Shown: positions 1 to 64,000 of the stretch, piece after piece
Position numbering within the stretch: position 1 is the first letter of the stretch
How the letters are laid out: every line of letters begins with the position of its first letter
NCBI RefSeq assembly: GCF_002799155.1
Contig: NZ_NERD01000002.1
Coordinates: forward strand, 1,922,001 to 1,986,000
DNA: 64,000 nt
Origin: Stenotrophomonas maltophilia
Lineage (GTDB): Bacteria; Pseudomonadota; Gammaproteobacteria; Xanthomonadales; Xanthomonadaceae
Direction: 5' to 3'
Program-made: the position numbers and the translations under genes
Notes under the pieces: model-generated
Told to the model about the DNA's origin: nothing
Databases searched by the model: none
What the model saw: only the letters and a program-made list of their open reading frames with translations

Positions 1-1584
1 CTTGCGCGTGACCGGGCCATCGGCATAGGGCCAGGCGTAGTCCAGGCGCAGTTGCAGGTGTTCGCCCAGGCGCAGCTGCGCGCCCAGGCCGACCGAGGCC
101 AGGTTGTACTTGTCACGCTGTTCGGGCAGTGGTTGGCGCAGGCGCAGATAGGCCGCGTCGGCAAAGCTGTAGACGCGCAGATCGGTGCCGCTCCACAGCG
201 ACCACGCCGGGGTGCGCCATTCCAGGCTGGCCAGGCCGCCGTAGTCGCCGATCGCCTCGGCCGACAGATAGCCACGTACGGTATACATGCCACCGGCGGC
301 GAACTGTTCGGCCGACACCAGCGGCGCGTCGGTCACCTGCAGCGAGCCGCGCGCGTACCACTGCCAGTCGCTGCCGAAGGTATGGGTGTTGGCGACATCG
401 GCCTTGAACGCCACGAAGCTCGGGTCGGCCCAGTAGCGCTTCTGGCCGAAGGCGGTGGCGTCGCTGCCGTAACCGAACAGGCGGCGGGTGCCGGCCACCA
501 GCTGGGTGTTGATGCTCAGCTGATCGTGCTCGCCCTGGCGCACGCCGACGAAGGCCAGCGTGATCGGCGCATATTTCAGCGGCGTCTTCAGGCTGTCCCC
601 GCCCATCTGCGTGTCTTCCTCGGTGTCCTTGAAATCCACACCAAGGCTGAGCTGGCGCCACCACTGGCTGCTGCCAGCAAGGCGGTAGTTGAGCTTGAGG
701 CCGATCGAGTGACCGTTGCCGATCACATTGGTTCCGGTGCCGGTACCGACCTGTCCGCCCGCGTTCAGCACGCGGCTATCGGACGTGTAGCCGGACGCTT
801 CCAGGCTCCACGGCGTGCCCTCGAACGGCATCATGTACGAGGCCGAAAACACCTTGGCCTGCTGGGTATCTTCCGGCGCCAGGTACACGCCGATGGTGGC
901 GCTGTGCCCGCGCTTCCACAGGTTGTCGTAGGCCAGCGACGCACTCAGGCGCAGCTTCTCGGTGTCGGCACTGTGGTCGTTGTTGAGCGCCGCGCTGGCG
1001 CGCCACGGCGACTTCTCCTCGACCTGCAGGTCCACATCCATCGTGCCCGGCACCTGGCCTTCGCGCACCAAGGGCATCACCTGGCGACGTCCACCTTCAT
1101 TGAGCGCGGTCAGTTCCTTCTGCGCCTGGTCGAAATCCGGCACCTTGCCCTCGGCCAGCGCCGGCACGCGTTCGCGGATGCGTTCGGGCGATTCGTGCTT
1201 CGTTCCCACGACCCGCAGCTGGCCGATCGGTGTCTGCTGTACCTTCAGCAGTACCACGCCTCCACTGACCTGCTGCTCGGGCAGTTCCACATAGACCGAC
1301 TGGTAGCCCGCCTGCTGGTACAGCGCATTGACTGCATCGCGCGCCTTCTCGACATCGGCCAGGGTCTTGCCCGGGCCGAGGAACGGCTCCACCGCGCGTT
1401 CGATCTGGCGCGGATCGAGCACGGTGTTGCCGCGCACGATGTATTCATTGATGTTCACGCTGGGCGCAGGTGCAGCCGCCTGCGCGAACAACGGCAGCGG
1501 CATCGCGGCCAGGGCCAGCACCAGCGGATGCAGGTGCAGCGGAAGGCGGACGGCTCGGCACGGAACAGGAGTCATCGAAGGCAT
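1..1584 (-). CDS. TpsB (ShlB/FhaC/HecB-type) two-partner-secretion transporter, PdtB-like; C-terminus cut by window edge
   Basis: Read on the minus strand, 528 codons are open from ATG 1584 to the left edge with no stop. The N-terminus has a hydrophobic signal peptide ending near LFAQA, then a POTRA-type region (NEYIVRGNTVLDP, QAGYQSVYVELPEQ). A long alternating beta-strand region follows, containing the family motif GGMYTVRGYL. This family forms 16-stranded outer-membrane pores that export a cognate TpsA protein. The likely partner is the giant exoprotein encoded at 4478-16861. An alternative ATG lies at 1575. Only a few tens of C-terminal residues seem to be missing. The family is clear; the PdtB equivalence is inferred from gene context. 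Confidence 0.9.
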   Translation of the reverse strand, partial: MPSMTPVPCRAVRLPLHLHPLVLALAAMPLPLFAQAAAPAPSVNINEYIVRGNTVLDPRQIERAVEPFLGPGKTLADVEKARDAVNALYQQAGYQSVYVELPEQQVSGGVVLLKVQQTPIGQLRVVGTKHESPERIRERVPALAEGKVPDFDQAQKELTALNEGGRRQVMPLVREGQVPGTMDVDLQVEEKSPWRASAALNNDHSADTEKLRLSASLAYDNLWKRGHSATIGVYLAPEDTQQAKVFSASYMMPFEGTPWSLEASGYTSDSRVLNAGGQVGTGTGTNVIGNGHSIGLKLNYRLAGSSQWWRQLSLGVDFKDTEEDTQMGGDSLKTPLKYAPITLAFVGVRQGEHDQLSINTQLVAGTRRLFGYGSDATAFGQKRYWADPSFVAFKADVANTHTFGSDWQWYARGSLQVTDAPLVSAEQFAAGGMYTVRGYLSAEAIGDYGGLASLEWRTPAWSLWSGTDLRVYSFADAAYLRLRQPLPEQRDKYNLASVGLGAQLRLGEHLQLRLDYAWPYADGPVTRK

Positions 1585-1669
1585 CGCGTCGTATCGAAGG
1601 GAGTGGCCAGGGAGCGGCGCGTGGGTCTACCAACAGGACGTGCACGTCGCGTCAAAACCGCCAATAGTT

Positions 1670-1687
1670 TTGTGACAGCACTGTCAT
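1670..1687 (+). promoter_or_regulatory. candidate Pho box between transporter gene and small secreted-protein gene
   Basis: The 18-mer is TTGTGAC-AGCA-CTGTCAT. The second half matches the PhoB half-site CTGTCAT 7/7 and the first 4/7, with the normal 4-nt spacer. The same bases also form the palindrome TGACAG-CA-CTGTCA (1673-1686), so another regulator could bind here. It lies 86 bp before the transporter start (minus) and 89 bp before the start at 1777 (plus). Function is inferred. Confidence 0.35.
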
Positions 1688-1776
1688 CTTTTGACCCGGC
1701 CGAAACGGTGGCGGGCGGAGACTGCCTTCGCCACACGTCTTCCTTGCAGAACGCCGGTTGCCGCGCGAGATTGGAA

Positions 1777-2112
1777 ATGAGTGCACTATCGATAGCGGGC
1801 ATCCGCCCTGCCCTGGCGCTGGCATTGCTGCTGGCGTTGCCATCGCTCCGTGCCGAGGAGGCAAAGACGCGGGAAGAGGCCGTGCCGTGCATTGAAGTGC
1901 AGGTCAACGGCGAGCGGATTCCGGCGTGGGACTGCCTGCAGCGCAAGCTGGCACCGGCGGCGAAGCCAGCCAAGTCACCGGCGCTGCCTGAAGCCGAACG
2001 CCTGATGCGGCAGCCCGGCAACCAGCTGATGCAGTACAACCTGGAAGGCACGCGACAGCGCATGGGCGATGCCTTCGGCCGCTCGGTGGTGCCGCAGCGC
2101 CCGGCGCGCTGA
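1777..2112 (+). CDS. small secreted protein of unknown function
   Basis: This is a 111-residue protein whose first 26 residues are a clear Sec signal peptide ending at LPSLRAEE. The mature part is charged and contains a short Cys pair (VPCIEVQVNGERIPAWDC) and a Pro/Ala/Lys-rich linker. The ATG at 1777 follows GGAA. The reading frame remains open far upstream only because it is antisense to the transporter gene, so that extension is not real. It is divergent from the transporter gene and may share its regulatory region. I do not recognise a family. It could be a periplasmic accessory of the locus. Confidence 0.65.
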   Translation: MSALSIAGIRPALALALLLALPSLRAEEAKTREEAVPCIEVQVNGERIPAWDCLQRKLAPAAKPAKSPALPEAERLMRQPGNQLMQYNLEGTRQRMGDAFGRSVVPQRPAR

Positions 2113-2122
2113 GCCTGCGCAG

Positions 2123-2208
2123 CTGTAGAACCGGGCCCACGCCCGGCTGCTCCAGCGCGCCCTTCAACGTTCATGCAGAAGCCGCCGGGCGTGGACCCGG
2201 CTCTACAG
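2123..2208. repeat. SMAG-like inverted REP pair
   Basis: Two 25-bp arms (2123-2147 and 2184-2208) are inverted copies with two mismatches. Each begins GTAG at the outer end and contains a GC-rich stem. The right arm overlaps the gspC stop codon. The pair lies between convergent genes and may act as a bidirectional terminator. GTAG-headed palindromes are typical of Stenotrophomonas SMAG elements. Confidence 0.7.
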
Positions 2209-2685
2209 TGAGCCACCGTTCGAGGGCGCAGGCACGATGCCATCGGTCGGCACCGGCGGCAGCTCGGGCACCGGCACGCTGCGCGACTGGCCGGCCTGAT
2301 TCAGTTCCACTGCACTGGCACTGATGCTGGCCAGCACCGTGCAAGGCCCCAACCGCTGCCCGGGTGCGTACGCTTGCGCAGGACGACCATCCACCGACAG
2401 CAGCGCCAGTGGCGCGTGCTCGCCGGCCATCACGCCGAGCACGACCACCTCGGTCCGTACCGCACCGGGGGACAGCAGCCGCACCAGCGGCAGGCTGGCC
2501 ATCGCATCGAACAGGGGCCGTACCGGCGCCTCGGCCTGCGCTTCACCGGCCGCCACCGCTGGCGCCACCGCAGACAGGGTGACACTCCAATAGGCCACCA
2601 CGGCCAGCAGCAGCATCGCTGCCAGCAGGGTCAGCATGCGATTGCGATCCCAGCGCCTGCCATCCATGTTCCGCACCATCGCCAC
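2203..2685 (-). CDS. gspC: type II secretion inner-membrane protein GspC (HxcP-type, short)
   Basis: The protein has up to 160 residues, with a cytoplasmic N-terminus rich in Arg, one membrane helix at about residues 18-38, and a periplasmic homology region (VVVLGVMAGEHAPLALLSVDGRPAQAYAPG). GspC links the outer-membrane secretin GspD to the inner-membrane platform. It is shorter than classical GspC proteins and shows no PDZ or coiled-coil tail. The start may be GTG 2685 or ATG 2679. It is divergently transcribed from gspHIJ with 91 bp between them, and is separated from the other gsp genes by the giant exoprotein gene. Confidence 0.75.
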   Translation of the reverse strand: MAMVRNMDGRRWDRNRMLTLLAAMLLLAVVAYWSVTLSAVAPAVAAGEAQAEAPVRPLFDAMASLPLVRLLSPGAVRTEVVVLGVMAGEHAPLALLSVDGRPAQAYAPGQRLGPCTVLASISASAVELNQAGQSRSVPVPELPPVPTDGIVPAPSNGGSL

Positions 2686-2776
2686 GTTCGTGTCCGCCTA
2701 CGCTAGCAGCTGCGGCTGACGCTTTTGTTTCATCGTACAGGCCTATGCTGGCGCGTATCGGCAAGGACCGGAGGCA

Positions 2777-3229
2777 ATGTCGGTGCAACGCATCCCGCGC
2801 GGTTTTACCCTGCTGGAGCTGATGGTGGTATTGGTGATCATCGGCATCTGCACTGCCGGTATCGGCCTTGGCCTGGGCAGCCTGCTCGATCCGGCCCGGC
2901 AACTGCGCCAGGAAGCCGAGCGGTTGGCGCAGCGGCTGCAGGTGGCACGCGACGAAGCCCGAATCGATGGCCGGCCCCTGCGCTGGCAGTCCGATGCCAA
3001 GGGCTATCGTTTCAGCCGCCGCGAAGGCGGCCGCTGGGTGACCGTGGAACGCGATGACCTGTTGCGGCCGCAGCAGTGGCAGGCCGCTGGCATTGCGGTA
3101 GTGCCCGCCAGCGCCATCGAACTGAGCCCGGAATGGATCGGCACTGCCTGGGAGCTGGGGCTGTCGCTGGAGGGCCGCACACTGCGTCTTCGTGATGATG
3201 GCAGCGGACAATTGCAGGTCGTGCAGTGA
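2777..3229 (+). CDS. gspH: type II secretion minor pseudopilin GspH
   Basis: This 150-residue protein opens with a prepilin leader: a short basic segment ending in Gly, then FTLLELMVVLVIIGI with Glu at +5. PilD-type peptidase would cut after RG and methylate the Phe. The rest is a small GspH/FimT-like globular domain (QEAERLAQRLQVARDEARIDGRPL). Minor pseudopilins build the tip of the periplasmic pseudopilus. GGAGGCA precedes the start. Its TGA overlaps the GTG of gspI (GTGA), so H, I and J are translationally coupled. Confidence 0.88.
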   Translation: MSVQRIPRGFTLLELMVVLVIIGICTAGIGLGLGSLLDPARQLRQEAERLAQRLQVARDEARIDGRPLRWQSDAKGYRFSRREGGRWVTVERDDLLRPQQWQAAGIAVVPASAIELSPEWIGTAWELGLSLEGRTLRLRDDGSGQLQVVQ

Positions 3230-3588
3230 AGCAGGCGATGCGAGGATTCACCCTGATCGAAGTGCTGATCGCGCTGGCGATCGTATCGATTGCGTTGGCG
3301 GCGGTGATGCGTTCGGTGGCGGTGGCGACCGACGATCAATCGCGGCTGCGCGATCGCCGCCTGGCGCTGATGTGCGCGCAGGACCGCTGGCAGGAACTGC
3401 GCCTGACCGGACAGGCAGCGCAGGATGGCCGCCAGCGCTGCGTGCAGGGACGCGGCAGCTTCCTGGTGCTGCAGCATCTTGGCACGGGCAGCGACGGCCA
3501 GCCGCAGCTGGAACTTAGCGTGGTGGCCGAGGACGCACCGCGGCGACCGCTGGCGCGGATGCAGCTGCCGTGGACGCTCGCACCGTGA
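3226..3588 (+). CDS. gspI: type II secretion minor pseudopilin GspI
   Basis: The 120-residue protein has the prepilin signature MRGFTLIEVLIALAIVSIAL right at the N-terminus, followed by the GspI pattern of a conserved aromatic and Cys segment (ALMCAQDRWQELR). It initiates at GTG 3226, which overlaps the gspH stop; ATG 3238 is a possible alternative. GspI nucleates the GspI-J-K tip complex. It lies in the gspHIJ mini-operon on the strand opposite to the main gsp block. Confidence 0.87.
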   Translation: MKQAMRGFTLIEVLIALAIVSIALAAVMRSVAVATDDQSRLRDRRLALMCAQDRWQELRLTGQAAQDGRQRCVQGRGSFLVLQHLGTGSDGQPQLELSVVAEDAPRRPLARMQLPWTLAP

Positions 3589-4199
3589 AGCGCGCCGTGC
3601 GCGGCTTCACCCTGATCGAGGTGATGATCGCGATCACCATCATGGGCGTGCTGGCGCTGATCTGCTGGCGTACGCTCGACAGCGTGGCCAGCAGCGACCA
3701 GCGCCTGCGCCAGGCCGATGCCGAGACCACCACGGCGCTGCGCGTGCTGCAGCAGTTCCAGCGTGATATCGACATGCGCGCAGACGACGCGCTGATGAAT
3801 GGCGCCGTGCGCCCGGCGGACCAGCCGCAGCGACTGCTGCCACCTTCGCTGGTGAGCGAACGGCATCCGGATGGCAGCTTCGCGCTGGAGATCACCCGCA
3901 GCGTCGGCAGCGACGGGCTGCGCTGGCAGCGGGTGCGCTGGTGGCAACAGGGCAACACGCTGTGGCGGGCCAGTGGCGAGGCGACCGACCGGTATCCGCT
4001 GCCAGCGCCTGAGCAATCGAGGGGCATCGCGGTGGCCCGTGATGTGCAGCGGTTCGAGGTGCGTGCCTGGCAGCCCGGTGCCGGTTGGGCGGTGCTGCCG
4101 GGCGAAGGCGAGGTATTGCCGGCGACGGGGCTGGAGCTGCGGCTGGGCCTTCGCGATGGGCGTGGGCCGCTGAGCTACCGGCGGGTGCTGGAGTTGTAG
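3585..4199 (+). CDS. gspJ: type II secretion minor pseudopilin GspJ
   Basis: GTG 3585 overlaps the gspI stop (GTGA) and yields a 204-residue prepilin beginning VKRAVRGFTLIEVMIAITIM. A longer frame from GTG 3570 is possible, but the overlap start gives the usual short leader. The body carries the GspJ-type LRVLQQFQRDIDMRADDA and WWQQGNTLWRASGE segments. GspJ packs with GspI and GspK at the pseudopilus tip. It is the last gene of the plus-strand mini-operon and converges on the exoprotein gene. Confidence 0.87.
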   Translation: MKRAVRGFTLIEVMIAITIMGVLALICWRTLDSVASSDQRLRQADAETTTALRVLQQFQRDIDMRADDALMNGAVRPADQPQRLLPPSLVSERHPDGSFALEITRSVGSDGLRWQRVRWWQQGNTLWRASGEATDRYPLPAPEQSRGIAVARDVQRFEVRAWQPGAGWAVLPGEGEVLPATGLELRLGLRDGRGPLSYRRVLEL

Positions 4200-4376
4200 G
4201 GTTCGTTCGTGGCACCGCATCCACGCATGGCGAGGATCTACTGCAGAGACTGCTCCAGGCATGGCATGGATCCCCTGCCCTCCTGCCGCCGGGTGCTCTC
4301 CTGCACCCGACGGCGCTGTGTCGGTGGTCCTCACCGCTGATGGCCGCTCCCTGCCCTCCGTGCCGTCCTGGCTGGG

Positions 4377-4398
4377 GCCGCCACCGTTCCGTGGCGGC
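4377..4398. terminator. hairpin between convergent gspJ and exoprotein genes
   Basis: An 8-bp perfect stem (GCCGCCAC/GTGGCGGC) with a 6-nt loop lies in the 278-bp convergent gap. It has no clear U-tract on either strand, so termination is only suggested. Confidence 0.35.
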
Positions 4399-4439
4399 TG
4401 GCCCGATGCTGCAGCCCGATGCGCTGCACCGGGCAATGC

Positions 4440-4459
4440 GTGCCGACCAAGGTCGGCAC
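4440..4459. repeat. GTGCCGACCAAGGTCGGCAC palindrome (REP-like)
   Basis: A 20-bp perfect palindrome lies 18 bp downstream of the exoprotein stop. A close relative (GTGTCGACCAAGGTCGACAC) lies at 30501-30520, so this is a repeated element of the genome. It may also cap the 3' end of the exoprotein mRNA. Confidence 0.55.
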
Positions 4460-4477
4460 CTGCCGGGGCGTGGATGC

Positions 4478-7400
4478 CTAGCGGCGCTCGGTGCCCTCGT
4501 CCCGGCTGGCCTGCGGGAACTGGAAGGCGCTGTTGGCGTCGTAGCCACTGCCGGCGGTCGTGCCACGCGCAGGCGGAGCGATGCTGCTTGTACCACTGCC
4601 AAAGCCCAGAATCTGCACGCTGATCACCGATGGCTGGTTGCGCCGTGCATCGTCCTGGCTCTTGCGCATCACATCCTGTGCGGCCTGGCTGGCACTGTTC
4701 GCCGCCGCACTGGCCGAGGCCAGCGCATTGACGTTCACCGTGGCCAGCACCGGCAGGCCCTTGCTCTCGCCCTGTACCTGGATATTGGCGGCGTTGAGCA
4801 CCTGCAGCGCCGCCAGATTGATGTTGCCCGAGACGCGGATACCGGCCTCGCCCGCATCGATGGTGCCCAGCGGCGCGATCAGGTCGACGTCGCCCGGCGG
4901 CACTTCGGCGATGGGGTTCAAGGTCGCAATGCCTGCGCCACTGGCGGGAGCCTGCGGCGACAGGATCACATTGCCCCAGCCGTCATAGAGGCGACGCGGT
5001 GGCGTGTACAGCAGCGTCGTCTGCGAACCGCGACCGGCATTGATGTCACCCTGCTCCGACCAGGCCAGGATGTCGCCGCCGAACGTGGTCATCACCCGCG
5101 ACAGGCCCAGCAGCACGCTGTCCTGGCTGAACAGGCGGATATCGCCCTGCCCCTGGGTGACGAGGCCGGCGGTGGCAGGCGGCACCACGCCCTGTACGCC
5201 GACCACGATCTGTCCGCCCGGTGCCATCAGTTCGATGTTGCCGCCCGCCTCGGTGCGCACGCCGGAACCGCCGTACATCACGATATCGCCGGTACGGTCG
5301 ATCGTCGCACCGGCCGCATTCCTGTCCGGCATCAGCGTGGCGATGGCTTCGCGCCCGCGCAGGTAGGAGCCGAAGCGGGGCCCTTCTGCATCGGTGTACT
5401 CACGCCCACCTTCGCGCAGTTCGGCGTAGTACACCTGGCGCAGGAAGATGCGCTGCTGTTCCTGCGGCAGTGCGTCGAATGCAGCCAGCGCCCCGTCGCC
5501 GTCGGCAGCCACGCCGAAGCGCTGCTGCAGCCACTGCTTCAGCTCCTGGTTGTAGACCTTGACGGCCTTGCCCGGCTGCGACGCGAGCGATTGCGCGGGA
5601 TCGGCCAGATTCGCAGGATCCAGATAGCGGGCACGCAGGGCCGCGAAATCGATCTGCTGGTTGCCGGCCGTCAGCGCGATGCTGGCGCCGGGACGGGTAT
5701 CGCCCTGCACGATGCCACCGAGGCTGACGATGCTGCCCGCATCCTCCTGGCGCAGCTGGCGGCCGGCACTGATCTCGGTGTTGCCGGGGCCGGCGATGAT
5801 CGCGTTCAGATGCACGATGTCGCGGCCCGCCGCCACCACCGTGAAGTCGGTGGACGCGGTGTTCAGCGCGGTCATCGACACCCCGAGGATGTCCCGGCCT
5901 GCCCGCAGTTGCACGGCGCCGGCGGCCTCGAACCAGTTCAGCTGCGTGCGCTGCCCCCCGTTGGGAGTCAGCGTGCGTTGGGCGCCGGTGGCCAGACCGA
6001 TGATGTCGCCCTGCACCGCGTAGAAGCGGCTCGGCGCCAGGGCCGCAGACACGGTGGACAGCGGAGTATTCGGACCGAACGCAAACAGCGGAAGCGACGC
6101 CTGCGGCGATGCAATGTTGCCGTCGACCGACAGGTTGTGACGCGAGCGGGTCACATTGCCGCTGGAATCCCCCTGCTCGGCCATGAATGCAGGGTCGAAG
6201 GGTCCCGGCAGGCGCGCGTCGCTGGCGGAGCGCGCGATCTGGGTCGCGCCACGCTGGGCGAAGATGCCGCCACCGGCCAGGACGTCCAGCCGTCCTGTCG
6301 CCGAGGGTGCCAGCAGGATCACATCCTGCGTCCCCGGCGTGGTGCTGATCCGGTCCAGCTTGACGTCGCCCTGCGCAGCAACGGCGCTGAAGCGCGAAGG
6401 ATAGAGCCAGTAGTTCAGCAGCTCCTCCCGGCTGCCCGGTGCCAGCGCAACCTGCTCGGGCCACAGATTGCTGCCGGTCACGTTCTCCGGCCCGGCCAGG
6501 CCCGGCGCCAGGTCGCCACCGGCACTGAACAGGTCCACGGCGGTCGTGTCGGTCCACAGGGAGAACCAGGTGCTGCCCGCAGCGCGGCTGCCGTTGTCCT
6601 GCACCACCGCGCTGTAGTTGGCCAGTGGAACCCGACCGGCATCGGCGACGCCGCCGAGCACGACGTCACCCCGCGCCTGCAGCTGCGCGACCGCATCGCC
6701 CAGCACCAGCACCGGCCCGCCCATCGGGCGAGCGGCGTCGGCGGCGAACAGATCGGCCGCACGCAGCTGGCCCAGCGTCGCGTAGCTTTCCAGGGTGACG
6801 CCCATTGCACCGATGCGTCCCGCATCCAGCTGCAGGCTGCCACGCAGATTGCTGAAGGTACCGTTGAGGTCGAGATTCTGTCCCGCCCTGGAGGCATTGA
6901 GGCTGGAGAACGTCGCCCGCAGATTCGGATTCAGTGCGCCACCGATACGCAGTTGCAGGTCGCCGCCGCCGGTCAGGTGCAGCTGGCCATCGCTGACCCG
7001 GCCGGTCGATCCCACCGCCGCGATGATCGCACCTGAGCGCGGTGCGATCGTCGAGTCCAGCGCGTCACCTATCGCATCGCGCACGCCGGCGTCACGCCCG
7101 GCCTCCAGCGTCAAGTTGCCGCCGCCCAATGTACCGAAGCCGGTGAAGCCGACCATCCGCGGAGAGGCGCCAGCAGCAGCGGACACGTTGGTGTAGGCGC
7201 CAAAGTTCACCCACCAGCTGGTCGGCACCGGCTCCACGCCGGTGGTGCTGCCGGTTCCCTGCCGCCACAGCCAGTTGCCGACCGCGGCACTGGAGTACAG
7301 CGCCCAGTCACGCTCGCTGGTGCCCGACTCTGCGCGCCCGGTCCAGACGTCACCGACGATATCTCGCCCGGCTTCGACGCGCAGGTTGCCGCCATGATCG

Positions 7401-10400
7401 GGATACCAGGCCTGGTAGCCGGCCAACGCGGCATCATAGCTGCCCGGCACCAGGTTCGGACCCAGCAGTGCGGTGTTCCTGGGGGCTGCTGCACGGGGCG
7501 AATTGAAGGCAGCGTCGCGGCCCTCGCCCAGCGTGGTGGGAGTGCCCGCCGTGTACACACCGAAGCCGGACTTCATCACGACATCACCGGCAGCGAGCAG
7601 TTCCAGGTCCCCCTTGCCGGTGCGCAGCACGCTCCAGGCCGGCGTGCCCGCGCGCTTGCCGTAGGTGGTCACTTCGGTCTGCGTGCCACCGCCGGCGCAG
7701 TAGCTGGGTGCGGTGCTGCAGAACTCGTCTTCGGTCATGCCGAACATCGCCGCGAAGTCCTTCGCAGGGGTGCCCACGTAGGACTCATCGCCCCAGTAAT
7801 CCAGCGAGCCCTGCGCGGCCACCTGGCGGGGGGCCGGGCCGCAGTAGTCAGCCGACATCGCACAGAACTCATCTTCGGTGAAGCCGTACATGTCGGCCAG
7901 CTCCGCGATCGGACGGCCCGCATAGGAGGTGTCGCCGATCCAGTCCAGCGATGCCCGCTCAGTCAACACACGATCACCCACCCAGATGATTTCGGTCTTG
8001 ACCGTACCGATTGAGCCCTGGTGGGTATCGGCCAGCACCACGCTGCCTTCGGCGCCCCAGCGCCGGCTGCGTGGATCGGCCGCCCCGGAATCGGCACCGG
8101 CAACCACGGTCAGGTCCCAGGAGGTGGTGCCCTCGGCCAGCATCGGCGCCAGCGCCCAGTTGCGCCCCTGGTTGCCGTTGGCATCGGCCGGCCGCAGATT
8201 CACCGGCCCGTTGCCGGGCAGCTCCACCTTGGTCAACGATGGGATGTAGGCGCCCACCTTGAGCTCGACTTCGCGTGCCAGGCGCAGCGCAACCGGCAGC
8301 ACCGCGCCGGCGGGCCACTCCTGTGCCGCCATCTGTACGGCGCTGCGCAGGCGGAAGCCGGCCCCCAGGCGCGCACCGGCCGCCAGCACCAGCGGCTCCT
8401 GCAGCACGGTGCCCGCCGCCAGCGTCTGCCCGGAGTCGGTGGTCACCGCCGCACCCAGCACCGTGCCCGCAGGCAGGCGCAGGGTCTGCGAGATCACCAT
8501 CGGCGCGGGCAGCACGGTACCGACCGGAAGGGTTACCGATTCGACCGGCACGTCATAGTTCAGGCGGGTGCCGGCCTGGAACTCGGTGCCGGGCTGCAGC
8601 TTCACTCCGTCCACCGGCACCACCAGGTCGCCACCGAAGGGGGTGTGCCCGGCGCTGCCATTGCGAGCCTCATACAACTGCCAACCGCCCTCGTCCGGCG
8701 TGGACGGCGGCGGTGCGAAACCATCGTTGATGCTGCCATAGACGTTGATGTTGCCTTCGGCGCGCAGTACCAGCGAAGCCGATTCACCGAAGCCACGCCG
8801 CGATGGATCGGCGCGGTTGGCTTCGGGCCCGTAGCGGTAGCCGGACAGATCGATGTCGCCGGCAATGGTCAGGTCGCCCTCGGGATTGGCCTCGCTGCGC
8901 CGCGCCACCACCTGCACGCCGGGACGCAGGCGGACGTCGCCCAGCGCGGCGGTGCGCTGCTGCAGATCCGGATTGCCCAGCGCGCCATCGATCCAGGCCA
9001 CGCTGTGCGGATCGACCACCTGGTCCAGCCACTGCTGGGTGAGCAGCTGCGCGCGGTTGCCGCGCACATCAGCGGTGGTGGCCAGGGGCGCATCGTCGTA
9101 GCGACGGACACCATTGAGCTGGATGTCGGCCGCGCCATCGATGCGCAGGCCGCTGGCCGCAGCAATCGCCGCGTCGTTGCTGCCCAGCCGCGGCACATCG
9201 ATCTTCAACGAGCCCCGCGCCATGCCGTCGTTCTGTCCAGGGCCGTCACCGAGGGCAACGTCGCTGCCTGCACGCATGTCCAGGTGCGCCGCGCTGCCCA
9301 GACCAACGGCGCCTTCGGCGCTGCCCAGCGTGATGGTGGCCCGGTTCGGACTGTCGATGATCTTGCCATGGCTGTCCACGCGCAGGCCGGTACCGTGCGC
9401 GTCCAGCGTGCCGTCCACCTGCAACTGATCACGGGCGTACAGGCGGATGCTGCCGACCTGCTCGCCGCTGGCATCGATGCGGCCGGCCACGGTCATGCTG
9501 CCCGCGTCGACACTGATGTCGACCCGGCGCGCCTTCACTTCGTCGCCGATCCGCAGATCGCCTTCACCGATCTGGAAGCTGCGACCACCGACGACGCCGC
9601 CGGCGGTCAATCGCTGGTTGAGGCCGGTGAAGTCCTGCAACTGACGTGCCCGCACCACCAGTTCACCACCGTCGTAGGGCACCAGCGTGCCACCGGCATC
9701 GTAGCGGCCACTGGCGGTGCCCTGCAGATCACCGGCCAGATCGGCTCGGCCGGCCATTGCGGTGACCGTCATGCGCCCGCCGCGGTTGTTGCGGGCGGAA
9801 ACATCGATGCGGGAGGCCGCATCGGTGCGGATGTCCCCCGTGTCGCTGGACAGCAGGACATCACCGCCCCAGCTGAACTTGTCCACGTCGTACAGCGAGA
9901 CCTTGCGCCCGGCAAGGTCCAGCGCCGCCCGGCTGCCAAGCGTGATGCCCTCGCGCGCGTTCGCAGACAGCCGTCCTGACGCCAGCGCGATCGTGCTGTC
10001 CAGCGTGATCCGGTTGGCGTCGATGCTCAGCTCACTGCCCAGTGCATCGCCACCCGCCTTGCCGGTGCCCCCCTGCAGGCGGAAGTCGCCGCCGGTGCGC
10101 ACGCGCAGCTGCGCGGCGGGATCGGCGGTCAACAGCGGTGTATCGATACCCAGGCTGCCTCCGCTGTACTGCCAGCCCTTGTCGGCCAGATAGTCGCCGC
10201 GCTGCTGGAACACGTCCAGCGTGCCCTGCGCGGAGAACGACAGCTGCTCCGAAGCACTCAGGTTCAGCGCACTGAATCCGAGTACCTGACGGTTGGCAGG
10301 CACCTCGGAGCTGGGACGGCTGAACGGGGCGCGCGCCAGCTGCAGGTTGCGGGTGACGATGTCCAGCTGCCCGGCGCCGAGCCGGTCCACCATCGGATCG

Positions 10401-13400
10401 GCCGGCGGCACCGACGCGTCGCTGCCCGGCGCCTGGCTCGCCGCCAATGAGCCGTCCCAGACCAGCGTGTCCACCAGGATGCGCGCACGGTCGCTCGCCG
10501 CACCATAGCCATGGATGGCCTGCGCGCCCAGTACCAGCGTCTGCAGGCCACCGCGGCCGGTGGCACTGTCGCGCGCATCCAGGTCGACGCTGCCGAAGAC
10601 GTTGACCGAATCCCGTGCGATTAGGCTCAGCGTGTCCAGCGCCGGCGCGCCGGTGGCATCATTGCCGCGCAGCAGTTGCTGCAGCACGGACTGGTTCATG
10701 GTCATGCCACTGGGCAGCGCCCCTGCCGCAGCGGCCTGCGCGATCGCTTCGGCACTGCCGAGGTTCAGCGCCGCCATGCTCAGGCCGAGCTGACGGGTGC
10801 CATAGCTGGCCGAGTCGCGCATCTGCAGCGTGCCATCGGTCGCTACCGCGATGCTGCCATCGGAAACCAGCCGGGTCTGGCCGTCGCACGCCGTCTGGCA
10901 CCCCCCGATGTCGATTGCCACCGGACCGGCCTCCACGCCGGTGGTGCCGGTGATCAGGTTCAGGCGCTGGTTGGACACCGCCAGCAGGCCGCCGGAGACC
11001 TGGTAAGGCAGCGTCGCCCTGGCATCCGCGTTGGCGGATGCGAACGGCAGTGTATCGAGGGTCGCACCGGCCTCGACCAGCACGCCGCTGCCACCGGAGG
11101 CCGCTGCCACCAGCACTTCCGGTGCGTTCAGGGTGACTCCGGAACGGATCGCCACGCTGCGTGCCTGGCCGGTCACCGCCACCTGCGAAGTCACCTGGTT
11201 GAACTGCCCGCCGATCATCATCCGCACAGGCAGGAAGGCATTGAGCGCGTCGTCGCTGAAGGTGGCACCGCGATCACGCGCCTGCGATTGTGCACCGCCA
11301 TCGACGATCTCCAGTGAACCGACCGCCGGGCTGGCCAACGTGGCTGTCAGCGTGCCGCCGCGCCCGTTGTCGGTGGCGGCGCCGAACCGCGCGGTGCCGG
11401 CGAAGCGGATGGCAGGCGTGTCTGCACGACCTGCGCCTTCGCCCAGCGCCAGGGTCAACCCGAGCGCATCGATGGTCTGCCAGCCGCGCGACTCGCCGCG
11501 GCGGTCGGCCACCGATTGCGCGAAGCTGTTGTAGGAGGTTTCGTTGTAGCCCGAGTGCCGGCGTACCACCGCGGCGGGGGTCAGCAGGATGTCGGTGAGC
11601 AACGGCGAGATTGCCGCGCCCAGCGCCGCGCGCTGCTGCCCGGACACACGCCAGGTGCCGGTGCCGGTCGCGATGGGTTGCGCGATGCCCGAGGTACCGG
11701 TGGCGCCCAGCTCCACCCGGAAGGCACCGGGCTGCAGCGCATAGCTGGCCGGCATCAGCGTGTAGGTGCCTGCCACCAGGCCGGGCACGCCCGCCGGCAC
11801 GGTGATCTGCTGACCCACCCCCGGTGCGGCGAATCCTTCCTCGCCGCTGGGGGCGAATGTCCCGGCGCGTCCTGGCACGATTGCATACACCGGGTTGCCC
11901 GACGCACTGAATTCATAGCGCGGATTGGCGTCGGCCAACGCCGTGCGCAGCACGTCGACAGAGCCGCCGCGCCCGGACACGAAGGCCGCACCCGTCAACT
12001 CACCACCGCCGGACATGTCCAGCAGTGCCCCCGGCGCCACCTCGACCTCGTTGGCCTTCAGGGTCACCCCCATCGAGGAGATGCCGGCCGGCGTCAGCGA
12101 ACTCACGCTGCGCGTGCCGACCCGCCAGTCGACACCATCGACGGTGCCACCATAGGGCAGCGACAGGCCGGCACCGCTGGTGGAGGTAACGCTGCCCGGG
12201 AGCAGTTCCACCCGGCTGCCGACGGTTCCGTTCTGGATCAGGCCGCCCAGCTGCAGCGTGCCCATCGGCACCTGTACGTTGCCGCCCTGCTGCACCGTGG
12301 CGGCCACCAGGCGAAGCGTGCCCCGCGCCGATTCCGGCGCCGGCTGCGTACCCGCACCGATGCCGTGGATGCGCAGCACGGCATCTGGATCAGCCCAGTA
12401 ATCAGCGGTCTGCACGGTCTGCGCAGAAGCGCCGGCCACCAGCGTGCCGGCCGCACCCGTGGTGGGGTACAGGCGGGCAGCGGTCACATCCATCGAACCG
12501 GCCGTCATCAACGCGCTGGTGTTGCCATTGCTGGCAATGCTGTTGGTCAGGCGCACATCACTGCGGCTTTCCAGCGCCACGTGTTCGAACCCGGGCAGCC
12601 AGGTGACGTCGCGGATGTCGATCAGCTCGGCCTGCACCGCCAGCGCATGCTGGTCCGGCGCCGCCGAGGCAACATCGGCCGTGACCAGCAGGTTCTCGCC
12701 CGGCAGCTGGCGCCAGCGTGCCTGCGCCAGGCGGACGTAGGGCGCACTCAGTCGCAGCCCCGAGGACGGCCCGGCATCCACGGCCATGCCCAGGCTCGAC
12801 GTTCCCTGGCCGTGGAAGCGCAGGCTCTGGGCCAGGCGCAGGTCGACATCGCCGGCGGCGCGGATGTCACCGAACACGGACAGGCTACCGAAGCCGCCGG
12901 CCTGCAGCTGCTCGACCGACAACGCGGCGTGGCCATATTCCAATGCGGCCGGCAGTGGCTGCGCCGGTGCGTTGTGCTGGCTGAGGCTGATCGCACGCGC
13001 CCGCAGTACCTCATCGCTGGCGCCACGTGCATGGATGCTGCCGCCAAAGGCCAGGCCAAGCGTGCCGCCGCGTGCGCCGGCACCACCGGCGGCCGCGTCC
13101 ATCCCGCCGTCCAGGTACAGCGCATTGGCAGAGCGCAGCACGATCTGCCCGCCGTCGCTGTCCACGCGCACACGGCCCTGGCCGTCGATGTCCAGTTCGG
13201 CCGACGCGCCCCGCGCCTGCAGGCGCGCACCGCGTTCGACCACCACGAAGGCTTCCGGTGGACGGTTGTCGACGAATGCTGTGCTCTCCCAGTCCAGCGC
13301 CCCACCAATCTCGATGCGTCCGCCCGCGCGCACCTGCCCGCGCAGGCGGCCGCTGGCATCGGGCAGCGAAATCGCGTCGGCATCGGCATCCAGCAGCGCG

Positions 13401-16400
13401 CCTTCGGCGAAACGCCAGGTGCGTTCGGTGCGCTGCCCGGCGTACAGCGCGTTTTCCGGTCGCACATCGTCGATCAGGATGCGGCCGCCCTTGGCGCGCA
13501 GCGTGCCTTCAACATCGATGTTGCCTGCACCAAGCAGCGAGATCGTCTGCCCTGGATCGACCGCCACCAGTGCATCCGTGCCGACCCGCAGGTCACCGCC
13601 CACGCTGTTGCGGTCCGAACGCAGGCTGATGCTCGCGCCTGCGCGCTGGCTGACGCGCCCGCTCGACGGATCGGCGCTGTACAGCGGCGCATCCCACGCC
13701 GCCAGCGCGCTCGCCCGATCAGTCGCCATCCGAGCGCCCTGGGTCAGCTGCAGGCCCGGCAGGGCAGCGACCAGCTGCGCGCCATCGGTCACCTCCAGGC
13801 CCTGGTGGCCATTGATGTCGTACTGCGCAAAGCCACTGCCGAACAGGCCGGGGTCCAGTCGCAGCGACGCACCCGCCGGGTCCGCATCGCCCACCCGAAC
13901 GTGGCCACCGGTTCCCAGCGAGAAGGATCCACTGCCCTGTCCTCGGCCACTGAACCGGCTCCCCTCGCCCAGCTGCACCCGTCCACTGCCGTCGGTCGCA
14001 ACCGTGCTGCTGTTCGCCTGCAGGCTGACGCTGCCCCCTTTGCCGATGCGGCCCTTGCCGCGCAGGTCCAACGCGGCGCCGGCCTCCACGTCAACCGATG
14101 CCTCGGCGCCCACGACCACGTCATGACTGTTGCTCAGGCTCAGGCGACCGCCATCCGTCCAGGCACCGCTGGCGTCGAGCGGCATCGCCAGTGACGCATT
14201 GCTCCATTCACCGGAGAGATCGATCCGCGTGCCGTCGGCAATGGCGGTGCGGGCGCGGCCATCGTGCAGCAGCGCCGTCGGCCGGCCCTGGACATCCAGC
14301 AGGTTGCCCGCCGACAGCTGGCCGCCGGCAATGCCGATGTCGCCTGCCAGTTCCACCTCGCTGCCGGTCAGATTGAGCTGTCCGCCTGCCTGAAGGCGAA
14401 GGCTGCCATCGATGCGGATGCGATCGGCGGTCGCCAGGTCGATCCGTCCCCACTGCTGGGCACTCAGCTCTGCGGTATCCAGCCACACTGTGTCACGCCG
14501 CTCCTCGTTGACCGGCGCCAGCAGCGACCACGCCGCCTTCGTCGGAGCCTTGTCATCCAGGCGCACCTCCGAGCCGAACACACCGCTGCGGCCCTGGCCG
14601 TCGTAGCGCCCCAGGTACAGCTGCGCGTTGCGTGCGGCCGCCGTCTGCGCCTGCGCATAACCCTCCAGCGCGGAATCCGGCCTGCGGTTCTGCTGCGCGC
14701 CCTGGAAGGTGGCAGTCTCAACCTGCCCATCCAGCACCGCGGTCGGTGCGGAGACGATCAGGCGTCCTGCGTCGCGGCCGACCGTGTACCCGTTATCGAC
14801 ACGCTGCGCCGCGAATACGATCGGATCACGGAAGGTCTCGGTGATGCCCCAGCGCTCCTGCTTTACTTCATGGCCGCTGTACAACCCATCGAACAGCATC
14901 TCCGCCGGCGCATCATCGAGGCGGTAGACCTGGCCATCGACGCCGCGCACCCAGCTCTGCCGGATCACGCCGCTCTGCACATCCAGACTGCCACCGGCAA
15001 GGTTGATGCGTGAGCCGCCATGCGTGATCACTTCCCTGCCGCCCAGCAGGACGGTGCCTCCCTGCGCGGCCCATTCGCCGATCGAGTGCCCCTGGTTGTC
15101 GAGGTAGCCGCCCACTTCCAGCAGGCCACCCGCCGCGTACCAGCGCTCACCCTCGTAGCCCCCGGTACCGGCCGGAACGTGGACCAGCCGGCGGCGGTCG
15201 ACCCAGACCTCGCTGCTGGTCAGCTTGCCGCTGTCGCGGTTGTCCAGGGCATCGCGCAGTTCGTTGCCCTGCACCTTGACCTGGACATTGTTGCTCTCCA
15301 TCGACACCTGTACGCCCACTGCACCGGAAACATCCACGCGTGCCGCGTCGTCTACGTAGCTGCGGGCCGCCGCATCGGCAATGATCTGGCCGCCCGTGGC
15401 AACCGTCAGCGAATCCGCACTGAAATGGATGTTGCCACCCGAGACGATCTCCACCCGCGACTGGTCCCGGCGATCATTGTGCTGGGACAGATTGTCGAAG
15501 GTTGCCGAGCGCGCGCCGGCGCGGATCGCGTCCTGCTCTGCCGATTCCTTGATGAGGCTGTCGCGCTGCGTATCCAGCACCGTAGCCTTGCCATCGTCCT
15601 CGATCAGCACCGCCGTGGTGGCTCCATCGGCAAGCGTGACGCTGCTGCCGGCATCACTGGCCGAAGCCAGAAGATGCACGGTGCCGCGCTGCGCAAGCGT
15701 GGTGCTGGCCACGGCCACACCGGCCTGCTCGACGCTGCGCCCGGCCAGGGTCACGTCACCCTCGCGGGCGCGCAGCAGGCCGGTGTTGCGCACGCTGCCA
15801 GCCGTGCTGCCAGCGATGAAGCGCGGCGCGATTTCATTGCCGCGGGTGGTGGAGCTGGTATTGGTCGCCGTACCCACGCCGCGCCGGATCACGAAACTGT
15901 CACCGGCAGCGAGCTGCACCTGGCCCTTGCGCGCCTCGATATGTCCTGCATTCTCCACGCTGTGCCCGGCCAGCAGCACGTAACCACCGCCGCGCGTCGC
16001 ACTGGTCGGCTCATGGGTCGCGATGCGGGCGCCCTGCTCCACCATCACCTTGCCGAATGCATCGCTGAGCGCGCTGCTGCTGGCGTCGGGGCTGTACAGG
16101 CCGTTGTCGCGGAACTGCGCATCGCTGATCCGTGCTGCGGCTGCCAGCAGGTTACGTACATTGACCTGGCTGTTGTTGCCGAACACCACGCCATTGCGGT
16201 TGGCCACGAACACCGTGCCATTGGCGTTGAGCTGCCCCAGGATCTGGCTGGGCCGCGCACCCGGGTCATTGACCCGGTTCAGCACGGCCCAGTCAGGGTT
16301 CTGCAGGAAGTTCAGCGTGGTGTTACCGCCGATGTTGAAGGTCTCCCAGTTCAGGATCGCCTTATCCGCGGTCTGCTCGACCGTGACCTGCACCCGCCCG

Positions 16401-16861
16401 TCGCTGCCCTGCGACTGGACCGCGTCGCGCGCGTTGAGCCAGCCACGGGTCAGCGGGTTCTGGTCGACGCTCAGGCCGTCCTTGCCGAGGCCATCGGCAA
16501 CGATGAAGCCAGCCTCGCGGCGCGCCTGCCGCGCCTGTTCCTGCAAGCGCTGCTGCAGGGCAATCGCCTGCGCCGCGGTGCCGAGATTGTCGATCGACTG
16601 CTGCAGCTTCTGCCGTGCTGCATCCTGCTGCTGGGCCGGCAACTGGAACTGGATCGGCACGCCGTTGGGCATGCGGCCACTCTGTGCCGCGCTGCCCTGG
16701 GCCGCGCCGCGTTCGGCGAACCAGCCCGGACTGAATGCCTGCTGCGCCTGGCTGGCCGGGGCCACCATGCTGCCCAGGGCGACCGCGATGGCCCACGCCA
16801 TCGGATGATTGCGGCGCATCGGCGCGGCCGGATGAACAGCGGACGGGAGCGGGTGCGACAT
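4478..16861 (-). CDS. giant TpsA-family filamentous haemagglutinin-like exoprotein, PdtA-like
   Basis: The protein has about 4,127 residues. ATG 16861 is chosen because GAGG stands 5 nt upstream and a signal peptide (AWAIAVALGSMVAPASQA) begins shortly after; an upstream in-frame ATG at 16990 lacks this support. A TPS secretion domain follows (about residues 100-330, with NGTVFVANRNGVVFGNNSQV), which the TpsB partner recognises. Most of the rest is beta-helix-type repeat rich in Gly, Ala, Asp and Val. Unusual insets include two 36-residue repeats with Cys pairs (about residues 2972-3007 and 3020-3055) and a stretch rich in GTVL-like repeats (about 2760-2880). The C-terminus is low-complexity Ala/Ser. 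It is likely a surface adhesin or secreted fibre; the target is unknown. Confidence 0.92.
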   Translation of the reverse strand: MSHPLPSAVHPAAPMRRNHPMAWAIAVALGSMVAPASQAQQAFSPGWFAERGAAQGSAAQSGRMPNGVPIQFQLPAQQQDAARQKLQQSIDNLGTAAQAIALQQRLQEQARQARREAGFIVADGLGKDGLSVDQNPLTRGWLNARDAVQSQGSDGRVQVTVEQTADKAILNWETFNIGGNTTLNFLQNPDWAVLNRVNDPGARPSQILGQLNANGTVFVANRNGVVFGNNSQVNVRNLLAAAARISDAQFRDNGLYSPDASSSALSDAFGKVMVEQGARIATHEPTSATRGGGYVLLAGHSVENAGHIEARKGQVQLAAGDSFVIRRGVGTATNTSSTTRGNEIAPRFIAGSTAGSVRNTGLLRAREGDVTLAGRSVEQAGVAVASTTLAQRGTVHLLASASDAGSSVTLADGATTAVLIEDDGKATVLDTQRDSLIKESAEQDAIRAGARSATFDNLSQHNDRRDQSRVEIVSGGNIHFSADSLTVATGGQIIADAAARSYVDDAARVDVSGAVGVQVSMESNNVQVKVQGNELRDALDNRDSGKLTSSEVWVDRRRLVHVPAGTGGYEGERWYAAGGLLEVGGYLDNQGHSIGEWAAQGGTVLLGGREVITHGGSRINLAGGSLDVQSGVIRQSWVRGVDGQVYRLDDAPAEMLFDGLYSGHEVKQERWGITETFRDPIVFAAQRVDNGYTVGRDAGRLIVSAPTAVLDGQVETATFQGAQQNRRPDSALEGYAQAQTAAARNAQLYLGRYDGQGRSGVFGSEVRLDDKAPTKAAWSLLAPVNEERRDTVWLDTAELSAQQWGRIDLATADRIRIDGSLRLQAGGQLNLTGSEVELAGDIGIAGGQLSAGNLLDVQGRPTALLHDGRARTAIADGTRIDLSGEWSNASLAMPLDASGAWTDGGRLSLSNSHDVVVGAEASVDVEAGAALDLRGKGRIGKGGSVSLQANSSTVATDGSGRVQLGEGSRFSGRGQGSGSFSLGTGGHVRVGDADPAGASLRLDPGLFGSGFAQYDINGHQGLEVTDGAQLVAALPGLQLTQGARMATDRASALAAWDAPLYSADPSSGRVSQRAGASISLRSDRNSVGGDLRVGTDALVAVDPGQTISLLGAGNIDVEGTLRAKGGRILIDDVRPENALYAGQRTERTWRFAEGALLDADADAISLPDASGRLRGQVRAGGRIEIGGALDWESTAFVDNRPPEAFVVVERGARLQARGASAELDIDGQGRVRVDSDGGQIVLRSANALYLDGGMDAAAGGAGARGGTLGLAFGGSIHARGASDEVLRARAISLSQHNAPAQPLPAALEYGHAALSVEQLQAGGFGSLSVFGDIRAAGDVDLRLAQSLRFHGQGTSSLGMAVDAGPSSGLRLSAPYVRLAQARWRQLPGENLLVTADVASAAPDQHALAVQAELIDIRDVTWLPGFEHVALESRSDVRLTNSIASNGNTSALMTAGSMDVTAARLYPTTGAAGTLVAGASAQTVQTADYWADPDAVLRIHGIGAGTQPAPESARGTLRLVAATVQQGGNVQVPMGTLQLGGLIQNGTVGSRVELLPGSVTSTSGAGLSLPYGGTVDGVDWRVGTRSVSSLTPAGISSMGVTLKANEVEVAPGALLDMSGGGELTGAAFVSGRGGSVDVLRTALADANPRYEFSASGNPVYAIVPGRAGTFAPSGEEGFAAPGVGQQITVPAGVPGLVAGTYTLMPASYALQPGAFRVELGATGTSGIAQPIATGTGTWRVSGQQRAALGAAISPLLTDILLTPAAVVRRHSGYNETSYNSFAQSVADRRGESRGWQTIDALGLTLALGEGAGRADTPAIRFAGTARFGAATDNGRGGTLTATLASPAVGSLEIVDGGAQSQARDRGATFSDDALNAFLPVRMMIGGQFNQVTSQVAVTGQARSVAIRSGVTLNAPEVLVAAASGGSGVLVEAGATLDTLPFASANADARATLPYQVSGGLLAVSNQRLNLITGTTGVEAGPVAIDIGGCQTACDGQTRLVSDGSIAVATDGTLQMRDSASYGTRQLGLSMAALNLGSAEAIAQAAAAGALPSGMTMNQSVLQQLLRGNDATGAPALDTLSLIARDSVNVFGSVDLDARDSATGRGGLQTLVLGAQAIHGYGAASDRARILVDTLVWDGSLAASQAPGSDASVPPADPMVDRLGAGQLDIVTRNLQLARAPFSRPSSEVPANRQVLGFSALNLSASEQLSFSAQGTLDVFQQRGDYLADKGWQYSGGSLGIDTPLLTADPAAQLRVRTGGDFRLQGGTGKAGGDALGSELSIDANRITLDSTIALASGRLSANAREGITLGSRAALDLAGRKVSLYDVDKFSWGGDVLLSSDTGDIRTDAASRIDVSARNNRGGRMTVTAMAGRADLAGDLQGTASGRYDAGGTLVPYDGGELVVRARQLQDFTGLNQRLTAGGVVGGRSFQIGEGDLRIGDEVKARRVDISVDAGSMTVAGRIDASGEQVGSIRLYARDQLQVDGTLDAHGTGLRVDSHGKIIDSPNRATITLGSAEGAVGLGSAAHLDMRAGSDVALGDGPGQNDGMARGSLKIDVPRLGSNDAAIAAASGLRIDGAADIQLNGVRRYDDAPLATTADVRGNRAQLLTQQWLDQVVDPHSVAWIDGALGNPDLQQRTAALGDVRLRPGVQVVARRSEANPEGDLTIAGDIDLSGYRYGPEANRADPSRRGFGESASLVLRAEGNINVYGSINDGFAPPPSTPDEGGWQLYEARNGSAGHTPFGGDLVVPVDGVKLQPGTEFQAGTRLNYDVPVESVTLPVGTVLPAPMVISQTLRLPAGTVLGAAVTTDSGQTLAAGTVLQEPLVLAAGARLGAGFRLRSAVQMAAQEWPAGAVLPVALRLAREVELKVGAYIPSLTKVELPGNGPVNLRPADANGNQGRNWALAPMLAEGTTSWDLTVVAGADSGAADPRSRRWGAEGSVVLADTHQGSIGTVKTEIIWVGDRVLTERASLDWIGDTSYAGRPIAELADMYGFTEDEFCAMSADYCGPAPRQVAAQGSLDYWGDESYVGTPAKDFAAMFGMTEDEFCSTAPSYCAGGGTQTEVTTYGKRAGTPAWSVLRTGKGDLELLAAGDVVMKSGFGVYTAGTPTTLGEGRDAAFNSPRAAAPRNTALLGPNLVPGSYDAALAGYQAWYPDHGGNLRVEAGRDIVGDVWTGRAESGTSERDWALYSSAAVGNWLWRQGTGSTTGVEPVPTSWWVNFGAYTNVSAAAGASPRMVGFTGFGTLGGGNLTLEAGRDAGVRDAIGDALDSTIAPRSGAIIAAVGSTGRVSDGQLHLTGGGDLQLRIGGALNPNLRATFSSLNASRAGQNLDLNGTFSNLRGSLQLDAGRIGAMGVTLESYATLGQLRAADLFAADAARPMGGPVLVLGDAVAQLQARGDVVLGGVADAGRVPLANYSAVVQDNGSRAAGSTWFSLWTDTTAVDLFSAGGDLAPGLAGPENVTGSNLWPEQVALAPGSREELLNYWLYPSRFSAVAAQGDVKLDRISTTPGTQDVILLAPSATGRLDVLAGGGIFAQRGATQIARSASDARLPGPFDPAFMAEQGDSSGNVTRSRHNLSVDGNIASPQASLPLFAFGPNTPLSTVSAALAPSRFYAVQGDIIGLATGAQRTLTPNGGQRTQLNWFEAAGAVQLRAGRDILGVSMTALNTASTDFTVVAAGRDIVHLNAIIAGPGNTEISAGRQLRQEDAGSIVSLGGIVQGDTRPGASIALTAGNQQIDFAALRARYLDPANLADPAQSLASQPGKAVKVYNQELKQWLQQRFGVAADGDGALAAFDALPQEQQRIFLRQVYYAELREGGREYTDAEGPRFGSYLRGREAIATLMPDRNAAGATIDRTGDIVMYGGSGVRTEAGGNIELMAPGGQIVVGVQGVVPPATAGLVTQGQGDIRLFSQDSVLLGLSRVMTTFGGDILAWSEQGDINAGRGSQTTLLYTPPRRLYDGWGNVILSPQAPASGAGIATLNPIAEVPPGDVDLIAPLGTIDAGEAGIRVSGNINLAALQVLNAANIQVQGESKGLPVLATVNVNALASASAAANSASQAAQDVMRKSQDDARRNQPSVISVQILGFGSGTSSIAPPARGTTAGSGYDANSAFQFPQASRDEGTERR

Positions 16862-17005
16862 CGGAACCTCATCAACCTGGTGGGCCGCGGCTGCGGCGAC
16901 GATCGGGGAGGCACGCGCAACGCATGCCCTGCCCCTGATAGACGGTTCATGTGACACGAAGCCGACAGCGAAACACTGCAGTGGCGGCACCGTCGCGGAA
17001 ATGGC

Positions 17006-17030
17006 GACGCCGGCCCAGGAGGCCGGCGTC
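17006..17030 (-). terminator. hairpin after the DING gene
   Basis: A perfect 10-bp stem (GACGCCGGCC/GGCCGGCGTC) with a 5-nt loop sits 32 bp beyond the DING stop codon and 145 bp before the exoprotein start. It is followed by CGCCATTTCC on the minus strand, so the U-tract is weak. It probably attenuates read-through, which would give the DING gene more transcript than the exoprotein gene. Confidence 0.6.
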
Positions 17031-17061
17031 GGGTCAAGCAGGACTCAACCAGTGCTGCGGA

Positions 17062-18237
17062 TTACAGCGGACGACCGATGCCCGAGCAGGTGCTGGGGTT
17101 GTTCAGGCCGGCAGCGCTGCTGGCCAGCACGAAGCGGTTGCGGATCGCATCGCGCCAGGCCTTGGTCAGCGGGATGAAGCCGTGGTCGGTGATCGACTTC
17201 TCATACGCGACGGTGTAGGTCGCCGGATAGTGGCGGGCCAGGAAGCCGCGCAGGCTGGTGGCGACGCTCGAATCCTTGTAGCACTGGCCGATCACCAGGT
17301 TGGTGTAGCCGGCGATCGGATAGCCGGCCGACGGGTTGCCGAACACCGGCACCCAGTTGGCGGGGTCCTCGGCTGCGGCGCCGGTCGGCGGAGCGACGGT
17401 GTCCAGGGTAGCCTGCACGCTCACCTGGTCCGGCGAGAAGCCCTTGACCTTGGCGACCTTGGTCGCATCGGTCAGGCTCGGGATCACGTCCGGGCCGACG
17501 TAGCCGATACGGCCGTCAGCAGCGTAGACAGCGTTGTACAGCGAGGTGCCACCGGTGGCCGGGGCGGCCACCAGGAACGCCGGCAAGGCGCCGTTGTCAT
17601 CGCGCTTGTACAGGTCGGCGAAGGTCGACTTGATGGCGAACTTGCCACCCACCAGCTTCGAGGTTTCAGCGTTCTCAGCGGCACAGGCGGCGGTCAGGAA
17701 GCGGCTGAACATTTCGCTGGTACCGCTGCTTTCCGGGCGGTACACCACCTGGATCGGGCCGCTGCGGTTGGCATCGATGGTCGACCAGTCGCTGATCGCG
17801 CCCGAGAACACGCCGCAGATCTGCGCCACGCTCAGGTCCACCGCCGAACCGGCCTTGTTGAACGGAATGGTGACCGAGGTGGCCACCGACGGCACCTGGA
17901 TCAGCGCGCCGTAGCGGTTGGCATTGGTCGGCTGGTTGAAGTTGGTGGTGTAGGTGTTCAGCTCGGTGCTGCTCAGCACCGAATCGCTGCCGGCGAAATG
18001 CACGGTGCCGGTGGTCGAGAACAGCGCCGAGTTGTTTTCCAGGAACGCCTTCTTGCCGGTGCCCGAACCGGTCACGGCGTAGGTGAAGTTCGCCGGCAGG
18101 ATGCTGTCGGCCGAACCCTTGTAGAGGTCGGCCGGCAGCGATGCACCGCCGCCGGTAACGGTCTGCGCCGACGCGGCGCCCACGGTAGCGAGCAGCGCGG
18201 TGGCAACCAGCGCGGCCAGGGTCTTGTACTTGGTCAT
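17062..18237 (-). CDS. DING/PstS-like secreted phosphate-binding protein
   Basis: This 391-residue protein has a Sec signal peptide cleaved at ASAQ. Phosphate-binding protein features are visible: GGGASLPADLY at the mature N-terminus, GSDS, and RPESSGTSE. The C-terminus CSGIGRPL and segments such as IQVPSVATSV and CGVFSG are those of DING proteins rather than classical PstS. The eponymous DING tetrapeptide is replaced by TVTG. No pstCAB genes are adjacent. In Pseudomonas, DING proteins are exported by the Hxc type II system, so this is a likely substrate of the surrounding gsp machine. AGGAG lies 7 nt upstream of ATG. Confidence 0.88.
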   Translation of the reverse strand: MTKYKTLAALVATALLATVGAASAQTVTGGGASLPADLYKGSADSILPANFTYAVTGSGTGKKAFLENNSALFSTTGTVHFAGSDSVLSSTELNTYTTNFNQPTNANRYGALIQVPSVATSVTIPFNKAGSAVDLSVAQICGVFSGAISDWSTIDANRSGPIQVVYRPESSGTSEMFSRFLTAACAAENAETSKLVGGKFAIKSTFADLYKRDDNGALPAFLVAAPATGGTSLYNAVYAADGRIGYVGPDVIPSLTDATKVAKVKGFSPDQVSVQATLDTVAPPTGAAAEDPANWVPVFGNPSAGYPIAGYTNLVIGQCYKDSSVATSLRGFLARHYPATYTVAYEKSITDHGFIPLTKAWRDAIRNRFVLASSAAGLNNPSTCSGIGRPL

Positions 18238-18439
18238 GATCTTCTCCTGAAGGGTTTACTGCGAAGGGAAACGCCAAGGGAGGAACGGTCATTGCACGCC
18301 TGCTGTCGCCAGGGGCCTCCCAGCCCGCTCTGCGACGACGTGGCTATGCTGGTCCGTGCCGATGACAGGCCGCTTAAGAAACCTGTGGAAGATCGAAAAA
18401 AGGTGTGGAGGATTGTGTGGAGAATCGAAGACGCCCACC

Positions 18440-18531
18440 GGGTAGAGTCGACTGTTAGTCGACTGGCACGCGAAGCGCTGGACTTGTCGAAGTGCGTTTG
18501 AGAAGCAGTCGACTAACAGTCGACTCTACCC
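18440..18531. repeat. SMAG-like inverted REP pair (GTAG...GTCGAC)
   Basis: Arms at about 18441-18465 and 18506-18530 are perfect inverted copies separated by 40 bp. Each contains the internal palindrome AGTCGACT twice. The GTAG at each outer end fits SMAG elements. It occupies part of the 311-bp gap between gspF and the DING gene. The remainder of that gap contains one isolated CTGTCAT half-site (18362-18368) and no other recognisable site. Confidence 0.75.
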
Positions 18532-18548
18532 GTGATGCGCGTTGCGCA

Positions 18549-19748
18549 TCACTGCACCAGCTGGTTCATTTCCATGATCGGCATCAGCACGGCCAGCACG
18601 ATGGTCAGCACCACGCCGCCCATCACCAGGATCATGGTCGGCTCCAGCAACGCGGTCAGTGCCATCGCGCGGCGCTCGATCTCGCGCGAGATCGTCTGTG
18701 CCGCGCGATCCAGCAGTGGTGCCAATGCGCCGGTCTTTTCGCCGCTGGCCACCAGGTGCACCAGGATCGGCGGATACACCTTCTGCACCTTCAACGCAGC
18801 ACCCAGCGCGGCACCTTCGCGTACGCGCGCGGACACGTCATCAGCGCAATGCGCCAGCAGTGCATTGCCAAGCGTCTGCCGCGCCGCTTCCAATGCACGC
18901 AGCAGCGGCACGCCGGCATCCAGCAGGATCGCCAGGGTCGAGGCAAAGCGCGCACTGTTCACACCCAGTACGAAACGCCCGACCATCGGCACCCGCAGCA
19001 GCATCGCGTCCCAGCGCAGGCGCAGCTCGGGCTTGCGCAGAGCCAACCGCCATGCCACCACCAACGCAGCGATGCCGAGCCCCGCCCACACTCCCCAGCT
19101 GCGAACGAATGCACTGGCCGCCAGCATCACCTGGGTCAGCATCGGCAGCGTTTGCCGTGCCTGCACGAACGCGGTCACCACCTGCGGCACCACATAGCTG
19201 AGCAGGAAGACCACGATCGCCACCGACACCAGGCTGATCGCCGCCGGATAGATGAAAGCCGTCAGCACCTTGGCCTGCAGCGCATTGCGCTCTTCGATGT
19301 AGTCAGCCAGGCGCTCCATCACCCGTGCCAGGTCGCCGGAGTCTTCACCGGCGCCCACCAGCGCCCGGTAGATCGGCGGAAAATCACGTGGCCGCGCAGC
19401 CAATGCCACGGTCAGGCGCTGTCCAGCACGTACGTCGGCGCGCACCGCGGTGAGTGCCTGGGCCACATGCGGGCGCTCGGCCTGTTCGATCACCGCACTC
19501 AATGCACCTTCCAACGGCAGGCTGGCGGCCAGCAGGCTGGCCAGCTGGCGGGTTGCCCAGGCCAACTCGCTGGCGGACAGCCGGCGCGTGCCCCAGCCAC
19601 TGCCGGCGTTGCGCGCCGCGCTCACCTGCACCGGCGTCAACCCACGGCCGCGCAGCAGCTGGCGCGCGCCGCGCGGGCTGTCCGCGTCCAGCTGGCCCTT
19701 CTCGATGCGGCCCTGCGCGTTGGCGGCCTGGTAGTCGAACAGCGCCAT
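18549..19748 (-). CDS. gspF: type II secretion inner-membrane platform protein GspF
   Basis: This 399-residue protein shows the duplicated GspF domain layout: a cytoplasmic domain at about residues 65-185 (SLLAASLPLEGALSAV), membrane helices near 165-195 and 215-240, a second domain (ILLDAGVPLLRALEAA), and a C-terminal helix. GspF couples the GspE ATPase to pseudopilus assembly. It is separated from gspE by 7 bp and is the last gsp gene of the minus-strand block; a SMAG repeat and the DING gene follow. Confidence 0.93.
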   Translation of the reverse strand: MALFDYQAANAQGRIEKGQLDADSPRGARQLLRGRGLTPVQVSAARNAGSGWGTRRLSASELAWATRQLASLLAASLPLEGALSAVIEQAERPHVAQALTAVRADVRAGQRLTVALAARPRDFPPIYRALVGAGEDSGDLARVMERLADYIEERNALQAKVLTAFIYPAAISLVSVAIVVFLLSYVVPQVVTAFVQARQTLPMLTQVMLAASAFVRSWGVWAGLGIAALVVAWRLALRKPELRLRWDAMLLRVPMVGRFVLGVNSARFASTLAILLDAGVPLLRALEAARQTLGNALLAHCADDVSARVREGAALGAALKVQKVYPPILVHLVASGEKTGALAPLLDRAAQTISREIERRAMALTALLEPTMILVMGGVVLTIVLAVLMPIMEMNQLVQ

Positions 19749-19755
19749 GCAGGCC

Positions 19756-21189
19756 TCAGTCGTCGCCCGTGACGCGCAGGATTTCTTCCAGCGTGGTCAC
19801 CCCGCTGTCGACCCAACGCTGGCCGTCCTGGCGCAGCGTGCGCATGCCGGCATGCCGCGCCGCTTCGCGCAGCGCGGGCTCACCCTGCCCTTCATGGATC
19901 AGCGCACGCACGCGATCGTCCACCACGAAAAGCTCATGGATGCCGGTGCGCCCCCGATAGCCGCTGTTGGCACAGGCCGCGCAGCCCACCGCACGCCACA
20001 CGGTGCGGCCTTCGCCATCCACCTCGGCACGCCTGCATTGCGTGCAGAGCCGCCGCACCAACCGCTGCGCCAGCACACCGCGCAGCGACGAGGCGAGCAG
20101 GAACGGCTCCACCCCCATGTCGGCCAGACGGGTTACCGCTGAGATCGCGTCATTGGTGTGCAGGGAGGCCAGCACGCCATGCCCGGTCAGCGACGACTGC
20201 ACCGCAATCTGCGCGGTTTCCAGATCGCGGATCTCGCCAATCATGATGGTGTCCGGGTCCTGGCGCAGGATCGCGCGCAGCGCGGTGCCGAAGCTCATGC
20301 CGATACGCGCGTTGACCTGGATCTGGCCGATGCCGGCGAAGTCGTACTCCACCGGGTCTTCCACGGTGAGGATGTTGCTGGTGCTGCTGTCGAGCTGGCC
20401 CAGCGCGGCGTACAGCGAAGTGGTCTTGCCGCTGCCGGTCGGCCCGGTGACCAGCACGATGCCATGCGGCTGCCGGATCAATCCGGTGAACGTGGCCAGG
20501 GTGTCATCGGCCATGCCCAGGCGCTGCAGCTGCAGGCGGCCGGCATCCTTTTCCAGCAGTCGCAGCACGGCGCGCTCGCCATGCCCGGTCGGCACCGTGG
20601 AGACACGGATATCCAGCGGACGCCCACCCACGCGGATCGCGATGCGCCCGTCCTGCGGCAGGCGCTTCTCGGCGATGTCCAGGTGCGCCATGATCTTGAT
20701 GCGCGACACCAGCGCCGCGTGCAGTGCGCGCCGCGGCTGCACCATGTCGCGCAGCGTGCCGTCCACCCGGTAGCGCACCACCGAGTGGGTCTCGAACGGC
20801 TCGATGTGCAGATCGCTGGCGCCATCGCGTGCGGCCTGTGCCAGCAGCGCGTTGATCATGCGGATCACCGGCGCATCGTCCTGCGCATCCAGCAGATCGG
20901 TGACCTCCGGCATGTCCTGCATCAGCCGGTCCAGATCCACTTCACTTTCAGCAGCCCCGACCACAGCAGCGGCATCGCCGCCGTCACGGTACTGTTCACC
21001 CAGCCGCTGTTGCCAGGTCGCCGCATCCAGCGCCTGGAACGGCAGCGGGCCATGCCGGCGCCGCAGTTCGGCCACGGCCCACGCGGCAGTTTCGGCGGTG
21101 CCCAGCAGTACGGGCTCGCCGCCGGCCTCGGACAGCATAACGCCATGGCTGCGCACCCAGGCGTACGGCAGCGGCGCGGCGGCGCTCAC
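19756..21189 (-). CDS. gspE: type II secretion ATPase GspE
   Basis: The 477-residue cytoplasmic ATPase powers pseudopilus assembly. Walker A GPTGSGKTT lies at about residues 248-256, the Walker B region is DTIMIGEIRD, and the C-terminal zinc motif is two Cys pairs (CTQC and CAAC). An N-terminal domain that binds GspL precedes an Asp-rich segment. It initiates at GTG 21189, overlapping the gspD stop (GTGA). Its order after gspD and before gspF is that of one operon. Confidence 0.94.
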   Translation of the reverse strand: MSAAAPLPYAWVRSHGVMLSEAGGEPVLLGTAETAAWAVAELRRRHGPLPFQALDAATWQQRLGEQYRDGGDAAAVVGAAESEVDLDRLMQDMPEVTDLLDAQDDAPVIRMINALLAQAARDGASDLHIEPFETHSVVRYRVDGTLRDMVQPRRALHAALVSRIKIMAHLDIAEKRLPQDGRIAIRVGGRPLDIRVSTVPTGHGERAVLRLLEKDAGRLQLQRLGMADDTLATFTGLIRQPHGIVLVTGPTGSGKTTSLYAALGQLDSSTSNILTVEDPVEYDFAGIGQIQVNARIGMSFGTALRAILRQDPDTIMIGEIRDLETAQIAVQSSLTGHGVLASLHTNDAISAVTRLADMGVEPFLLASSLRGVLAQRLVRRLCTQCRRAEVDGEGRTVWRAVGCAACANSGYRGRTGIHELFVVDDRVRALIHEGQGEPALREAARHAGMRTLRQDGQRWVDSGVTTLEEILRVTGDD

Positions 21190-23567
21190 GGCCCGATCAC
21201 CAGTTCCGGCGTGTAGCCCAGCCCGCGCAGTTGCTGCAGTGCCGGGTCCAGCGTCGCCGGATCGCGCGGCAGGCGCACGCGCAGGCGTTGCCCGCTCTCG
21301 CCCGGCGTGGCTTCGGCATAGGCCTGCAGGCCCAGCGCACGCACCTGCGCCACGCCTTGGCTGGCACGCGCCGGGTCCAGCCCCTGCGCGAACTGCACCA
21401 GCTGCGCGTCGCCCTCACCGGGCGGATACAACGCCGCCAGGCTGGTGTTCTGCAGCGGCTGGCCCTGGCCGTCGCGGGCATTGCCCTGGCCCAGCACGGA
21501 CAGATCCTGCGGCGGCAGCTGCGGTGCGGACAGCGCCGGCAATGCCCAGCTCTGCGCCGGCTGCGCACCCGCCTGCGCGTTGCGCATGTAGTCGTAGCGG
21601 TCGCGGGTCAGGCGCTGGCCGGCGGCGGGGTCACGCACCACGTGCGGGCGCAGGAACACCATCAGGTTGGTCTTGGCGCGCTTGCGCGTGTCGCTGCGGA
21701 ACAAGGCGCCCAGCACCGGGATCCTGCCCAGCCCCGGAACCGCATCACGGCCATGACTGACGCTGTCTTCCAGCAGGCCACCCAGCACCATGATCTGGCC
21801 ATCGTCCAGCAGCACGCTGGTATCCAAGGCGCGCTTGTTGGTGATGATGCCGGCCGTGCTGTTGGCGCTCTGCGCGTCGATGCTGCTGACCTCCTGGTAG
21901 ATGTCCAGCTTCACCGTGCCGCCCTCGGAGATCTGCGGGCGTACCCGCAGCTTCAGGCCCACGTCCTCGCGCACGATGGTCTGGAACGGGTTGTTGCTGC
22001 CGCCACCACCGTCGGTCACGTAGCGGCCGCTGACAAACGGTACGGTCTGGCCGACCATGATGCTGGCCGCTTCGTTGTCCAGCGTCATCAGGTTCGGCGT
22101 GGACAGGATGTTGGCGCCACCCTTGCTCTGCAGCGCGTTGGCCAGCGCCTTCATGTTGAGGATCTGACCGACGCCGGGCAGGTTGATGGTGCCGTCGATC
22201 ACACCGATCTTCAGGCCATCCTTTGGCAGCACGTCCAAGGTAGTGCGTGCACCGGTATTGAGCCCACTGCCGCCGGTGGCGCCACCAAAGTGGGTGCCGC
22301 CGAAGGTGCGGCCATTGCCCAGCATCCACTGCACGCCCAGCTCGGCGGCGTCGGTCTGGTTGACCTCCACGATCAGGCTTTCCACCAGCACCTGCGCACG
22401 GCGCTGGTCAAGCTGGTCGATCACCCGGCGCAGGTTGCGGTACACCGGCTCGGGGGCCGAAATCAGCAGCGTGTTGGTGGCCACGTCCGCCTGCACCGAA
22501 ATGCCGTTCTGGCTGAAGCCGGTGCTTCCGGCGTCGATCGGGTCGCGGCGGTTCGGGTCCAGCCGCTGTGATTCCAGCGCATTGCCACCGGCCTTGGCCT
22601 GCTGCGGCTGCGACGGCTGCGCCGGTGTGGAACCGTTGGCATCGCCGGGCAGTGGCGTGATGCCCTCGTTGCTGCCCATTGCCGGTGCATCGCTCTGTCC
22701 GGCCACCACGCCGCGCAGCACACCAGCGAGCTGGTTGGCCTGGGCATTGCGCAGGTAGACCACATGCAGGTTGCCGGATTCATCCTGGGCGCGGTCCAGC
22801 TTCTCCACCAGCTGCCGTGCCAGGCGGGTACGCCCGGGGCTGCTGGAACGCAGCAGCACGCTGTTGCTGCGCGGGTCGGCCATCACCACCACCTTCTGGC
22901 TGGGCTCGGCGCCCTGCGCATCCAGCAGCGGCGCGACCATTGCCGCCACGTCAACGGCAATGCCCTGCTGCAGCTTCACCACATCGGTGTCCATGCCAGC
23001 CGGCGTGTCGACGCTGGCGATCACCCGTGCGATGCGCTCCAGGTTGTCGGCATAGTCGGTGATCACCAGGGTGTTGTTGCCTGGGTTGGCAGTGATCGGG
23101 TTGTCCGGGCTGATCATCGGCCGCAGCACTGCCACCAGCGCGGCCGCGTTCTCGTAGCGCAGCGCGAAGGTGCGCGTGGCGATCTCGCCCCCTGCACCGC
23201 CGCTGCCCACCCGGCCACCGAGCAGCTTGGCGTCGGCCTGCGGCACCACCCGGCTGACGCCGCCGTTCTCGACCACGGCGAAGCCGCGCATGCGTAGCGC
23301 GCCCAGCAGCAGCTGGTAGGCCTGGGTACGGCTGACCGGGCCATCGGAGACCACCGTCATCTTGCCGGTCACCCGCGGGTCGACCAGGAACTGGCGGCCG
23401 GTGAACCGTGCCGCCATGCGCAGCACGCCGCCGATATCGGTATCCACCAGGTTCAGCTGCACCGGCTCATCGCGGGTGTCCTGCGCCAGCACGGGCGCCG
23501 GCACGTGGGCCATGCCCACGATCAGCGCCAATGCAGTACTGCAGGCAAGGCTGCGCATCGCCCTCAT
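21186..23567 (-). CDS. gspD: type II secretion outer-membrane secretin GspD
   Basis: The secretin has 793 residues. ATG 23567 overlaps the gspM stop (ATGA) and begins a signal peptide ending at VLAQ; the frame continues upstream only antisense to nothing useful. The N0 domain (VQLNLVDTDIGGVLRMAARF) is followed by N1-N3 domains. The secretin core contains VGQTVPFVSG, EDVGLKLRVRPQI and DSVSHGRDAVPGLGRIPVLG. It forms the multimeric outer-membrane channel. No pilotin gene is present nearby and the protein has no lipobox. Confidence 0.94.
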   Translation of the reverse strand: MRAMRSLACSTALALIVGMAHVPAPVLAQDTRDEPVQLNLVDTDIGGVLRMAARFTGRQFLVDPRVTGKMTVVSDGPVSRTQAYQLLLGALRMRGFAVVENGGVSRVVPQADAKLLGGRVGSGGAGGEIATRTFALRYENAAALVAVLRPMISPDNPITANPGNNTLVITDYADNLERIARVIASVDTPAGMDTDVVKLQQGIAVDVAAMVAPLLDAQGAEPSQKVVVMADPRSNSVLLRSSSPGRTRLARQLVEKLDRAQDESGNLHVVYLRNAQANQLAGVLRGVVAGQSDAPAMGSNEGITPLPGDANGSTPAQPSQPQQAKAGGNALESQRLDPNRRDPIDAGSTGFSQNGISVQADVATNTLLISAPEPVYRNLRRVIDQLDQRRAQVLVESLIVEVNQTDAAELGVQWMLGNGRTFGGTHFGGATGGSGLNTGARTTLDVLPKDGLKIGVIDGTINLPGVGQILNMKALANALQSKGGANILSTPNLMTLDNEAASIMVGQTVPFVSGRYVTDGGGGSNNPFQTIVREDVGLKLRVRPQISEGGTVKLDIYQEVSSIDAQSANSTAGIITNKRALDTSVLLDDGQIMVLGGLLEDSVSHGRDAVPGLGRIPVLGALFRSDTRKRAKTNLMVFLRPHVVRDPAAGQRLTRDRYDYMRNAQAGAQPAQSWALPALSAPQLPPQDLSVLGQGNARDGQGQPLQNTSLAALYPPGEGDAQLVQFAQGLDPARASQGVAQVRALGLQAYAEATPGESGQRLRVRLPRDPATLDPALQQLRGLGYTPELVIGP

Positions 23568-24091
23568 GGATGGGCACCCGCAGTGGCCACCATCACGATG
23601 TTTCCGGAAATCCGTGCCGCCGGCATGTTCGCATCCCCTGTGCGTGTCAGTTGCAGCTGCTGCAGCTCGATGGCCGGGTCGGCCAGCAGCGGCAGCAGCC
23701 AGTTCCATAGCGCGTCGGCGGGCACCGCCTGCACCTGCAGGTGCCAGCGCCCGTCGCGCGCTTCGATATGCAGGCCGTCGGCAAGGCCGGCGGATCTGAT
23801 TCCGTCCCGCAGGCTGGCCAGCGTCGGGCGCTGGCCCTGGGCCTGCTGCTGGCGCTCCCGGGCCCGCAGCAGCGGCGCCAGTGCGCGGGACTGCGCCTGC
23901 AGCCGTGGGAGTTCGGCCTGCCAGTACGCGTGCTGCTTCAGCAGGGGGTCCAGCCACAACGACCACAGGCCTGCCGCCAGCAGCGCCACCACCATCACCC
24001 ACAGCATCAGCCGGTCGCGCGCTGGCAGGCGCTGCCAGCGCTGCCGGAGGCCGGCCAGTCCCTCGCCCAAGCGCAGGGTGCGGGTCGTCAC
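23564..24091 (-). CDS. gspM: type II secretion protein GspM
   Basis: The 175-residue bitopic protein has one N-terminal membrane helix (LMLWVMVVALLAAGLWSLW), a short coiled segment (LQAQSRALAPLLRARERQQQAQ) and a ferredoxin-like periplasmic domain. GspM pairs with GspL at the inner membrane. It initiates at GTG 24091, overlapping the gspL stop, and its own stop overlaps the gspD start, which argues for tight coupling of L, M and D. Confidence 0.85.
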   Translation of the reverse strand: MTTRTLRLGEGLAGLRQRWQRLPARDRLMLWVMVVALLAAGLWSLWLDPLLKQHAYWQAELPRLQAQSRALAPLLRARERQQQAQGQRPTLASLRDGIRSAGLADGLHIEARDGRWHLQVQAVPADALWNWLLPLLADPAIELQQLQLTRTGDANMPAARISGNIVMVATAGAHP

Positions 24092-25251
24092 TGTCCGGCT
24101 CCGCTCACCCGCAGTTGTCCATCGGAACCACGTGCCAGCTGCAGGCCCTGCGCCTGCACCGCCTGCTGCCAGCGCTCGAGCCGCTGCGGATCATCGGCCA
24201 ATGCCTGGGCATCGGCGTCCAACGCCATGTCCAGCTGGCCCGGCTGGTAATGCAGGCTGCGAACCTGCCCCGCCAACTCCGGGACCGCCTGCAGCGTGCT
24301 GGCCACCTGGCGTTGCAGTGGCGGCAACGGCGGCGGTGGCAATGGCACCGCCAATGCCCGCCTTGCCTGCAGCACCGGGTCCACCACATCGGTGATCTCC
24401 GGGAAGCGTGCATTGAACTGCCGCGTCATGCCCTGTTGCAGCACCTCGCCCTCACTTCGCCACCGCGAGACCTGCAGCTGCAGGCCGAGCGCGGCCAGCA
24501 GCACCGCCGCCAACGCCAGGCCGATCGCCAACCGGGGCGCCCGCTGGCCAGTACCAGCCAGCGGCAACGACCACGCCGGCACGGGGCCGCAGGCCTGCCG
24601 CTCATGCGCGACGGCGGTGGCGGGCAGGCTCGCCGGCCACGTCGGGGGCACGCTGTCGAGCCACTGCACGGCGTGCGCGCCGGCCTGTTGCAGGCGCACT
24701 GCCAGGGCCTGCATCACTGCGGACGCGTCACGTCCGCCACACCATTGGACGAAGCCCCGATCGCGCCCGCTGCGCACAAGCAGGTGCTCGCCGCTGACCT
24801 GCAGCGTGGCCTGGCCCTCCTGCCAGGGCAGCAGCAATGGCGTGGGATACAGTGCCTGCAGCTGCAGTGCGCACGAGGCCAGCAGCTGCTGCGCCTGCAG
24901 GACTGCCTGCTGGCCGAGCCAGGCCACCGGAACCGTGCCGTCCGCCGCCTGCGCACCGTGGGCCAACGCCACCTCCTGCAGGTCGTCCAGCAGCATCGCC
25001 TCCACTTCACCCTGCAACGCCGACTGCAGGCGGCGCCCGGACAACGGCGGCAGCTGCAGTTCCAGCAGGATCAGGTCGTGCGGATCAAGGCAGGCGCGCA
25101 CCGCCGCATTCGGATGACGCAGGCCCAGCGCCGCCAGTGTGTCGCGGCCGTGTGCCAGCACTTCGCCCTTGTGCAGCTGCACCCAGTCCACTGCGCTGTC
25201 GGCGCGCAGGTGCTCCAGCGGCGGCAGGCGCACCCGTAGCTGCACGCTCAT
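24088..25251 (-). CDS. gspL: type II secretion protein GspL
   Basis: ATG 25251 overlaps the gspK stop (ATGA) and is preferred to the in-frame ATG at 25269. The 387-residue protein has an actin-like cytoplasmic domain that recruits GspE, one membrane helix (about residues 240-262, LAIGLALAAVLLAALGL), and a periplasmic domain with a Pro-rich linker (VPLPPPPLPPLQ). It lies in the K-L-M-D-E-F chain of overlapping genes. Confidence 0.87.
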   Translation of the reverse strand: MSVQLRVRLPPLEHLRADSAVDWVQLHKGEVLAHGRDTLAALGLRHPNAAVRACLDPHDLILLELQLPPLSGRRLQSALQGEVEAMLLDDLQEVALAHGAQAADGTVPVAWLGQQAVLQAQQLLASCALQLQALYPTPLLLPWQEGQATLQVSGEHLLVRSGRDRGFVQWCGGRDASAVMQALAVRLQQAGAHAVQWLDSVPPTWPASLPATAVAHERQACGPVPAWSLPLAGTGQRAPRLAIGLALAAVLLAALGLQLQVSRWRSEGEVLQQGMTRQFNARFPEITDVVDPVLQARRALAVPLPPPPLPPLQRQVASTLQAVPELAGQVRSLHYQPGQLDMALDADAQALADDPQRLERWQQAVQAQGLQLARGSDGQLRVSGAGQ

Positions 25252-26153
25252 GCACCGATCCTCGTCCACACTCGCTGCACACGTGCCCCATCGTCACGGT
25301 ACTCGCGCCAGAGCAACGCACGGAACTCGACCGCACTGCCATCGGCCTGCACCTGGCCGATCGCAAGGAACCACTCGCTATGGATGCCCAAGGGAAGCAT
25401 GGCCATCTGTTCGTTGCTCAGTTGCAGCCGATTGGCGATGTCGCCGCGGTTGAGCAGCCAACGGCCACCGTCGCGCTCACCGAGCAGCGCCTGCAGCCGC
25501 GCCGGCTCGACCGCAGGCGTCACTGCCTGCAGAACGCTCAGGTCGCAGGTATTGGCGTTGACCAGGGTCTGCGCCGGCAACACCACGGTGCGTCGCGCCA
25601 GCGCCTGCACCGCCATCGGATCGGCACCAGGAAGCGCCTGCACGATCAGTGATTCGCGCGGCAGCGGCGCCTGCGCCTGCATGCCGCCGTCGCGCAGGCG
25701 CGCCTGGATGTGGTCCGCTGCGGATGCGCAGGCGCCCAGGCCCAGCCCCTGCCCGGCACACAACGCGATGAACGCGCGTCGCGCCTCGGGGTCCGGCCCG
25801 CCATGCGCCAGCAGGTTGCGCAGGTTGAACATCGACTGCGCGTCGACCAGCTGCAACTGCACCGGCAACGGCGCCTGCAGCGTCAGCGGACGCGCCCAGC
25901 GACCGCTGCGCACCGTAGTCAACTGCTCGCGCACATCCTCGCGCAGCTGCTGCGCCGCACGCTCCAGCGTGGCGTCGACCGCCATGCGCACCTGCGCACG
26001 CAACTGGTCGCTACGCAGCGCGCGCAGCTGCGCCGACTGCCGGGTCAGCAGCGCGGTGGCAATCACCGCCACCAGTGCCACCACCAGCAGCGCAACGATC
26101 ACCGCCATGCCACGCTGGCGGGTGCACGGGACCGCACGTGTCCGGGTTGCCAT
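25248..26153 (-). CDS. gspK: type II secretion pseudopilin GspK
   Basis: This 301-residue atypical pseudopilin has a prepilin-like start (RQRGMAVIVALLVVALVAVI), where the usual Phe+1 and Glu+5 are replaced by Met and Val; lack of Glu+5 is a known trait of GspK. The large alpha-helical domain (LVDAQSMFNLRNLL, ALLGERDGGRWLLNRGDIANRL) sits at the pseudopilus tip. It follows gspG by 9 bp and overlaps gspL. Confidence 0.88.
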   Translation of the reverse strand: MATRTRAVPCTRQRGMAVIVALLVVALVAVIATALLTRQSAQLRALRSDQLRAQVRMAVDATLERAAQQLREDVREQLTTVRSGRWARPLTLQAPLPVQLQLVDAQSMFNLRNLLAHGGPDPEARRAFIALCAGQGLGLGACASAADHIQARLRDGGMQAQAPLPRESLIVQALPGADPMAVQALARRTVVLPAQTLVNANTCDLSVLQAVTPAVEPARLQALLGERDGGRWLLNRGDIANRLQLSNEQMAMLPLGIHSEWFLAIGQVQADGSAVEFRALLWREYRDDGARVQRVWTRIGA

Positions 26154-26162
26154 CAGCGCGCC

Positions 26163-26600
26163 TCACAGCTGCCAGGAGCCGATATCCGCGTTCCCGGCGA
26201 CGCCACCTGGCTTGCTGTCCGCACCCAGCGAGAACACGTCGATGTCGCCATGGGTTCCGGGACTCTGGTACTGGTACGGATGGCCCCACGGATCATTCGG
26301 CAGGCGATCCAGATACGGCGGAACCGGCATCGAACCGCTGCCCTGCGGCGGCTTCACCAGTGCCTGCAGGCCCTGCTCGGCACTCGGATAGCGCCCATTG
26401 TCCAGCCTGAACAGTTTCAGCGCCTGCATTAATGCCGCGATATCCTGCCGCGCCGCGACCACGCGCGCCTGGTCAGGGCGGTCCATCAGGCGCGGCACGA
26501 TCAATGCGGCGAGGATGCCGATGATCACCACCACCACCATGATTTCGATCAGGCTGAACCCCTGCTGCCGAGCCCTGCGACCACGAACCTGCCTTGCCAT
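26163..26600 (-). CDS. gspG: type II secretion major pseudopilin GspG
   Basis: The 145-residue major pseudopilin carries the classic signature QQGFSLIEIMVVVVIIGIL and the GspG C-terminal region with calcium-loop residues (LDNGRYPSAEQGLQALV, LPNDPWGHPYQYQSPG, DIDVFSLGAD). It polymerises into the pseudopilus that pushes substrates through GspD. It is the first gsp gene in this block, downstream of the two Phd-like genes. Confidence 0.95.
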   Translation of the reverse strand: MARQVRGRRARQQGFSLIEIMVVVVIIGILAALIVPRLMDRPDQARVVAARQDIAALMQALKLFRLDNGRYPSAEQGLQALVKPPQGSGSMPVPPYLDRLPNDPWGHPYQYQSPGTHGDIDVFSLGADSKPGGVAGNADIGSWQL

Positions 26601-26657
26601 TGTTCCGCCCTCGTCATCCTGGAAGAGACCGCTGCGCCATGGTCAGCGGTGCATGTG

Positions 26658-27239
26658 TCAGTACGATAAACATCCGCCGGCAATTCGCTGCGCATGTGCC
26701 TGCGCGGGCGCAGGGGCCGCCTGCGCGCGTGCCGCGTCGAACAGGTGTTGCGGCACGCTGGCCAGCGTTTCGTCGATGCAGCCGCGCACCAGCGGATGCG
26801 CGCACGCCTGCAGCAGGCGCACGCACTGCATCGGCGACCACGCGGTGCCGTGGTCGAGGCCGATGAACATCCGGTAGGCCTGGTGGTAGCGCAGGTCGTC
26901 ATAGACGCGCTGCGCACTGTTGAGGTCACGCACGACCAGCAGCAGGGCCGCGCGTTGCAGCAGCCGCGCATCGCCCGCCTCAAGCGGCAGCGCGTTCATG
27001 GCCGCTTCCGGCCAGGGCCGCAGCTGCAGATCGAGCGCGCTTCGCAGCGCCGCCAGCGGATGCGCGCTGCTGTCCAGCGCCGCCCAGCGCGCCGCTTCCG
27101 CCCAGGCATCACTGGACAGCACCCATACCCAGGAATGCCCGTAACGTTGCACGTTCAAGGGCGTGTGCCGCGCCTGCTCCAGTGACTGGCTCAGGTGGCG
27201 ATCCAGCTCCAGCATGCTGATCCTGCGACTGTCTGCCAT
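26658..27239 (-). CDS. Phd-like protein A (PhdA-like) with transposase-N-like tail
   Basis: ATG 27239 gives about 193 residues beginning MADSRRISMLELDRHL. The first ~45 residues look like a Phd/YefM antitoxin DNA-binding fold (LSQSLEQARHTPLNVQRYGHSWVWVL). The second half contains YDDLRYHQAYRMFIGL, resembling the N-terminal segment of IS5/IS1182-type transposases (LLFRWFVGL). It is a paralogue of the next gene (27360-27911), with LHPLA-type and helical blocks aligned throughout. P. aeruginosa has a gene called phdA in its equivalent locus. No toxin gene is adjacent. The role is unknown. Confidence 0.7.
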   Translation of the reverse strand: MADSRRISMLELDRHLSQSLEQARHTPLNVQRYGHSWVWVLSSDAWAEAARWAALDSSAHPLAALRSALDLQLRPWPEAAMNALPLEAGDARLLQRAALLLVVRDLNSAQRVYDDLRYHQAYRMFIGLDHGTAWSPMQCVRLLQACAHPLVRGCIDETLASVPQHLFDAARAQAAPAPAQAHAQRIAGGCLSY

Positions 27240-27359
27240 CTGCGTCGCCCGCGCTCCGCGACGCGTGGTGCGTCGTACTCTGGAGAAGACGTCAGCAAGG
27301 CAGGTGAAGCGACAGCGCGAATGCAACTCTGTGCGCTGGGTGGTGCTTCATCGGCACCG

Positions 27360-27911
27360 TCATCGCAGCGTCATCCGCCTGCAGGCTTCGCGCAGCAGGC
27401 GCGGTGCGTCGCCGCCGCAGCGCCGGGCCAATACCGCCACGTCGCTGCGCGTGGCGAACGCAGCCAGCGCACCCGTCATCTCCACGTCATCGCACCATGA
27501 CGCCATCGCAATGCGTAGCGCCGGCAGCTGCCAGCCGTCCATCACGCCGCGGGTGCCCGCCACGAACCAGTGCCACAGCCGGTGGTGCAGCACCTGCTCG
27601 TGCAACTGCGCCAGATCGTCGATGCCATGCATGCCCATCAGCAGCAGTGCGCGTGCAAGCGCCGCAGGCGGCAACGCACCGGTTTCAGCCAGCGGCAGCA
27701 CCTGCTGCTGCAGGCGCAGCAGCATCGCCAGCGGGTGCGACTGCGGATCGAAGTCCAGCAGCACAGCCTGTTGCTGCCACTGTGCGTCAGACACCACGCA
27801 CACCCATGGCGAGCCGTAGCGGTGCACCATCAAAGGCCGTCGCTGGGTGGTTTCCAGCAACGCCGACAGATTGCGGCGCAGATCCAGCACACCGATGGTC
27901 TCGTTGCGCAT
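27360..27911 (-). CDS. Phd-like protein B (PhdA-like) with transposase-N-like tail
   Basis: This 183-residue protein begins MRNETIGVLDLRRNLSALLE and has the Phd-type strand block RRPLMVHRYGSPWVCVVSDAQW. Its C-terminal half contains LHEQVLHHRLWHWFVAG, again like the N-terminal domain of IS5/IS1182 transposases, but no DDE catalytic core follows. It is paralogous to 26658-27239. Both lie between the anti-sigma gene and gspG, so they are probably regulated with the secretion genes. They may be domesticated regulators rather than toxin-antitoxin parts. Confidence 0.7.
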   Translation of the reverse strand: MRNETIGVLDLRRNLSALLETTQRRPLMVHRYGSPWVCVVSDAQWQQQAVLLDFDPQSHPLAMLLRLQQQVLPLAETGALPPAALARALLLMGMHGIDDLAQLHEQVLHHRLWHWFVAGTRGVMDGWQLPALRIAMASWCDDVEMTGALAAFATRSDVAVLARRCGGDAPRLLREACRRMTLR

Positions 27912-27969
27912 CCTTGGCTTCTCCGTGCTTGCAACAGCCCCGCGCGGCGCGCGCAGCCAGCGTCTTCAC

Positions 27970-28950
27970 CTAACCAAGGACGGCAATGCCACCCGGAAAG
28001 CGACGCAGATCCAGCGACATCGTCAGTCGCAGCTGCTCCAGCGCGGCGTCCGGATCATCGATGCGGAAGCGGCCACTGACCGGGGCACGCGCCAACGCCG
28101 ATTCGCCCAGCAGTACCTTGCCGCGGCGGTATCGGTTGATTTCATCCACCACCTCGCGCAGCGGTGCGCGGCGGAATACCAGCATGCCTTCGGTCCAGGC
28201 ACTCACTTCCGAGGCCACGGCTTCGGCCACCACGCCACTGAGGCGCTCGTCGTACTGGGTCTGCTGGCCCGCCTGCAGCTGCAGGCGGCCCTGTGGGTGC
28301 TCGATGCGTGCACTGCCCTGCAGGCAGGTCACCCGTACCTGTCCATGGGTATTGCGCACGTCCAGGCGCACCGCACCTTCCTCGGCAATCACGCAGCCTG
28401 GCCCCGCGAACAAGGCCAGGCGCAGGCCAGCCTCGGTTTCGATCGCGGCCTGGCCCTGCACCAGCTCGAAGCCTTCGCCCTGCGCGTCCGCACGGCGGCG
28501 CAGGCTGCTCTGCGTATCCAGTTCGATCTTCAACTGCGGCAGGGGCGCGATCCGCAGCCGTTCGCCGGTGCCGGTGTGGAAATCGGCCGTCATGGCCGTC
28601 ACCGACGGCCACAGCCCCAGCGGTGGGCGGATCGCCGCCACCACCACCAGGCTGGCTGGCGCAGCAATCGCGGCGCCCAGGAAGGCGCGCCGGCTCCAGC
28701 GCTGGGCCGGCGTCGGCGCGACCGGCTGCCGTGCCGTGGCGGGCAGCTGCTCGCCGGCCAGCCGTACCTGTTCCCATTGCCGGCGCGCCCGGCCGAACGC
28801 TTCGCGATGGTGGGGGTCGGCCTCGCACCACGCACGAAACCTGCGTGCATCAGCGGCAGTGGCTTCGCCCGAGGTCAGCCGCACCACCCACGCGTGGGCC
28901 TGACGCTCGACGGCATCCAGCGGGCGTTGCGGGCGATCGTCAGGATCCAT
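27970..28950 (-). CDS. FecR-type anti-sigma factor, VreR-like
   Basis: The 326-residue protein has a cytoplasmic FecR N-domain (HAWVVRLTSGEATAADARRF), a single membrane helix at about residues 88-108 (FLGAAIAAPASLVVVAAI), and a periplasmic FecR domain plus C-terminal STN-like region (EGMLVFRRAPLREVVDEINRY). Such proteins hold an ECF sigma factor inactive and release it when an outer-membrane signal arrives. It lies 69 bp after the sigma gene. Assignment as VreR counterpart is by context. Confidence 0.88.
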   Translation of the reverse strand: MDPDDRPQRPLDAVERQAHAWVVRLTSGEATAADARRFRAWCEADPHHREAFGRARRQWEQVRLAGEQLPATARQPVAPTPAQRWSRRAFLGAAIAAPASLVVVAAIRPPLGLWPSVTAMTADFHTGTGERLRIAPLPQLKIELDTQSSLRRRADAQGEGFELVQGQAAIETEAGLRLALFAGPGCVIAEEGAVRLDVRNTHGQVRVTCLQGSARIEHPQGRLQLQAGQQTQYDERLSGVVAEAVASEVSAWTEGMLVFRRAPLREVVDEINRYRRGKVLLGESALARAPVSGRFRIDDPDAALEQLRLTMSLDLRRFPGGIAVLG

Positions 28951-29019
28951 GGGGACTCATGCCGGACCCGCACGCTGCGGGGTTCTGCTCGGCGTCAAAG
29001 TGTAGACGGATGCCGCCGC

Positions 29020-29550
29020 TCAGAACCGCACCTGGCGCCCCTGCCCGCTGCGCTCGGCCAGATAGTCCTGGGCCGCCTTCAGCTCGCGCTGCACCAGCCG
29101 CAGCGACACGCCCAGGTGATCGGCGACATCGCGCTGCTGCAGGCCGTCGACGCGGATCGCCAGCAGGATGCGGCGACGACGCTCGGGCATGCGCTGCAGC
29201 AGCCCGACCATGTCTTCCAGCGCGAAGTCCAGCTCAGCTACCTGCGCCGGGCCCGGTGCTGGGTCGGCCATGTCCATCAGCGTATCCACCTCTTCCAGGC
29301 TCAGCAGGCGGTGGTCGGCACGTTGGCGGTCGATCACGGTGTTCATCGCCATGCGCAGCAGGTAGGCCGCGGGATTCTGCACGGCATCCAGACGGTCACG
29401 GCGCGCACTCAGGCGCATCCAGGTGTCCTGCAGCGCGTCGCCGGCCAGCTCTTCCGAGCCCAGCTTGCGCACCAAGCGGCGCTTCAGCTCGTCGTAGGCC
29501 CCCAGAAGGTGGTCCATCAGGTCAACTGCCCCAGCCGTACCGTTGCTCAT
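29020..29550 (-). CDS. ECF sigma factor (FecI-like), VreI-like
   Basis: ATG 29550 is chosen because AAGGA stands 8 nt upstream; this gives 176 residues. Region 2 (LLGAYDELKRRLVRKLG, ALQDTWMRL, PAAYLLRMAMNTVIDRQR) and region 4 (LQRMPERRRRILLAIRVDGLQQRDVADHLGV, split by a short linker) are present, as in iron-starvation-type ECF sigmas. It starts 16 bp after the receptor-like gene and precedes the anti-sigma gene. In P. aeruginosa the equivalent sigma activates hxc and pdt genes. Confidence 0.88.
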   Translation of the reverse strand: MSNGTAGAVDLMDHLLGAYDELKRRLVRKLGSEELAGDALQDTWMRLSARRDRLDAVQNPAAYLLRMAMNTVIDRQRADHRLLSLEEVDTLMDMADPAPGPAQVAELDFALEDMVGLLQRMPERRRRILLAIRVDGLQQRDVADHLGVSLRLVQRELKAAQDYLAERSGQGRQVRF

Positions 29551-29566
29551 GTTCGGATCCTTGAAG

Positions 29567-30247
29567 TCATGGAAGGGGCGCGCGCCGGCCACAGTCGTGG
29601 TCGGTGCCGGAAGGACGGATCTGCAGCGTCACCGGCTGCGGCAGCGCAGCGGCATCGGGCGCCAGCACCAGGCCCTGCAGCGCCTGCAGCAGGCGCGCAT
29701 CGCGGCGGGCACTGCCACTACCGGACAGCAGTTCGGGCTGCTGCACCTGGCCCTCGGCGTCGACGCGGAAGCGCAGGGTTGCGGCATAGCGGCCGGGCGC
29801 GATCTCAGGGTCGTCACAGAACGCCGCGCGCAGGCGCTGCTGCAGGCCGCCATAGCGGCGGCGACGTTCGGCCTCGGGAAGATCGACGCCAACACCGGGT
29901 TCGGCGGCCGAGGACGTTCCCCGGCGCAGCACCACGCGCTGCTCGCCGATCACCTCGGCCTCGATGCCGGTGTCCTGCAGCAGCATCTGCAACGCAGGCA
30001 GCGGCATCAGGCTGGCGCGCAGCGCATGGCTGCTGCGGCCCGCGGCGAGGTCGCCCGGGTACATCACCGACCACCCGCTGATGACACTGAAGCGCTCGAC
30101 CGCCTGTTCCAGCGGCTGCGCAGGGATATCGTAGGCATGAACACCGTCCTGCGCGGCAGCGGCAGAGGACAGCAGCAGCCATGCGGCGATGGCCACCTTC
30201 CAAGTTCTGACCGCATGGTGTCCATTCAGCCCCCTGACGTAGAACAC
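29567..30247 (-). CDS. receptor-like STN-domain protein with C-terminal TonB-like domain, VreA-like
   Basis: GTG 30247 has GAGG 5 nt upstream and places a signal peptide (VAIAAWLLLSSAAAAQ) near the N-terminus; longer in-frame starts to 30346 have less support. The 226-residue protein has an STN secretin/TonB signalling domain (IPAQPLEQAVERFSVISGWSVMYPG is split here by eye at about residues 45-105) and then a TonB C-terminal-like domain (YAATLRFRVDAEGQVQQPELL). There is no TonB box, plug or beta-barrel. This architecture is that described for VreA of P. aeruginosa. Confidence 0.82.
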   Translation of the reverse strand: MFYVRGLNGHHAVRTWKVAIAAWLLLSSAAAAQDGVHAYDIPAQPLEQAVERFSVISGWSVMYPGDLAAGRSSHALRASLMPLPALQMLLQDTGIEAEVIGEQRVVLRRGTSSAAEPGVGVDLPEAERRRRYGGLQQRLRAAFCDDPEIAPGRYAATLRFRVDAEGQVQQPELLSGSGSARRDARLLQALQGLVLAPDAAALPQPVTLQIRPSGTDHDCGRRAPLP

Positions 30248-30346
30248 ATGACCCTCGGCAGCGACAGCAGCTGCAGTGGACGCGCCCACGACCGGAACCC
30301 GGCCCGCGCGCGACCAGCAAGCGGGCTCAAACCGTACCGGGGTCAC

Positions 30347-30364
30347 ATGTCATTGCGATGACCG
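30347..30364 (-). promoter_or_regulatory. candidate Pho box upstream of the receptor-like/sigma/anti-sigma operon
   Basis: On the minus strand the 18-mer is CGGTCAT-CGCA-ATGACAT, matching the PhoB consensus halves 6/7 and 5/7 with the correct 4-nt spacer. It lies 100 bp upstream of the preferred start at 30247. This is a sequence match only; phosphate control is inferred from the P. aeruginosa counterpart. Confidence 0.45.
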
Positions 30365-30380
30365 CCACCCACGGCTGGCG

Positions 30381-30410
30381 GCGTGACTGGCGCCATGAAG
30401 CCAGTCACGC
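30381..30410. terminator. 10-bp hairpin in the 396-bp intergenic region
   Basis: GCGTGACTGG and CCAGTCACGC form a perfect stem around a 10-nt loop. It stands between the receptor-like gene and the Lrp gene, both on the minus strand, so it could terminate Lrp-gene transcripts. No U-tract follows. Confidence 0.4.
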
Positions 30411-30448
30411 ATCGGGCATCAATGAATCGAACAGACCACGTCACGCCT

Positions 30449-30520
30449 GGGGTCAGAGCCCGTTGCGCAGCAACGGGATCCGACCCGTGCCGACCAAATC
30501 GTGTCGACCAAGGTCGACAC
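30449..30520. repeat. intergenic palindromic repeats (GGGTC...GACCC and GTGTCGACCAAGGTCGACAC)
   Basis: Two adjacent palindromic units fill this gap. One, at 30449-30486, has an inner stem CCCGTTGC/GCAACGGG flanked by GGGTC and GACCC. The other, at 30501-30520, is a perfect 20-bp palindrome related to the one at 4440-4459. They look like dispersed intergenic repeats. The rest of the 30248-30643 gap shows only the Pho-like box and hairpin listed separately. Confidence 0.55.
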
Positions 30521-30643
30521 CCACCAAGAGCAGCTCATGCCCCCTGCAACCGGACCTACCCCGCCGTCCCACGGAATGCACGCTGTTGCTCCGGCCGTTG
30601 CCTCTGCGGGTGCCGGGTGCAACCCGGCCACAACCCCCATCCC

Positions 30644-31108
30644 TCAAAGCGGCAACTGGGTCGTCTGCTTGATCCGCTGCATCGGGATCTCGGTCTTGGT
30701 GTTCTGCACCCCGGCAATCCGGTTCAGGTGCTGCATCTGGAACTGCCGGTAGGCATCCAGATCCGCCACCGCCACCCGCAGCAGGAAATCGCAGTCCCCC
30801 GCCATCAGATGGCATTCAAGTACTTCCGGGAAAGACTTGATGCTGTTGATGAAGTGATTGGTCGTGTCCTCGTCCTGCCCGCGCAGCCACACCCGCACGA
30901 ACACCGTGAAGCCACGTCCCACCTTGGCCTCATTCAGCAGGGCAACATAGCGGTCGATGTAGCCGCCCTCCTCCAGCAGCCGCACCCGCCGCAGGCAGGC
31001 CGAGGGCGAAAGGCCGACCTGCCGGGCAAGCTCCAGGTTCTGCAGGCGTCCGTCACGCTGCAGGGCGTCGAGGATGCGCCGATCAAGGTTGTCGAGCTGG
31101 TACTGCAT
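30644..31108 (-). CDS. Lrp/AsnC-family transcriptional regulator
   Basis: The 154-residue protein has an AsnC-type winged helix at the N-terminus (LDNLDRRILDALQRDGRL, then LARQVGLSPSACLRRVRLLE) and a RAM/AsnC ligand-binding domain (VLECHLMAGDCDFLLRVAVADLDAY). It probably senses an amino acid and controls the divergent azlCD exporter, whose start is 127 bp away. A GGTGA sequence precedes the ATG. Confidence 0.92.
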   Translation of the reverse strand: MQYQLDNLDRRILDALQRDGRLQNLELARQVGLSPSACLRRVRLLEEGGYIDRYVALLNEAKVGRGFTVFVRVWLRGQDEDTTNHFINSIKSFPEVLECHLMAGDCDFLLRVAVADLDAYRQFQMQHLNRIAGVQNTKTEIPMQRIKQTTQLPL

Positions 31109-31235
31109 GGAATTTCACCTTTGGCGCCATTGGCCGCATGGAATCTCAATATTCCCGAATCAAATGGCATCAACGCAACCCGATTTCGCGATCGGACCGA
31201 TAGCATGGGCCACCCCCACCTCGTTGTGCCGTTCC

Positions 31236-31967
31236 ATGGACGCCCGTACCACCCTCCCCCTGCCCGACACCTGCGATACCGCGCCGCGTGCCGAATTCCT
31301 GCGCGGCCTGCGCGCCGCCGTGCCGGTGATGATCGGCTTCATTCCCTTCGCCCTGGTGCTCGGCGCCCAGGCCGCCCAGAAAGGCCTCAGCGCCCTGGAA
31401 GTGCCATTGATGACCGGCCTCAACTTCGCCGGCGGCTCGGAGTTCGCCGCCGTCGAACTGTGGACCTCGCCGCCGCACATCGCGCTGATCGTCGCGATCA
31501 CCGCGCTGGTCAACAGCCGCCACCTGCTGATGGGCGCCAGCCTGGCCCCAGTGCTGCAGCATCTGCCGCGCCGCCGGGTGCTGCCGGCACTGTTCTTCAT
31601 GTGCGACGAAAGCTGGGCCATGGGCGTGGCCGATGCACGGCGCCGTGCGTTCGGCTTCAGCCTGGCCTATTACCTGGGCGTGTCGGCAGGCCTGTACACG
31701 GTCTGGGTCGCCTGCACCGCGCTGGGCGCGATCGTTGGGCCGATGCTGGGCGACATCCACCCCTACGGTTTCGACATGGCCTTCCCCGCCGTGTTCCTGG
31801 TGCTGCTGCGTGGCATGTGGCAGGGCATGAAGGCCGCGCGGCCTTGGCTGGTCAGCCTGGTGGTGGCCGCTGCCACCTACCTGCTGGTGCCGGGTGCGTG
31901 GTACGTGGCCAGCGGCGCACTGGCGGGCCTGGCCGCGGCCTGGCTGCTGGCGGAGGACGCAGCATGA
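31236..31967 (+). CDS. azlC: AzlC-family branched-chain amino-acid exporter large subunit
   Basis: ATG 31236 gives 243 residues. The AzlC signature is present (FLRGLRAAVPVMIGFIPFAL, then FAGGSEFAAVELW and LVNSRHLLMGASLAP), with about six to eight membrane helices and a TDESWA-like motif (MCDESWAMG). AzlC with AzlD exports branched-chain amino acids or analogues. The stop overlaps the azlD start by ATGA. It is divergent from the Lrp-type regulator. Confidence 0.9.
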   Translation: MDARTTLPLPDTCDTAPRAEFLRGLRAAVPVMIGFIPFALVLGAQAAQKGLSALEVPLMTGLNFAGGSEFAAVELWTSPPHIALIVAITALVNSRHLLMGASLAPVLQHLPRRRVLPALFFMCDESWAMGVADARRRAFGFSLAYYLGVSAGLYTVWVACTALGAIVGPMLGDIHPYGFDMAFPAVFLVLLRGMWQGMKAARPWLVSLVVAAATYLLVPGAWYVASGALAGLAAAWLLAEDAA

Positions 31968-32278
31968 TCTTCAACGGCCTGATCCACTGGACCTCGGTGC
32001 TGACCATCGTGCTGATGGCCGCCGCCACCTACCTGACCCGCATCGTCGGCTTCCTCGCCCTGCGCAACCGCACGCTGAGCAAGCGCGCGGTAACGGTGAT
32101 GGAAGCCGCGCCGGGCTGCGTGCTGATCTCGGTGATCGCGCCCGACTTCGTCGCCGACAAGCCCGCCGACCTGGCCGCGCTGGCGATCACCCTGCTGGCC
32201 GCCACACGGTTGTCGATGCTGCCGACCGTGCTGATCGGCGTGGTCTCGGCCGGCGTGCTGCGCTATCTGATGGGCTGA
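31964..32278 (+). CDS. azlD: AzlD-family small subunit of amino-acid exporter
   Basis: The 104-residue membrane protein begins at an ATG overlapping the azlC stop. It has about three to four helices and the AzlD motif (TYLTRIVGFLALRNRTLSK, ATRLSMLPTVLIGV). It is the small partner of AzlC. The 220 bp that follow to the next gene show no clear hairpin or feature. Confidence 0.88.
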   Translation: MIFNGLIHWTSVLTIVLMAAATYLTRIVGFLALRNRTLSKRAVTVMEAAPGCVLISVIAPDFVADKPADLAALAITLLAATRLSMLPTVLIGVVSAGVLRYLMG

Positions 32279-32498
32279 TGCGCCCGCGAGTTCCCCACGT
32301 GGTGTGAGTGTAGGCGCAAGTGTCGCCATTGGCGCGACCTGCGCATGTGTCTGGCGCGTCGAATGAGGCCCGGAGCCAGCTACCAGAGGTCCTTGAAACA
32401 CTTCCGATTGCCTGATCGAGCCTGAGCCGGTACGGATCGACTGCCGAATCAGCAGGTTGAGCTGATCGGTCAATCGACGTCCAACGTGGAGATTACCA

Positions 32499-33080
32499 AT
32501 GAGCAATCTGCGAGTTGTCGTGGCAGCTGTCGGTATCACCCTCGTCTCTGCTGGCTGCGGGCCGATGGAGTGGCAGTTGAGCGCATCGTGCGAAGAAACC
32601 AAGAAGTGCCGGATAGAAGGCAGGATTGGAGGCAAGATCGGCGTAGGCGAAAGCGATGGCCTACCTTGGTTCGAGCGAGTTCTGCTGGCGTCGACATCAG
32701 AAGTACCAGATGCCGCGCAGTTCGAAATCGACGTCTCGGGTTCATCCATAGCCTTCCCAGCCAATGGATTCGTAACCCTGCTGTTGTTTGATGCCCGGCA
32801 AGGAGCCACCATCGCCGCCAAGCAGTTCCAATGGCATCGAACAGGAACCGTCCTCCGGCTTGTCGATCCGGATGATGCGAACGCCTGGGCCGCATCTGCG
32901 TCCGGTCCAGCGACCGAGTTGAGGTACGACCTCGCAACATTCGATGTAGGTGCAGCCCCTGGACCAAACACCATCGCGGCGGCCTCTCGATACGGCGGAG
33001 CCACCAAGGCGGCCTCAGTCTCGGACTTTCAAGTCTGTACGAAATATCCATCGCCGTATCAATGCGGGCTGACCCCCTGA
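32499..33080 (+). CDS. putative lipoprotein of unknown function
   Basis: This 193-residue protein has a lipoprotein signal peptide with lipobox LVSAGC (Cys20), preceded by GGAG at a good distance. The mature domain is a compact beta-rich segment (FEIDVSGSSIAFPANGFVTLLLFD) with a Cys pair near the N-terminus (SCEETKKC). No family is recognised. Its stop touches the start of the next lipoprotein gene (TGATG), so the two are one operon. The GC content is slightly lower than in the surrounding genes. Confidence 0.75.
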   Translation: MSNLRVVVAAVGITLVSAGCGPMEWQLSASCEETKKCRIEGRIGGKIGVGESDGLPWFERVLLASTSEVPDAAQFEIDVSGSSIAFPANGFVTLLLFDARQGATIAAKQFQWHRTGTVLRLVDPDDANAWAASASGPATELRYDLATFDVGAAPGPNTIAAASRYGGATKAASVSDFQVCTKYPSPYQCGLTP

Positions 33081-33934
33081 TGCAGCGCCGCCAGTCCAGG
33101 CGTACCCAACCAGACCCCGCCCTCGGGCACTATGCTGGGCTGGCGGCAATCCTTCTGGCCACAAGTGCGTGCCAATCCCTCCAGCTGCCTCCCCGGAACC
33201 TGGTCAGTCCCGATGGAGGGTATGCCACCCTGCTGCGAGGCCCTTTCTCGCATCTGAAGATCAGCACAGTATCGGTGCTACCCGGCCCGGAAAGCTCGGA
33301 GTATCCCAATCGATCCATCGAGTGCAGGAGGTCATCCGTCACAACTCGAGTCCTCTGGGCAGATCGAGCGCTTTCAGCCATGCAGGCGTCGCGGCTCTGC
33401 GAGGCCGCCGCACGATCCGCTGAATTGCCGCTCCAGGCCAATGGGCAGGAACGGACACCAATGCGCTATCAGCTCACGATCGTAAGTGACGGAGGCGGCA
33501 TCTGGCGACAGCTGCCAGGACCAGAGCCGCAGGGCCAGATGGTCAGTTTCTGGTTTCCCTCCGGCCCCGACACCGACTCACTGCGCAGGCACGTGATCGC
33601 CACCACCGCCCATGAGTTCCAGCATATCGCCACCGCATTGTCAGGGCAGCCGCGGCGCGGCCGGCAGCGGGAACCAGACGCCTATCTGGCAGGCTCATGT
33701 GCCCAGCTAGTGATCGAAGGCGCCCTTGCACGTGCGGATCTGCCTGGCGGACATGATCCGCGAGCTGATCCGTTCCTGCCATCCGCAGCCAGGCGCTCCG
33801 CGCATGCGGGCAGTACGACCGGGGCAGCACTGCTGCGGTTCTTCGGTGGCGCAGACATCTTGCACATCAATGAGGGAGGTCGCCACCTCGTGCAGCATTG
33901 CCACGAGACCATCGGCTTTCCCCAGCAGCAGTGA
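33080..33934 (+). CDS. putative lipoprotein with HExxH (zinc metallopeptidase-like) motif
   Basis: ATG 33080 follows TGATG coupling to the upstream lipoprotein gene. The 284-residue protein has a lipobox ending ATSAC (Cys31). At about residues 178-182 the sequence ATTAHEFQHIATAL supplies an HExxH zinc motif, and a Glu occurs 16 residues after the second His (REPDAYLAG), as in gluzincin-type peptidases. Peptidase function is an inference from this motif only; the rest of the fold is not recognised. Confidence 0.72.
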   Translation: MQRRQSRRTQPDPALGHYAGLAAILLATSACQSLQLPPRNLVSPDGGYATLLRGPFSHLKISTVSVLPGPESSEYPNRSIECRRSSVTTRVLWADRALSAMQASRLCEAAARSAELPLQANGQERTPMRYQLTIVSDGGGIWRQLPGPEPQGQMVSFWFPSGPDTDSLRRHVIATTAHEFQHIATALSGQPRRGRQREPDAYLAGSCAQLVIEGALARADLPGGHDPRADPFLPSAARRSAHAGSTTGAALLRFFGGADILHINEGGRHLVQHCHETIGFPQQQ

Positions 33935-33977
33935 ACGCCCCCTGCGACACCCGGTCGCAGGCCATCGCGCCACCTAC

Positions 33978-33991
33978 TTGATCAATGTCAA
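33978..33991 (+). promoter_or_regulatory. FNR/Anr-type box upstream of the PAS-diflavin operon
   Basis: TTGAT-CAAT-GTCAA matches the FNR consensus TTGATnnnnATCAA at 9 of 10 fixed bases. Its centre lies 86 bp upstream of the PAS gene start; activation at -41.5 would give a leader of about 45 nt. Confidence 0.65.
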
Positions 33992-34070
33992 ACCGCCCGC
34001 CGCCGTGCGGGCGTATTTCTATGCAGGAACCGAACACGCCGGCGTTACCGGCATCCACAAGGACCCTGCG

Positions 34071-34499
34071 ATGAGCTACACCCCCGACAACGCCCAGCTG
34101 CTGAACGCCATGCAGAACGTCATGGTGATCTCCACCACCGACCTGCAGGGCAACATCACCTACGCCAACGACCTGTTCTGCACGCTCACCGGCTTCGCCC
34201 GCGAGGAACTGATCGGCCAGCCGCACAGCATCGTGCGCCATCCGGATGTGCCCAAGGCCGTCTACAAGGACATGTGGGACACCATCAAGGCCGGCAAGAC
34301 CTGGACCGGCATCGTGCCCAACCTTGGTAAGGGTGGCGTGCTCTACGTGGTCGACACCACCGTGCAGCCGCTGTTCGACGCCGACGGCAACATCACCTCG
34401 TACATCAGCATCCGCCGCGTGGTGAACGACCTGATGCAGAACTACGACCTGGTCGAGTTCAGCAAGGAAAAGTTCGACGACTTCTACGAGGCCGCGTGA
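34071..34499 (+). CDS. stand-alone Aer-type PAS domain protein
   Basis: The 142-residue protein is a single PAS domain whose sequence follows the FAD-binding PAS of the Aer aerotaxis receptor (DLQGNITYANDLFCTLTGF, GQPHSIVRHPDVPKA, DMWDTIKAGKTWTGIV). It has no HAMP, methyl-accepting or output domain. AAGGA is 7 nt before the ATG. Its stop overlaps the GTG start of the diflavin reductase, and an FNR-type box lies upstream. A redox-sensing or electron-transfer partner role is inferred. Confidence 0.85.
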   Translation: MSYTPDNAQLLNAMQNVMVISTTDLQGNITYANDLFCTLTGFAREELIGQPHSIVRHPDVPKAVYKDMWDTIKAGKTWTGIVPNLGKGGVLYVVDTTVQPLFDADGNITSYISIRRVVNDLMQNYDLVEFSKEKFDDFYEAA

Positions 34500-36025
34500 A
34501 CGCCCTCCCGACCAGTACGCCCTTCAGCCGCCTGCTGGTGGGTTTCGCGTCCGAGTCGGGCAATGCCCGCGCCCTGGCCCAGCGCCTGGGCGCGGACCTG
34601 CAGCCGCACGCGCCGCAGGTGCTCCCCTTCAATGACATCGACGTGGCCAGCCTCGGCCAGGGCGATGTGCTGCTGGCGATTTCCAGCTCGTTCGGCGATG
34701 GCGAACCGCCGGCCAACGGCGAGCAGTTCTTCGAAACACTGCGCCAGACTCCGACGCTGAGCGGCCTGCGCTATGCGGTGTTCGGCCTTGGTGACACCGG
34801 CTACCCCAGCTTCTGTGGCTTCACCAAGGCGCTGGATGCGGCGCTGAGCGAGCGCCAGGCGCAGCCGCTGCTGCACCGCGTGGATGCCGACCTGGGCTAC
34901 GAGCAGTTCTTCCAGCAATGGCAGCCGGTCCTCGGCCAGGTGCTGGATGGCGACCTCAGTGCTGGCCAGGACCTGCGCCTGCAGGTCACCGCCTATGGCG
35001 AAGACAACGCCTTTGCCGCCCCCATTCTCGAACGCCGCCGCCTGAACAGCAGCGACCCGGCCGCCTGGCACCTGCAGCTGGATATTGCCGGTAGCGGCAT
35101 GGCCTACCGCGCGGGCGACACCCTGCACGTGGTACCCGAGAACGACCCTGCCCTGCTGCAGGCATTGGCCACCTGGTACGGCGACACCGCCGCCGTGGCC
35201 GCCCTGCATGACCGCGAGCTGCGCCTGCTGAGCAAGGGCGTGCTGCGCGAACTGGCCAAGCTCGGCGGCAGCGAGGTGCTGAAGGGCCTGTTGAAGGTCA
35301 GCCAGAAGCGCGAGTTCGAAGCCTACCTGCACGGGCTGGACGTGCTGGACGTGCTGCAGGACCACGCCACGCCGGACAGCGTGCCGCTGGCCCGGCTGCG
35401 CGAACTACTGTCACCGCGACTGCCGCGCGCCTATTCCATCGCCTCGCACCCCTGCAACGACCAGCTGAGCCTGTGCGTGCGCGAAGTACGCTACACCCTG
35501 CGCGGCCGCGAGCGCTTCGGCACTGCCACCGGCAGCCTGCTGCACGGCGGCGACCACGCCCGTGTGTACTGCCGCTCCAATCCCGGCTTCCATCTGCCAG
35601 ATACCGGCGAAGCTCCCCTTCTGCTGGTCGGCACCGGCACCGGCATCGCGCCGCTGATGGGCCTGATGCAGGAGCTGCAGGCCACCGCCTGCCAACGCGA
35701 AGTGCACCTGGTGTTCGGCGAGAAGCACAGCCAGCACGACTACCTGTATCGCGACCAGCTGCAGGACTGGCACACGCGTGGTGTGCTGGCCGGCCTGCAT
35801 ACCGCGTTCTCGCGCGATGGCGCCGAAAAGGTCTATGTGCAGCATGTGCTGCAGCAGCGCGGCGATGAAGTGCGCGATGTGCTGGCCCGCGGCGGGCATC
35901 TTTACCTGTGCGGCAACAAGAGCCACCTGGAAGGCGCGGTGCGCGAGGCCATCGATGCCATCAGTGGCGAAGGGCACTGGGACGCGCTGCGAGGTGAAGG
36001 CCGCACGCACTGCGAGTTGTACTGA
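34496..36025 (+). CDS. CysJ-like diflavin (FMN/FAD) NADPH reductase
   Basis: The 509-residue protein has an FMN flavodoxin domain at about residues 10-150 (FASESGNARALAQRL), a FAD-binding domain with RAYSIAS, and an NADPH domain with GTGTGIAPLMG, ending in CELY as in CysJ and P450 reductases. It initiates at GTG 34496 coupled to the PAS gene. No sulfite reductase haemoprotein (cysI) is nearby, so its acceptor is unknown. It is shorter than typical CysJ (about 600 aa). It converges on modC across a SMAG repeat. Confidence 0.88.
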   Translation: MNALPTSTPFSRLLVGFASESGNARALAQRLGADLQPHAPQVLPFNDIDVASLGQGDVLLAISSSFGDGEPPANGEQFFETLRQTPTLSGLRYAVFGLGDTGYPSFCGFTKALDAALSERQAQPLLHRVDADLGYEQFFQQWQPVLGQVLDGDLSAGQDLRLQVTAYGEDNAFAAPILERRRLNSSDPAAWHLQLDIAGSGMAYRAGDTLHVVPENDPALLQALATWYGDTAAVAALHDRELRLLSKGVLRELAKLGGSEVLKGLLKVSQKREFEAYLHGLDVLDVLQDHATPDSVPLARLRELLSPRLPRAYSIASHPCNDQLSLCVREVRYTLRGRERFGTATGSLLHGGDHARVYCRSNPGFHLPDTGEAPLLLVGTGTGIAPLMGLMQELQATACQREVHLVFGEKHSQHDYLYRDQLQDWHTRGVLAGLHTAFSRDGAEKVYVQHVLQQRGDEVRDVLARGGHLYLCGNKSHLEGAVREAIDAISGEGHWDALRGEGRTHCELY

Positions 36026-36058
36026 TCCATTCCACTGGACCGCACGAACCCTGGATCA

Positions 36059-36122
36059 GTAGAGCCGGCAGCTGGCCGGCTGCCCCGGATTCCACGGTTG
36101 CCGGCCAGCGGCCGGCACTACC
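36059..36122. repeat. SMAG-like inverted REP pair between convergent genes
   Basis: Arms at 36059-36084 and 36096-36122 are inverted, each starting GTAG at the outside and carrying GCCGGC-type stems. The element fills the gap between the diflavin reductase and modC and probably ends both transcripts. Confidence 0.7.
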
Positions 36123-36130
36123 ATCACGGA

Positions 36131-36802
36131 TCAACCGCCGACGATGCGGCCGTCCACCATGCGCGCCACCTGCTGGCCGAACATCGCCACATCCTGCGGA
36201 TCGTGGCTGATCAACAGCAGCGGGATGCCGGTGGTGTCCAGCACGGTCTCCAGCTCCTGGCGCAGGTGCTGGCGCAGATCATGGTCCAGCGCGGAGAACG
36301 GCTCATCCAGCAGCAGCGCCTGCGGCTGCGTCACCAGGGCACGCGCCAGGGCGGTACGCTGACGCTGTCCCCCGGAGACCTGCGAGGGCAGCAGATCGCC
36401 CACGGTGTCGATACGGAATGCATGCAACCACTGCTCCACCGCCTCGAAGCGCTGGCCGGCGCGCGGATTGAGCCAGCCCTTCTCCAGCCCAAACGCCACG
36501 TTCTGGCGCACGCTCAGGTGCGGGAACAACGCATAGTCCTGGAACACATAACCCAGCCGCCGACGCTGCGGCGGCAGGTCCACGCCTGCCGCCCCGTCAA
36601 ACAACGTCTGCCCCTGCAGGCGCACATGGCCCTGGCCTGGCCTCAGCAACCCGGCCACTGCCTTCAGGGTCAGGCTCTTGCCCGCGCCGGAGGGTCCGAA
36701 CAGCACCACCTGCCGCTGCGTGCACTGCAACGCCACGTCCAGCACGAAACTCTGGCCGGCCGCCTGCAGTCGGCGCTGTACCTGCAGGTCAAGCCACATC
36801 AC
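36131..36802 (-). CDS. modC: molybdate ABC transporter ATP-binding protein ModC, short form
   Basis: The 223-residue ATPase contains Walker A GPSGAGKSLTLK, a Q-loop (GYVFQDYALFPHL), the signature VSGGQRQRTALARAL and Walker B LLLDEPFSALD. Full ModC proteins have about 350 residues including a C-terminal TOBE/MOP regulatory domain, which is absent here: the stop follows the H-loop and a short tail. It overlaps the end of modB. Molybdate specificity comes from the adjacent modAB. Confidence 0.9.
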   Translation of the reverse strand: MMWLDLQVQRRLQAAGQSFVLDVALQCTQRQVVLFGPSGAGKSLTLKAVAGLLRPGQGHVRLQGQTLFDGAAGVDLPPQRRRLGYVFQDYALFPHLSVRQNVAFGLEKGWLNPRAGQRFEAVEQWLHAFRIDTVGDLLPSQVSGGQRQRTALARALVTQPQALLLDEPFSALDHDLRQHLRQELETVLDTTGIPLLLISHDPQDVAMFGQQVARMVDGRIVGG

Positions 36803-37472
36803 GCAGCTCCCGGCGACGCCTGCCCACCAGCCGCGCGGCCAGCAGCAGGATCACGATGCACACCACCGAGGTCAGGATCACCAGCGCATTGGCCTTGCCG
36901 TCCTGACCGGCCTGCACCGCTTCGTAGATGGCGATCGACAGCGTCTGCGTGCGGCCCGGAATGCTGCCGGCCACCATCAGCGTGGCGCCGAACTCGCCCA
37001 TCGCGCGTGCAAACGCCAGCAACAGGCCGGCAAGGATGCCGCGCCAGGCCAGTGGCAACGTGATGCGGAAGAATACCGCCGCTTCGGACACACCGAGCGT
37101 GCGTGCGGCCTGCTCCAGCTGACCGTCCACTTCCTCGAACGCCGCGCGCGCCGGTTTGAACACCAGCGGCAGCGAAGCCACCGCCGCAGCAATCACCGCC
37201 GCCTGCCAGGTGAACACCAGGTTGATGCCGAACCACGACTGCAGCCATGCACCGATCGGTCCGTTGCGGCCGATCAGCACCAGCAGGTAATAACCCAGCA
37301 CGGTCGGCGGCAGCACCATCGGCAGGGTCAACACCGAATCCAGCAGCTCGCGACCGGGAAAGCGACGGCGCGCCAGCAGCGCGCCCAGAGCAACGCCCAG
37401 CACCAGATTGATCGCAGTGGCCCAGCCGGCCACCTTCAGCGACAACCCCAGTGCGCTCCAGTCGAGATCCAT
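36789..37472 (-). CDS. modB: molybdate ABC transporter permease ModB
   Basis: The 227-residue permease has about five membrane helices and the ModB/CysT-type EAA loop (EVDGQLEQAARTLGVSEAAVFFRITLP is split across the loop at residues ~130-155). GRELLDSVLTLPMVLPPTVLGYYLL is the typical first membrane portion. It lies 3 bp after modA and overlaps modC by 14 bp. It carries molybdate across the inner membrane for the molybdenum cofactor. Confidence 0.92.
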   Translation of the reverse strand: MDLDWSALGLSLKVAGWATAINLVLGVALGALLARRRFPGRELLDSVLTLPMVLPPTVLGYYLLVLIGRNGPIGAWLQSWFGINLVFTWQAAVIAAAVASLPLVFKPARAAFEEVDGQLEQAARTLGVSEAAVFFRITLPLAWRGILAGLLLAFARAMGEFGATLMVAGSIPGRTQTLSIAIYEAVQAGQDGKANALVILTSVVCIVILLLAARLVGRRRRELRDVA

Positions 37473-37475
37473 GCC

Positions 37476-38222
37476 TCAGGGCTTGCCGAACCCATGCCTG
37501 GCCAGGATCGCCTGGCCCTGCGCCGAACGCACGAACGTGGCAAACCGCTTGGCCTCGGCCGGCTGCGCACTGGCCTTGGTCACCGCCAGCGGATAGGCAA
37601 TGCGCCCCGACACCGGCACCACGAAGGCGCGGCGCACCCGGTCGGGCATCGCCTGCGCATCGGTGGCATAGACGAAGCCGGCATCCACTTCACCGCGCGC
37701 CACGTAATCCAGTGATTGGCGCACGTTCTGCGTGGTGATGATCCTGCCCTGCACCGACGGCCACAGACCGGCTGCCTGCAGCGCGCCCTTGGCATAGCGG
37801 CCGACCGGCACGCTGTCCGGGTTGCCCAGTGCGATGCGCTGCACGCCGGCACCGGCCAGGTCCTTCAAGCTACGCGGCGCGGCCTTGGCCTGCGGCGGCA
37901 CCACCACCCACAGCGCGTTCACCGCGAACACCTCGCGGGTGCCAACCGCCAGCAGATCCTGCTGTTGGGCCTGGTCCATCGTGGTTTCATCGGCCGACGC
38001 GAACACGTCCACCGGCGCGCCACGGCTGATCTGCTGCAGCAGCACGCCAGAGGCGGCGAAGTTGAAATCGACCTTGGTACCCGGGTGCGCCTTCTCATAG
38101 GCAGCGCCCAGTTCGCGGAAGCTCTCGGTCAGGCTGGAGGCCGCCGACACCGTCAGCTCGGCCGCCCAGGCCGGCAGCGTGGCCAGCAGTCCCAGCAACA
38201 ACAGTCCAGCGCGCTTCATCAT
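37476..38222 (-). CDS. modA: periplasmic molybdate-binding protein ModA
   Basis: ATG 38222 with GGGAG upstream gives 248 residues and a signal peptide ending at PAWAAE. ModA motifs include VSAASSLTESFRELG, NFAASGVLLQQI and the ligand-loop GEVDAGFVYATDA. It delivers molybdate to ModBC. It begins 16 bp after fnr on the same strand, so molybdate import appears co-transcribed with the anaerobic regulator. Confidence 0.94.
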   Translation of the reverse strand: MMKRAGLLLLGLLATLPAWAAELTVSAASSLTESFRELGAAYEKAHPGTKVDFNFAASGVLLQQISRGAPVDVFASADETTMDQAQQQDLLAVGTREVFAVNALWVVVPPQAKAAPRSLKDLAGAGVQRIALGNPDSVPVGRYAKGALQAAGLWPSVQGRIITTQNVRQSLDYVARGEVDAGFVYATDAQAMPDRVRRAFVVPVSGRIAYPLAVTKASAQPAEAKRFATFVRSAQGQAILARHGFGKP

Positions 38223-38238
38223 CGGCTCCCGGCCAGGT

Positions 38239-39015
38239 TCAGTTCGGATCAGATTCGTCGGCCACCGCCAGCGCCGCCAGACGCTCGGGCTGCAGCAGCA
38301 GGATCTCACGCTGCTTCACCGCGATGATCCCATCATCGCTCAGGCGGCGCAGCACGCGGCTGGCGGTTTCCGGCGCCATCCGCAGATAATTGGCGATCTC
38401 GGTACGTGCCATCGTCAGGTTGAAACGCGTGGCGGAAAAACCGCGCCGCGCGTAACGCTCGGACATGTCCAGCAGGAACGCAGCCATGCGCTCTTCGGTA
38501 CGGTGGTTGGCGGCCAGCGTGGCGACCTTGCCGATCTCCGCACTGAGCAGGCTGAACAGCTTGGCCTGCAGCCCCGGCATGCGCGTGGCCAGCAGGCTCA
38601 ACTTGGGGAACGAGATGCGGCACAGGTGCACGGTGTCCAGCGCCACCGCATTGCAGGGGAAGCGCGAACCGTGAATTGCGTTGAGGCCGATCACTTCGCC
38701 CGGCAGGCTGAAGCCCAGCACCTGCTCGTTGCCCTGGCTGTCATCGACGAAGGTCTTGACCATGCCGGCGCGCACCGCAGCAATCGAATCGAACGATTCG
38801 CCGGCGCGGAAGATGTAGTCACCCGCATGGAACGGACCGACGTGGTCGACCAGCACGTGCAGGTCGCCCAGCGCGGTCTTGTCGTACCCCTGCGACATGC
38901 AGGCATCAGAAAATGCACAGGTACTGCAGAAATGCAGCGCGTCGCCGTCATCGGCGGCAGCGGGATTCGGCGTGGCCCGGCCGAGGCGGCCCTGGGTAGG
39001 CGGAGTTGAAGACAT
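38239..39015 (-). CDS. fnr: FNR/Anr-type oxygen-sensing transcriptional regulator
   Basis: ATG 39015 gives 258 residues. Cys30, Cys33 and Cys39 (C-x2-C-x5-C) plus Cys121 match the four ligands of the FNR [4Fe-4S] cluster. A cyclic-nucleotide-type beta roll and dimerisation helix follow, then a Crp helix-turn-helix with ETASRVLRRL; E-x2-S-R is the half-site reader for TTGAT. Its boxes are found before narK2, the hemN-like gene and the PAS gene. It follows the hemN-like gene by 11 bp. Confidence 0.94.
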   Translation of the reverse strand: MSSTPPTQGRLGRATPNPAAADDGDALHFCSTCAFSDACMSQGYDKTALGDLHVLVDHVGPFHAGDYIFRAGESFDSIAAVRAGMVKTFVDDSQGNEQVLGFSLPGEVIGLNAIHGSRFPCNAVALDTVHLCRISFPKLSLLATRMPGLQAKLFSLLSAEIGKVATLAANHRTEERMAAFLLDMSERYARRGFSATRFNLTMARTEIANYLRMAPETASRVLRRLSDDGIIAVKQREILLLQPERLAALAVADESDPN

Positions 39016-39026
39016 CGAGGCAGGAC

Positions 39027-40250
39027 TCAAGCGATGGCGGCCGCCGGCCGGAAGCATGCGGCCATCATACGCCACAGCAGGCGCCCTTCTTCGGCCAGCC
39101 GCAGCACGCGTGCATCCCAGTGTGCCCAGCCGCGCGCCAGCAGCGGCGACAGCGCGGGCAGCTGCTCGGCGAAGCATTCCTCGAACGGTTCTTCGTTGCG
39201 CCATTCGAAGGCCGCGGCATCGAGGGCATGGTCGCAGGCGATGCTCTGCGCCACTTCAGCCACCAAGCGCTCGTCTTCGGACAGAATCAGCCCGGCAGCC
39301 ACACCCATGTGACCCGCTTGCAAACGCGCACGCCATTCACCCAGTTCGTCCTCCAGCCGGTAGAACACCTCGCCGATCTGGCTGCAGGCAGACAGGCCGA
39401 GGCCGATGAAATCACTGCGGTCGCGACGCGGCACGCCGGCTAGGTCGCAATGGCGCTGGCCGTCACCCGGCCCGTGCGGGTTCGGCAGGTCGCCCCGCTG
39501 GTAATGATCGCCACCGATCGCCTCGTAGCCGGCTGCGCGCAGCAGCCGCCAGCTCTGCAGCCATCGTGCGGCCGAGGCATGCTCTGGCAGCGCACACGGC
39601 GCCGGCAGCAGAATACGCTCGGGTGCTTCAGCCAGAACTTCATGCAGCCGTTCGATGAAGCCGGCGTCCTCGCAGCTGGGCACGCGCAGCTGGTAGTAGC
39701 GCGCAGTGAAGCCGACCTGCCGCGCCTGTGCCAGCAGGGTCGGCCCCGGCGCATCGGCACGATCGATCACGTTCAGGCGGGTGCAGCCCACCGCGCGCAG
39801 CTGCGCCGGCGCCAGCGCGCTGCCGGCGTCCAGCCGCACCTCCACCTGTGGCCGCGCCACCGTGCGCAGGTGCTGCGGCACCGCGTCCAGCAGCTGGCCC
39901 AGCTGGGGCGGCGGCAGCGTCTCGGCCAATCCCAGCTGCAACACCATCGCCACCACTTCGCGATCCTCGGCCAGAGCGTCGGCCTGCAGCCGCAACGCCA
40001 GCATCAGGGTATCCAGATACGCCTGCGGTGGCGCATCGCGTCCGCCACGACCGGCCTGGAAGCCGAGCGTCAAGCCGCGCGGTATCAGGTGCTCGTTGCT
40101 GGCGCGTACGGCGGCGCGCCACCCGCTTTCGCCAAAGCCGGTGCTGAACTGGTCAGCCGGTGGAAACAGCACGTGCCGGGGCTGCCGCAGCAGTGCCGCC
40201 TGCAGCGCAGTGTCCTCACTCTCATCGACGTGGAAGCTCATGGCACACAT
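39027..40250 (-). CDS. HemN-like protein lacking the radical-SAM cysteine motif
   Basis: This 407-residue protein aligns by motifs with oxygen-independent coproporphyrinogen III oxidase: GYEAIGGDHYQR, SDFIGLGLSACSQIGE and a C-terminal region (LILSEDERLVAEVAQSIAC). At the place of the CxxxCxxC cluster loop it reads PRGLTLGFQAGRGG, and no such motif exists anywhere in it. It therefore cannot bind the usual [4Fe-4S]/SAM cluster. It may be a degenerate paralogue with another role under anaerobiosis. It is 11 bp upstream of fnr. The start may instead be ATG 40241. Confidence 0.8.
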   Translation of the reverse strand: MCAMSFHVDESEDTALQAALLRQPRHVLFPPADQFSTGFGESGWRAAVRASNEHLIPRGLTLGFQAGRGGRDAPPQAYLDTLMLALRLQADALAEDREVVAMVLQLGLAETLPPPQLGQLLDAVPQHLRTVARPQVEVRLDAGSALAPAQLRAVGCTRLNVIDRADAPGPTLLAQARQVGFTARYYQLRVPSCEDAGFIERLHEVLAEAPERILLPAPCALPEHASAARWLQSWRLLRAAGYEAIGGDHYQRGDLPNPHGPGDGQRHCDLAGVPRRDRSDFIGLGLSACSQIGEVFYRLEDELGEWRARLQAGHMGVAAGLILSEDERLVAEVAQSIACDHALDAAAFEWRNEEPFEECFAEQLPALSPLLARGWAHWDARVLRLAEEGRLLWRMMAACFRPAAAIA

Positions 40251-40276
40251 CTTCGGGCGTTCCTCTTCGCGTAGCC

Positions 40277-40290
40277 CTGATTGAAATCAA
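40277..40290 (-). promoter_or_regulatory. FNR-type box upstream of hemN-like/fnr/modABC
   Basis: Minus-strand TTGAT-TTCA-ATCAG matches the FNR consensus 9/10. It lies 27-40 bp upstream of the hemN-like ATG 40250. A -41.5 activating position would place the transcript start near 40242, just inside the annotated start, so a start at 40241 or a repressing role is possible. Autocontrol of fnr is suggested. Confidence 0.6.
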
Positions 40291-40338
40291 GCGTGGCGCA
40301 TCTGCGCGTTCATGCTGGCCAGGGGCCGGCACGCGCCT

Positions 40339-41670
40339 TCACCCAGCGCGCACCCGCTCGGCGGCGGCCGCATCAATGGCTTCGGGCAGATCGGTTTCGC
40401 GGTCGATCTGCGGGAAGTGGCGGCGTTCCATGCGACGGATCGCGAAGTGCATCCACGCCAGTGCGGCCGCCACCAGCACGAACAGCAGCATGAAACAGCT
40501 GCTCCAGATGCCGACCGCATCGTTCAACGCGCCGAACACGATCGGCAGGATGAACCCACCCAGGCCACCGATCATGCCGACCACGCCGCCTACCGCACCC
40601 ACGTGCTGCGGGTAATACACCGGAATGTGCTTGTAGACGGCCGCCTTGCCCAGCGACATGAAGAAGCCCAGCACGAACACCAGCACGGTGAACATCACCA
40701 CGCCGATGGCCAGATGGAAGTGGATCGGGCCATGGATGCCCTGCACCACATACTCGGTATCCGGATAGGCCAGCAGGAAGGTGCAGATGGCCGATACGCC
40801 GAAGGTCCAGTACATCACCCGCCGCGCGCCCATCCGGTCCGACATCCAGCCACCGACCACGCGGAACAGGCTGGCCGGGATCGAATAGCACGCCGCCAGC
40901 ATGCCGGCGTGGCCCACGTCCATGCCATAGGCGCCCACCAGGTAGTGCGGCAGCCACAGCGCCAGCGCCACGAAGCCGCCGAACACGAAGAAGTAGTACA
41001 GCGAGAACCGCCACACCTGCAGGTTCTTCAGCGGCGCCATCTGCTCCGCGAACGGGACCGGCTTCACGCCTTCGCGGCGGCGCTGCTCCAGCGACGGGTC
41101 TTCCTTGCTGAAGAGGAAGAACAGTACCGCGGTGACGGCCAGCGCTACCGCCCATACCTTGGCAACCATGGTCCATCCGGCGGCCACCATCACCAGCGGC
41201 GCCAGCAGCTTGGTCACCGCCGAGCCGATGTTGCCTGCACCGAAGATGCCCAGCGCAGTGCCCTGCTTGCTGGCCGGGAACCACTTCGACACATAGGCCA
41301 CGCCTACCGAGAAGTTGCCACCGGCGATGCCCACGCACAGCGCGGCGATCAGGAACTGGGTGTAGGTCTGCGCGTAGGTCAGCATCCAGGTGGCCACAGC
41401 GCCACACAGCATCACCAGCACCATCACCTTGCGGCCACCGAACTGGTCGGACCAGATGCCGAGGAAGACCCGGCTGACCGAACCGGTCAGCACCGGCGTG
41501 GCGATCAACAGGCCGAACTGGGTGTCATTCAACCCGAGCTGCTGGCTGATCTGGATACCGATGATCGAAAAGATCATCCACACCGCGAAGCACACGGTGA
41601 AGGCGAACGTGCTCAGCCACAGCGCACGCTGCTGCTGCCCGGCACTGGCGGGGGCAAGCGCCTGGTTCAT
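40339..41670 (-). CDS. narK: nitrate/proton symporter, NarK1-type
   Basis: The 443-residue major-facilitator protein has about 12 helices and nitrate-nitrite porter signatures (GIAGGNFSVGVAYVSKWFP, and a second GGVVGMIGGLGGFILP). NarK1-type proteins import nitrate with protons. It is the last gene after narI and the foldase on the same strand, 23 bp downstream of the latter. A second, more divergent NarK stands at the head of the nar block. Confidence 0.88.
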   Translation of the reverse strand: MNQALAPASAGQQQRALWLSTFAFTVCFAVWMIFSIIGIQISQQLGLNDTQFGLLIATPVLTGSVSRVFLGIWSDQFGGRKVMVLVMLCGAVATWMLTYAQTYTQFLIAALCVGIAGGNFSVGVAYVSKWFPASKQGTALGIFGAGNIGSAVTKLLAPLVMVAAGWTMVAKVWAVALAVTAVLFFLFSKEDPSLEQRRREGVKPVPFAEQMAPLKNLQVWRFSLYYFFVFGGFVALALWLPHYLVGAYGMDVGHAGMLAACYSIPASLFRVVGGWMSDRMGARRVMYWTFGVSAICTFLLAYPDTEYVVQGIHGPIHFHLAIGVVMFTVLVFVLGFFMSLGKAAVYKHIPVYYPQHVGAVGGVVGMIGGLGGFILPIVFGALNDAVGIWSSCFMLLFVLVAAALAWMHFAIRRMERRHFPQIDRETDLPEAIDAAAAERVRAG

Positions 41671-41693
41671 GGGATTTCCTCGTTCAATGGGGG

Positions 41694-42593
41694 TCAGCCG
41701 ATATCCGCTTCGGCTTCGATCTCGTCCAGCCCGCGCACCGGGTAGCGTTCCTGCAGCTGCAGCAGGTAAGCCTGCACCTCGCGCTGGCGCACCTGCAGTT
41801 CAAGATAGTCACGCAGCTGCGGCAGCACCGCCTCGAATGGCTGCGGCTGGCCCTCCTCGCGGGCATCGACGCAGACCACGTGGTAGCCCCAGCGCGTTTC
41901 CACCGGGAACCCGGCCAGGCCTTCGCGCAGGCGGAACACCTGGCGGTCGAACTCCGGCGTGGTCTGCCCGCGCTGCAGCCAGCCCAGGTCACCACCTTCG
42001 CTGCTGGACGGGCAGCGCGAATGGCGCAGGGCGAAATCGGCGAACAGGTGCGGCGATTCCTTCAGCAACCCGACCAGCCGCTCGCCTTCGGTGCGAGCGG
42101 CGAAGCGCCCGGCCACATCGTCGGCCGGCGCGGCCAGCAGGATATGGCGCAGGCGCACGCGATCGGGCGAGCGGAAGCGCTCGGGGTTCTGCTCAAAGTA
42201 GCGGCGGCAGTCCGCGTCGGTCGGCACCCGATCCTCGATCGCGTCTTCCAGCAGCTGCTGGATCAGCACCTCTTCATCGCTGACCCGGCCGCCCTCCGGC
42301 GCCTGCAGGCCCAGCCGCTGCGCTTCCAGTCGCAGCAGCTCGCGCACCACCAGTGCACGCGCCGCTTCGGCGCGTGACTGTTCCGGGCGCATCGCCCGGT
42401 GGTGCTGCATTTCACGGGCGATATCGGCCTCGCTGATCGCGGTCTCGTCCACGAACAGCCGGCACGGCGCCGGCTGCCCGAGCGAGCGCGGCCCCTGCGC
42501 TGCCGCGTCGTGGTGATGCGAATGCGCCTCGGCAGGAACCGGTGCGGCGGAGTCGATCACGGTGATCGGCAGGAATTTCGGCAGGCTGCCCAT
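41694..42593 (-). CDS. PpiC-type peptidyl-prolyl isomerase of the nar operon
   Basis: The 299-residue protein has an N-terminal His-rich segment (HSHHHD), a helical SurA-like part, and a parvulin domain at about residues 145-245 (RLRHILLAAP, FADFALRHSRCPSSSEGGDLGWLQRGQ, WGYHVVCVD). A similar gene follows narI in Pseudomonas. No signal peptide is visible, so it may act in the cytoplasm on nitrate reductase maturation. It is 3 bp after narI. Confidence 0.87.
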   Translation of the reverse strand: MGSLPKFLPITVIDSAAPVPAEAHSHHHDAAAQGPRSLGQPAPCRLFVDETAISEADIAREMQHHRAMRPEQSRAEAARALVVRELLRLEAQRLGLQAPEGGRVSDEEVLIQQLLEDAIEDRVPTDADCRRYFEQNPERFRSPDRVRLRHILLAAPADDVAGRFAARTEGERLVGLLKESPHLFADFALRHSRCPSSSEGGDLGWLQRGQTTPEFDRQVFRLREGLAGFPVETRWGYHVVCVDAREEGQPQPFEAVLPQLRDYLELQVRQREVQAYLLQLQERYPVRGLDEIEAEADIG

Positions 42594-42596
42594 GGT

Positions 42597-43304
42597 TTAC
42601 TCCCGCGGACCGTAGCGCAGCGTGGCCTGGCGGCGGCGCACCACCTGGTACGGCCTCCACAGGTAGCTGATCGGAATGCTCCACACGTGCACCAGGCGAG
42701 TGAACGGTGCGATCAGGAACAGGGTCAGGCCCAGGAAGATATGCATCTTGTAGACCCAGCTGACGCCCTCGATGTAATCGGCGGCACCGGCGCGGAAGGT
42801 CACGATGTGCTGCGCCCATTCGGCCAACTGCACCATCACCCCACCATCAAGGTGGCCGGACGAGATGCGGATGCTGTACAGGCCCAGGCACAGCTGGGCG
42901 AACAGCAGCACCAGCACCAGGGTATCGCCGAAGCTGCCGGTGGCCCGTACGCGCGCATTGAACAGGCGGCGTACCAGCAGGATGCTGATGCCGATGAAGC
43001 ACAGCGCGCCGAACAGACCACCCACAACCATCGCCAGCATCTGCTTCTGCGACGAGGTGATGAAGTGCTCGTACACCGCGTGCGGGGTCAGCAGGCCGAC
43101 CAGATGGCCACCGAGGATGGCCAGGATGCCGATGTGGAAGCAGTTGCTGCCGATACGCATGCCCTTGTCCGACAGCATCTGGCTGGAGCCGGTGCGCCAG
43201 GTGTACATGGCCTTGTCATAGCGCGCCCAGCTGCCGATCAGCAGCACCGCCACGGCGATGTACGGGTAGTACTGGAAGGCGAATTGATGCAGGGAGTAAC
43301 TCAT
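42597..43304 (-). CDS. narI: respiratory nitrate reductase gamma subunit NarI (cytochrome b)
   Basis: The 235-residue membrane protein has five helices and histidines placed for two b haems (FHIGILAILGGHLVGL; VTFRAGAADYIEGVSWVYKMHIFLG contains the late pair). It takes electrons from quinol and anchors NarGH to the membrane. It overlaps narJ by ATGA. The C-terminal basic tail ends RYGPRE. Confidence 0.94.
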   Translation of the reverse strand: MSYSLHQFAFQYYPYIAVAVLLIGSWARYDKAMYTWRTGSSQMLSDKGMRIGSNCFHIGILAILGGHLVGLLTPHAVYEHFITSSQKQMLAMVVGGLFGALCFIGISILLVRRLFNARVRATGSFGDTLVLVLLFAQLCLGLYSIRISSGHLDGGVMVQLAEWAQHIVTFRAGAADYIEGVSWVYKMHIFLGLTLFLIAPFTRLVHVWSIPISYLWRPYQVVRRRQATLRYGPRE

Positions 43305-43984
43305 GGCTGGACCTCTCGATGCGAAGGACGGGCCGGCGAACGCACGGGCGGCTTGCAGTCTTCAGCGGGGGCTTCGGCACCGAAGCGCACCGCCTCCTCC
43401 TCCCACAAGCGGTCCATGGCCTCGGCGGTATCGTCGCGGACTTCCTCGCTGGCACGCTGGCGCAGCGCCTGCAGATCGGCCTTGCCGTCGCCGGCTTCGA
43501 CCAGGATCTCGAACAGCACCCGGTGCGGCAGCTCGCGCTCGGCCGCACGCGCCGCCAGCATCCCGGCGATATGGCCGATGTGGTGCAACCACTCGCGGGC
43601 CTCGCTGCCGGGGCGATGGGCCAGGAACTCCAGCAGCAGCGGCAGGTAGTCCGGCAGCTCGCGTGCATCCAGCTCGAAGCCGTTGCGGCGGTAGGTCTCG
43701 ACCAGATCGACCATCGCCTGGCCACGGTCGCGCGACTCGCCATGGATGTGCTCGAACAGCAGCAGGCTCATCGAGCGGCCACGGTCGAAACTGGCCAGCC
43801 ACGCCGCCTGCGCATCCAGCGCATCGGTGGCCAGCAGCTGCTGCACGAAGCTGCGCAGCTGCTGGCGGCGGGCGGCGCCAAGTGCCGGATCGTCGCAGGC
43901 GGCGAGCAGTTCCTCGCCGTGCTGCCACAGTTCTTCACGGGGGTAGTCCAGCAACACCCCGACCAGCTTGAGCACGCTCATCAC
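43301..43984 (-). CDS. narJ: nitrate reductase molybdenum-cofactor assembly chaperone NarJ
   Basis: This 227-residue TorD/NarJ-family chaperone begins MSVLKLVGVLLDYPREELW, with the family segments MSLLLFEHIHGESRDRGQAM and ELPDYLPLLLEFL. It binds the NarG N-terminus and controls cofactor insertion. It overlaps narH and narI by ATGA, so stoichiometry is fixed by coupling. The C-terminus is charged and Pro-rich. Confidence 0.94.
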   Translation of the reverse strand: MMSVLKLVGVLLDYPREELWQHGEELLAACDDPALGAARRQQLRSFVQQLLATDALDAQAAWLASFDRGRSMSLLLFEHIHGESRDRGQAMVDLVETYRRNGFELDARELPDYLPLLLEFLAHRPGSEAREWLHHIGHIAGMLAARAAERELPHRVLFEILVEAGDGKADLQALRQRASEEVRDDTAEAMDRLWEEEAVRFGAEAPAEDCKPPVRSPARPSHREVQP

Positions 43985-45528
43985 ACCACCTCCTTGCGGC
44001 GGTGGTTCGGCCCCTTGTCCACCACGAAGGTGGTGCTCTTGCGTTGACCGAACAGGTCGGCCGGGCTGTCACCATTGCAGCCGTTTCCAAAGGTGAAGCC
44101 GCAGCCGCCGCGCTCGCCGAAGGCATCGTTGGCGTATTCGCGGTGGCCGGTGGGAATCACGAAACGGTCCTCATAGTTGGCGATGGCCAGGTAGCGGTAC
44201 ATCTCTTCCACCTGGGCGATGCTCAACCCGGTCTGTTCCAGCACGGCGGTGTCTTCCACGCCGTCCACGTTCTTGGCCCGGCGCCAGGCGCGCATGGCCA
44301 TCAGCCGTTCCAGCGCGCGCACCACCGGCGCCTCGTCACCGGCCGTCAGCAGGTTGGCCAGGTAGCGCATCGGAATGCGCAGTGACGCCACGTCCGGCAG
44401 TTCGCCGCTCATGCCCACGCGGCCACGCTCGGCGGCTGACTGGATCGGCGACAACGGCGGCACGTACCAGACCATCGGCAGCGTGCGGTATTCCGGGTGC
44501 AGCGGCAGCGCCAGCTTCCAGTCGATCGCCAGCTTGTACACCGGCGACTGCTTGGCCGCGTCCAGCCAGCTGTCCGGGATGCCTTCCTTGCGCGCGGCGG
44601 CGATCACCGCCGGGTCGTTAGGGTCCAGGAAGATGTCCAGGTGGGCCTGGTAAAGGTCCTTCTCGGCGGCCACCGAAGCGGCCTCGGCGATGCGATCGGC
44701 GTCGTACAGCATCACCCCCAGGTAGCGGATGCGGCCCACGCAGGTCTCCGAGCACACCGTCGGCTCACCCATCTCGATGCGCGGGTAGCAGAAGATGCAC
44801 TTCTCGGACTTGCCGCTCTTCCAGTTGTAGTAGATCTTCTTGTACGGGCAGGCCGACACGCACATGCGCCAGCCGCGGCACTTGTCCTGGTCGATCAGCA
44901 CGATGCCATCTTCCTCGCGCTTGTAGATCGCACCCGAGGGGCACGCCGACACGCACGCCGGGTTCAGGCAGTGCTCGCACAGACGCGGCAGGTACATCAT
45001 GAAAGTCTTCTCGAAGGCGCCGTAGATCTCCTTCTGCACCTGGTCGAAGTTGTAGTCGCGCGAGCGCTTGCTAAACTCCGAGCCCAGGATTTCCTCCCAG
45101 TTCGGGCCCCACTCGATCTTCTGCATGCGCTCGCCACTGATCAGCGAGCGCGGCCGTGCGGTCGGCTGGTGCTGGCTGTCCTTGGCGGTGTGCAGGTTCT
45201 GGTAGTCGAAATCGAACGGCTCGTAGTAGTCGTCGATCTGCGGCAGGTCCGGGTTGGCGAAGATCTTGGCCAGCATGCGCCAGCGGCCACCGGCACGCGG
45301 CACCAGCTTGCCGGCGCGGGTGCGCACCCAGCCGCCGTTCCACTTGTCCTGGTTCTCCCATTCCTTCGGGTAGCCGATGCCCGGCTTGGTTTCCACGTTG
45401 TTGAACCAGGCGTACTCGACGCCCTCGCGCGAGGTCCAGACGTTCTTGCAGGTGATCGAGCAGGTATGGCAGCCGATGCACTTGTCCAGGTTCAGCACCA
45501 TCGCGATCTGTGCACGGACCTTCATCAC
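43981..45528 (-). CDS. narH: respiratory nitrate reductase beta subunit NarH
   Basis: The 515-residue iron-sulfur subunit has the expected Cys sets: CIGCHTCSITC near residue 20, CEHCLNPACVSACPSG, CRGWRMCVSACP and CIFCYPR...CSETC. In CRGWRMC a Trp replaces one Cys, the known mark of the [3Fe-4S] cluster of NarH. It relays electrons from NarI to NarG. It overlaps narG by ATGA. Confidence 0.96.
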   Translation of the reverse strand: MMKVRAQIAMVLNLDKCIGCHTCSITCKNVWTSREGVEYAWFNNVETKPGIGYPKEWENQDKWNGGWVRTRAGKLVPRAGGRWRMLAKIFANPDLPQIDDYYEPFDFDYQNLHTAKDSQHQPTARPRSLISGERMQKIEWGPNWEEILGSEFSKRSRDYNFDQVQKEIYGAFEKTFMMYLPRLCEHCLNPACVSACPSGAIYKREEDGIVLIDQDKCRGWRMCVSACPYKKIYYNWKSGKSEKCIFCYPRIEMGEPTVCSETCVGRIRYLGVMLYDADRIAEAASVAAEKDLYQAHLDIFLDPNDPAVIAAARKEGIPDSWLDAAKQSPVYKLAIDWKLALPLHPEYRTLPMVWYVPPLSPIQSAAERGRVGMSGELPDVASLRIPMRYLANLLTAGDEAPVVRALERLMAMRAWRRAKNVDGVEDTAVLEQTGLSIAQVEEMYRYLAIANYEDRFVIPTGHREYANDAFGERGGCGFTFGNGCNGDSPADLFGQRKSTTFVVDKGPNHRRKEVV

Positions 45529-48500
45529 ACCACCTCCTTGGCGGCGGCCGGTACGGCCTCGCCATCAAGCCAATCGATCTTGTCCATCTTGCGTACGATC
45601 ACGAATTCGTCGCGGTTGGTGCCGCAGGTACCGTAGTAGTTGAAGCCGTAGGCCAGCTGCGCGTAGCCGCCGATCATGTGGGTGGGCTTGAGCACGATCC
45701 GGGTCACCGAGTTGTGGATGCCACCGCGGGTACCGGAAATCTCCGAGCCCGGCACGTTGATGATGCGTTCCTGGGCGTGGTACATCATCGCCATGCCCGG
45801 CATCACGCGCTGGCTGACCACCGCACGCGCGGCAATCGCACCGTTCACGTTGAACAGCTCGATCCAGTCGTTGTCGACGATGCCGGCGCTGCGCGCGTCG
45901 TCCTCGCTGATCCACACGATGGGTCCGCCGCGCGACAGCGTCTGCATGATCAGGTTGTCGCTGTAGGTGCTGTGGATGCCCCACTTCTGGTGCGGGGTGA
46001 TCCAGTTCAGCACGATCTCCTTGTTGCCGTTCGGGCGCTGGTTCAGCAGCGGCTCCACCGTGCGCGTGTTGACCGGCGGCCGGTAGCCCATGAAGGCCTC
46101 GCCGAAGTCGATCATCCACTCGTGGTCCTGGTAGAACTGCTGGCGGCCGGTCACCGTGCGCCACGGAATCAGTTCGTGCACGTTGGTATAGCCGGCGTTG
46201 TAGCTGACGTTGTCGTCCTCCAGGCCCGACCAGATCGGCGAGGAAATGATCTTGCGCGGCTGCGCCTGGATGTCACGGAAGCGGATCGCCTCGTGCTCCT
46301 TGCCCACCGCCAGGTGGGTGTGCTCGCGGCCGGTGAAGGTGCCCAGCGACTCCCAGGCCTTCACTGCGACGTGGCCATTGGTTTCCGGTGCCAGGTGCAG
46401 GATCACCTCGGCCGCGTCGATCGCGGTCGAAATGGCCGGACGGCCCTGGCTCACGCCCGCCTCGTGCACGGTGTGGTTGAGCTTGCCGAGGAATTCGACC
46501 TCGTGCTTGGTGTCCCAGCTCATGCCCTTGCCGCCGTTGCCCAGCTTGTCCAGCAGCGGGCCCAGCGAGGTGAACTTGCGGTACAGGTTCGGGTAGTCGC
46601 GCTCTACCACCGTCATCGACGGCATGGTCTGGCCCGGGATGGCCTCGCACTCGCCCTTCTTCCAGTCGGCCACGCCGAACGGCATGCCCAGTTCGTTGGG
46701 GGTGTCGTGCAGGGTCGGCACCAGCACCAGATCCTTCTCCACGCCCAGCACGCCCGGCGCCATCTCGCTCACCGTGCGGGCGACCTCCTTGAAGATCTCC
46801 CAGTCGCTGCGCGATTCCCACGCCGGGTCCACCGCCTTCGACAGCGGGTGGATGAACGGGTGCATGTCCGAGGTGTTGAGGTCGTCCTTCTCGTACCAGG
46901 TCGCGGTTGGCAGCACGATGTCCGAGTACAGCGCGGTGGTGCACATGCGGAAGTCGAGCGTGACCAGCAGGTCCAGCTTGCCTTCCGGTGCCTCGTCACG
47001 CCACCTCACTTCCTCCGGCTTGATCGCCCCCATCTCGCCCAGGTCCTTGCCCTGCAGGCCATGGCGCGTGCCGAGCAGATGCCGCAGCATGTATTCGTGG
47101 CCCTTGCCCGAGGAACCCAGCAGGTTCGAGCGCCAGATGAACATCATGCGAGGGTGGTTCTGGCTGGCGTCCGGGTCGGCGAAGGCGAAGTCCAGCGAAC
47201 CGTCCTTGAACTTGCCCAGCGCATAGTCGGCCGGGGCCACGCCGGCCGCTTCGGCCTCGCGTGCCAACTGCAGCGGGTTGCGGTCCAGCTGCGGGGCACA
47301 CGGCAGCCAGCCCATGCGCACCGCGCGCAGGTTCAGGTCGGCCAGGCTGCCGCTGTACTTGCTGGCATCTGCCAGCGGCGAGAGCAGCTCATCCACCTGC
47401 AGCTTCTCGTAGCGCCACTGCCCGGTGTTGAAGTAGAAGAACGAGGTGCCGTTCATGTGGCGCGGCGGGCGGCTCCAGTCCAGGCCGAACGCCAGCGGCT
47501 GCCAGCCGGTCTGCGGGCGCAGCTTCTCCTGGCCCACGTAGTGCGCCCAACCACCACCGGTCTGGCCCACGCAACCGCACATGATCAGCATGTTGATCAG
47601 GCCGCGGTAGTTCATGTCGTTGTGGAACCAATGGTTCATGCCCGCGCCGACGATGATCATCGAACGGCCATGGGTCTTGTCGGCAGTACGCGCGAACTCG
47701 CGGGCGATCTCGATCACCTCGGCACGCGGCACGGCGGTGATGCGCTCCTGCCAGGCCGGGGTGCCCGGCACCATGTCGTCGAAGCTCGATGCCACGTTGC
47801 CGCCGCCAAAGCCACGGTCCACGCCGTACTGGGCCAGCAGCAGGTCGTAGACCGTGGCCACCAGGGTCTGGCCACCGTCGGCCAGCGCCAGGCGACGCAC
47901 CGGGATGTGGCGCTCAAGCACGTCGTCGGCCGGCGCGGCAGTCCAGCCGTCGGTCTCGATGCCACCAAAGTACGGGAAGCTCACCGCCTCGATGCCCTCA
48001 TGGCCATCGGCCAGGCTCAGGCGCAGGCGTGTCTCGGCGCCCTTGCTTTCCTTCTCCTCGATGTTCCACTTGCCCTTCTCGCCCCAGCGGAAGCCGATCG
48101 AGCCGTTGGGCACCACGATCTGGCCGCTGGTCTCGTCATAGGCCAGCGTCTTCCAGTCCGGGTTGTTGGCTTCGCCCAGCCCGCCCAGTTCACTGGCACG
48201 CAGGAAACGGCCCGGCACCAGGCGGCCATCGTCGCGGCGTTCCAGGCGCACCAGCATCGGCATGTCCGAGTACTGGCGGCAGTAGTCCTGGAAGTACTGC
48301 GAGGGCGAATCGACGTGGAACTCGCGCAGGATCACATGGCCGAAGGCGAAGGCCAGTGCCGCGTCGGTGCCCTGCTTGGGGTGCAGCCAATGGTCGGTCA
48401 GCTTGGCCAGCTCGGAATAGTCCGGGCAGATCGCCACCGTCTTGGTGCCGTTGTAGCGCGCCTCGGTGAAGAAGTGCGCGTCGGGCGTGCGCGTCTGCGG

Positions 48501-49268
48501 CACGTTCGAGCCCCAGGCGATGATGTAGCGGCTGTTGTACCAGTCGGCCGATTCGGGCACGTCGGTCTGCTCGCCCCAGATCTGCGGCGAGGCCGGCGGC
48601 AGGTCGCAGTACCAGTCATAGAAGGACAGGCAGGCGCCGCCCAGCAGCGACAGGTAGCGCGCGCCGGCGGCGTAGGAGACCATCGACATCGCCGGAATCG
48701 GCGAGAAGCCGACCACGCGGTCCGGGCCATACTGCTTCACCGTGTACAGGTTGGAGGCGGCGATGATCTCGTTGGCCTCTTCCCACTGCAGGCGCACGAA
48801 GCCGCCCATGCCGCGGCGGGTCTTGTACGAGCGCGCCTTCTCCTTGTCCTCCACGATGCTGGCCCAGGCGTCGACCGGGGCCTTGCTCTTGCGCGCTTCG
48901 CGCCACAGGCGCAGCAGCGTGCCGCGGATCAGCGGGTACTTCAGCCGGTTGGCGCTGTACAGGTACCAGGAATAGCTGGCGCCACGCGGGCAGCCACGCG
49001 GTTCATGGTTGGGCAGGTCCGGGCGCGTGCGCGGGTAGTCGGTCTGCTGGGTTTCCCAGGTGACCAGGCCGTTCTTGACGTAGATCTTCCAGCTGCACGA
49101 ACCCGTGCAGTTCACGCCGTGGGTGGAACGCACGATCTTGTCGTACTGCCAGCGGGCGCGGTAGCTGTTTTCCCAGTCACGGCCTTCGCTCTTGGCGAAT
49201 CCGTGGCCATCGGCAAAGGTCTGGGGGTCACGCTTGAAGAACTGCAAGCGATCGAGGAAATAACTCAT
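45525..49268 (-). CDS. narG: respiratory nitrate reductase alpha subunit NarG
   Basis: The 1,247-residue catalytic subunit reduces nitrate to nitrite at the inner face of the membrane. The N-terminus MSYFLDRLQFF is the NarJ-binding remnant signal. His and Cys of the FS0 cluster are seen (STHGVNCTGSCSWKIY and EPRGCPRG), and the molybdenum Asp region is IAWGSNVPQTRTPDAHF. It binds bis-molybdopterin guanine dinucleotide. GGAG stands 8 nt before ATG. narK2 lies 72 bp upstream on the same strand. Confidence 0.97.
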   Translation of the reverse strand: MSYFLDRLQFFKRDPQTFADGHGFAKSEGRDWENSYRARWQYDKIVRSTHGVNCTGSCSWKIYVKNGLVTWETQQTDYPRTRPDLPNHEPRGCPRGASYSWYLYSANRLKYPLIRGTLLRLWREARKSKAPVDAWASIVEDKEKARSYKTRRGMGGFVRLQWEEANEIIAASNLYTVKQYGPDRVVGFSPIPAMSMVSYAAGARYLSLLGGACLSFYDWYCDLPPASPQIWGEQTDVPESADWYNSRYIIAWGSNVPQTRTPDAHFFTEARYNGTKTVAICPDYSELAKLTDHWLHPKQGTDAALAFAFGHVILREFHVDSPSQYFQDYCRQYSDMPMLVRLERRDDGRLVPGRFLRASELGGLGEANNPDWKTLAYDETSGQIVVPNGSIGFRWGEKGKWNIEEKESKGAETRLRLSLADGHEGIEAVSFPYFGGIETDGWTAAPADDVLERHIPVRRLALADGGQTLVATVYDLLLAQYGVDRGFGGGNVASSFDDMVPGTPAWQERITAVPRAEVIEIAREFARTADKTHGRSMIIVGAGMNHWFHNDMNYRGLINMLIMCGCVGQTGGGWAHYVGQEKLRPQTGWQPLAFGLDWSRPPRHMNGTSFFYFNTGQWRYEKLQVDELLSPLADASKYSGSLADLNLRAVRMGWLPCAPQLDRNPLQLAREAEAAGVAPADYALGKFKDGSLDFAFADPDASQNHPRMMFIWRSNLLGSSGKGHEYMLRHLLGTRHGLQGKDLGEMGAIKPEEVRWRDEAPEGKLDLLVTLDFRMCTTALYSDIVLPTATWYEKDDLNTSDMHPFIHPLSKAVDPAWESRSDWEIFKEVARTVSEMAPGVLGVEKDLVLVPTLHDTPNELGMPFGVADWKKGECEAIPGQTMPSMTVVERDYPNLYRKFTSLGPLLDKLGNGGKGMSWDTKHEVEFLGKLNHTVHEAGVSQGRPAISTAIDAAEVILHLAPETNGHVAVKAWESLGTFTGREHTHLAVGKEHEAIRFRDIQAQPRKIISSPIWSGLEDDNVSYNAGYTNVHELIPWRTVTGRQQFYQDHEWMIDFGEAFMGYRPPVNTRTVEPLLNQRPNGNKEIVLNWITPHQKWGIHSTYSDNLIMQTLSRGGPIVWISEDDARSAGIVDNDWIELFNVNGAIAARAVVSQRVMPGMAMMYHAQERIINVPGSEISGTRGGIHNSVTRIVLKPTHMIGGYAQLAYGFNYYGTCGTNRDEFVIVRKMDKIDWLDGEAVPAAAKEVV

Positions 49269-49340
49269 CGGGGGTCTCCCTTTGCGGACATCGGCATCGT
49301 GGCTGTGTGTGTCATCTGGCTGCGGTGCGTTTTCATGTCG

Positions 49341-50759
49341 TCAGCAGGGTGTCTCGGCACCGCGCCGGTAGTACCACCACCAGGTCACGGCCAGGCAGGT
49401 GACGTAGAAAACAACGAATCCGTACAGCGCCATGTCGGGGCTGCCGGTCAAGGTGATGGATGAGCCGTAGCTCTTGGGAATGAAGAAGCCGCCGTAGGCA
49501 CCGATCGCACCGGAGAAGCCGACCACCGCGGCCGATTCGATGCTGGCCTGGTGGGCAGCAGCCACCTTGCCCTCGGCGTTGTCGTTGGCCGACCAGCGCT
49601 CGTGCAGGGTGCGGAAGATCACCGGGATCATGCGGAAGGTGGTGCCGTTGCCGATGCCACTGAGCACGAACAGCGCCATGAAGCTGAGCAGGAAGCCATG
49701 GAAGTTGCCGCCCTGGCCATCACTGGGCAGGAAGTGCAGCACGCCGAACACCGCCGCGATCATCAGCGCGAACACCCAGAAAGTCAGGCGTGCGCCACCC
49801 CAGCGGTCGGCCATGCTGCCACCCACCGAGCGCATCAGTGCCCCCAGTAGCGGGCCGATGAAGGCGTAGGCCAGCGGGTTCACATCCGGGAACTGGCTCT
49901 TCACCAGCATCGGGAAGCCGGCCGAAAAGCCGATGTAGGAACCGAAGGTGCCGATGTACAACCAGCACATCAGCCAGTTGTGCTTGCGGCGGAAGATCAC
50001 CGCCTGTTCGGAGAACGACGAGCGGGCGCTGGTCAGGTCGTTCATGCCGAACCAGGCCGCGATGGCGCACAGCGCGATGGCCGGCACCCAGATGAAGCCG
50101 GCGTTCTGCAGGAACAGCGGCGCCCCACCCTCCACCGTGGGCTGCGGTGCACCACCCAGCGCACCGAACACGCCCACGGTGATGACCAGGGGAATCACCG
50201 CCTGCGCCACCGACACGCCCACGTTGCCCAGGCCGGCGTTCAGGCCCAGCGCCAGGCCCTGCTTCTGCTTGGGGTAGAAGAAGGAGATGTTGGACATCGA
50301 CGACGAGAAGTTCGCGCCACCGAAGCCACACAGGATCGCGATGGCCACGAACACCCAGTAGGGCGTGGCCGGGTCCTGCACCGCAAAGCCGAGCCAGAGC
50401 GTCGGCGCCAGCAACGACGCGGTCGACAGCGCGGTCCAGCGGCGGCCGCCGAAGATCGGAATCACGAACGAATAGAAGATGCGCAGGGTGGCGCCGGACA
50501 GGCTGGGCAGCGCCACCAGCCAGAACAGCTGGTCGGTACTGAAGTTGAAGCCGATCTTCGGCAGGCTGATCGACACCGCCGAGAACAGGACCCAGACCGA
50601 GAAGGCCAGCAGCAGCGAGGGGATCGAGATGACCAGGTTGCGGGTGGCGACCCGCTTGCCGGTGCGCTCCCAGTAGCCGGGGTCCTCCGGCGTCCAGTCG
50701 CTGATGACGCGACCCGGACGGGCAGTGCTGCGGACAACAGGATCGCTACCGACGGTCAT
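49341..50759 (-). CDS. narK2: nitrate/nitrite transporter, NarK2-type
   Basis: ATG 50759 with GGAG 8 nt upstream gives 472 residues; an in-frame TTG at 50771 is less likely. The N-terminus is a long cytoplasmic arm (ISDWTPEDPGYWERTGKRVA), then about 12 helices with nitrate porter motifs (GGANFSSSMSNISFFYP, GAIGAYGGFFIPKSYG). NarK2-type proteins exchange nitrate for nitrite. It is the first gene of the nar block, behind a perfect FNR box. Confidence 0.93.
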   Translation of the reverse strand: MTVGSDPVVRSTARPGRVISDWTPEDPGYWERTGKRVATRNLVISIPSLLLAFSVWVLFSAVSISLPKIGFNFSTDQLFWLVALPSLSGATLRIFYSFVIPIFGGRRWTALSTASLLAPTLWLGFAVQDPATPYWVFVAIAILCGFGGANFSSSMSNISFFYPKQKQGLALGLNAGLGNVGVSVAQAVIPLVITVGVFGALGGAPQPTVEGGAPLFLQNAGFIWVPAIALCAIAAWFGMNDLTSARSSFSEQAVIFRRKHNWLMCWLYIGTFGSYIGFSAGFPMLVKSQFPDVNPLAYAFIGPLLGALMRSVGGSMADRWGGARLTFWVFALMIAAVFGVLHFLPSDGQGGNFHGFLLSFMALFVLSGIGNGTTFRMIPVIFRTLHERWSANDNAEGKVAAAHQASIESAAVVGFSGAIGAYGGFFIPKSYGSSITLTGSPDMALYGFVVFYVTCLAVTWWWYYRRGAETPC

Positions 50760-50855
50760 ACATGGCTCCAAGGCTGTGGAATGACGTGGGTACTGCGTTT
50801 CAAGTTGTGACCCGTCGTCATGCAGCCATTAGGCCGTGCAGCACGGACGACGGGG

Positions 50856-50869
50856 TTGATCTGGATCAA
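50856..50869 (-). promoter_or_regulatory. perfect FNR/Anr box upstream of narK2
   Basis: TTGATCTGGATCAA is a full match to the FNR consensus. Its centre is about 103 bp upstream of the narK2 ATG. A transcript start 41.5 bp downstream (near 50821) would leave a 62-nt leader, and TAATGG (50831-50826, minus strand) is at a fitting -10 place. It is expected to drive narK2GHJI under low oxygen. Confidence 0.85.
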
Positions 50870-50894
50870 TCAGGGGCCGGTTTCCAGCCTGCCC

Positions 50895-50908
50895 CTGACA
50901 AATGTCAA
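50895..50908 (-). promoter_or_regulatory. second, weaker FNR-like site upstream of narK2
   Basis: Minus-strand TTGAC-ATTT-GTCAG has FNR/FixK-like symmetry. It lies 39 bp upstream of the perfect box, centre to centre, and overlaps the 3' end of the gene at 50905-51270. It could be bound by FNR or another Crp-family member. Confidence 0.4.
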
Positions 50909-51270
50909 ACCGATGAAGCGGTGTTGCGGCGGGTCACCCCGCGCTGGCGCACGCTGTCACGCACGTCCACATCGAACTGCAGCTGAAGCTGGCCGCCATC
51001 TTCCAGGGCAATGTCGAACGGCAGGCCATCACGGCACGGCAGCCGCGCCGCCAAGGCCTCAACGGCCGAACGTGGCAGCACCAGGCGGCAGAAGGTGCCA
51101 CCGTCCAGCAGCACGGGCTGCTCGCCGCCATGCAGCGAGACCGCCATGCCCCAGCCTTCGATACCGCCGAAGCGGGTCATGTTCTCGACCGATTCGCCGG
51201 CCAGCAGGCGCGCCAGTTCGGCCTCATCCAGGCGAAGCCGTACCGATTGGTCCTGCAACTGCACTTTCAT
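50905..51270 (-). CDS. conserved hypothetical protein of the molybdenum-cofactor operon
   Basis: ATG 51270 overlaps the mobA stop (ATGA), giving 121 residues. The sequence is a compact beta-rich domain (MKVQLQDQSVRLRLDEAEL, GWGMAVSLHGGEQPVLLDGG, VEALAARLPCRDGLPFDI). I recognise no catalytic motif. Being the last gene of moaA-moaCB-moeA-moaD-moaE-mobA, it may help in cofactor handling or in linking Moco to NarG. That is inference from position only. Confidence 0.75.
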   Translation of the reverse strand: MKVQLQDQSVRLRLDEAELARLLAGESVENMTRFGGIEGWGMAVSLHGGEQPVLLDGGTFCRLVLPRSAVEALAARLPCRDGLPFDIALEDGGQLQLQFDVDVRDSVRQRGVTRRNTASSV

Positions 51271-51809
51271 GACGCAACATCCTCCCATTGTTCGGGGGTA
51301 TTGCAGTTGACCAGGCAGGCTTCGTCAACGCTTTCCAGCGCCAGCACGTGCATCTGCAGGCGACGCTGGAAGGCCTGTACCGAGCGCTGCCCCTGCGCAT
51401 CATCCAGCATCGCGGCCAGCACGCTACGAGTGGCATTGTCCACATTCAGCAGCATGGGAAAGGGATGCCCGTCAAAGATCGTGCATGCCCCCTGCCGCTC
51501 TGCCGCCAGCCGTTGCAGCAGCTGCGGCGCCAGCAACGGCGTGTCCACCGGCACCACCCACGCCGGGCCATCGGGCATGCGCATCGCCACGCTGTAGAGC
51601 CCACCCAGCGGCCCGCAACGTGCCACGCGGTCCGGCACGGCGCCGAACGCCGGGTAATTGCCGCTGACCCAGACCTCGCGCGCGCCCGCCTGCATCAACA
51701 GGCCCCGCATGTGTTCCAACAGCGTGCGCCCCTGCCACGGCAGCAGCGCCTTGTCGCGCCCCATCCGGCTGGACAGGCCCCCGGCCAGCACGATGCCGTT
51801 GATGCTCAT
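51267..51809 (-). CDS. mobA: molybdenum cofactor guanylyltransferase MobA
   Basis: The 180-residue GTP:molybdopterin guanylyltransferase has the nucleotide loop VLAGGLSSRMGRDKALLPW and the Asp motif VVPVDTPLL, with CGPLGGLYSV between. It attaches GMP to molybdopterin to make the bis-MGD cofactor that NarG needs. It follows moaE by 36 bp and overlaps the downstream unknown gene. Confidence 0.94.
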   Translation of the reverse strand: MSINGIVLAGGLSSRMGRDKALLPWQGRTLLEHMRGLLMQAGAREVWVSGNYPAFGAVPDRVARCGPLGGLYSVAMRMPDGPAWVVPVDTPLLAPQLLQRLAAERQGACTIFDGHPFPMLLNVDNATRSVLAAMLDDAQGQRSVQAFQRRLQMHVLALESVDEACLVNCNTPEQWEDVAS

Positions 51810-51845
51810 CGCAGTGGAGCCACGCCATGCGTGGCTGCGGCGGCA

Positions 51846-52346
51846 TCAATTCCGGTGATCGTGCGCGTGGTCATGGCCGTGTGCGGGTTCGTTGTCCGCG
51901 TGGCACAGGCTGCAGCCCTCGCTCCACTCGCTGTCGCCGTCCTCGTAATGTTCCTGCTTCCAGATCGGGCACTGGTGCTTCACCACCTCGATCAACTGCC
52001 GGCAGGCACGGAACGCCTCGTCACGGTGCGGGCTGCCTGCGGCCACCACCACCGCCACATCGCCAATGCCGAGCCGGCCCCTGGCGTGCGCCACGTACAG
52101 CTTCAGCTTCGGCCCGAACGTGGCCTCGACCTCCGCCGCCAGTCGCTTGAACTCGTTCAACACCAACGGTTCGAACAGATCGTAGGTGATCCCGGTCACC
52201 GGCCGGCCGATGTTGACGTCGCGCACCTTGCCGATGAACACATCGATGCCACCGAAACCCGCATCAGACACCGCCGCGATGCCCTCGGCCGGATCGATCG
52301 CTGCCTGCGCGCGGTCCACCACCTTGGCGATGATCTTCTCGCTCAT
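51846..52346 (-). CDS. moaE: molybdopterin synthase catalytic subunit MoaE with His-rich tail
   Basis: The 166-residue MoaE contains GGIDVFIGKVRDVN, YDLFEPLVLNEF, ARGRLGIGDVAVVVAAGSPHR and the active-site Lys region (VVKHQCPIWKQEHYEDG). It converts precursor Z to molybdopterin with MoaD. The last ~20 residues form an unusual His/Asp tail with Cys (CSLCHAD, HGHDHAHDH), likely metal-binding. It starts 3 bp after moaD. Confidence 0.93.
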   Translation of the reverse strand: MSEKIIAKVVDRAQAAIDPAEGIAAVSDAGFGGIDVFIGKVRDVNIGRPVTGITYDLFEPLVLNEFKRLAAEVEATFGPKLKLYVAHARGRLGIGDVAVVVAAGSPHRDEAFRACRQLIEVVKHQCPIWKQEHYEDGDSEWSEGCSLCHADNEPAHGHDHAHDHRN

Positions 52347-52349
52347 CGC

Positions 52350-52613
52350 TCAGCCCCCGCTTACCGGCGGCAGGATCGCCACCCGGCCATCGTCGGGCAG
52401 CGCCTCGTGGTCACGCAGCACGCGTTGCTGGTCGGCGAACGCCGAATAATCCAGCAGGCCGGCACGGAAGTCCGGCCAACGCACGGGCAGCAGCTCGCGC
52501 AGCGCCTGGCGCAGGTCGGCCACGGTGCCACCGGCCACCTCCATCGCGATCTCGCGGCTGGCATCCAGATCGGAAAACGCACCGAACAACTGCAGATTCA
52601 CCTGTTTCATCAT
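52350..52613 (-). CDS. moaD: molybdopterin synthase sulfur-carrier subunit MoaD
   Basis: The 87-residue ubiquitin-like protein ends in the required Gly-Gly (LPPVSGG), the site of thiocarboxylate formation. Its N-terminus is MMKQVNLQLFGAFSDL. It donates sulfur within MoaD2-MoaE2. The activating enzyme MoeB is not in the window. ATG 52613 overlaps the moeA stop. Confidence 0.92.
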   Translation of the reverse strand: MMKQVNLQLFGAFSDLDASREIAMEVAGGTVADLRQALRELLPVRWPDFRAGLLDYSAFADQQRVLRDHEALPDDGRVAILPPVSGG

Positions 52614-53863
52614 GACTCCTGGCTCGCCAGCTGCACCGGGTCATGGTGACCCCAGCCCTGTACCCGCACCGGCGTGCCAGCGGTGGCCAGGTCGCCCTCG
52701 GCCTCCAGCACCACCCAGGCGTTGGCCTGCAGCATGGACATCAAACGGAATGACTCCTGCCCGGACAGCACGCGCGCACTCAGGCGCCCCTGACCGTCCA
52801 CTTCCACTCGCGCCCGCGCATGGAAGCGCAGGCCCGGCGGCGTGCGCACGTCGGCCTGCAGCGGCAGCTGCAACACGGGTTCCGGTGCCAGCCCCAGCAG
52901 GCGGCGCAGCACCGGCTCCACGAAGAAGCGCTGGCCCACGGCGGCCGAGACCGGGTTGCCGGGCAGACCGAAATACAGCGCGCCATTGGGCAGCACCGCG
53001 AACAACAGCGGCTTGCCCGGGCGGATTGCCACCTTGTGGAACACGATGCGAGCGCCACGACCACGCAGCGCATCGGGAACGAAATCGTAGCGGCCGGCCG
53101 ACACCGCGCCCGTGCTGATCAGCAGCTGCGCGCCGGCAGCCAGCGCGTCATCCAGCACCGCATTGAACGCGGCCACGTCATCACCCACCGTGCCCTGCCA
53201 GACCACCTCGGCACCGGCGGCCTGCAGGCGGCCGACCAGGTACGGTCGGTTGCTGTCACGGATCTGGCCGGATTCCAGCGTCTGCGCCGCCTCGGTCACC
53301 AGCTCCTTGCCGGTGGCGATCACCGCCGCCTTCGGCCGCGCCACCACCGCCACCTCGCCCTCGCCGATGGCATGCAGCAGGGTGCGCGCGTTGATGTCCA
53401 GTACCTGCCCAGCCTGCAGCACGCGCTCGCCATCGCTCACATCCTGGCCGCGCAGCCGCACGTTCTGGCCCGGCTTCACCGTGCCCTTCAGGGCGATGCG
53501 GGTCGGGCGTCCATCTTCGCTGGCGAGGACCTCCACGTTCTCGACCGGCACCACCGTATCCAGCCCAACCGGCATGCGCGCGCCGGTCATGATTTCCCAG
53601 GCACCCTCGCCGCCTTCGGCACCGGCATCGCCGGCCGCCTGCCAGCCCTGCACCGCGAATTCGGTACCAGCTTCGAACGTCGCGCCGTTGGCGCGCAGCG
53701 CGAAGCCGTCCATCGCCGAATTGTCGAACGGCGGCAGCGACTGCCCACTGATGACGTCACTGGCCAGGGTACGGCCTGCAGCCGCATGCAACGGCAGGTG
53801 CTCGGCCGGCAGCGGCGTGGCCGCGTCCAGCAGGTGCTGCAGGGCTTCGCTGTAGGCAATCAT
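52610..53863 (-). CDS. moeA: molybdopterin molybdenumtransferase MoeA
   Basis: ATG 53863 shares a base with the moaCB stop (TGATG). The 417-residue protein carries MoeA signatures: LPPFDNSAMDGFAL, IMTGARMPVGLDTVVPVE, ISTGAVSAGRYDFVPDAL and YFGLPGNPVSA. It inserts molybdate into adenylylated molybdopterin. It lies between moaCB and moaD in the overlapping Moco operon. Confidence 0.94.
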   Translation of the reverse strand: MIAYSEALQHLLDAATPLPAEHLPLHAAAGRTLASDVISGQSLPPFDNSAMDGFALRANGATFEAGTEFAVQGWQAAGDAGAEGGEGAWEIMTGARMPVGLDTVVPVENVEVLASEDGRPTRIALKGTVKPGQNVRLRGQDVSDGERVLQAGQVLDINARTLLHAIGEGEVAVVARPKAAVIATGKELVTEAAQTLESGQIRDSNRPYLVGRLQAAGAEVVWQGTVGDDVAAFNAVLDDALAAGAQLLISTGAVSAGRYDFVPDALRGRGARIVFHKVAIRPGKPLLFAVLPNGALYFGLPGNPVSAAVGQRFFVEPVLRRLLGLAPEPVLQLPLQADVRTPPGLRFHARARVEVDGQGRLSARVLSGQESFRLMSMLQANAWVVLEAEGDLATAGTPVRVQGWGHHDPVQLASQES

Positions 53864-54870
53864 CAGTGGCCACCACCATCGACCATCGCCAGGGCGTGGC
53901 CCAGTACCGGCGCCAGGATGTCCAGGCACTGCGCCGCCGCCTTCGGGCTGCCGGGCATTGCGAACACCAGCATATTGCCCAGCTGCACCACTTCGGCGCG
54001 GCTCAGCCAGGCCATCGGCGTGTGCTGTGCGCTCAGTGCCCGCACCATCTGCGCCAGGCCATGCACCGGCCGTGCGTTCAAGGAACGCAGCGCCTCCGGG
54101 GTCAGGTCACGCGGGCCCAGCCCGGTACCGCCGGTGCACAGGCACAGGCGCACGCCATCGGCGGCCAACGCCTGCAGGCGGCCCGCCAATGGCTCGATGC
54201 CATCGGGCAACACCTCCGCGGCCACGACCTCACCGCCCAGCTTCTTCACGCCGCTCACCAGGGTCGGGCCAGACACATCTTCATAGGTGCCCTCGCTGGC
54301 GCGATCGCTCAGCGTGATCACCGCACAGGCCGCGCCCGCCAGGCCCTTCGGCGCACGCGGCTTGAAGCGCGCGCGCTCGGCATCGTCCATGCCGTCCGGG
54401 TGCAGCCATACACCGCGCTTGCCGCCTTCCTTGAACAGCAGGCGGATGCCTTCGATGCGCAGGGCCGGTTCCACCGGCTTGCTCAGGTCGTACAGGGTCA
54501 GCAGCGCCGCGTTGACGCCAGCCAGCGCCTCCATCTCCACGCCGGTGCGCGCTTCGCTCGCGCACTCGCACCACACGCGGATCGCCTGCCGTTCCGGCAC
54601 CGGCGCGCAGAACACCTGCACCAGTTCCAGCGGCAGCGGGTGGCACAGCGGCATCAGCATCGAGGCCATCTTGGCGCCCTGCAGGCCGGCAATTTCGGCC
54701 ATCACCAGCGCATCGCCCTTGGGCAGGCGGCGCTCGACGATCAGCGGGTAGGCCACCGGGCCGGCATGCAGCTCGCCCACCGCCACCGCACGGCGGCGGG
54801 TGATGCGCTTGTCGCGGACATCGGCCATGTGGAAGGCCGCATTCAATTCCCCACTCATCGTGTTGCTCAT
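53863..54870 (-). CDS. MoaC-MoaB fusion protein (cyclic pyranopterin synthase / molybdopterin adenylyltransferase)
   Basis: ATG 54870 overlaps the moaA stop. The first ~160 of 335 residues are MoaC (FHMADVRDKRITRRRAVAVG, MPLCHPLPL, TGVEMEALAGVNAALLTLYD); the rest is MoaB/MogA (VITLSDRASEGTYEDVSGP, CTGGTGLGPRDLTPEAL, FAMPGSPKAA). MoaC finishes the pyranopterin ring after MoaA, while MoaB-type domains adenylylate molybdopterin for MoeA. The fusion joins an early and a late step of one pathway. The linker at residues ~160-170 is basic. Confidence 0.93.
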   Translation of the reverse strand: MSNTMSGELNAAFHMADVRDKRITRRRAVAVGELHAGPVAYPLIVERRLPKGDALVMAEIAGLQGAKMASMLMPLCHPLPLELVQVFCAPVPERQAIRVWCECASEARTGVEMEALAGVNAALLTLYDLSKPVEPALRIEGIRLLFKEGGKRGVWLHPDGMDDAERARFKPRAPKGLAGAACAVITLSDRASEGTYEDVSGPTLVSGVKKLGGEVVAAEVLPDGIEPLAGRLQALAADGVRLCLCTGGTGLGPRDLTPEALRSLNARPVHGLAQMVRALSAQHTPMAWLSRAEVVQLGNMLVFAMPGSPKAAAQCLDILAPVLGHALAMVDGGGH

Positions 54871-55847
54871 CCTCCGATGGAGGCCAGGTGCGGGGTCAGC
54901 CCGGTCTGGCCCTGGTGCAGTCCATGCCCGGCCGCTTTCAGGCCAAGCTGTGTGGTGATGCGTGCCAGCAGCGCGTCGTGGTCGTCGTCGCTCTGCAGCA
55001 GCGGGCGCAGCGGTACGCCGAACTCGCCGAACAGGCACAGCCGAAGATCGCCCTTGGCGGTTACCCGCAGGCGGTTGCAGCCCTTGCAGAAGTCACGCGA
55101 ATACGGGGCGATGATGCCGATGCTGCCGCGATGGTCAGGGTGGCCGAACTCCCGCGCTGGGCCGGCATCGGCCGCGCGCGGACGCTCGTGCCAGCCGGCG
55201 GCCAGCAGCTGCTCGATCACCAGGTCGGCGCGCAGGTGGTGGCGCTGGAAATAGGCTTCGTTGTCGCCGGTGCGCATCAGTTCGATGAAGCGCACGCTGA
55301 AGGGACGGTCGCGCAGGTAGTCCATCCACTGCGGCAACTCGTCGTCGTTCAGGCCGCGCAGCAGCACCGCGTTGAGCTTGATCGCCGGCAGGCCCAACGC
55401 CTGTGCCAAGGCCAGGCCCTGTTCGATCTCCGGCAGGCGGTCATGCCCGGTGATGGTCCTGAAGCGTTCGCGCTGCAGGCTGTCCATGCTCACGTTCAGC
55501 GCAGTCAGGCCGGCGCGGTGCCAGCCCGGCAGGCGCCGCGGCAGCAGGGTGCCGTTGGTGGTGATGGCCACCTTGCGGATGCCCGGCACTGCCGCCACGG
55601 TGGCGATGATCTCGTCCAGGTCCTTGCGCAGGCTGGGCTCGCCACCGGTCAGGCGGATCTTGCTCATGCCCAGCGCGGCAAACGCACGCACCAGGCGCGC
55701 GATTTCATCCACCTGCAGGAAGCGCGGGCGGCCATCGGCCTGGTAACCGTCGGGCAGGCAGTAACTGCAACGGAAGTTGCAGGCTTCGGTCAACGACAGG
55801 CGCAGGTACGGAAAGCTGCGTCCGAAACCGTCGGTGAGTTGGCTCAT
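54867..55847 (-). CDS. moaA: GTP 3',8-cyclase MoaA
   Basis: ATG 55847 gives 326 residues; a GTG at 55871 is in frame but less likely. The radical-SAM cysteines are Cys23, Cys27 and Cys30 (CNFRCSYC). The C-terminal cluster is FCKGCNRLR...LCLFG, and the protein ends in Gly-Gly, needed for catalysis with MoaC. It converts GTP to 3',8-cyclo-GTP, the first step of Moco synthesis. It is the first gene of a seven-gene operon. Confidence 0.95.
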   Translation of the reverse strand: MSQLTDGFGRSFPYLRLSLTEACNFRCSYCLPDGYQADGRPRFLQVDEIARLVRAFAALGMSKIRLTGGEPSLRKDLDEIIATVAAVPGIRKVAITTNGTLLPRRLPGWHRAGLTALNVSMDSLQRERFRTITGHDRLPEIEQGLALAQALGLPAIKLNAVLLRGLNDDELPQWMDYLRDRPFSVRFIELMRTGDNEAYFQRHHLRADLVIEQLLAAGWHERPRAADAGPAREFGHPDHRGSIGIIAPYSRDFCKGCNRLRVTAKGDLRLCLFGEFGVPLRPLLQSDDDHDALLARITTQLGLKAAGHGLHQGQTGLTPHLASIGG

Positions 55848-55954
55848 GGCTGGTCCACCTTGTTGCTCCACCGTCTTGCCTGTGCCCGGAACGGCCCGGA
55901 AACCCTCGTCTGCTGGAACGATTGCCAGAGTACGCGGCAGTCAGTTCCATGGGC

Positions 55955-55968
55955 ATGACTTAAATCAA
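55955..55968. promoter_or_regulatory. FNR-like site in the moaA / 56042 divergent region
   Basis: Minus-strand TTGAT-TTAA-GTCAT matches the FNR consensus 8/10. Its centre is about 115 bp before the moaA ATG and 80 bp before the plus-strand ATG 56042, so either gene could be its target. Confidence 0.4.
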
Positions 55969-56041
55969 TCGTCTTCGGCCCCGCGCGGCAGGCGTTGTGG
56001 CAGCATGCGGCTTTCCGTGCAGCGGGCGTGTGACAACCCTC

Positions 56042-56446
56042 ATGATGATGAACGATTTCCAGCAGCTGCTGCACGCCGCAGGCCAGCAGGCTGAACCGCA
56101 ACGCTTGCTGTTCGTATTCGTGCGCGCCGAGCTGCCCGAATCGCCCACCAGCGACCAGCGCGACCGGCATGACCGTCGCGAGGGCGGCACCCTCTCGCCG
56201 GTGCTGTGCGTGGACAAGCTGCCGGCCGAGGTGCCCAGCTTCCAGGCGCTGGCGGCCGAATCGACCACCACCGGCATCGACTGGGACCTGGTCTTCGTGG
56301 CGGCGCTGGACGGCCGCGCCGGTTTCGCCCCCAACAGCGACGAAGCCGCGCGCCCGCTGAAGCTGATGGTCAACGCCATCCATGACGGTCAGATCGGCCG
56401 CTTCGCCGCCTTCGACCGTGGCGGCGAGCCCGTTCAGTTCTATTGA
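56042..56446 (+). CDS. small conserved protein of unknown function
   Basis: The protein starts at one of three consecutive ATG codons (56042-56050) and has up to 134 residues. Visible segments are QRLLFVFVRAELPE, LSPVLCVDKLPAEVPSF, WDLVFVAALDGRAG and a C-terminal DGQIGRFAAFDRGGEPVQFY. Similar Xanthomonadaceae proteins are sometimes labelled ribonucleotide reductase subunits, but nothing here supports that function. It is divergent from moaA and overlaps the convergent small membrane gene by 7 bp. Confidence 0.75.
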   Translation: MMMNDFQQLLHAAGQQAEPQRLLFVFVRAELPESPTSDQRDRHDRREGGTLSPVLCVDKLPAEVPSFQALAAESTTTGIDWDLVFVAALDGRAGFAPNSDEAARPLKLMVNAIHDGQIGRFAAFDRGGEPVQFY

Positions 56447-56769
56447 GCCACCAGCTGCAGGGTCAGGAAGAAGATCACCAGCACGGTGTTCAGCCCCCAG
56501 GCGACGGTCAGCCCACGCGCGGCTACGCCCAGGTTGGGGTTGTGCGCGGTGGGCGCCGCCCGCCATACCGCCGGGATGATCCAGCCGGTATAGAGCAGCA
56601 GCACGGCAAATACCCCCAGCAGCAGCGTGGTGCGCTGGTTGGCCAGGGCCCAGAGGGCTACCGCCCACAGAATGTTGCTGGGAATGACGCCCTGCAGCCA
56701 GAACACACTCCAGAGGCGGGAACGGCCTTGGGTGTCGGGGGTTGGGTGCAGCGAAGCGGTCGCGGTCAT
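56440..56769 (-). CDS. small integral membrane protein of unknown function
   Basis: The 109-residue protein has about three membrane helices (ILWAVALWALAN, TTLLLGVFAVLLLYTGWIIPAVW, LNTVLVIFFLTLQLV). AAGGAG stands 5 nt before ATG. No family motif is recognised. Its 3' end overlaps that of the convergent gene at 56042. Confidence 0.75.
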   Translation of the reverse strand: MTATASLHPTPDTQGRSRLWSVFWLQGVIPSNILWAVALWALANQRTTLLLGVFAVLLLYTGWIIPAVWRAAPTAHNPNLGVAARGLTVAWGLNTVLVIFFLTLQLVAQ

Positions 56770-57104
56770 AAGTCTCCTTCTGGTTAGGAAACGTGCCGGA
56801 CCAGCCTGCGCTTGGTGGCTGGGAACGTCAACCCGAGTCGCACGTCACGCTTTGGCGCTGCTGGGGCCCGGCCAGGCTCGACTCAGCCTCGCGCGGAGCC
56901 TGTCGCCATCGCCCCTCCCCACCCGCTTCCTTTCCTCGCCCAACCTCGACACCTGTCGCAGATTGCACGGTGCGGGCGGATCACCGCGCCAGCCCGCGCT
57001 GGCAGTGCTTAACAGCGTGGGAGAATGCCGAAAGCGTCTCCAATCGAGCGATGTTTGCAACTCTTCTGATTGGCATTGCACAGCGCCAGGGACTCAGATG
57101 GCGT

Positions 57105-57139
57105 GCCACCGGAAAAGGGTGGCCGGGCTTCGAATCCCG
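57105..57139 (+). other. stem-loop plus tRNA-T-arm-like segment, copy 1
   Basis: A 6-bp hairpin (GCCACC/GGTGGC, 57105-57123) is followed by CGGG-CTTCGAAT-CCCG (57124-57139), shaped like a tRNA T arm, then GTTGGCTTT. A related segment lies inverted at 57262-57305. No full cloverleaf can be drawn, so it is not called a tRNA. The wider 56770-57336 gap holds only these elements and the hairpin at 57162-57200. Confidence 0.45.
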
Positions 57140-57161
57140 TGTTGGCTTTGAGTAAGTGCGC

Positions 57162-57200
57162 TTGCCAGCCGGCGTCACCATGCGTGGCGCCGGCTGGCAA
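57162..57200. terminator. strong symmetric hairpin
   Basis: TTGCCAGCCGGCG and CGCCGGCTGGCAA form a perfect 13-bp stem that can extend inward (CAC/GTG) to a 5-nt loop. It is centred between the two inverted T-arm-like copies. It may be a bidirectional terminator for small RNAs from both sides. Confidence 0.55.
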
Positions 57201-57261
57201 TCCGTCTGCCGGCTATGGCGGGCGGTGCGTTGGGGGCGTTCGCGCCCGCCGGCTTGAAGCC

Positions 57262-57305
57262 AACCCGGATTCGAACCACGTACCGCCCGCCACCTTTCGG
57301 GTGGC
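57262..57305 (-). other. stem-loop plus tRNA-T-arm-like segment, copy 2 (inverted)
   Basis: Read on the minus strand, this has the same order as copy 1: a hairpin GCCACC/GGTGGC (57305-57289), then GGTTCGAATCC, then GGGTTGGCTT. It stands just before the gene at 57337. It could be part of a leader, an antisense RNA or an ancient integration scar. Confidence 0.45.
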
Positions 57306-57336
57306 GGCTACCGATTGCCCTCCACGGAGCCTTGCC

Positions 57337-57711
57337 ATGAACGAATCGGACTTCCCGCATCTGCACGCCTACCGCAGCACTGCCCACGAGGACGGTCCGC
57401 CACAGGCTGCGCCCGCAGTGGACAGGAACACCTTCATTGCCAACCTCCATCGCATCGGCGTCGGTGCGGCGGCCGATGGCCAACCCTGGCCGGAGCGCCA
57501 TCAACTGCCCGGCCGCTGCCTGGCCCTGGCCGACGCCGATTGCGCGTTGAGTGGATTGCGGGTGGTGCTGGAACTGCTGCTGGCGGCGGAGCGCACCCGC
57601 CAGAACGGCGAACCGGAAGAGTACGTGGGCGACCGGGTGATGGAGGGGTTGGTCATGGCCTGCCAGTCGTTGTGCGCGCAGGCGGTGGGGCGGTTGCAGC
57701 CCGACGGGTGA
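57337..57711 (+). CDS. small hypothetical protein
   Basis: ATG 57337 with GGAG upstream gives 124 residues beginning MNESDFPHLHAYRSTAHED. The middle contains LPGRCLALADADCALSGLRVVLELLLAAERT, readable as a helical hairpin in two pieces, and the end is acidic then Cys-containing (MACQSLCAQAVGRL). No known domain is recognised and no signal peptide is present. It may be a small intracellular protein restricted to this lineage. Confidence 0.7.
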   Translation: MNESDFPHLHAYRSTAHEDGPPQAAPAVDRNTFIANLHRIGVGAAADGQPWPERHQLPGRCLALADADCALSGLRVVLELLLAAERTRQNGEPEEYVGDRVMEGLVMACQSLCAQAVGRLQPDG

Positions 57712-57756
57712 ACGCCAGGCGCAACGGCCTTCAGCGAGGAACGCTTTCAACAGGCG

Positions 57757-58092
57757 TCAATGCTCCCTGAAAGCGCTTCTCAGATCGACGCCGATGATCG
57801 GCGAGAAGTCCACCTTGCACAGTTCCAGCTCGAAGAGCTGATCGTGATTATCCAGGCACAGGGTGACTCTCACCGGCACGCCATCGGCATCGGCAAGCAT
57901 GGCCGTAGCAATGTCACTACCGAAGAGCTGGGTCGTGCTGGACAGGAACACCACGCCCTCGAATCCGACGACACCCACATCCTCCACCTGAGCGAGCGCC
58001 AGATCCTTCAACAACCGTTCGGACAGCTCGGTCGTCTCAGGCAGCAGCCTGTGGATGAGAGAAACCTCGTCGGGGGTGAGGAATCTGGGCAC
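57757..58092 (-). CDS. orphan candidate immunity protein, DUF6984-like
   Basis: GTG 58092 is preferred because AAGGA stands 6 nt upstream; a longer frame to GTG 58116 is possible. The 111-residue protein begins VPRFLTPDEVSLIHRLLPE and ends with LFELELCKVDFSPIIGVDL, a layout similar to DUF6984-type small proteins found in polymorphic toxin loci. It stands just downstream of a relic RHS fragment, so it may be the immunity gene of a lost toxin tip. Function is inferred from place. Confidence 0.65.
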   Translation of the reverse strand: MPRFLTPDEVSLIHRLLPETTELSERLLKDLALAQVEDVGVVGFEGVVFLSSTTQLFGSDIATAMLADADGVPVRVTLCLDNHDQLFELELCKVDFSPIIGVDLRSAFREH

Positions 58093-58189
58093 GGGATGTC
58101 CTTCAGGGCACTGCACCCGCCATCGGCAGATGCTCGATCCGCCATGTCCTGGCGTAGATGAGAATGACGCTTCCAGTCAAGCTGGTTTC

Positions 58190-58313
58190 GAGACGGAAAC
58201 ACTGCAGGTGACCGGTCGAAGCGGTCAGGGCAGTCCTGGGTGCTGCCTTTGGAGTGCGGCACTTGCCCGAGGCGCCCCTTGGCAGAAGCGTCGGACCACA
58301 TCACTTTATGCAT
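58190..58313 (-). pseudogene. relic RHS C-terminal fragment
   Basis: About 93 bp (58205-58297) are clearly similar, by eye near 80%, to 60326-60420 inside the intact rhs gene. Translated, it reads AKGRLGQVPHSKGSTQ where the intact protein reads AKGRLGQVLHANGSTQ. The fragment then loses the RHS frame. It marks an earlier toxin cassette or duplication. Confidence 0.75.
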
Positions 58314-58678
58314 GAAACTGCCAAAGCAGTCTTCACGTCAGAATCGCCGATATTGGACGATGCCAGCTGATCGACAAGCCCGCAAGGAATCTTAGCCTCC
58401 CCATGCTCGGGAACCGTCAGAAGATCTCCATTATGCTTCCTGGAGTTTAGTGCAACCCACACTCTTTTTTGTGGTCCCACTGAAAATCCGGCCAGCAGAT
58501 GCCCCCCAGTCTCGTCATAAATCAGGCCCGGTCCCGGCTTGCCTCTGAATTGCAGCTCCGCCGCTTGTAGAGAGGCATAAACAGGTTTATCTGCGAGCTC
58601 CCCTCTGGAAAGCCCCCTAAAGAACCAGATCGCGACGCCCACGAGAATCGCAAATATTAATATATAAATGAATTTCAC
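58301..58678 (-). CDS. candidate immunity protein for the RHS toxin
   Basis: GTG 58678 overlaps the rhs stop (GTGA), giving 125 residues. The first ~20 form one membrane helix (IYILIFAILVGVAIWFF), then a periplasmic or cytoplasmic domain (LQFRGKPGPGLIYDETGGHLLAGF, VWVALNSRKHNGDLLTVPEHG). The local DNA is visibly AT-richer than the surroundings. Position directly after an RHS toxin end is the standard place for immunity. No family is recognised. Confidence 0.75.
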   Translation of the reverse strand: MKFIYILIFAILVGVAIWFFRGLSRGELADKPVYASLQAAELQFRGKPGPGLIYDETGGHLLAGFSVGPQKRVWVALNSRKHNGDLLTVPEHGEAKIPCGLVDQLASSNIGDSDVKTALAVSCIK

Positions 58679-61600
58679 GGCCCATTCTTTCCGTCGAAGT
58701 TCTGAAGTTCCGGGGGGATCTCGCCACCCCGAAGAATGAGGGAAGTGCCGATTCGCAATGGACTAGCCAACGCGTGTGCATAGACAAATCCCGGATGGAT
58801 ATGGCCGCTCGATATAGCCACTCCGGCAGCCTCCAAAGAACTGTCCACTGCTGTTGCGCAGTTATTGGAAATAACAGAATAGTTGCCCGGATTATGCTTC
58901 CTCATCTCTGCTGCGATCGCAGCCTCTTGCTGGGGCGTAGTACGAAGTCTAACAATCTGAACAAATCTATCTTTCACTTGGGACTTCAAGTATTCGTAGG
59001 TACTCCCTCCGTAGGGATGGACAGTACCGTAGCTGAACACGCCTCCGCTTGATGTAGCTATGGCTATGTGGCCAAAAGGATTGCCATCAACCGCTCCGGA
59101 GTCGATGACCAGCGTATCAAGTCCCAGCGGATCAAGTGCGGCTACTGGGTACCCACGCGCATACGCGTAAGTGCTCACACCGCCCATCAACCCAATCGGA
59201 TCACTCTGAGAATACCGCCCCACCGCCGGGTCGTACTCGCGCTGGTAGTTGTAGAACAACCCACTCGCATCCGTCGCCTGCTGGCCCGGGAAGCGCAGCG
59301 CCAGCTCGAACGCCACACCATCGCCGTCCGGGTCTGCACTCGGAATCTGGTTGCCGAACACCTCGCTCTTGTTGCTCCACTCCCAGATCGAGACATTCCG
59401 TACCGGATCGATCACCACGCGCGGCGTGCCCAGATGATCCGGCTGCACGTAGGCCAGTTCAGGCACGCCGGTAGCCGGCACATTGATCAGCGCTACCGGA
59501 TAGTTGTCCAGCCAGATGGCCTGCTGCTGCGCCTGGCCTGTGGCCGAGTAGTTGCCCAGCCACTGCCCCGCCTCGTCATACAAGGTGATCTGTGCAGCGC
59601 CACCGGCCGGGCTGCGCAGCATGCGCTCGCCGCGATGGTTGTAGGCGTAGCTTTCCAGTACGGAATTGCCCTGCTTCACCGCGTTCATGCGGTTGGCATC
59701 GCTGTAGGTGAACGTCTTGCCGCCGATGCTGGTGGTGTTGCCCACCGCGTCATGGTTGCGCGCTTCGCCATCCACTGCGGTCAGCCGGTGGCTGGTTGCG
59801 GGATAGGTGTAGCTGGCGGTGCCTGCCGAGGTAGTCAGCGAAGTGCGATTGCCGGTGGCGTCGTAGGCATAGGTTTCGATCGGCGTGCCGGTCGTACCGT
59901 CCTGGGTCTGGGTCAGGCGGCCCAGCGTGTCGTAAGCGTACTTGGCCAGCACCGTCGAGCCTGTGCCGTTCTTCAGCTCGGTGATCGAACCGACCGGATC
60001 ATAGCCGTAGCCCAGCGACAGGCCGCCCGCGGCCGGGTCGTGCACCGCTTGCGGTCGATAGTCCAGGTCCAACGGACGCTGCAGCTGGCGGCCATTGCCG
60101 TAGGTCCAGCCGGTCGCCGGACCGAAGGCTGCATAGGTCACGTTGTTCACCACGATCTGGCGCGCCTGGCCGGGCCGGGTCAGGCCGATCTGGCTGATGC
60201 GGCCCTGGATATCACGCACGTAGTCGGCCACGCTGCCGTCGGGGTAGGTCAACGCGGTCAGGCGACCCGACTTGCTGTAGGCATAGCGCAGTGTGCTGGC
60301 CACACCATTGACGGTCTGCACCTTGCGGGTGACCTGGCCGAAGCGGTCATGGCAGTACTGGGTGCTGCCATTTGCATGCAGCACCTGCCCCAGGCGCCCC
60401 TTGGCAAAGCGCTCGTCGGCGGCGCAGGCTGCTGGCGCCACGTCGTAGTTGTAGCCCACGTCCAGATTGGGATCCGGATAGGCGACGCCGATCAGGCGGT
60501 TGAGTGCATCGTAGTGGTAGGTGGCGGTGACGCCGCGCGCATCGGTGACGGTCTTGCGATTGCCGGCCGCATCCACAGTGAAGCTGCTGGCGCCACTGTC
60601 CGGGCTGGCCTGTCCGGTCAGATCGCCGAACCCGTTGTAGGCGTAGGTGGTGTGCAGGCCCTTCGGGTCGGTGACCTGGGTGACCTGGTCCAGCGCGTTG
60701 TACTGGCTGCGGATCTCCGCCGCCACGCCGCCCACGTCCTGCAGGGTCTGGGCCAGGCGGTTCAGCGGGTCGTACTGCTGGCTGGTCACGCGCTGCAGGG
60801 CGTCGGTCACCGTCTGCGGGTTGCCGTTGGCATCGTAGGCAAAGCCGGTAGCGTGATTGCCTGCGTCCTTCAGTGCAGTCAGCTGGCCGAGCGTGTTGAA
60901 CGTCCGTGCCAGGGTGCGACGCAGGGTGCCGCCAGTATTCAGCGTGTCTTCCTTGAGGCGGTTACCAGCATTGTCCAGCGTGTAGTGAATCGTGTTGCCT
61001 GCGTTGTCCTCGATGTCTGTCAAGCGCAGCGCAGCATCGTAGACGTAGGAAACGCTGCTGCCATCCGGCTCGGTGATCTTCTGCACCTGGCCCGTCGGCC
61101 AATAGCTCAGCTGGGTGACCCGATCCTCGGCAGTGGTCGCGCCGCGTACGGTGACCGAGGTTGGCCAGCCGCGCGCATGGTACGTGTAATCGGTGACCAC
61201 GCCGTTGGCGTCCTTGACCGACAACGGCCGCCCGAACACGTCGTAGGCCAAGGTCTCGACCGTCTGGCCCAGCGCATTGGTCACGCTGCGCAGGTCGCCC
61301 TTGCGATAGCTGCAGGCGCCATTGGCCGCGCATCCCGCATCATCTGCCGGGTAGTAGGCGTAGGTAACGGCATCAACCACATCCGTGCGCGGACCATCCA
61401 CGCTCTTCAGCAGCCCTTCCACAGGGCAGCTCCCTGCCGCAGCCACGTCCGCAGCTTCGCAGTAGGTGTAGCTGGTGATGCGCGTCTGACCGGACGCGGT
61501 GTCGGTCACCGTGCTGGCCGTCGGCTGGCGTCGGGCATTGAAGGCCGTACGCACTTCGCGGCTACCGATCTGGGTGGTCAGTACCGCATTGGTTTCGACG

Positions 61601-63429
61601 TCGCGCGCGGTGGTCACCACCCGCTGTTCGGGCAGGCCGACCGCTTCGGTCACGGTATGGATGCTGACGGCACGACCACTCACCGGGTCGGTGCCCTGCG
61701 CATAGGTGTGCTTGGTCTGGATGCCGCGGCGATCGGTGTAGGTATCCAGACGCCGGCGGAAGTCGACACTCCGGTCGTAGTAGGTTCGGCTGACGGTTCC
61801 CTGCGAATCCGTCAGGCCGGTCACCTTGCGCGACGGCGCGGTGTCGCCGCCGGGTGTCAGGGTGTAGTCGGTCTGCCGCCCCAGCGCGTCGGTCACCACC
61901 GCACCACCATTGGGGCTGTAGGCCAGTGTCACGCCATCGGCACCGCCGGCATGCTGACTGGAGATCACACGACCGATGGAGTCATAGGTAAAGGTGCTGT
62001 AGCGGCGACCGTCCTCAGCGGTGATGCCGGTCAGGTGCTGGGGGAAGTCCTGGTTCTCGTAGTGATATGTCCGCACACCACCACCCGCATAGGTCACCGT
62101 GGCGACCTGGTTCTGCGGCGTGTAGGTATAGGTGGCGAGCGCAATGCCTTCGACCAGGACCGAGCTGATCAGCGCCTCGTAGTCGTTGGACTGGTAGACG
62201 AACTCCAGCGTGCGGCCACTGCTGTGGGTGACGGCCGCCAGGCGGTCGCTGTCATCGTAGATATAGGTCAGCGACGTACCATCCGGGAAGCGCTTGGCGG
62301 CAAGACGCCCGTCTGCGCCGAAGGTCGAGATGGAGCCCGCCGAGTACAGTGTCCAGTTGCCGTTCTGGACCAGACGATCCCCGCTATCGTCATCCGCCTC
62401 GTAGGCTTGGCCGATCTTCTTGAACGCCCGCTGGAAGCCGGTGCTTTCAATGATGCCAACGCTGTCAACGCCATCCAGCGCCAGGTGGGCGCCCAGCGAA
62501 TGGGTCCAGCCATAACCGAAGCCACCGGAGGACGTGGAAATGCCGGAGTGATAGAAACGCGTCAGTGCGATCCAGCCCAGATCGAAGTCCGGCGCAATCT
62601 CATACTTCTCGCCCGTTTTAACATCACATGGGTTGCCGACATTGCCGTCGCAGGTACCGCCGTTGGAGGCCGGGTCATTGTCGGGAATCGGACTCATGTT
62701 CGCAGCTGTATCGTTGCGGGACATGGGGCAGTTACCGTTGCCGCCGTCCTTGTCGCACTTCTGCGACTTCGAGGTGATGGTCGCAACGAAGTCCTCGTTG
62801 ACGCAGGCGTTGTGCTTGTTGGACCACTGAGTGAGCGGAATCGGGCAGTTCAAGCGCCGGGTACGCGCGACCGCAACCGTCCCGGTATACGGGGTGCAGG
62901 GCGATTCAGCCGTATTGTTGCCAGCCATTGAAGTCAGATCGTAGTAGCGTGACTCGATGACACCTTCCTGATCGGGCGAAGCCGCAAACCAATCGCCAGA
63001 CGGAGTGACCGCCGCCCCGGGGCACACGGGATTGCTGGCTTGTTGGTCCGCAAGAAAATCGGCCACCATCGCCTCTTCCGTCGGGAATATGTCACGCCCG
63101 ATGTAGGACCAGTCCGGGTCGGAGGGCTGCGCCTTCCCCATCCAGTAGGTAATCGACGTGTTTCCGTTCAAGTCCACGACTTTCGACTTGATCTTGTCGA
63201 CAGACTGCCAGCCGAACTGGAACTCCGGCGGGAACGGGCTGGGCGCCGGCAGGTTCTTGATGGCGGCCACCGCAGCCTGTTGGGTCTTGTATTGCGTCGC
63301 ATCGCCGCCGGGCTGCGAAATACGCCAGGTGATCTTGCTTTCCTGCGCCTGTGCCACTGCAGGAGCGAAGCAGCCGACGGCAACAACGGTCAGCGCGGCA
63401 CGCGAGAAACTCTTCAGTCGTTCCAACAT
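58675..63429 (-). CDS. RHS-repeat protein with Sec signal peptide and C-terminal candidate toxin
   Basis: The 1,584-residue protein starts with a signal peptide (AALTVVAVGCFAPAVAQAQ) and a Cys-containing N-domain. DUF6531 follows (FDLGWIALTRFYHSG), then many YD repeats (TYIYDDSDRLAAVTHSSGR) and the RHS core end (AVGRYSQSDPIGLMGG...DPLGL). After DPLGL, 147 residues form a variable tip with FGHIAIA and NNCATAVDSSL, resembling the His and Cys of permuted papain/NlpC-type hydrolases. GGAAGGAG precedes ATG. It is likely an exported contact or secreted toxin; tip activity is inferred. Confidence 0.88.
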   Translation of the reverse strand: MLERLKSFSRAALTVVAVGCFAPAVAQAQESKITWRISQPGGDATQYKTQQAAVAAIKNLPAPSPFPPEFQFGWQSVDKIKSKVVDLNGNTSITYWMGKAQPSDPDWSYIGRDIFPTEEAMVADFLADQQASNPVCPGAAVTPSGDWFAASPDQEGVIESRYYDLTSMAGNNTAESPCTPYTGTVAVARTRRLNCPIPLTQWSNKHNACVNEDFVATITSKSQKCDKDGGNGNCPMSRNDTAANMSPIPDNDPASNGGTCDGNVGNPCDVKTGEKYEIAPDFDLGWIALTRFYHSGISTSSGGFGYGWTHSLGAHLALDGVDSVGIIESTGFQRAFKKIGQAYEADDDSGDRLVQNGNWTLYSAGSISTFGADGRLAAKRFPDGTSLTYIYDDSDRLAAVTHSSGRTLEFVYQSNDYEALISSVLVEGIALATYTYTPQNQVATVTYAGGGVRTYHYENQDFPQHLTGITAEDGRRYSTFTYDSIGRVISSQHAGGADGVTLAYSPNGGAVVTDALGRQTDYTLTPGGDTAPSRKVTGLTDSQGTVSRTYYDRSVDFRRRLDTYTDRRGIQTKHTYAQGTDPVSGRAVSIHTVTEAVGLPEQRVVTTARDVETNAVLTTQIGSREVRTAFNARRQPTASTVTDTASGQTRITSYTYCEAADVAAAGSCPVEGLLKSVDGPRTDVVDAVTYAYYPADDAGCAANGACSYRKGDLRSVTNALGQTVETLAYDVFGRPLSVKDANGVVTDYTYHARGWPTSVTVRGATTAEDRVTQLSYWPTGQVQKITEPDGSSVSYVYDAALRLTDIEDNAGNTIHYTLDNAGNRLKEDTLNTGGTLRRTLARTFNTLGQLTALKDAGNHATGFAYDANGNPQTVTDALQRVTSQQYDPLNRLAQTLQDVGGVAAEIRSQYNALDQVTQVTDPKGLHTTYAYNGFGDLTGQASPDSGASSFTVDAAGNRKTVTDARGVTATYHYDALNRLIGVAYPDPNLDVGYNYDVAPAACAADERFAKGRLGQVLHANGSTQYCHDRFGQVTRKVQTVNGVASTLRYAYSKSGRLTALTYPDGSVADYVRDIQGRISQIGLTRPGQARQIVVNNVTYAAFGPATGWTYGNGRQLQRPLDLDYRPQAVHDPAAGGLSLGYGYDPVGSITELKNGTGSTVLAKYAYDTLGRLTQTQDGTTGTPIETYAYDATGNRTSLTTSAGTASYTYPATSHRLTAVDGEARNHDAVGNTTSIGGKTFTYSDANRMNAVKQGNSVLESYAYNHRGERMLRSPAGGAAQITLYDEAGQWLGNYSATGQAQQQAIWLDNYPVALINVPATGVPELAYVQPDHLGTPRVVIDPVRNVSIWEWSNKSEVFGNQIPSADPDGDGVAFELALRFPGQQATDASGLFYNYQREYDPAVGRYSQSDPIGLMGGVSTYAYARGYPVAALDPLGLDTLVIDSGAVDGNPFGHIAIATSSGGVFSYGTVHPYGGSTYEYLKSQVKDRFVQIVRLRTTPQQEAAIAAEMRKHNPGNYSVISNNCATAVDSSLEAAGVAISSGHIHPGFVYAHALASPLRIGTSLILRGGEIPPELQNFDGKNGP

Positions 63430-63783
63430 CCCTGTTCTCCTTCCTGGACGAACACAGCGCCGGCGGGAACGAGAACGCGGGGTGCTCCCGCGTCATGCTT
63501 CGGATCGTCCCTGGTCCGGAATGCGGCAGTGCCACATGCCGCCTTTATCGTTGAGGACGCTTTCACATACAAGTGTGGAGACGCGGAATCGATCACAGAT
63601 TCAAGCATCCATAGCCATTCAGCGGGCTGCGTCCTGTCCCCATGACTTCCTGCACAGGGAGTCAGTGTTATACCTCACTACATTACCAGTACGACCTGTC
63701 GCGAGGTCGGCAGGCTGCGGCGCTCCGCTACAGACCTGACCCATCGGAAGGGCTGGCACGCGTCACGGCCCAGGGGAATGGCA

Positions 63784-64000
63784 ATGAAAAGCAGCCGAGT
63801 GACGTTGTGGGTGCTGGCCGCGGTGATGGCCGCTGCAGGCACCGCCCACGCAGGGGAAATCCAGGTGGATCGGGGCGCCTACGCACTGCAGGCCGAAGAG
63901 ACCGGCGCCGGCCAGATCACCGTGGTCTTTGAATCCGGTTTCGGGCAGGGCGCGGGCGCCTGGAAGGAGGTGGTTGCGGGTCTCGGGCGCGAGTACCACA
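63784..64000 (+). CDS. secreted alpha/beta-hydrolase-fold protein, N-terminal part only
   Basis: ATG 63784 has AGGGGA 6 nt upstream; an ATG at 63778 is in frame but has no spacing. A signal peptide (VLAAVMAAAGTAHA) precedes the first strands of an alpha/beta hydrolase (ITVVFESGFGQGAGAWKEVV), where GFGQG is the oxyanion-hole region. The gene runs off the right edge, so the nucleophile elbow is not seen. The 354 bp before it contain no other recognised feature. Confidence 0.75.
   Translation, partial: MKSSRVTLWVLAAVMAAAGTAHAGEIQVDRGAYALQAEETGAGQITVVFESGFGQGAGAWKEVVAGLGREYH

Follow-up and report, generated by a model that had tools for sequence, protein, structure and literature searches.

DING and TpsA genes as a candidate exchangeable cargo pair in a Stenotrophomonas PUMA3-Hxc-Pdt locus

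Does a locus that joins surface signalling, a dedicated type II system and a two-partner secretion (TPS) system evolve as a single unit? The initial annotation of the window, the whole 64,000-nucleotide stretch of Stenotrophomonas maltophilia DNA analysed here, had proposed that these parts act together in phosphate scavenging or virulence. Judged by homology, positions 1-30364 and the 4.8 kb before the window (negative coordinates) correspond to the PUMA3-Hxc-DING-Pdt locus of Pseudomonas. Every part that the annotation had named is present, and protein comparison with stretches of PA7, of the P. aeruginosa group, matched 23 of the 24 genes in nearly collinear order. The expected conservation across genera was borne out and is already described in the available text of PMC2729926. 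The whole locus spans about 35 kb and encodes two secretion machines. The full set is present in 39 of 40 congeners that bear vreI, on one contig stretch in 38; in the genome G223 the locus is split over two contigs, and gspL-M-D-E were not seen.

As in PUMA3, vreA, vreI and vreR follow one another in this order, and the receptor-like protein is short and barrel-less with a TolA/TonB-like C-terminus. The vreA-like gene (29567..30247, minus strand; 226 residues from a proposed GTG at 30247, in a reading frame open to 30346) passes the Pfam cut-off for TonB_2 at its C-terminus (23.0 vs 22 bits) and matches STN weakly at its N-terminus (E = 0.13). Its residues ~54-154 match parts of ~850-1170-residue open frames in congeners, which we take to be TonB-dependent receptors; PA7 VreA itself gave no tblastn match. 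The vreI-like ECF sigma gene (29020..29592, minus) has its best PA7 match beside hxc (~40-41% identity, E = 1.9e-28; next 2.0e-13), and the vreR-like FecR/DUF4880 anti-sigma gene (27970..28950, minus) is 38% identical to its PA7 counterpart; the ECF sigma and FecR/DUF4880 domains pass profile cut-offs. The two proteins annotated as Phd-like (27360..27911 and 26658..27326, both minus) are real genes, 34% and 33% identical to the same PA7 gene, but the Pfam Phd model reached only E = 0.17 for one and did not match the other. Both also touch a 'transposase' model, DUF772, below its cut-off.

A complete gspC-M set lies beside vreAIR and the DING gene, as in Hxc. On the minus strand it comprises gspG (hxcT; 26163..26600; 67% identical to PA7), gspK (hxcX; 25248..26153; 33%), gspL (hxcY; 24088..25269; 30%), gspM (hxcZ; 23564..24091; 33%), the secretin gene gspD (hxcQ; 21186..23567, from a proposed ATG at 23567 in a frame open to 24002; 49%), the ATPase gene gspE (hxcR; 19756..21189; 72%), gspF (hxcS; 18549..19748; 68%) and gspC (hxcP; 2203..2685; 35%). 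The block of gspH (hxcU; 2777..3229; 45%), gspI (hxcV; 3226..3588; 47%) and gspJ (hxcW; 3570..4199; 43%), at 2777-4199, is on the plus strand, which corrects an earlier reading. GspD, E, F, G, H, K, L and M pass Pfam cut-offs and GspI an NCBIfam cut-off only; GspC and GspJ fall below cut-offs and are identified by their PA7 matches at the corresponding places. The set lies closer to Hxc than to other type II systems: beside the 68% and 72% identities of GspF and GspE to PA7 Hxc, PA7 HxcS shares 35-46% with lower GspF matches in a comparison within Pseudomonas genomes.

Between the two gsp blocks lie the DING gene (17062..18237, minus), encoding a DING/LAP-type phosphate-binding protein with a TVTGGG N-terminus, and tpsA (4478..16861, minus; ATG at 16861), encoding a PdtA-like, FHA-like exoprotein of 4127 residues whose TPS domain and DUF3739 pass cut-offs. 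The closest solved chains to the DING protein are 5jk4 and 5j1d (E ≤ 4.5e-168), followed by 2q9t and others, with homology over the full length, and a search with the 2q9t chain brought up Pseudomonas DINGs that share 42-48% identity with the window's protein. As in Pdt, the ~4100-residue TpsA is accompanied by a PdtB-like TpsB of 541 residues (1..1584 in the window, minus, ending at -41), which passes the ShlB and POTRA_2 cut-offs, and by a downstream module outside the window: exbB (-1864..-50), exbD (-2288..-1761), tonB (-2993..-2292) and a Porin_5 gene (-4781..-3006). The PA7 locus shares the order gspG-K-L-M-D-E-F-DING-tpsA and tpsB-exbB-exbD-tonB-porin. Here, however, gspHIJ, gspC and a small gene (1777..2112, plus; 111 residues, with a start that by eye resembles a signal peptide) sit between tpsA and tpsB, whereas the PA7 relative of the small protein (35%) is placed before the vreA position; and two PhdA-like genes follow vreR, where PA7 has one, before tpsB.

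We compared distances between genes of the locus across congeners. Of 91 congeners, 40 carry vreI and 39 a DING gene, always together with vreI. Distances were taken from 37 of these 39 genomes, leaving out G223 and G229 (tpsA not one open frame); gspD was dropped for misread automatic starts, and vreI, gspG, gspM, gspH, gspI, the small gene, exbD, tonB and the porin gene stood outside the comparison. Twelve other locus genes correlated with one another at r = 0.87-0.98, but with DING or tpsA at only 0.19-0.35, while DING and tpsA correlated with each other at r = 0.95. Their partial correlation (0.951; second PhdA-like gene dropped for one short row) was reached by none of 2000 permutations. 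The nine DING types, of which the window carries type A, map one to one onto nine TpsA types. On the flank tree the types change 19 times, where 8 is the least possible, and 8 times each on the DING and tpsA trees. DING has a lower pS than every one of the six flank genes in 118 of 143 same-type pairs of genomes, and tpsA does so in 52 of 143; for one pair (G000 and G277) the flanks differ at pS 0.32-0.41, DING at 0.07 and tpsA at 0.20.

A rival account is ordinary vertical divergence, with DING and TpsA simply evolving faster than the machinery. In its favour, median pN between types is 0.183 for DING and 0.249 for tpsA against 0.014 for gspE. Against it, trees that hold a type in one clade gave p = 2e-70 for type A, 6e-26 for B and 4e-37 for E, so that vertical divergence is refuted for these three under the model used; such trees were not rejected for C (p = 0.27) and D (0.31). 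Flank pS is also similar in same-type and different-type pairs (vreR, 0.348 vs 0.343). As a general account we find it scarcely credible.

Is the pair also kept together in Pseudomonas? DING is followed by tpsA in all 31 named Pseudomonas loci, and in SBW25, likewise, the DING gene of psp-pflu2428 adjoins Hxc and a 4083-residue haemagglutinin-domain protein (available text of PMC2225411). This first sample, in which 20 of the 31 loci gave a partial r of 0.63, was biased, having been picked by SBW25-type DING peptides; we therefore took a second, Hxc-based sample (40 of 83 places, in 38 genomes). Both genes occurred at 32 of the 40 Hxc places, neither at 8 and one alone at 0, with a DING-tpsA partial r of 0.90. 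These distances, types, tree changes and the both-or-neither rule lead us to conclude that DING and TpsA, both predicted to be exported, form a matched cassette that can be exchanged while the machinery stays fixed, and that this exchange has run separately from the other locus genes compared. Relative to the published conservation, what is new is that the unit divides in evolution into machinery that is fixed and a DING-TpsA pair that is exchanged freely. Our literature search, with subscription journals mostly outside its coverage, returned no report of DING-TpsA pairing or exchange among the matches listed.

The pairing could, however, arise from linkage alone, since DING and tpsA lie side by side and the types are so different (tpsA median pS 0.52) that crossovers within the pair are impeded. 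Here the two proteins would not interact; phages, predators or host immunity would diversify each of them, or TpsA alone, and homologous exchange that takes hold in the conserved sequences where DING starts and tpsA ends would move both genes at once. Comparison between types gives identities of 0.92-0.94 for the DING promoter and 0.81-0.94 for the opening ~285 bp of DING; identity climbs once more in the final ~1.3 kb of tpsA, and the last ~120 residues of TpsA track the flanks (r = 0.95) rather than DING (0.19). We know of no direct contact between DING and TpsA. Against linkage stand the all-or-none occurrence at the 40 Hxc places and three Pseudomonas loci (L166, L176 and L181) where the pair is kept away from Hxc, no gsp gene lying within 7.7-10 kb on the upstream side; of the genomes concerned, G308 carries Hxc at another place, without the pair. 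Within types A and B, moreover, DING tracks tpsA (r = 0.83 and 0.78) above five flank genes (0.21-0.39). Against a matched pair, four unlinked DING copies among congeners had no tpsA across the 18-40 kb examined, a fifth (G071:C126) is split, and within type A tpsA tracks the flanks too (r = 0.64-0.67). Linkage alone is a serious contender, somewhat short of even odds.

The regulatory part of the one-unit proposal was supported for signalling and the TPS genes. Putative ECF-type promoters precede tpsA (TGTCGGCTTC-N13-CGTC; 16939..16967, minus; 78 nt before the start) and tpsB (TGGCGGTTTT-N13-CGTC; 1635..1663, minus; 51 nt before), positioned like P. aeruginosa PpdtA and PphdA (available text of PMC4971064). 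The motif, derived from these sites themselves, occurs without mismatch in its own genome only at these places. Among 39 related genomes it is found at tpsB in all and at tpsA exactly in 22, the other 17 having one departure with unchanged spacing; it preceded tpsA at 0 of 32 Pseudomonas places. This supports a putative common regulon of tpsA and tpsB. The phosphate response fared less well: PHO-box-like sites in the window, by pattern, were near chance (5 vs 4.1 expected). A CTGTCAC-AAAA stretch resembling a PHO half-box lies just upstream of the tpsB promoter, its second half poor in the window, and a half-box with an A-run occurs there in 32 of 39 related genomes (mean best PHO score 12.6 vs 8.0 shuffled), the score being high in 7 of the 10 genomes listed and absent in G269, G278 and G266. 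The region before DING scored 8.3 (shuffled 7.5, sd 1.5), and the PHO-like site at vreA is a palindrome, not a direct repeat. Phosphate control of the locus is weakly supported. An apparent PHO box before type A tpsA was rejected as the ECF -35 element itself. Folding of the DING leader RNA was not convincing (alifold -29.7 vs -25.3, sd 3.4, for shuffled columns; 30 distinct rows).

Our preferred reading, at a probability of roughly 0.55, is that the PUMA3-Hxc-Pdt locus is fixed machinery carrying DING and TpsA as an exchangeable matched cargo pair. The fixed parts would be the VreAIR regulators, Hxc, the transporter TpsB and the ExbB/D-TonB-Porin_5 module. At low phosphate, PhoB and sigma-VreI would turn the locus on; Hxc would export DING, a likely type II substrate, which would bind Pi outside; surface TpsA would receive or hold DING of its own type and in this way bring captured Pi to the producer; and Pi may enter via the porin, with TonB supplying the energy. 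Many types might arise because a Pi binder, once secreted, serves as a public good, or because phages and hosts encounter the pair. According to the available text of the sources, SBW25 DING is induced by Pi limitation and secreted mainly in an HxcR-dependent manner (PMC2225411), in Pi-deplete cultures together with the large PFLU2428 exoprotein (PMC5082522). Against this reading, where types B and C have a second DING in tandem, that copy deviates from the phosphate-site motifs, PHO-box evidence is weak, hxcR of SBW25 was not induced by Pi limitation, psp loss carried no fitness cost in the laboratory (both PMC2225411), and P. aeruginosa VreA was dispensable for sigma-VreI activity and virulence (PMC7035377).

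Could this instead be an adhesin or virulence locus as in P. aeruginosa, with phosphate merely a cue and DING an incidental passenger? PdtA and sigma-VreI are linked to PAO1 virulence (available text of PMC2729926 and PMC7035377), and TpsA is FHA-like, but vreI-overexpressing tpsA and tpsB mutants matched wild type in a zebrafish test (PMC2729926). DING is nearly constant in vreI genomes (39 of 40), and all 39 first DING copies in congeners retain the phosphate-site motifs GGGA[ST]LP and GSDS. We regard this explanation as decidedly unlikely. Tentatively, and at well under even odds, the matched-cargo reading may be extended to lock-and-key, self-specific Pi capture: a 'phosphophore' would serve only cells with the matching giant surface protein, and selection would keep many interchangeable types in the genus on a conserved two-machine secretion chassis.

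By their pairing, DING and TpsA are one evolving unit in Stenotrophomonas congeners and in Pseudomonas alike, which predicts a physical or functional partnership. Pyoverdine and receptor types are a matched secreted scavenger and surface partner that are exchanged. If the inference on DING and TpsA holds, the pair would resemble them in this respect; unlike pyoverdine, it would comprise a protein Pi binder and a TPS exoprotein, with a type II system and a presumed recognition step. In PAO1, LapA/LapB occupy the position where PA14 carries DING (available text of PMC2225411). A slot for exchangeable cargo may be the reason for such differences in DING/Lap genes between P. aeruginosa strains.

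The window corresponds to G000:C1:1922001–1986000. On the minus strand, its first 30 kb carry vreA-, vreI- and vreR-like genes, two PhdA-like genes, gspG-K-L-M-D-E-F, a DING-type gene whose protein begins with TVTGGG, and tpsA, encoding 4127 residues. Lying 3′ of tpsA are gspJ-I-H (plus strand), gspC, a small gene (plus strand) and tpsB, which ends at −41; exbB (DUF2341, laminin-G and MotA/ExbB domains) follows beyond tpsB, and then exbD, tonB and a Porin_5 gene, all before the window start. The initial annotation had called this a PUMA3-Hxc-Pdt-like locus, and protein comparison upheld that: 23 of 24 locus genes (lrp not counted) have counterparts in three stretches of PA7, a P. aeruginosa-group reference, and by sequence the two loci are almost certainly homologous. 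Identities are 41% for vreI and 38% for vreR; 43% for gspJ, 45% gspH, 35% gspC, 47% gspI, 67% gspG, 33% gspK, 30% gspL, 33% gspM, 49% gspD, 72% gspE and 68% gspF; 44% for DING and 43–49% for tpsA; 33–34% for both Phd-like genes, against one single PA7 gene; and 52% for tpsB, 53% exbB, 58% exbD, 48% tonB, 48% porin and 35% for the small gene. VreA had no tblastn match in the PA7 stretches.

Gene order agrees with that of PA7 apart from one block and the Phd-like genes. PA7 likewise has gspJ, gspH and gspI on the opposite strand, but places them, with gspC, between vreR and gspG, its Phd-like gene between tpsA and tpsB, and its small gene before the vreA position; therefore, relative to PA7, the window locus has gspHIJ, gspC and the small gene shifted as a block and carries two Phd-like genes following vreR. 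Cross-genus occurrence of PUMA3 with TPS and ExbBD is already published, PMC2729926 describing it in Burkholderia, Rhodopseudomonas and Janthinobacterium, with Hxc downstream in P. fluorescens. In SBW25, according to PMC2225411, DING adjoins Hxc and a haemagglutinin of 4083 residues; the paper also gives PAO1 LapA/LapB, with VTGGG N-termini, where PA14 has DING instead. Beyond the locus, at 36131–55871, Pfam matches identify genes for the alpha and beta subunits of nitrate reductase, a molybdenum-cofactor gene of the radical-SAM type, and an ABC transporter whose solute-binding protein looks by eye like one for molybdate. A more AT-rich portion of the window contains, at 58675–63429 (minus), a gene of reduced GC3 (0.78); its 1584-residue product bears DUF6531 and ten stretches of RHS repeats.

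Among 91 congeners, VreI was found in 40 (E ≤ 1e-30) and DING in 39 (E ≤ 1e-3), all 39 with VreI and with gspH, gspI and gspJ reversed. The locus occupies a single contig stretch in 38 of the 39, two of which (G251, G225) stop short of the porin; in G223 it is split, and gspL-M-D-E, exbD, tonB and the porin were not seen. The lrp neighbour is present in 32/39. Contig ends cut it off in four others (G071, G251, G226, G225), and in the remaining three, G278, G266 and G223, it was not seen. The fortieth VreI genome (G273:C11; L142–L143) keeps vreAIR and residues 1–96 of phd1, fused to residues 518–591 of the porin, by its sequence a natural deletion of everything between the phd1 and porin ends. 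Sampling 198 genomes of the family turned up VreA relatives of full length in 6/9 congeners, own included, and at 33–36% in five genomes of other genera. One of another genus, G111, has the order small gene-vreA-vreI-vreR-tpsA, with no gsp gene in the 16 kb examined except a short, weak gspD-like match.

Within this locus, DING and tpsA were most probably (about 0.9, from sequence) exchanged as a pair. Two congeners (G098, G124) are 97–99% identical to the window in gspE, gspF and exbB, and 74–75% in DING and 68% in tpsA. Across 37 genomes, pairwise distances between DING proteins correlate with those between TpsA proteins at r = 0.95; either against 12 other locus genes gives 0.19–0.35, and those 12 among themselves 0.87–0.98. 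Controlling for distance averaged over 11 flank genes left a partial r of 0.951, reached in 0/2000 permutations (largest 0.27). Average-linkage clustering, cut at 0.15 for DING and 0.20 for tpsA, sorted the genomes into the same nine types for both genes (sizes 13, 11, 4, 3, 2 and four singletons); relaxing the tpsA cut to 0.28 fuses the 13-genome type with the 3-genome one. Types change 19 times on a tree built from ten flank proteins, whose genes may themselves have recombined (minimum 8; shuffled labels average 20.7, with 19 or fewer in 30/200), and 8 times on the DING and tpsA trees. Well supported flank branches alone force at least 6 changes for type A, the window's, and at least 6 for B; one-clade trees were rejected for A, B and E, but not for C (p = 0.27) or D (p = 0.31).

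From same-type to different-type pairs, pS rises from 0.32 to 0.52 in tpsA and from 0.20 to 0.33 in DING, with flanks alike in both classes (vreR, 0.348 vs. 0.343). Between types, median pN is 0.183 for DING, 0.249 for tpsA and 0.014 for gspE. Same-type pairs fall under all six flank genes in pS in 118/143 cases for DING and 52/143 for tpsA. For DING and some of the tpsA pairs at least, these values indicate exchange between species rather than in-place divergence.

The 150 bp directly past gspF vary even inside type A. In a profile of six different-type genomes, the DING promoter is 0.92–0.94 identical and the opening ~285 bp of the gene itself 0.81–0.94; identity then drops to about 0.5–0.9 and rises in the last ~1.3 kb of tpsA. 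TpsA residues 301–3750 track DING (r = 0.82–0.94, 150-residue windows), and the last ~120 track the flanks (0.95; DING only 0.19). Within types, DING-tpsA r is 0.83 in A (11 genomes) and 0.78 in B (13 genomes); against five flank genes, DING gives 0.21–0.39 in both, and tpsA 0.64–0.67 in A and 0.29–0.44 in B. Upstream of DING, ~180 nt (18238–18420, minus) are well kept across 16 aligned congeners, the most diverged included; repeated TCCACAC/TCCACAG words there precede a long leader, and the RNA structure predicted for it was unconvincing.

A named-genome scan with a P. fluorescens-type DING yielded 31 Pseudomonas loci, all with tpsA after DING and 27 with gspF upstream (L165 was not judgeable). 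Co-transfer of DING and tpsA is what linkage alone, the plain rival to a direct partnership of their products, would give, the two moving simply as neighbours. Linkage accounts less well for a pair located away from Hxc: L166, L176 and L181 show no gspF within the 7.7–10 kb upstream examined, and their genomes carry Hxc-type gspF elsewhere (for L181's, at L205, with neither DING nor tpsA in the stretch examined). Nor does it account as well for all-or-none presence. HxcS (E ≤ 1e-150) occurs in 75/249 genomes of the genus group, at 83 places; of 40 fetched, 32 have DING then tpsA, 8 neither and none one alone. Two pairless places, L194 and L206, belong to genomes with a further Hxc place (L198, L225) that does bear the pair; the neighbour in L194, L206 and L226 is a pectate lyase, and L216's looks similar by eye. 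Given gspE/gspF, the DING-tpsA partial r is 0.90 over 32 Pseudomonas places (0/2000 permutations). Divided into four broad types, the two genes agree completely (adjusted Rand 1.0, against 0.57–0.88 at finer cuts), and flanks track the pair more closely than in the window's genus (0.60–0.70).

Of three phosphate-site motifs, first DING copies carry GGGA[ST]LP and GSDS in 39/39 congeners and SSGT[ST]E in 37/39. Nine of the 39 have a second, tandem DING (L041–L044, L047–L048, L088–L089, L106–L107, L130–L131, L134–L135, L138–L141); those of types B and C (6/9) lack all three motifs as written, some narrowly (GGGATMP in G124), and may, by sequence, have another ligand or a structural role. Four unlinked copies without tpsA nearby (L116, L149, at G271:C21, G267:C86; L148, L150, at G271:C15, G279:C1) miss two or three motifs; two stand, by eye, behind a phenylalanyl-tRNA-synthetase-like and a MerR-like gene.

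The upstream regions of tpsA and tpsB share a putative promoter, TGKCGGYTTY-N13-CGTC, 78 and 51 nt before the respective starts in the window. It is found at tpsB in 39/39 genomes and at tpsA in 22/39; in the remaining 17, from types B and E plus two members of type C, TGTCG is followed by a departure from the motif, with CGTC at unchanged spacing. The two sites are the only zero-mismatch matches in the own genome and G269, with one extra each in G179 and G278; in G098 the tpsB site has zero mismatches and the tpsA site one. Because the motif derives from these sites and, with one mismatch allowed, is rarer than its reversed control (14 vs. 51, own genome), only placement counts as evidence. 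A strict search upstream of tpsA found it at 0/32 Pseudomonas places. In placement these two sites resemble the pair of P. aeruginosa promoters driven by sigma-VreI, for which PMC4971064 also describes a PhoB requirement. PHO boxes at the locus are weakly suggested. In SBW25, hxcR is reported as not induced by Pi limitation (PMC2225411). Between gspC and gspH (2686–2776, divergent), GATGAAACAAAAGCGTCAGC, invariant in 16 aligned congeners, and the following CTGYTAGCGT are perhaps another promoter. A palindrome upstream of vreA, GTCATCGCAATGAC (30347–30364, minus), is kept in 14/16.

Homology, pairing, exchange and promoter sharing are read from sequence; by analogy with literature on relatives, Pi and sigma would control the locus and Hxc would export DING. 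TpsA might then receive or tether its own DING type, a direct partnership that we put forward tentatively.
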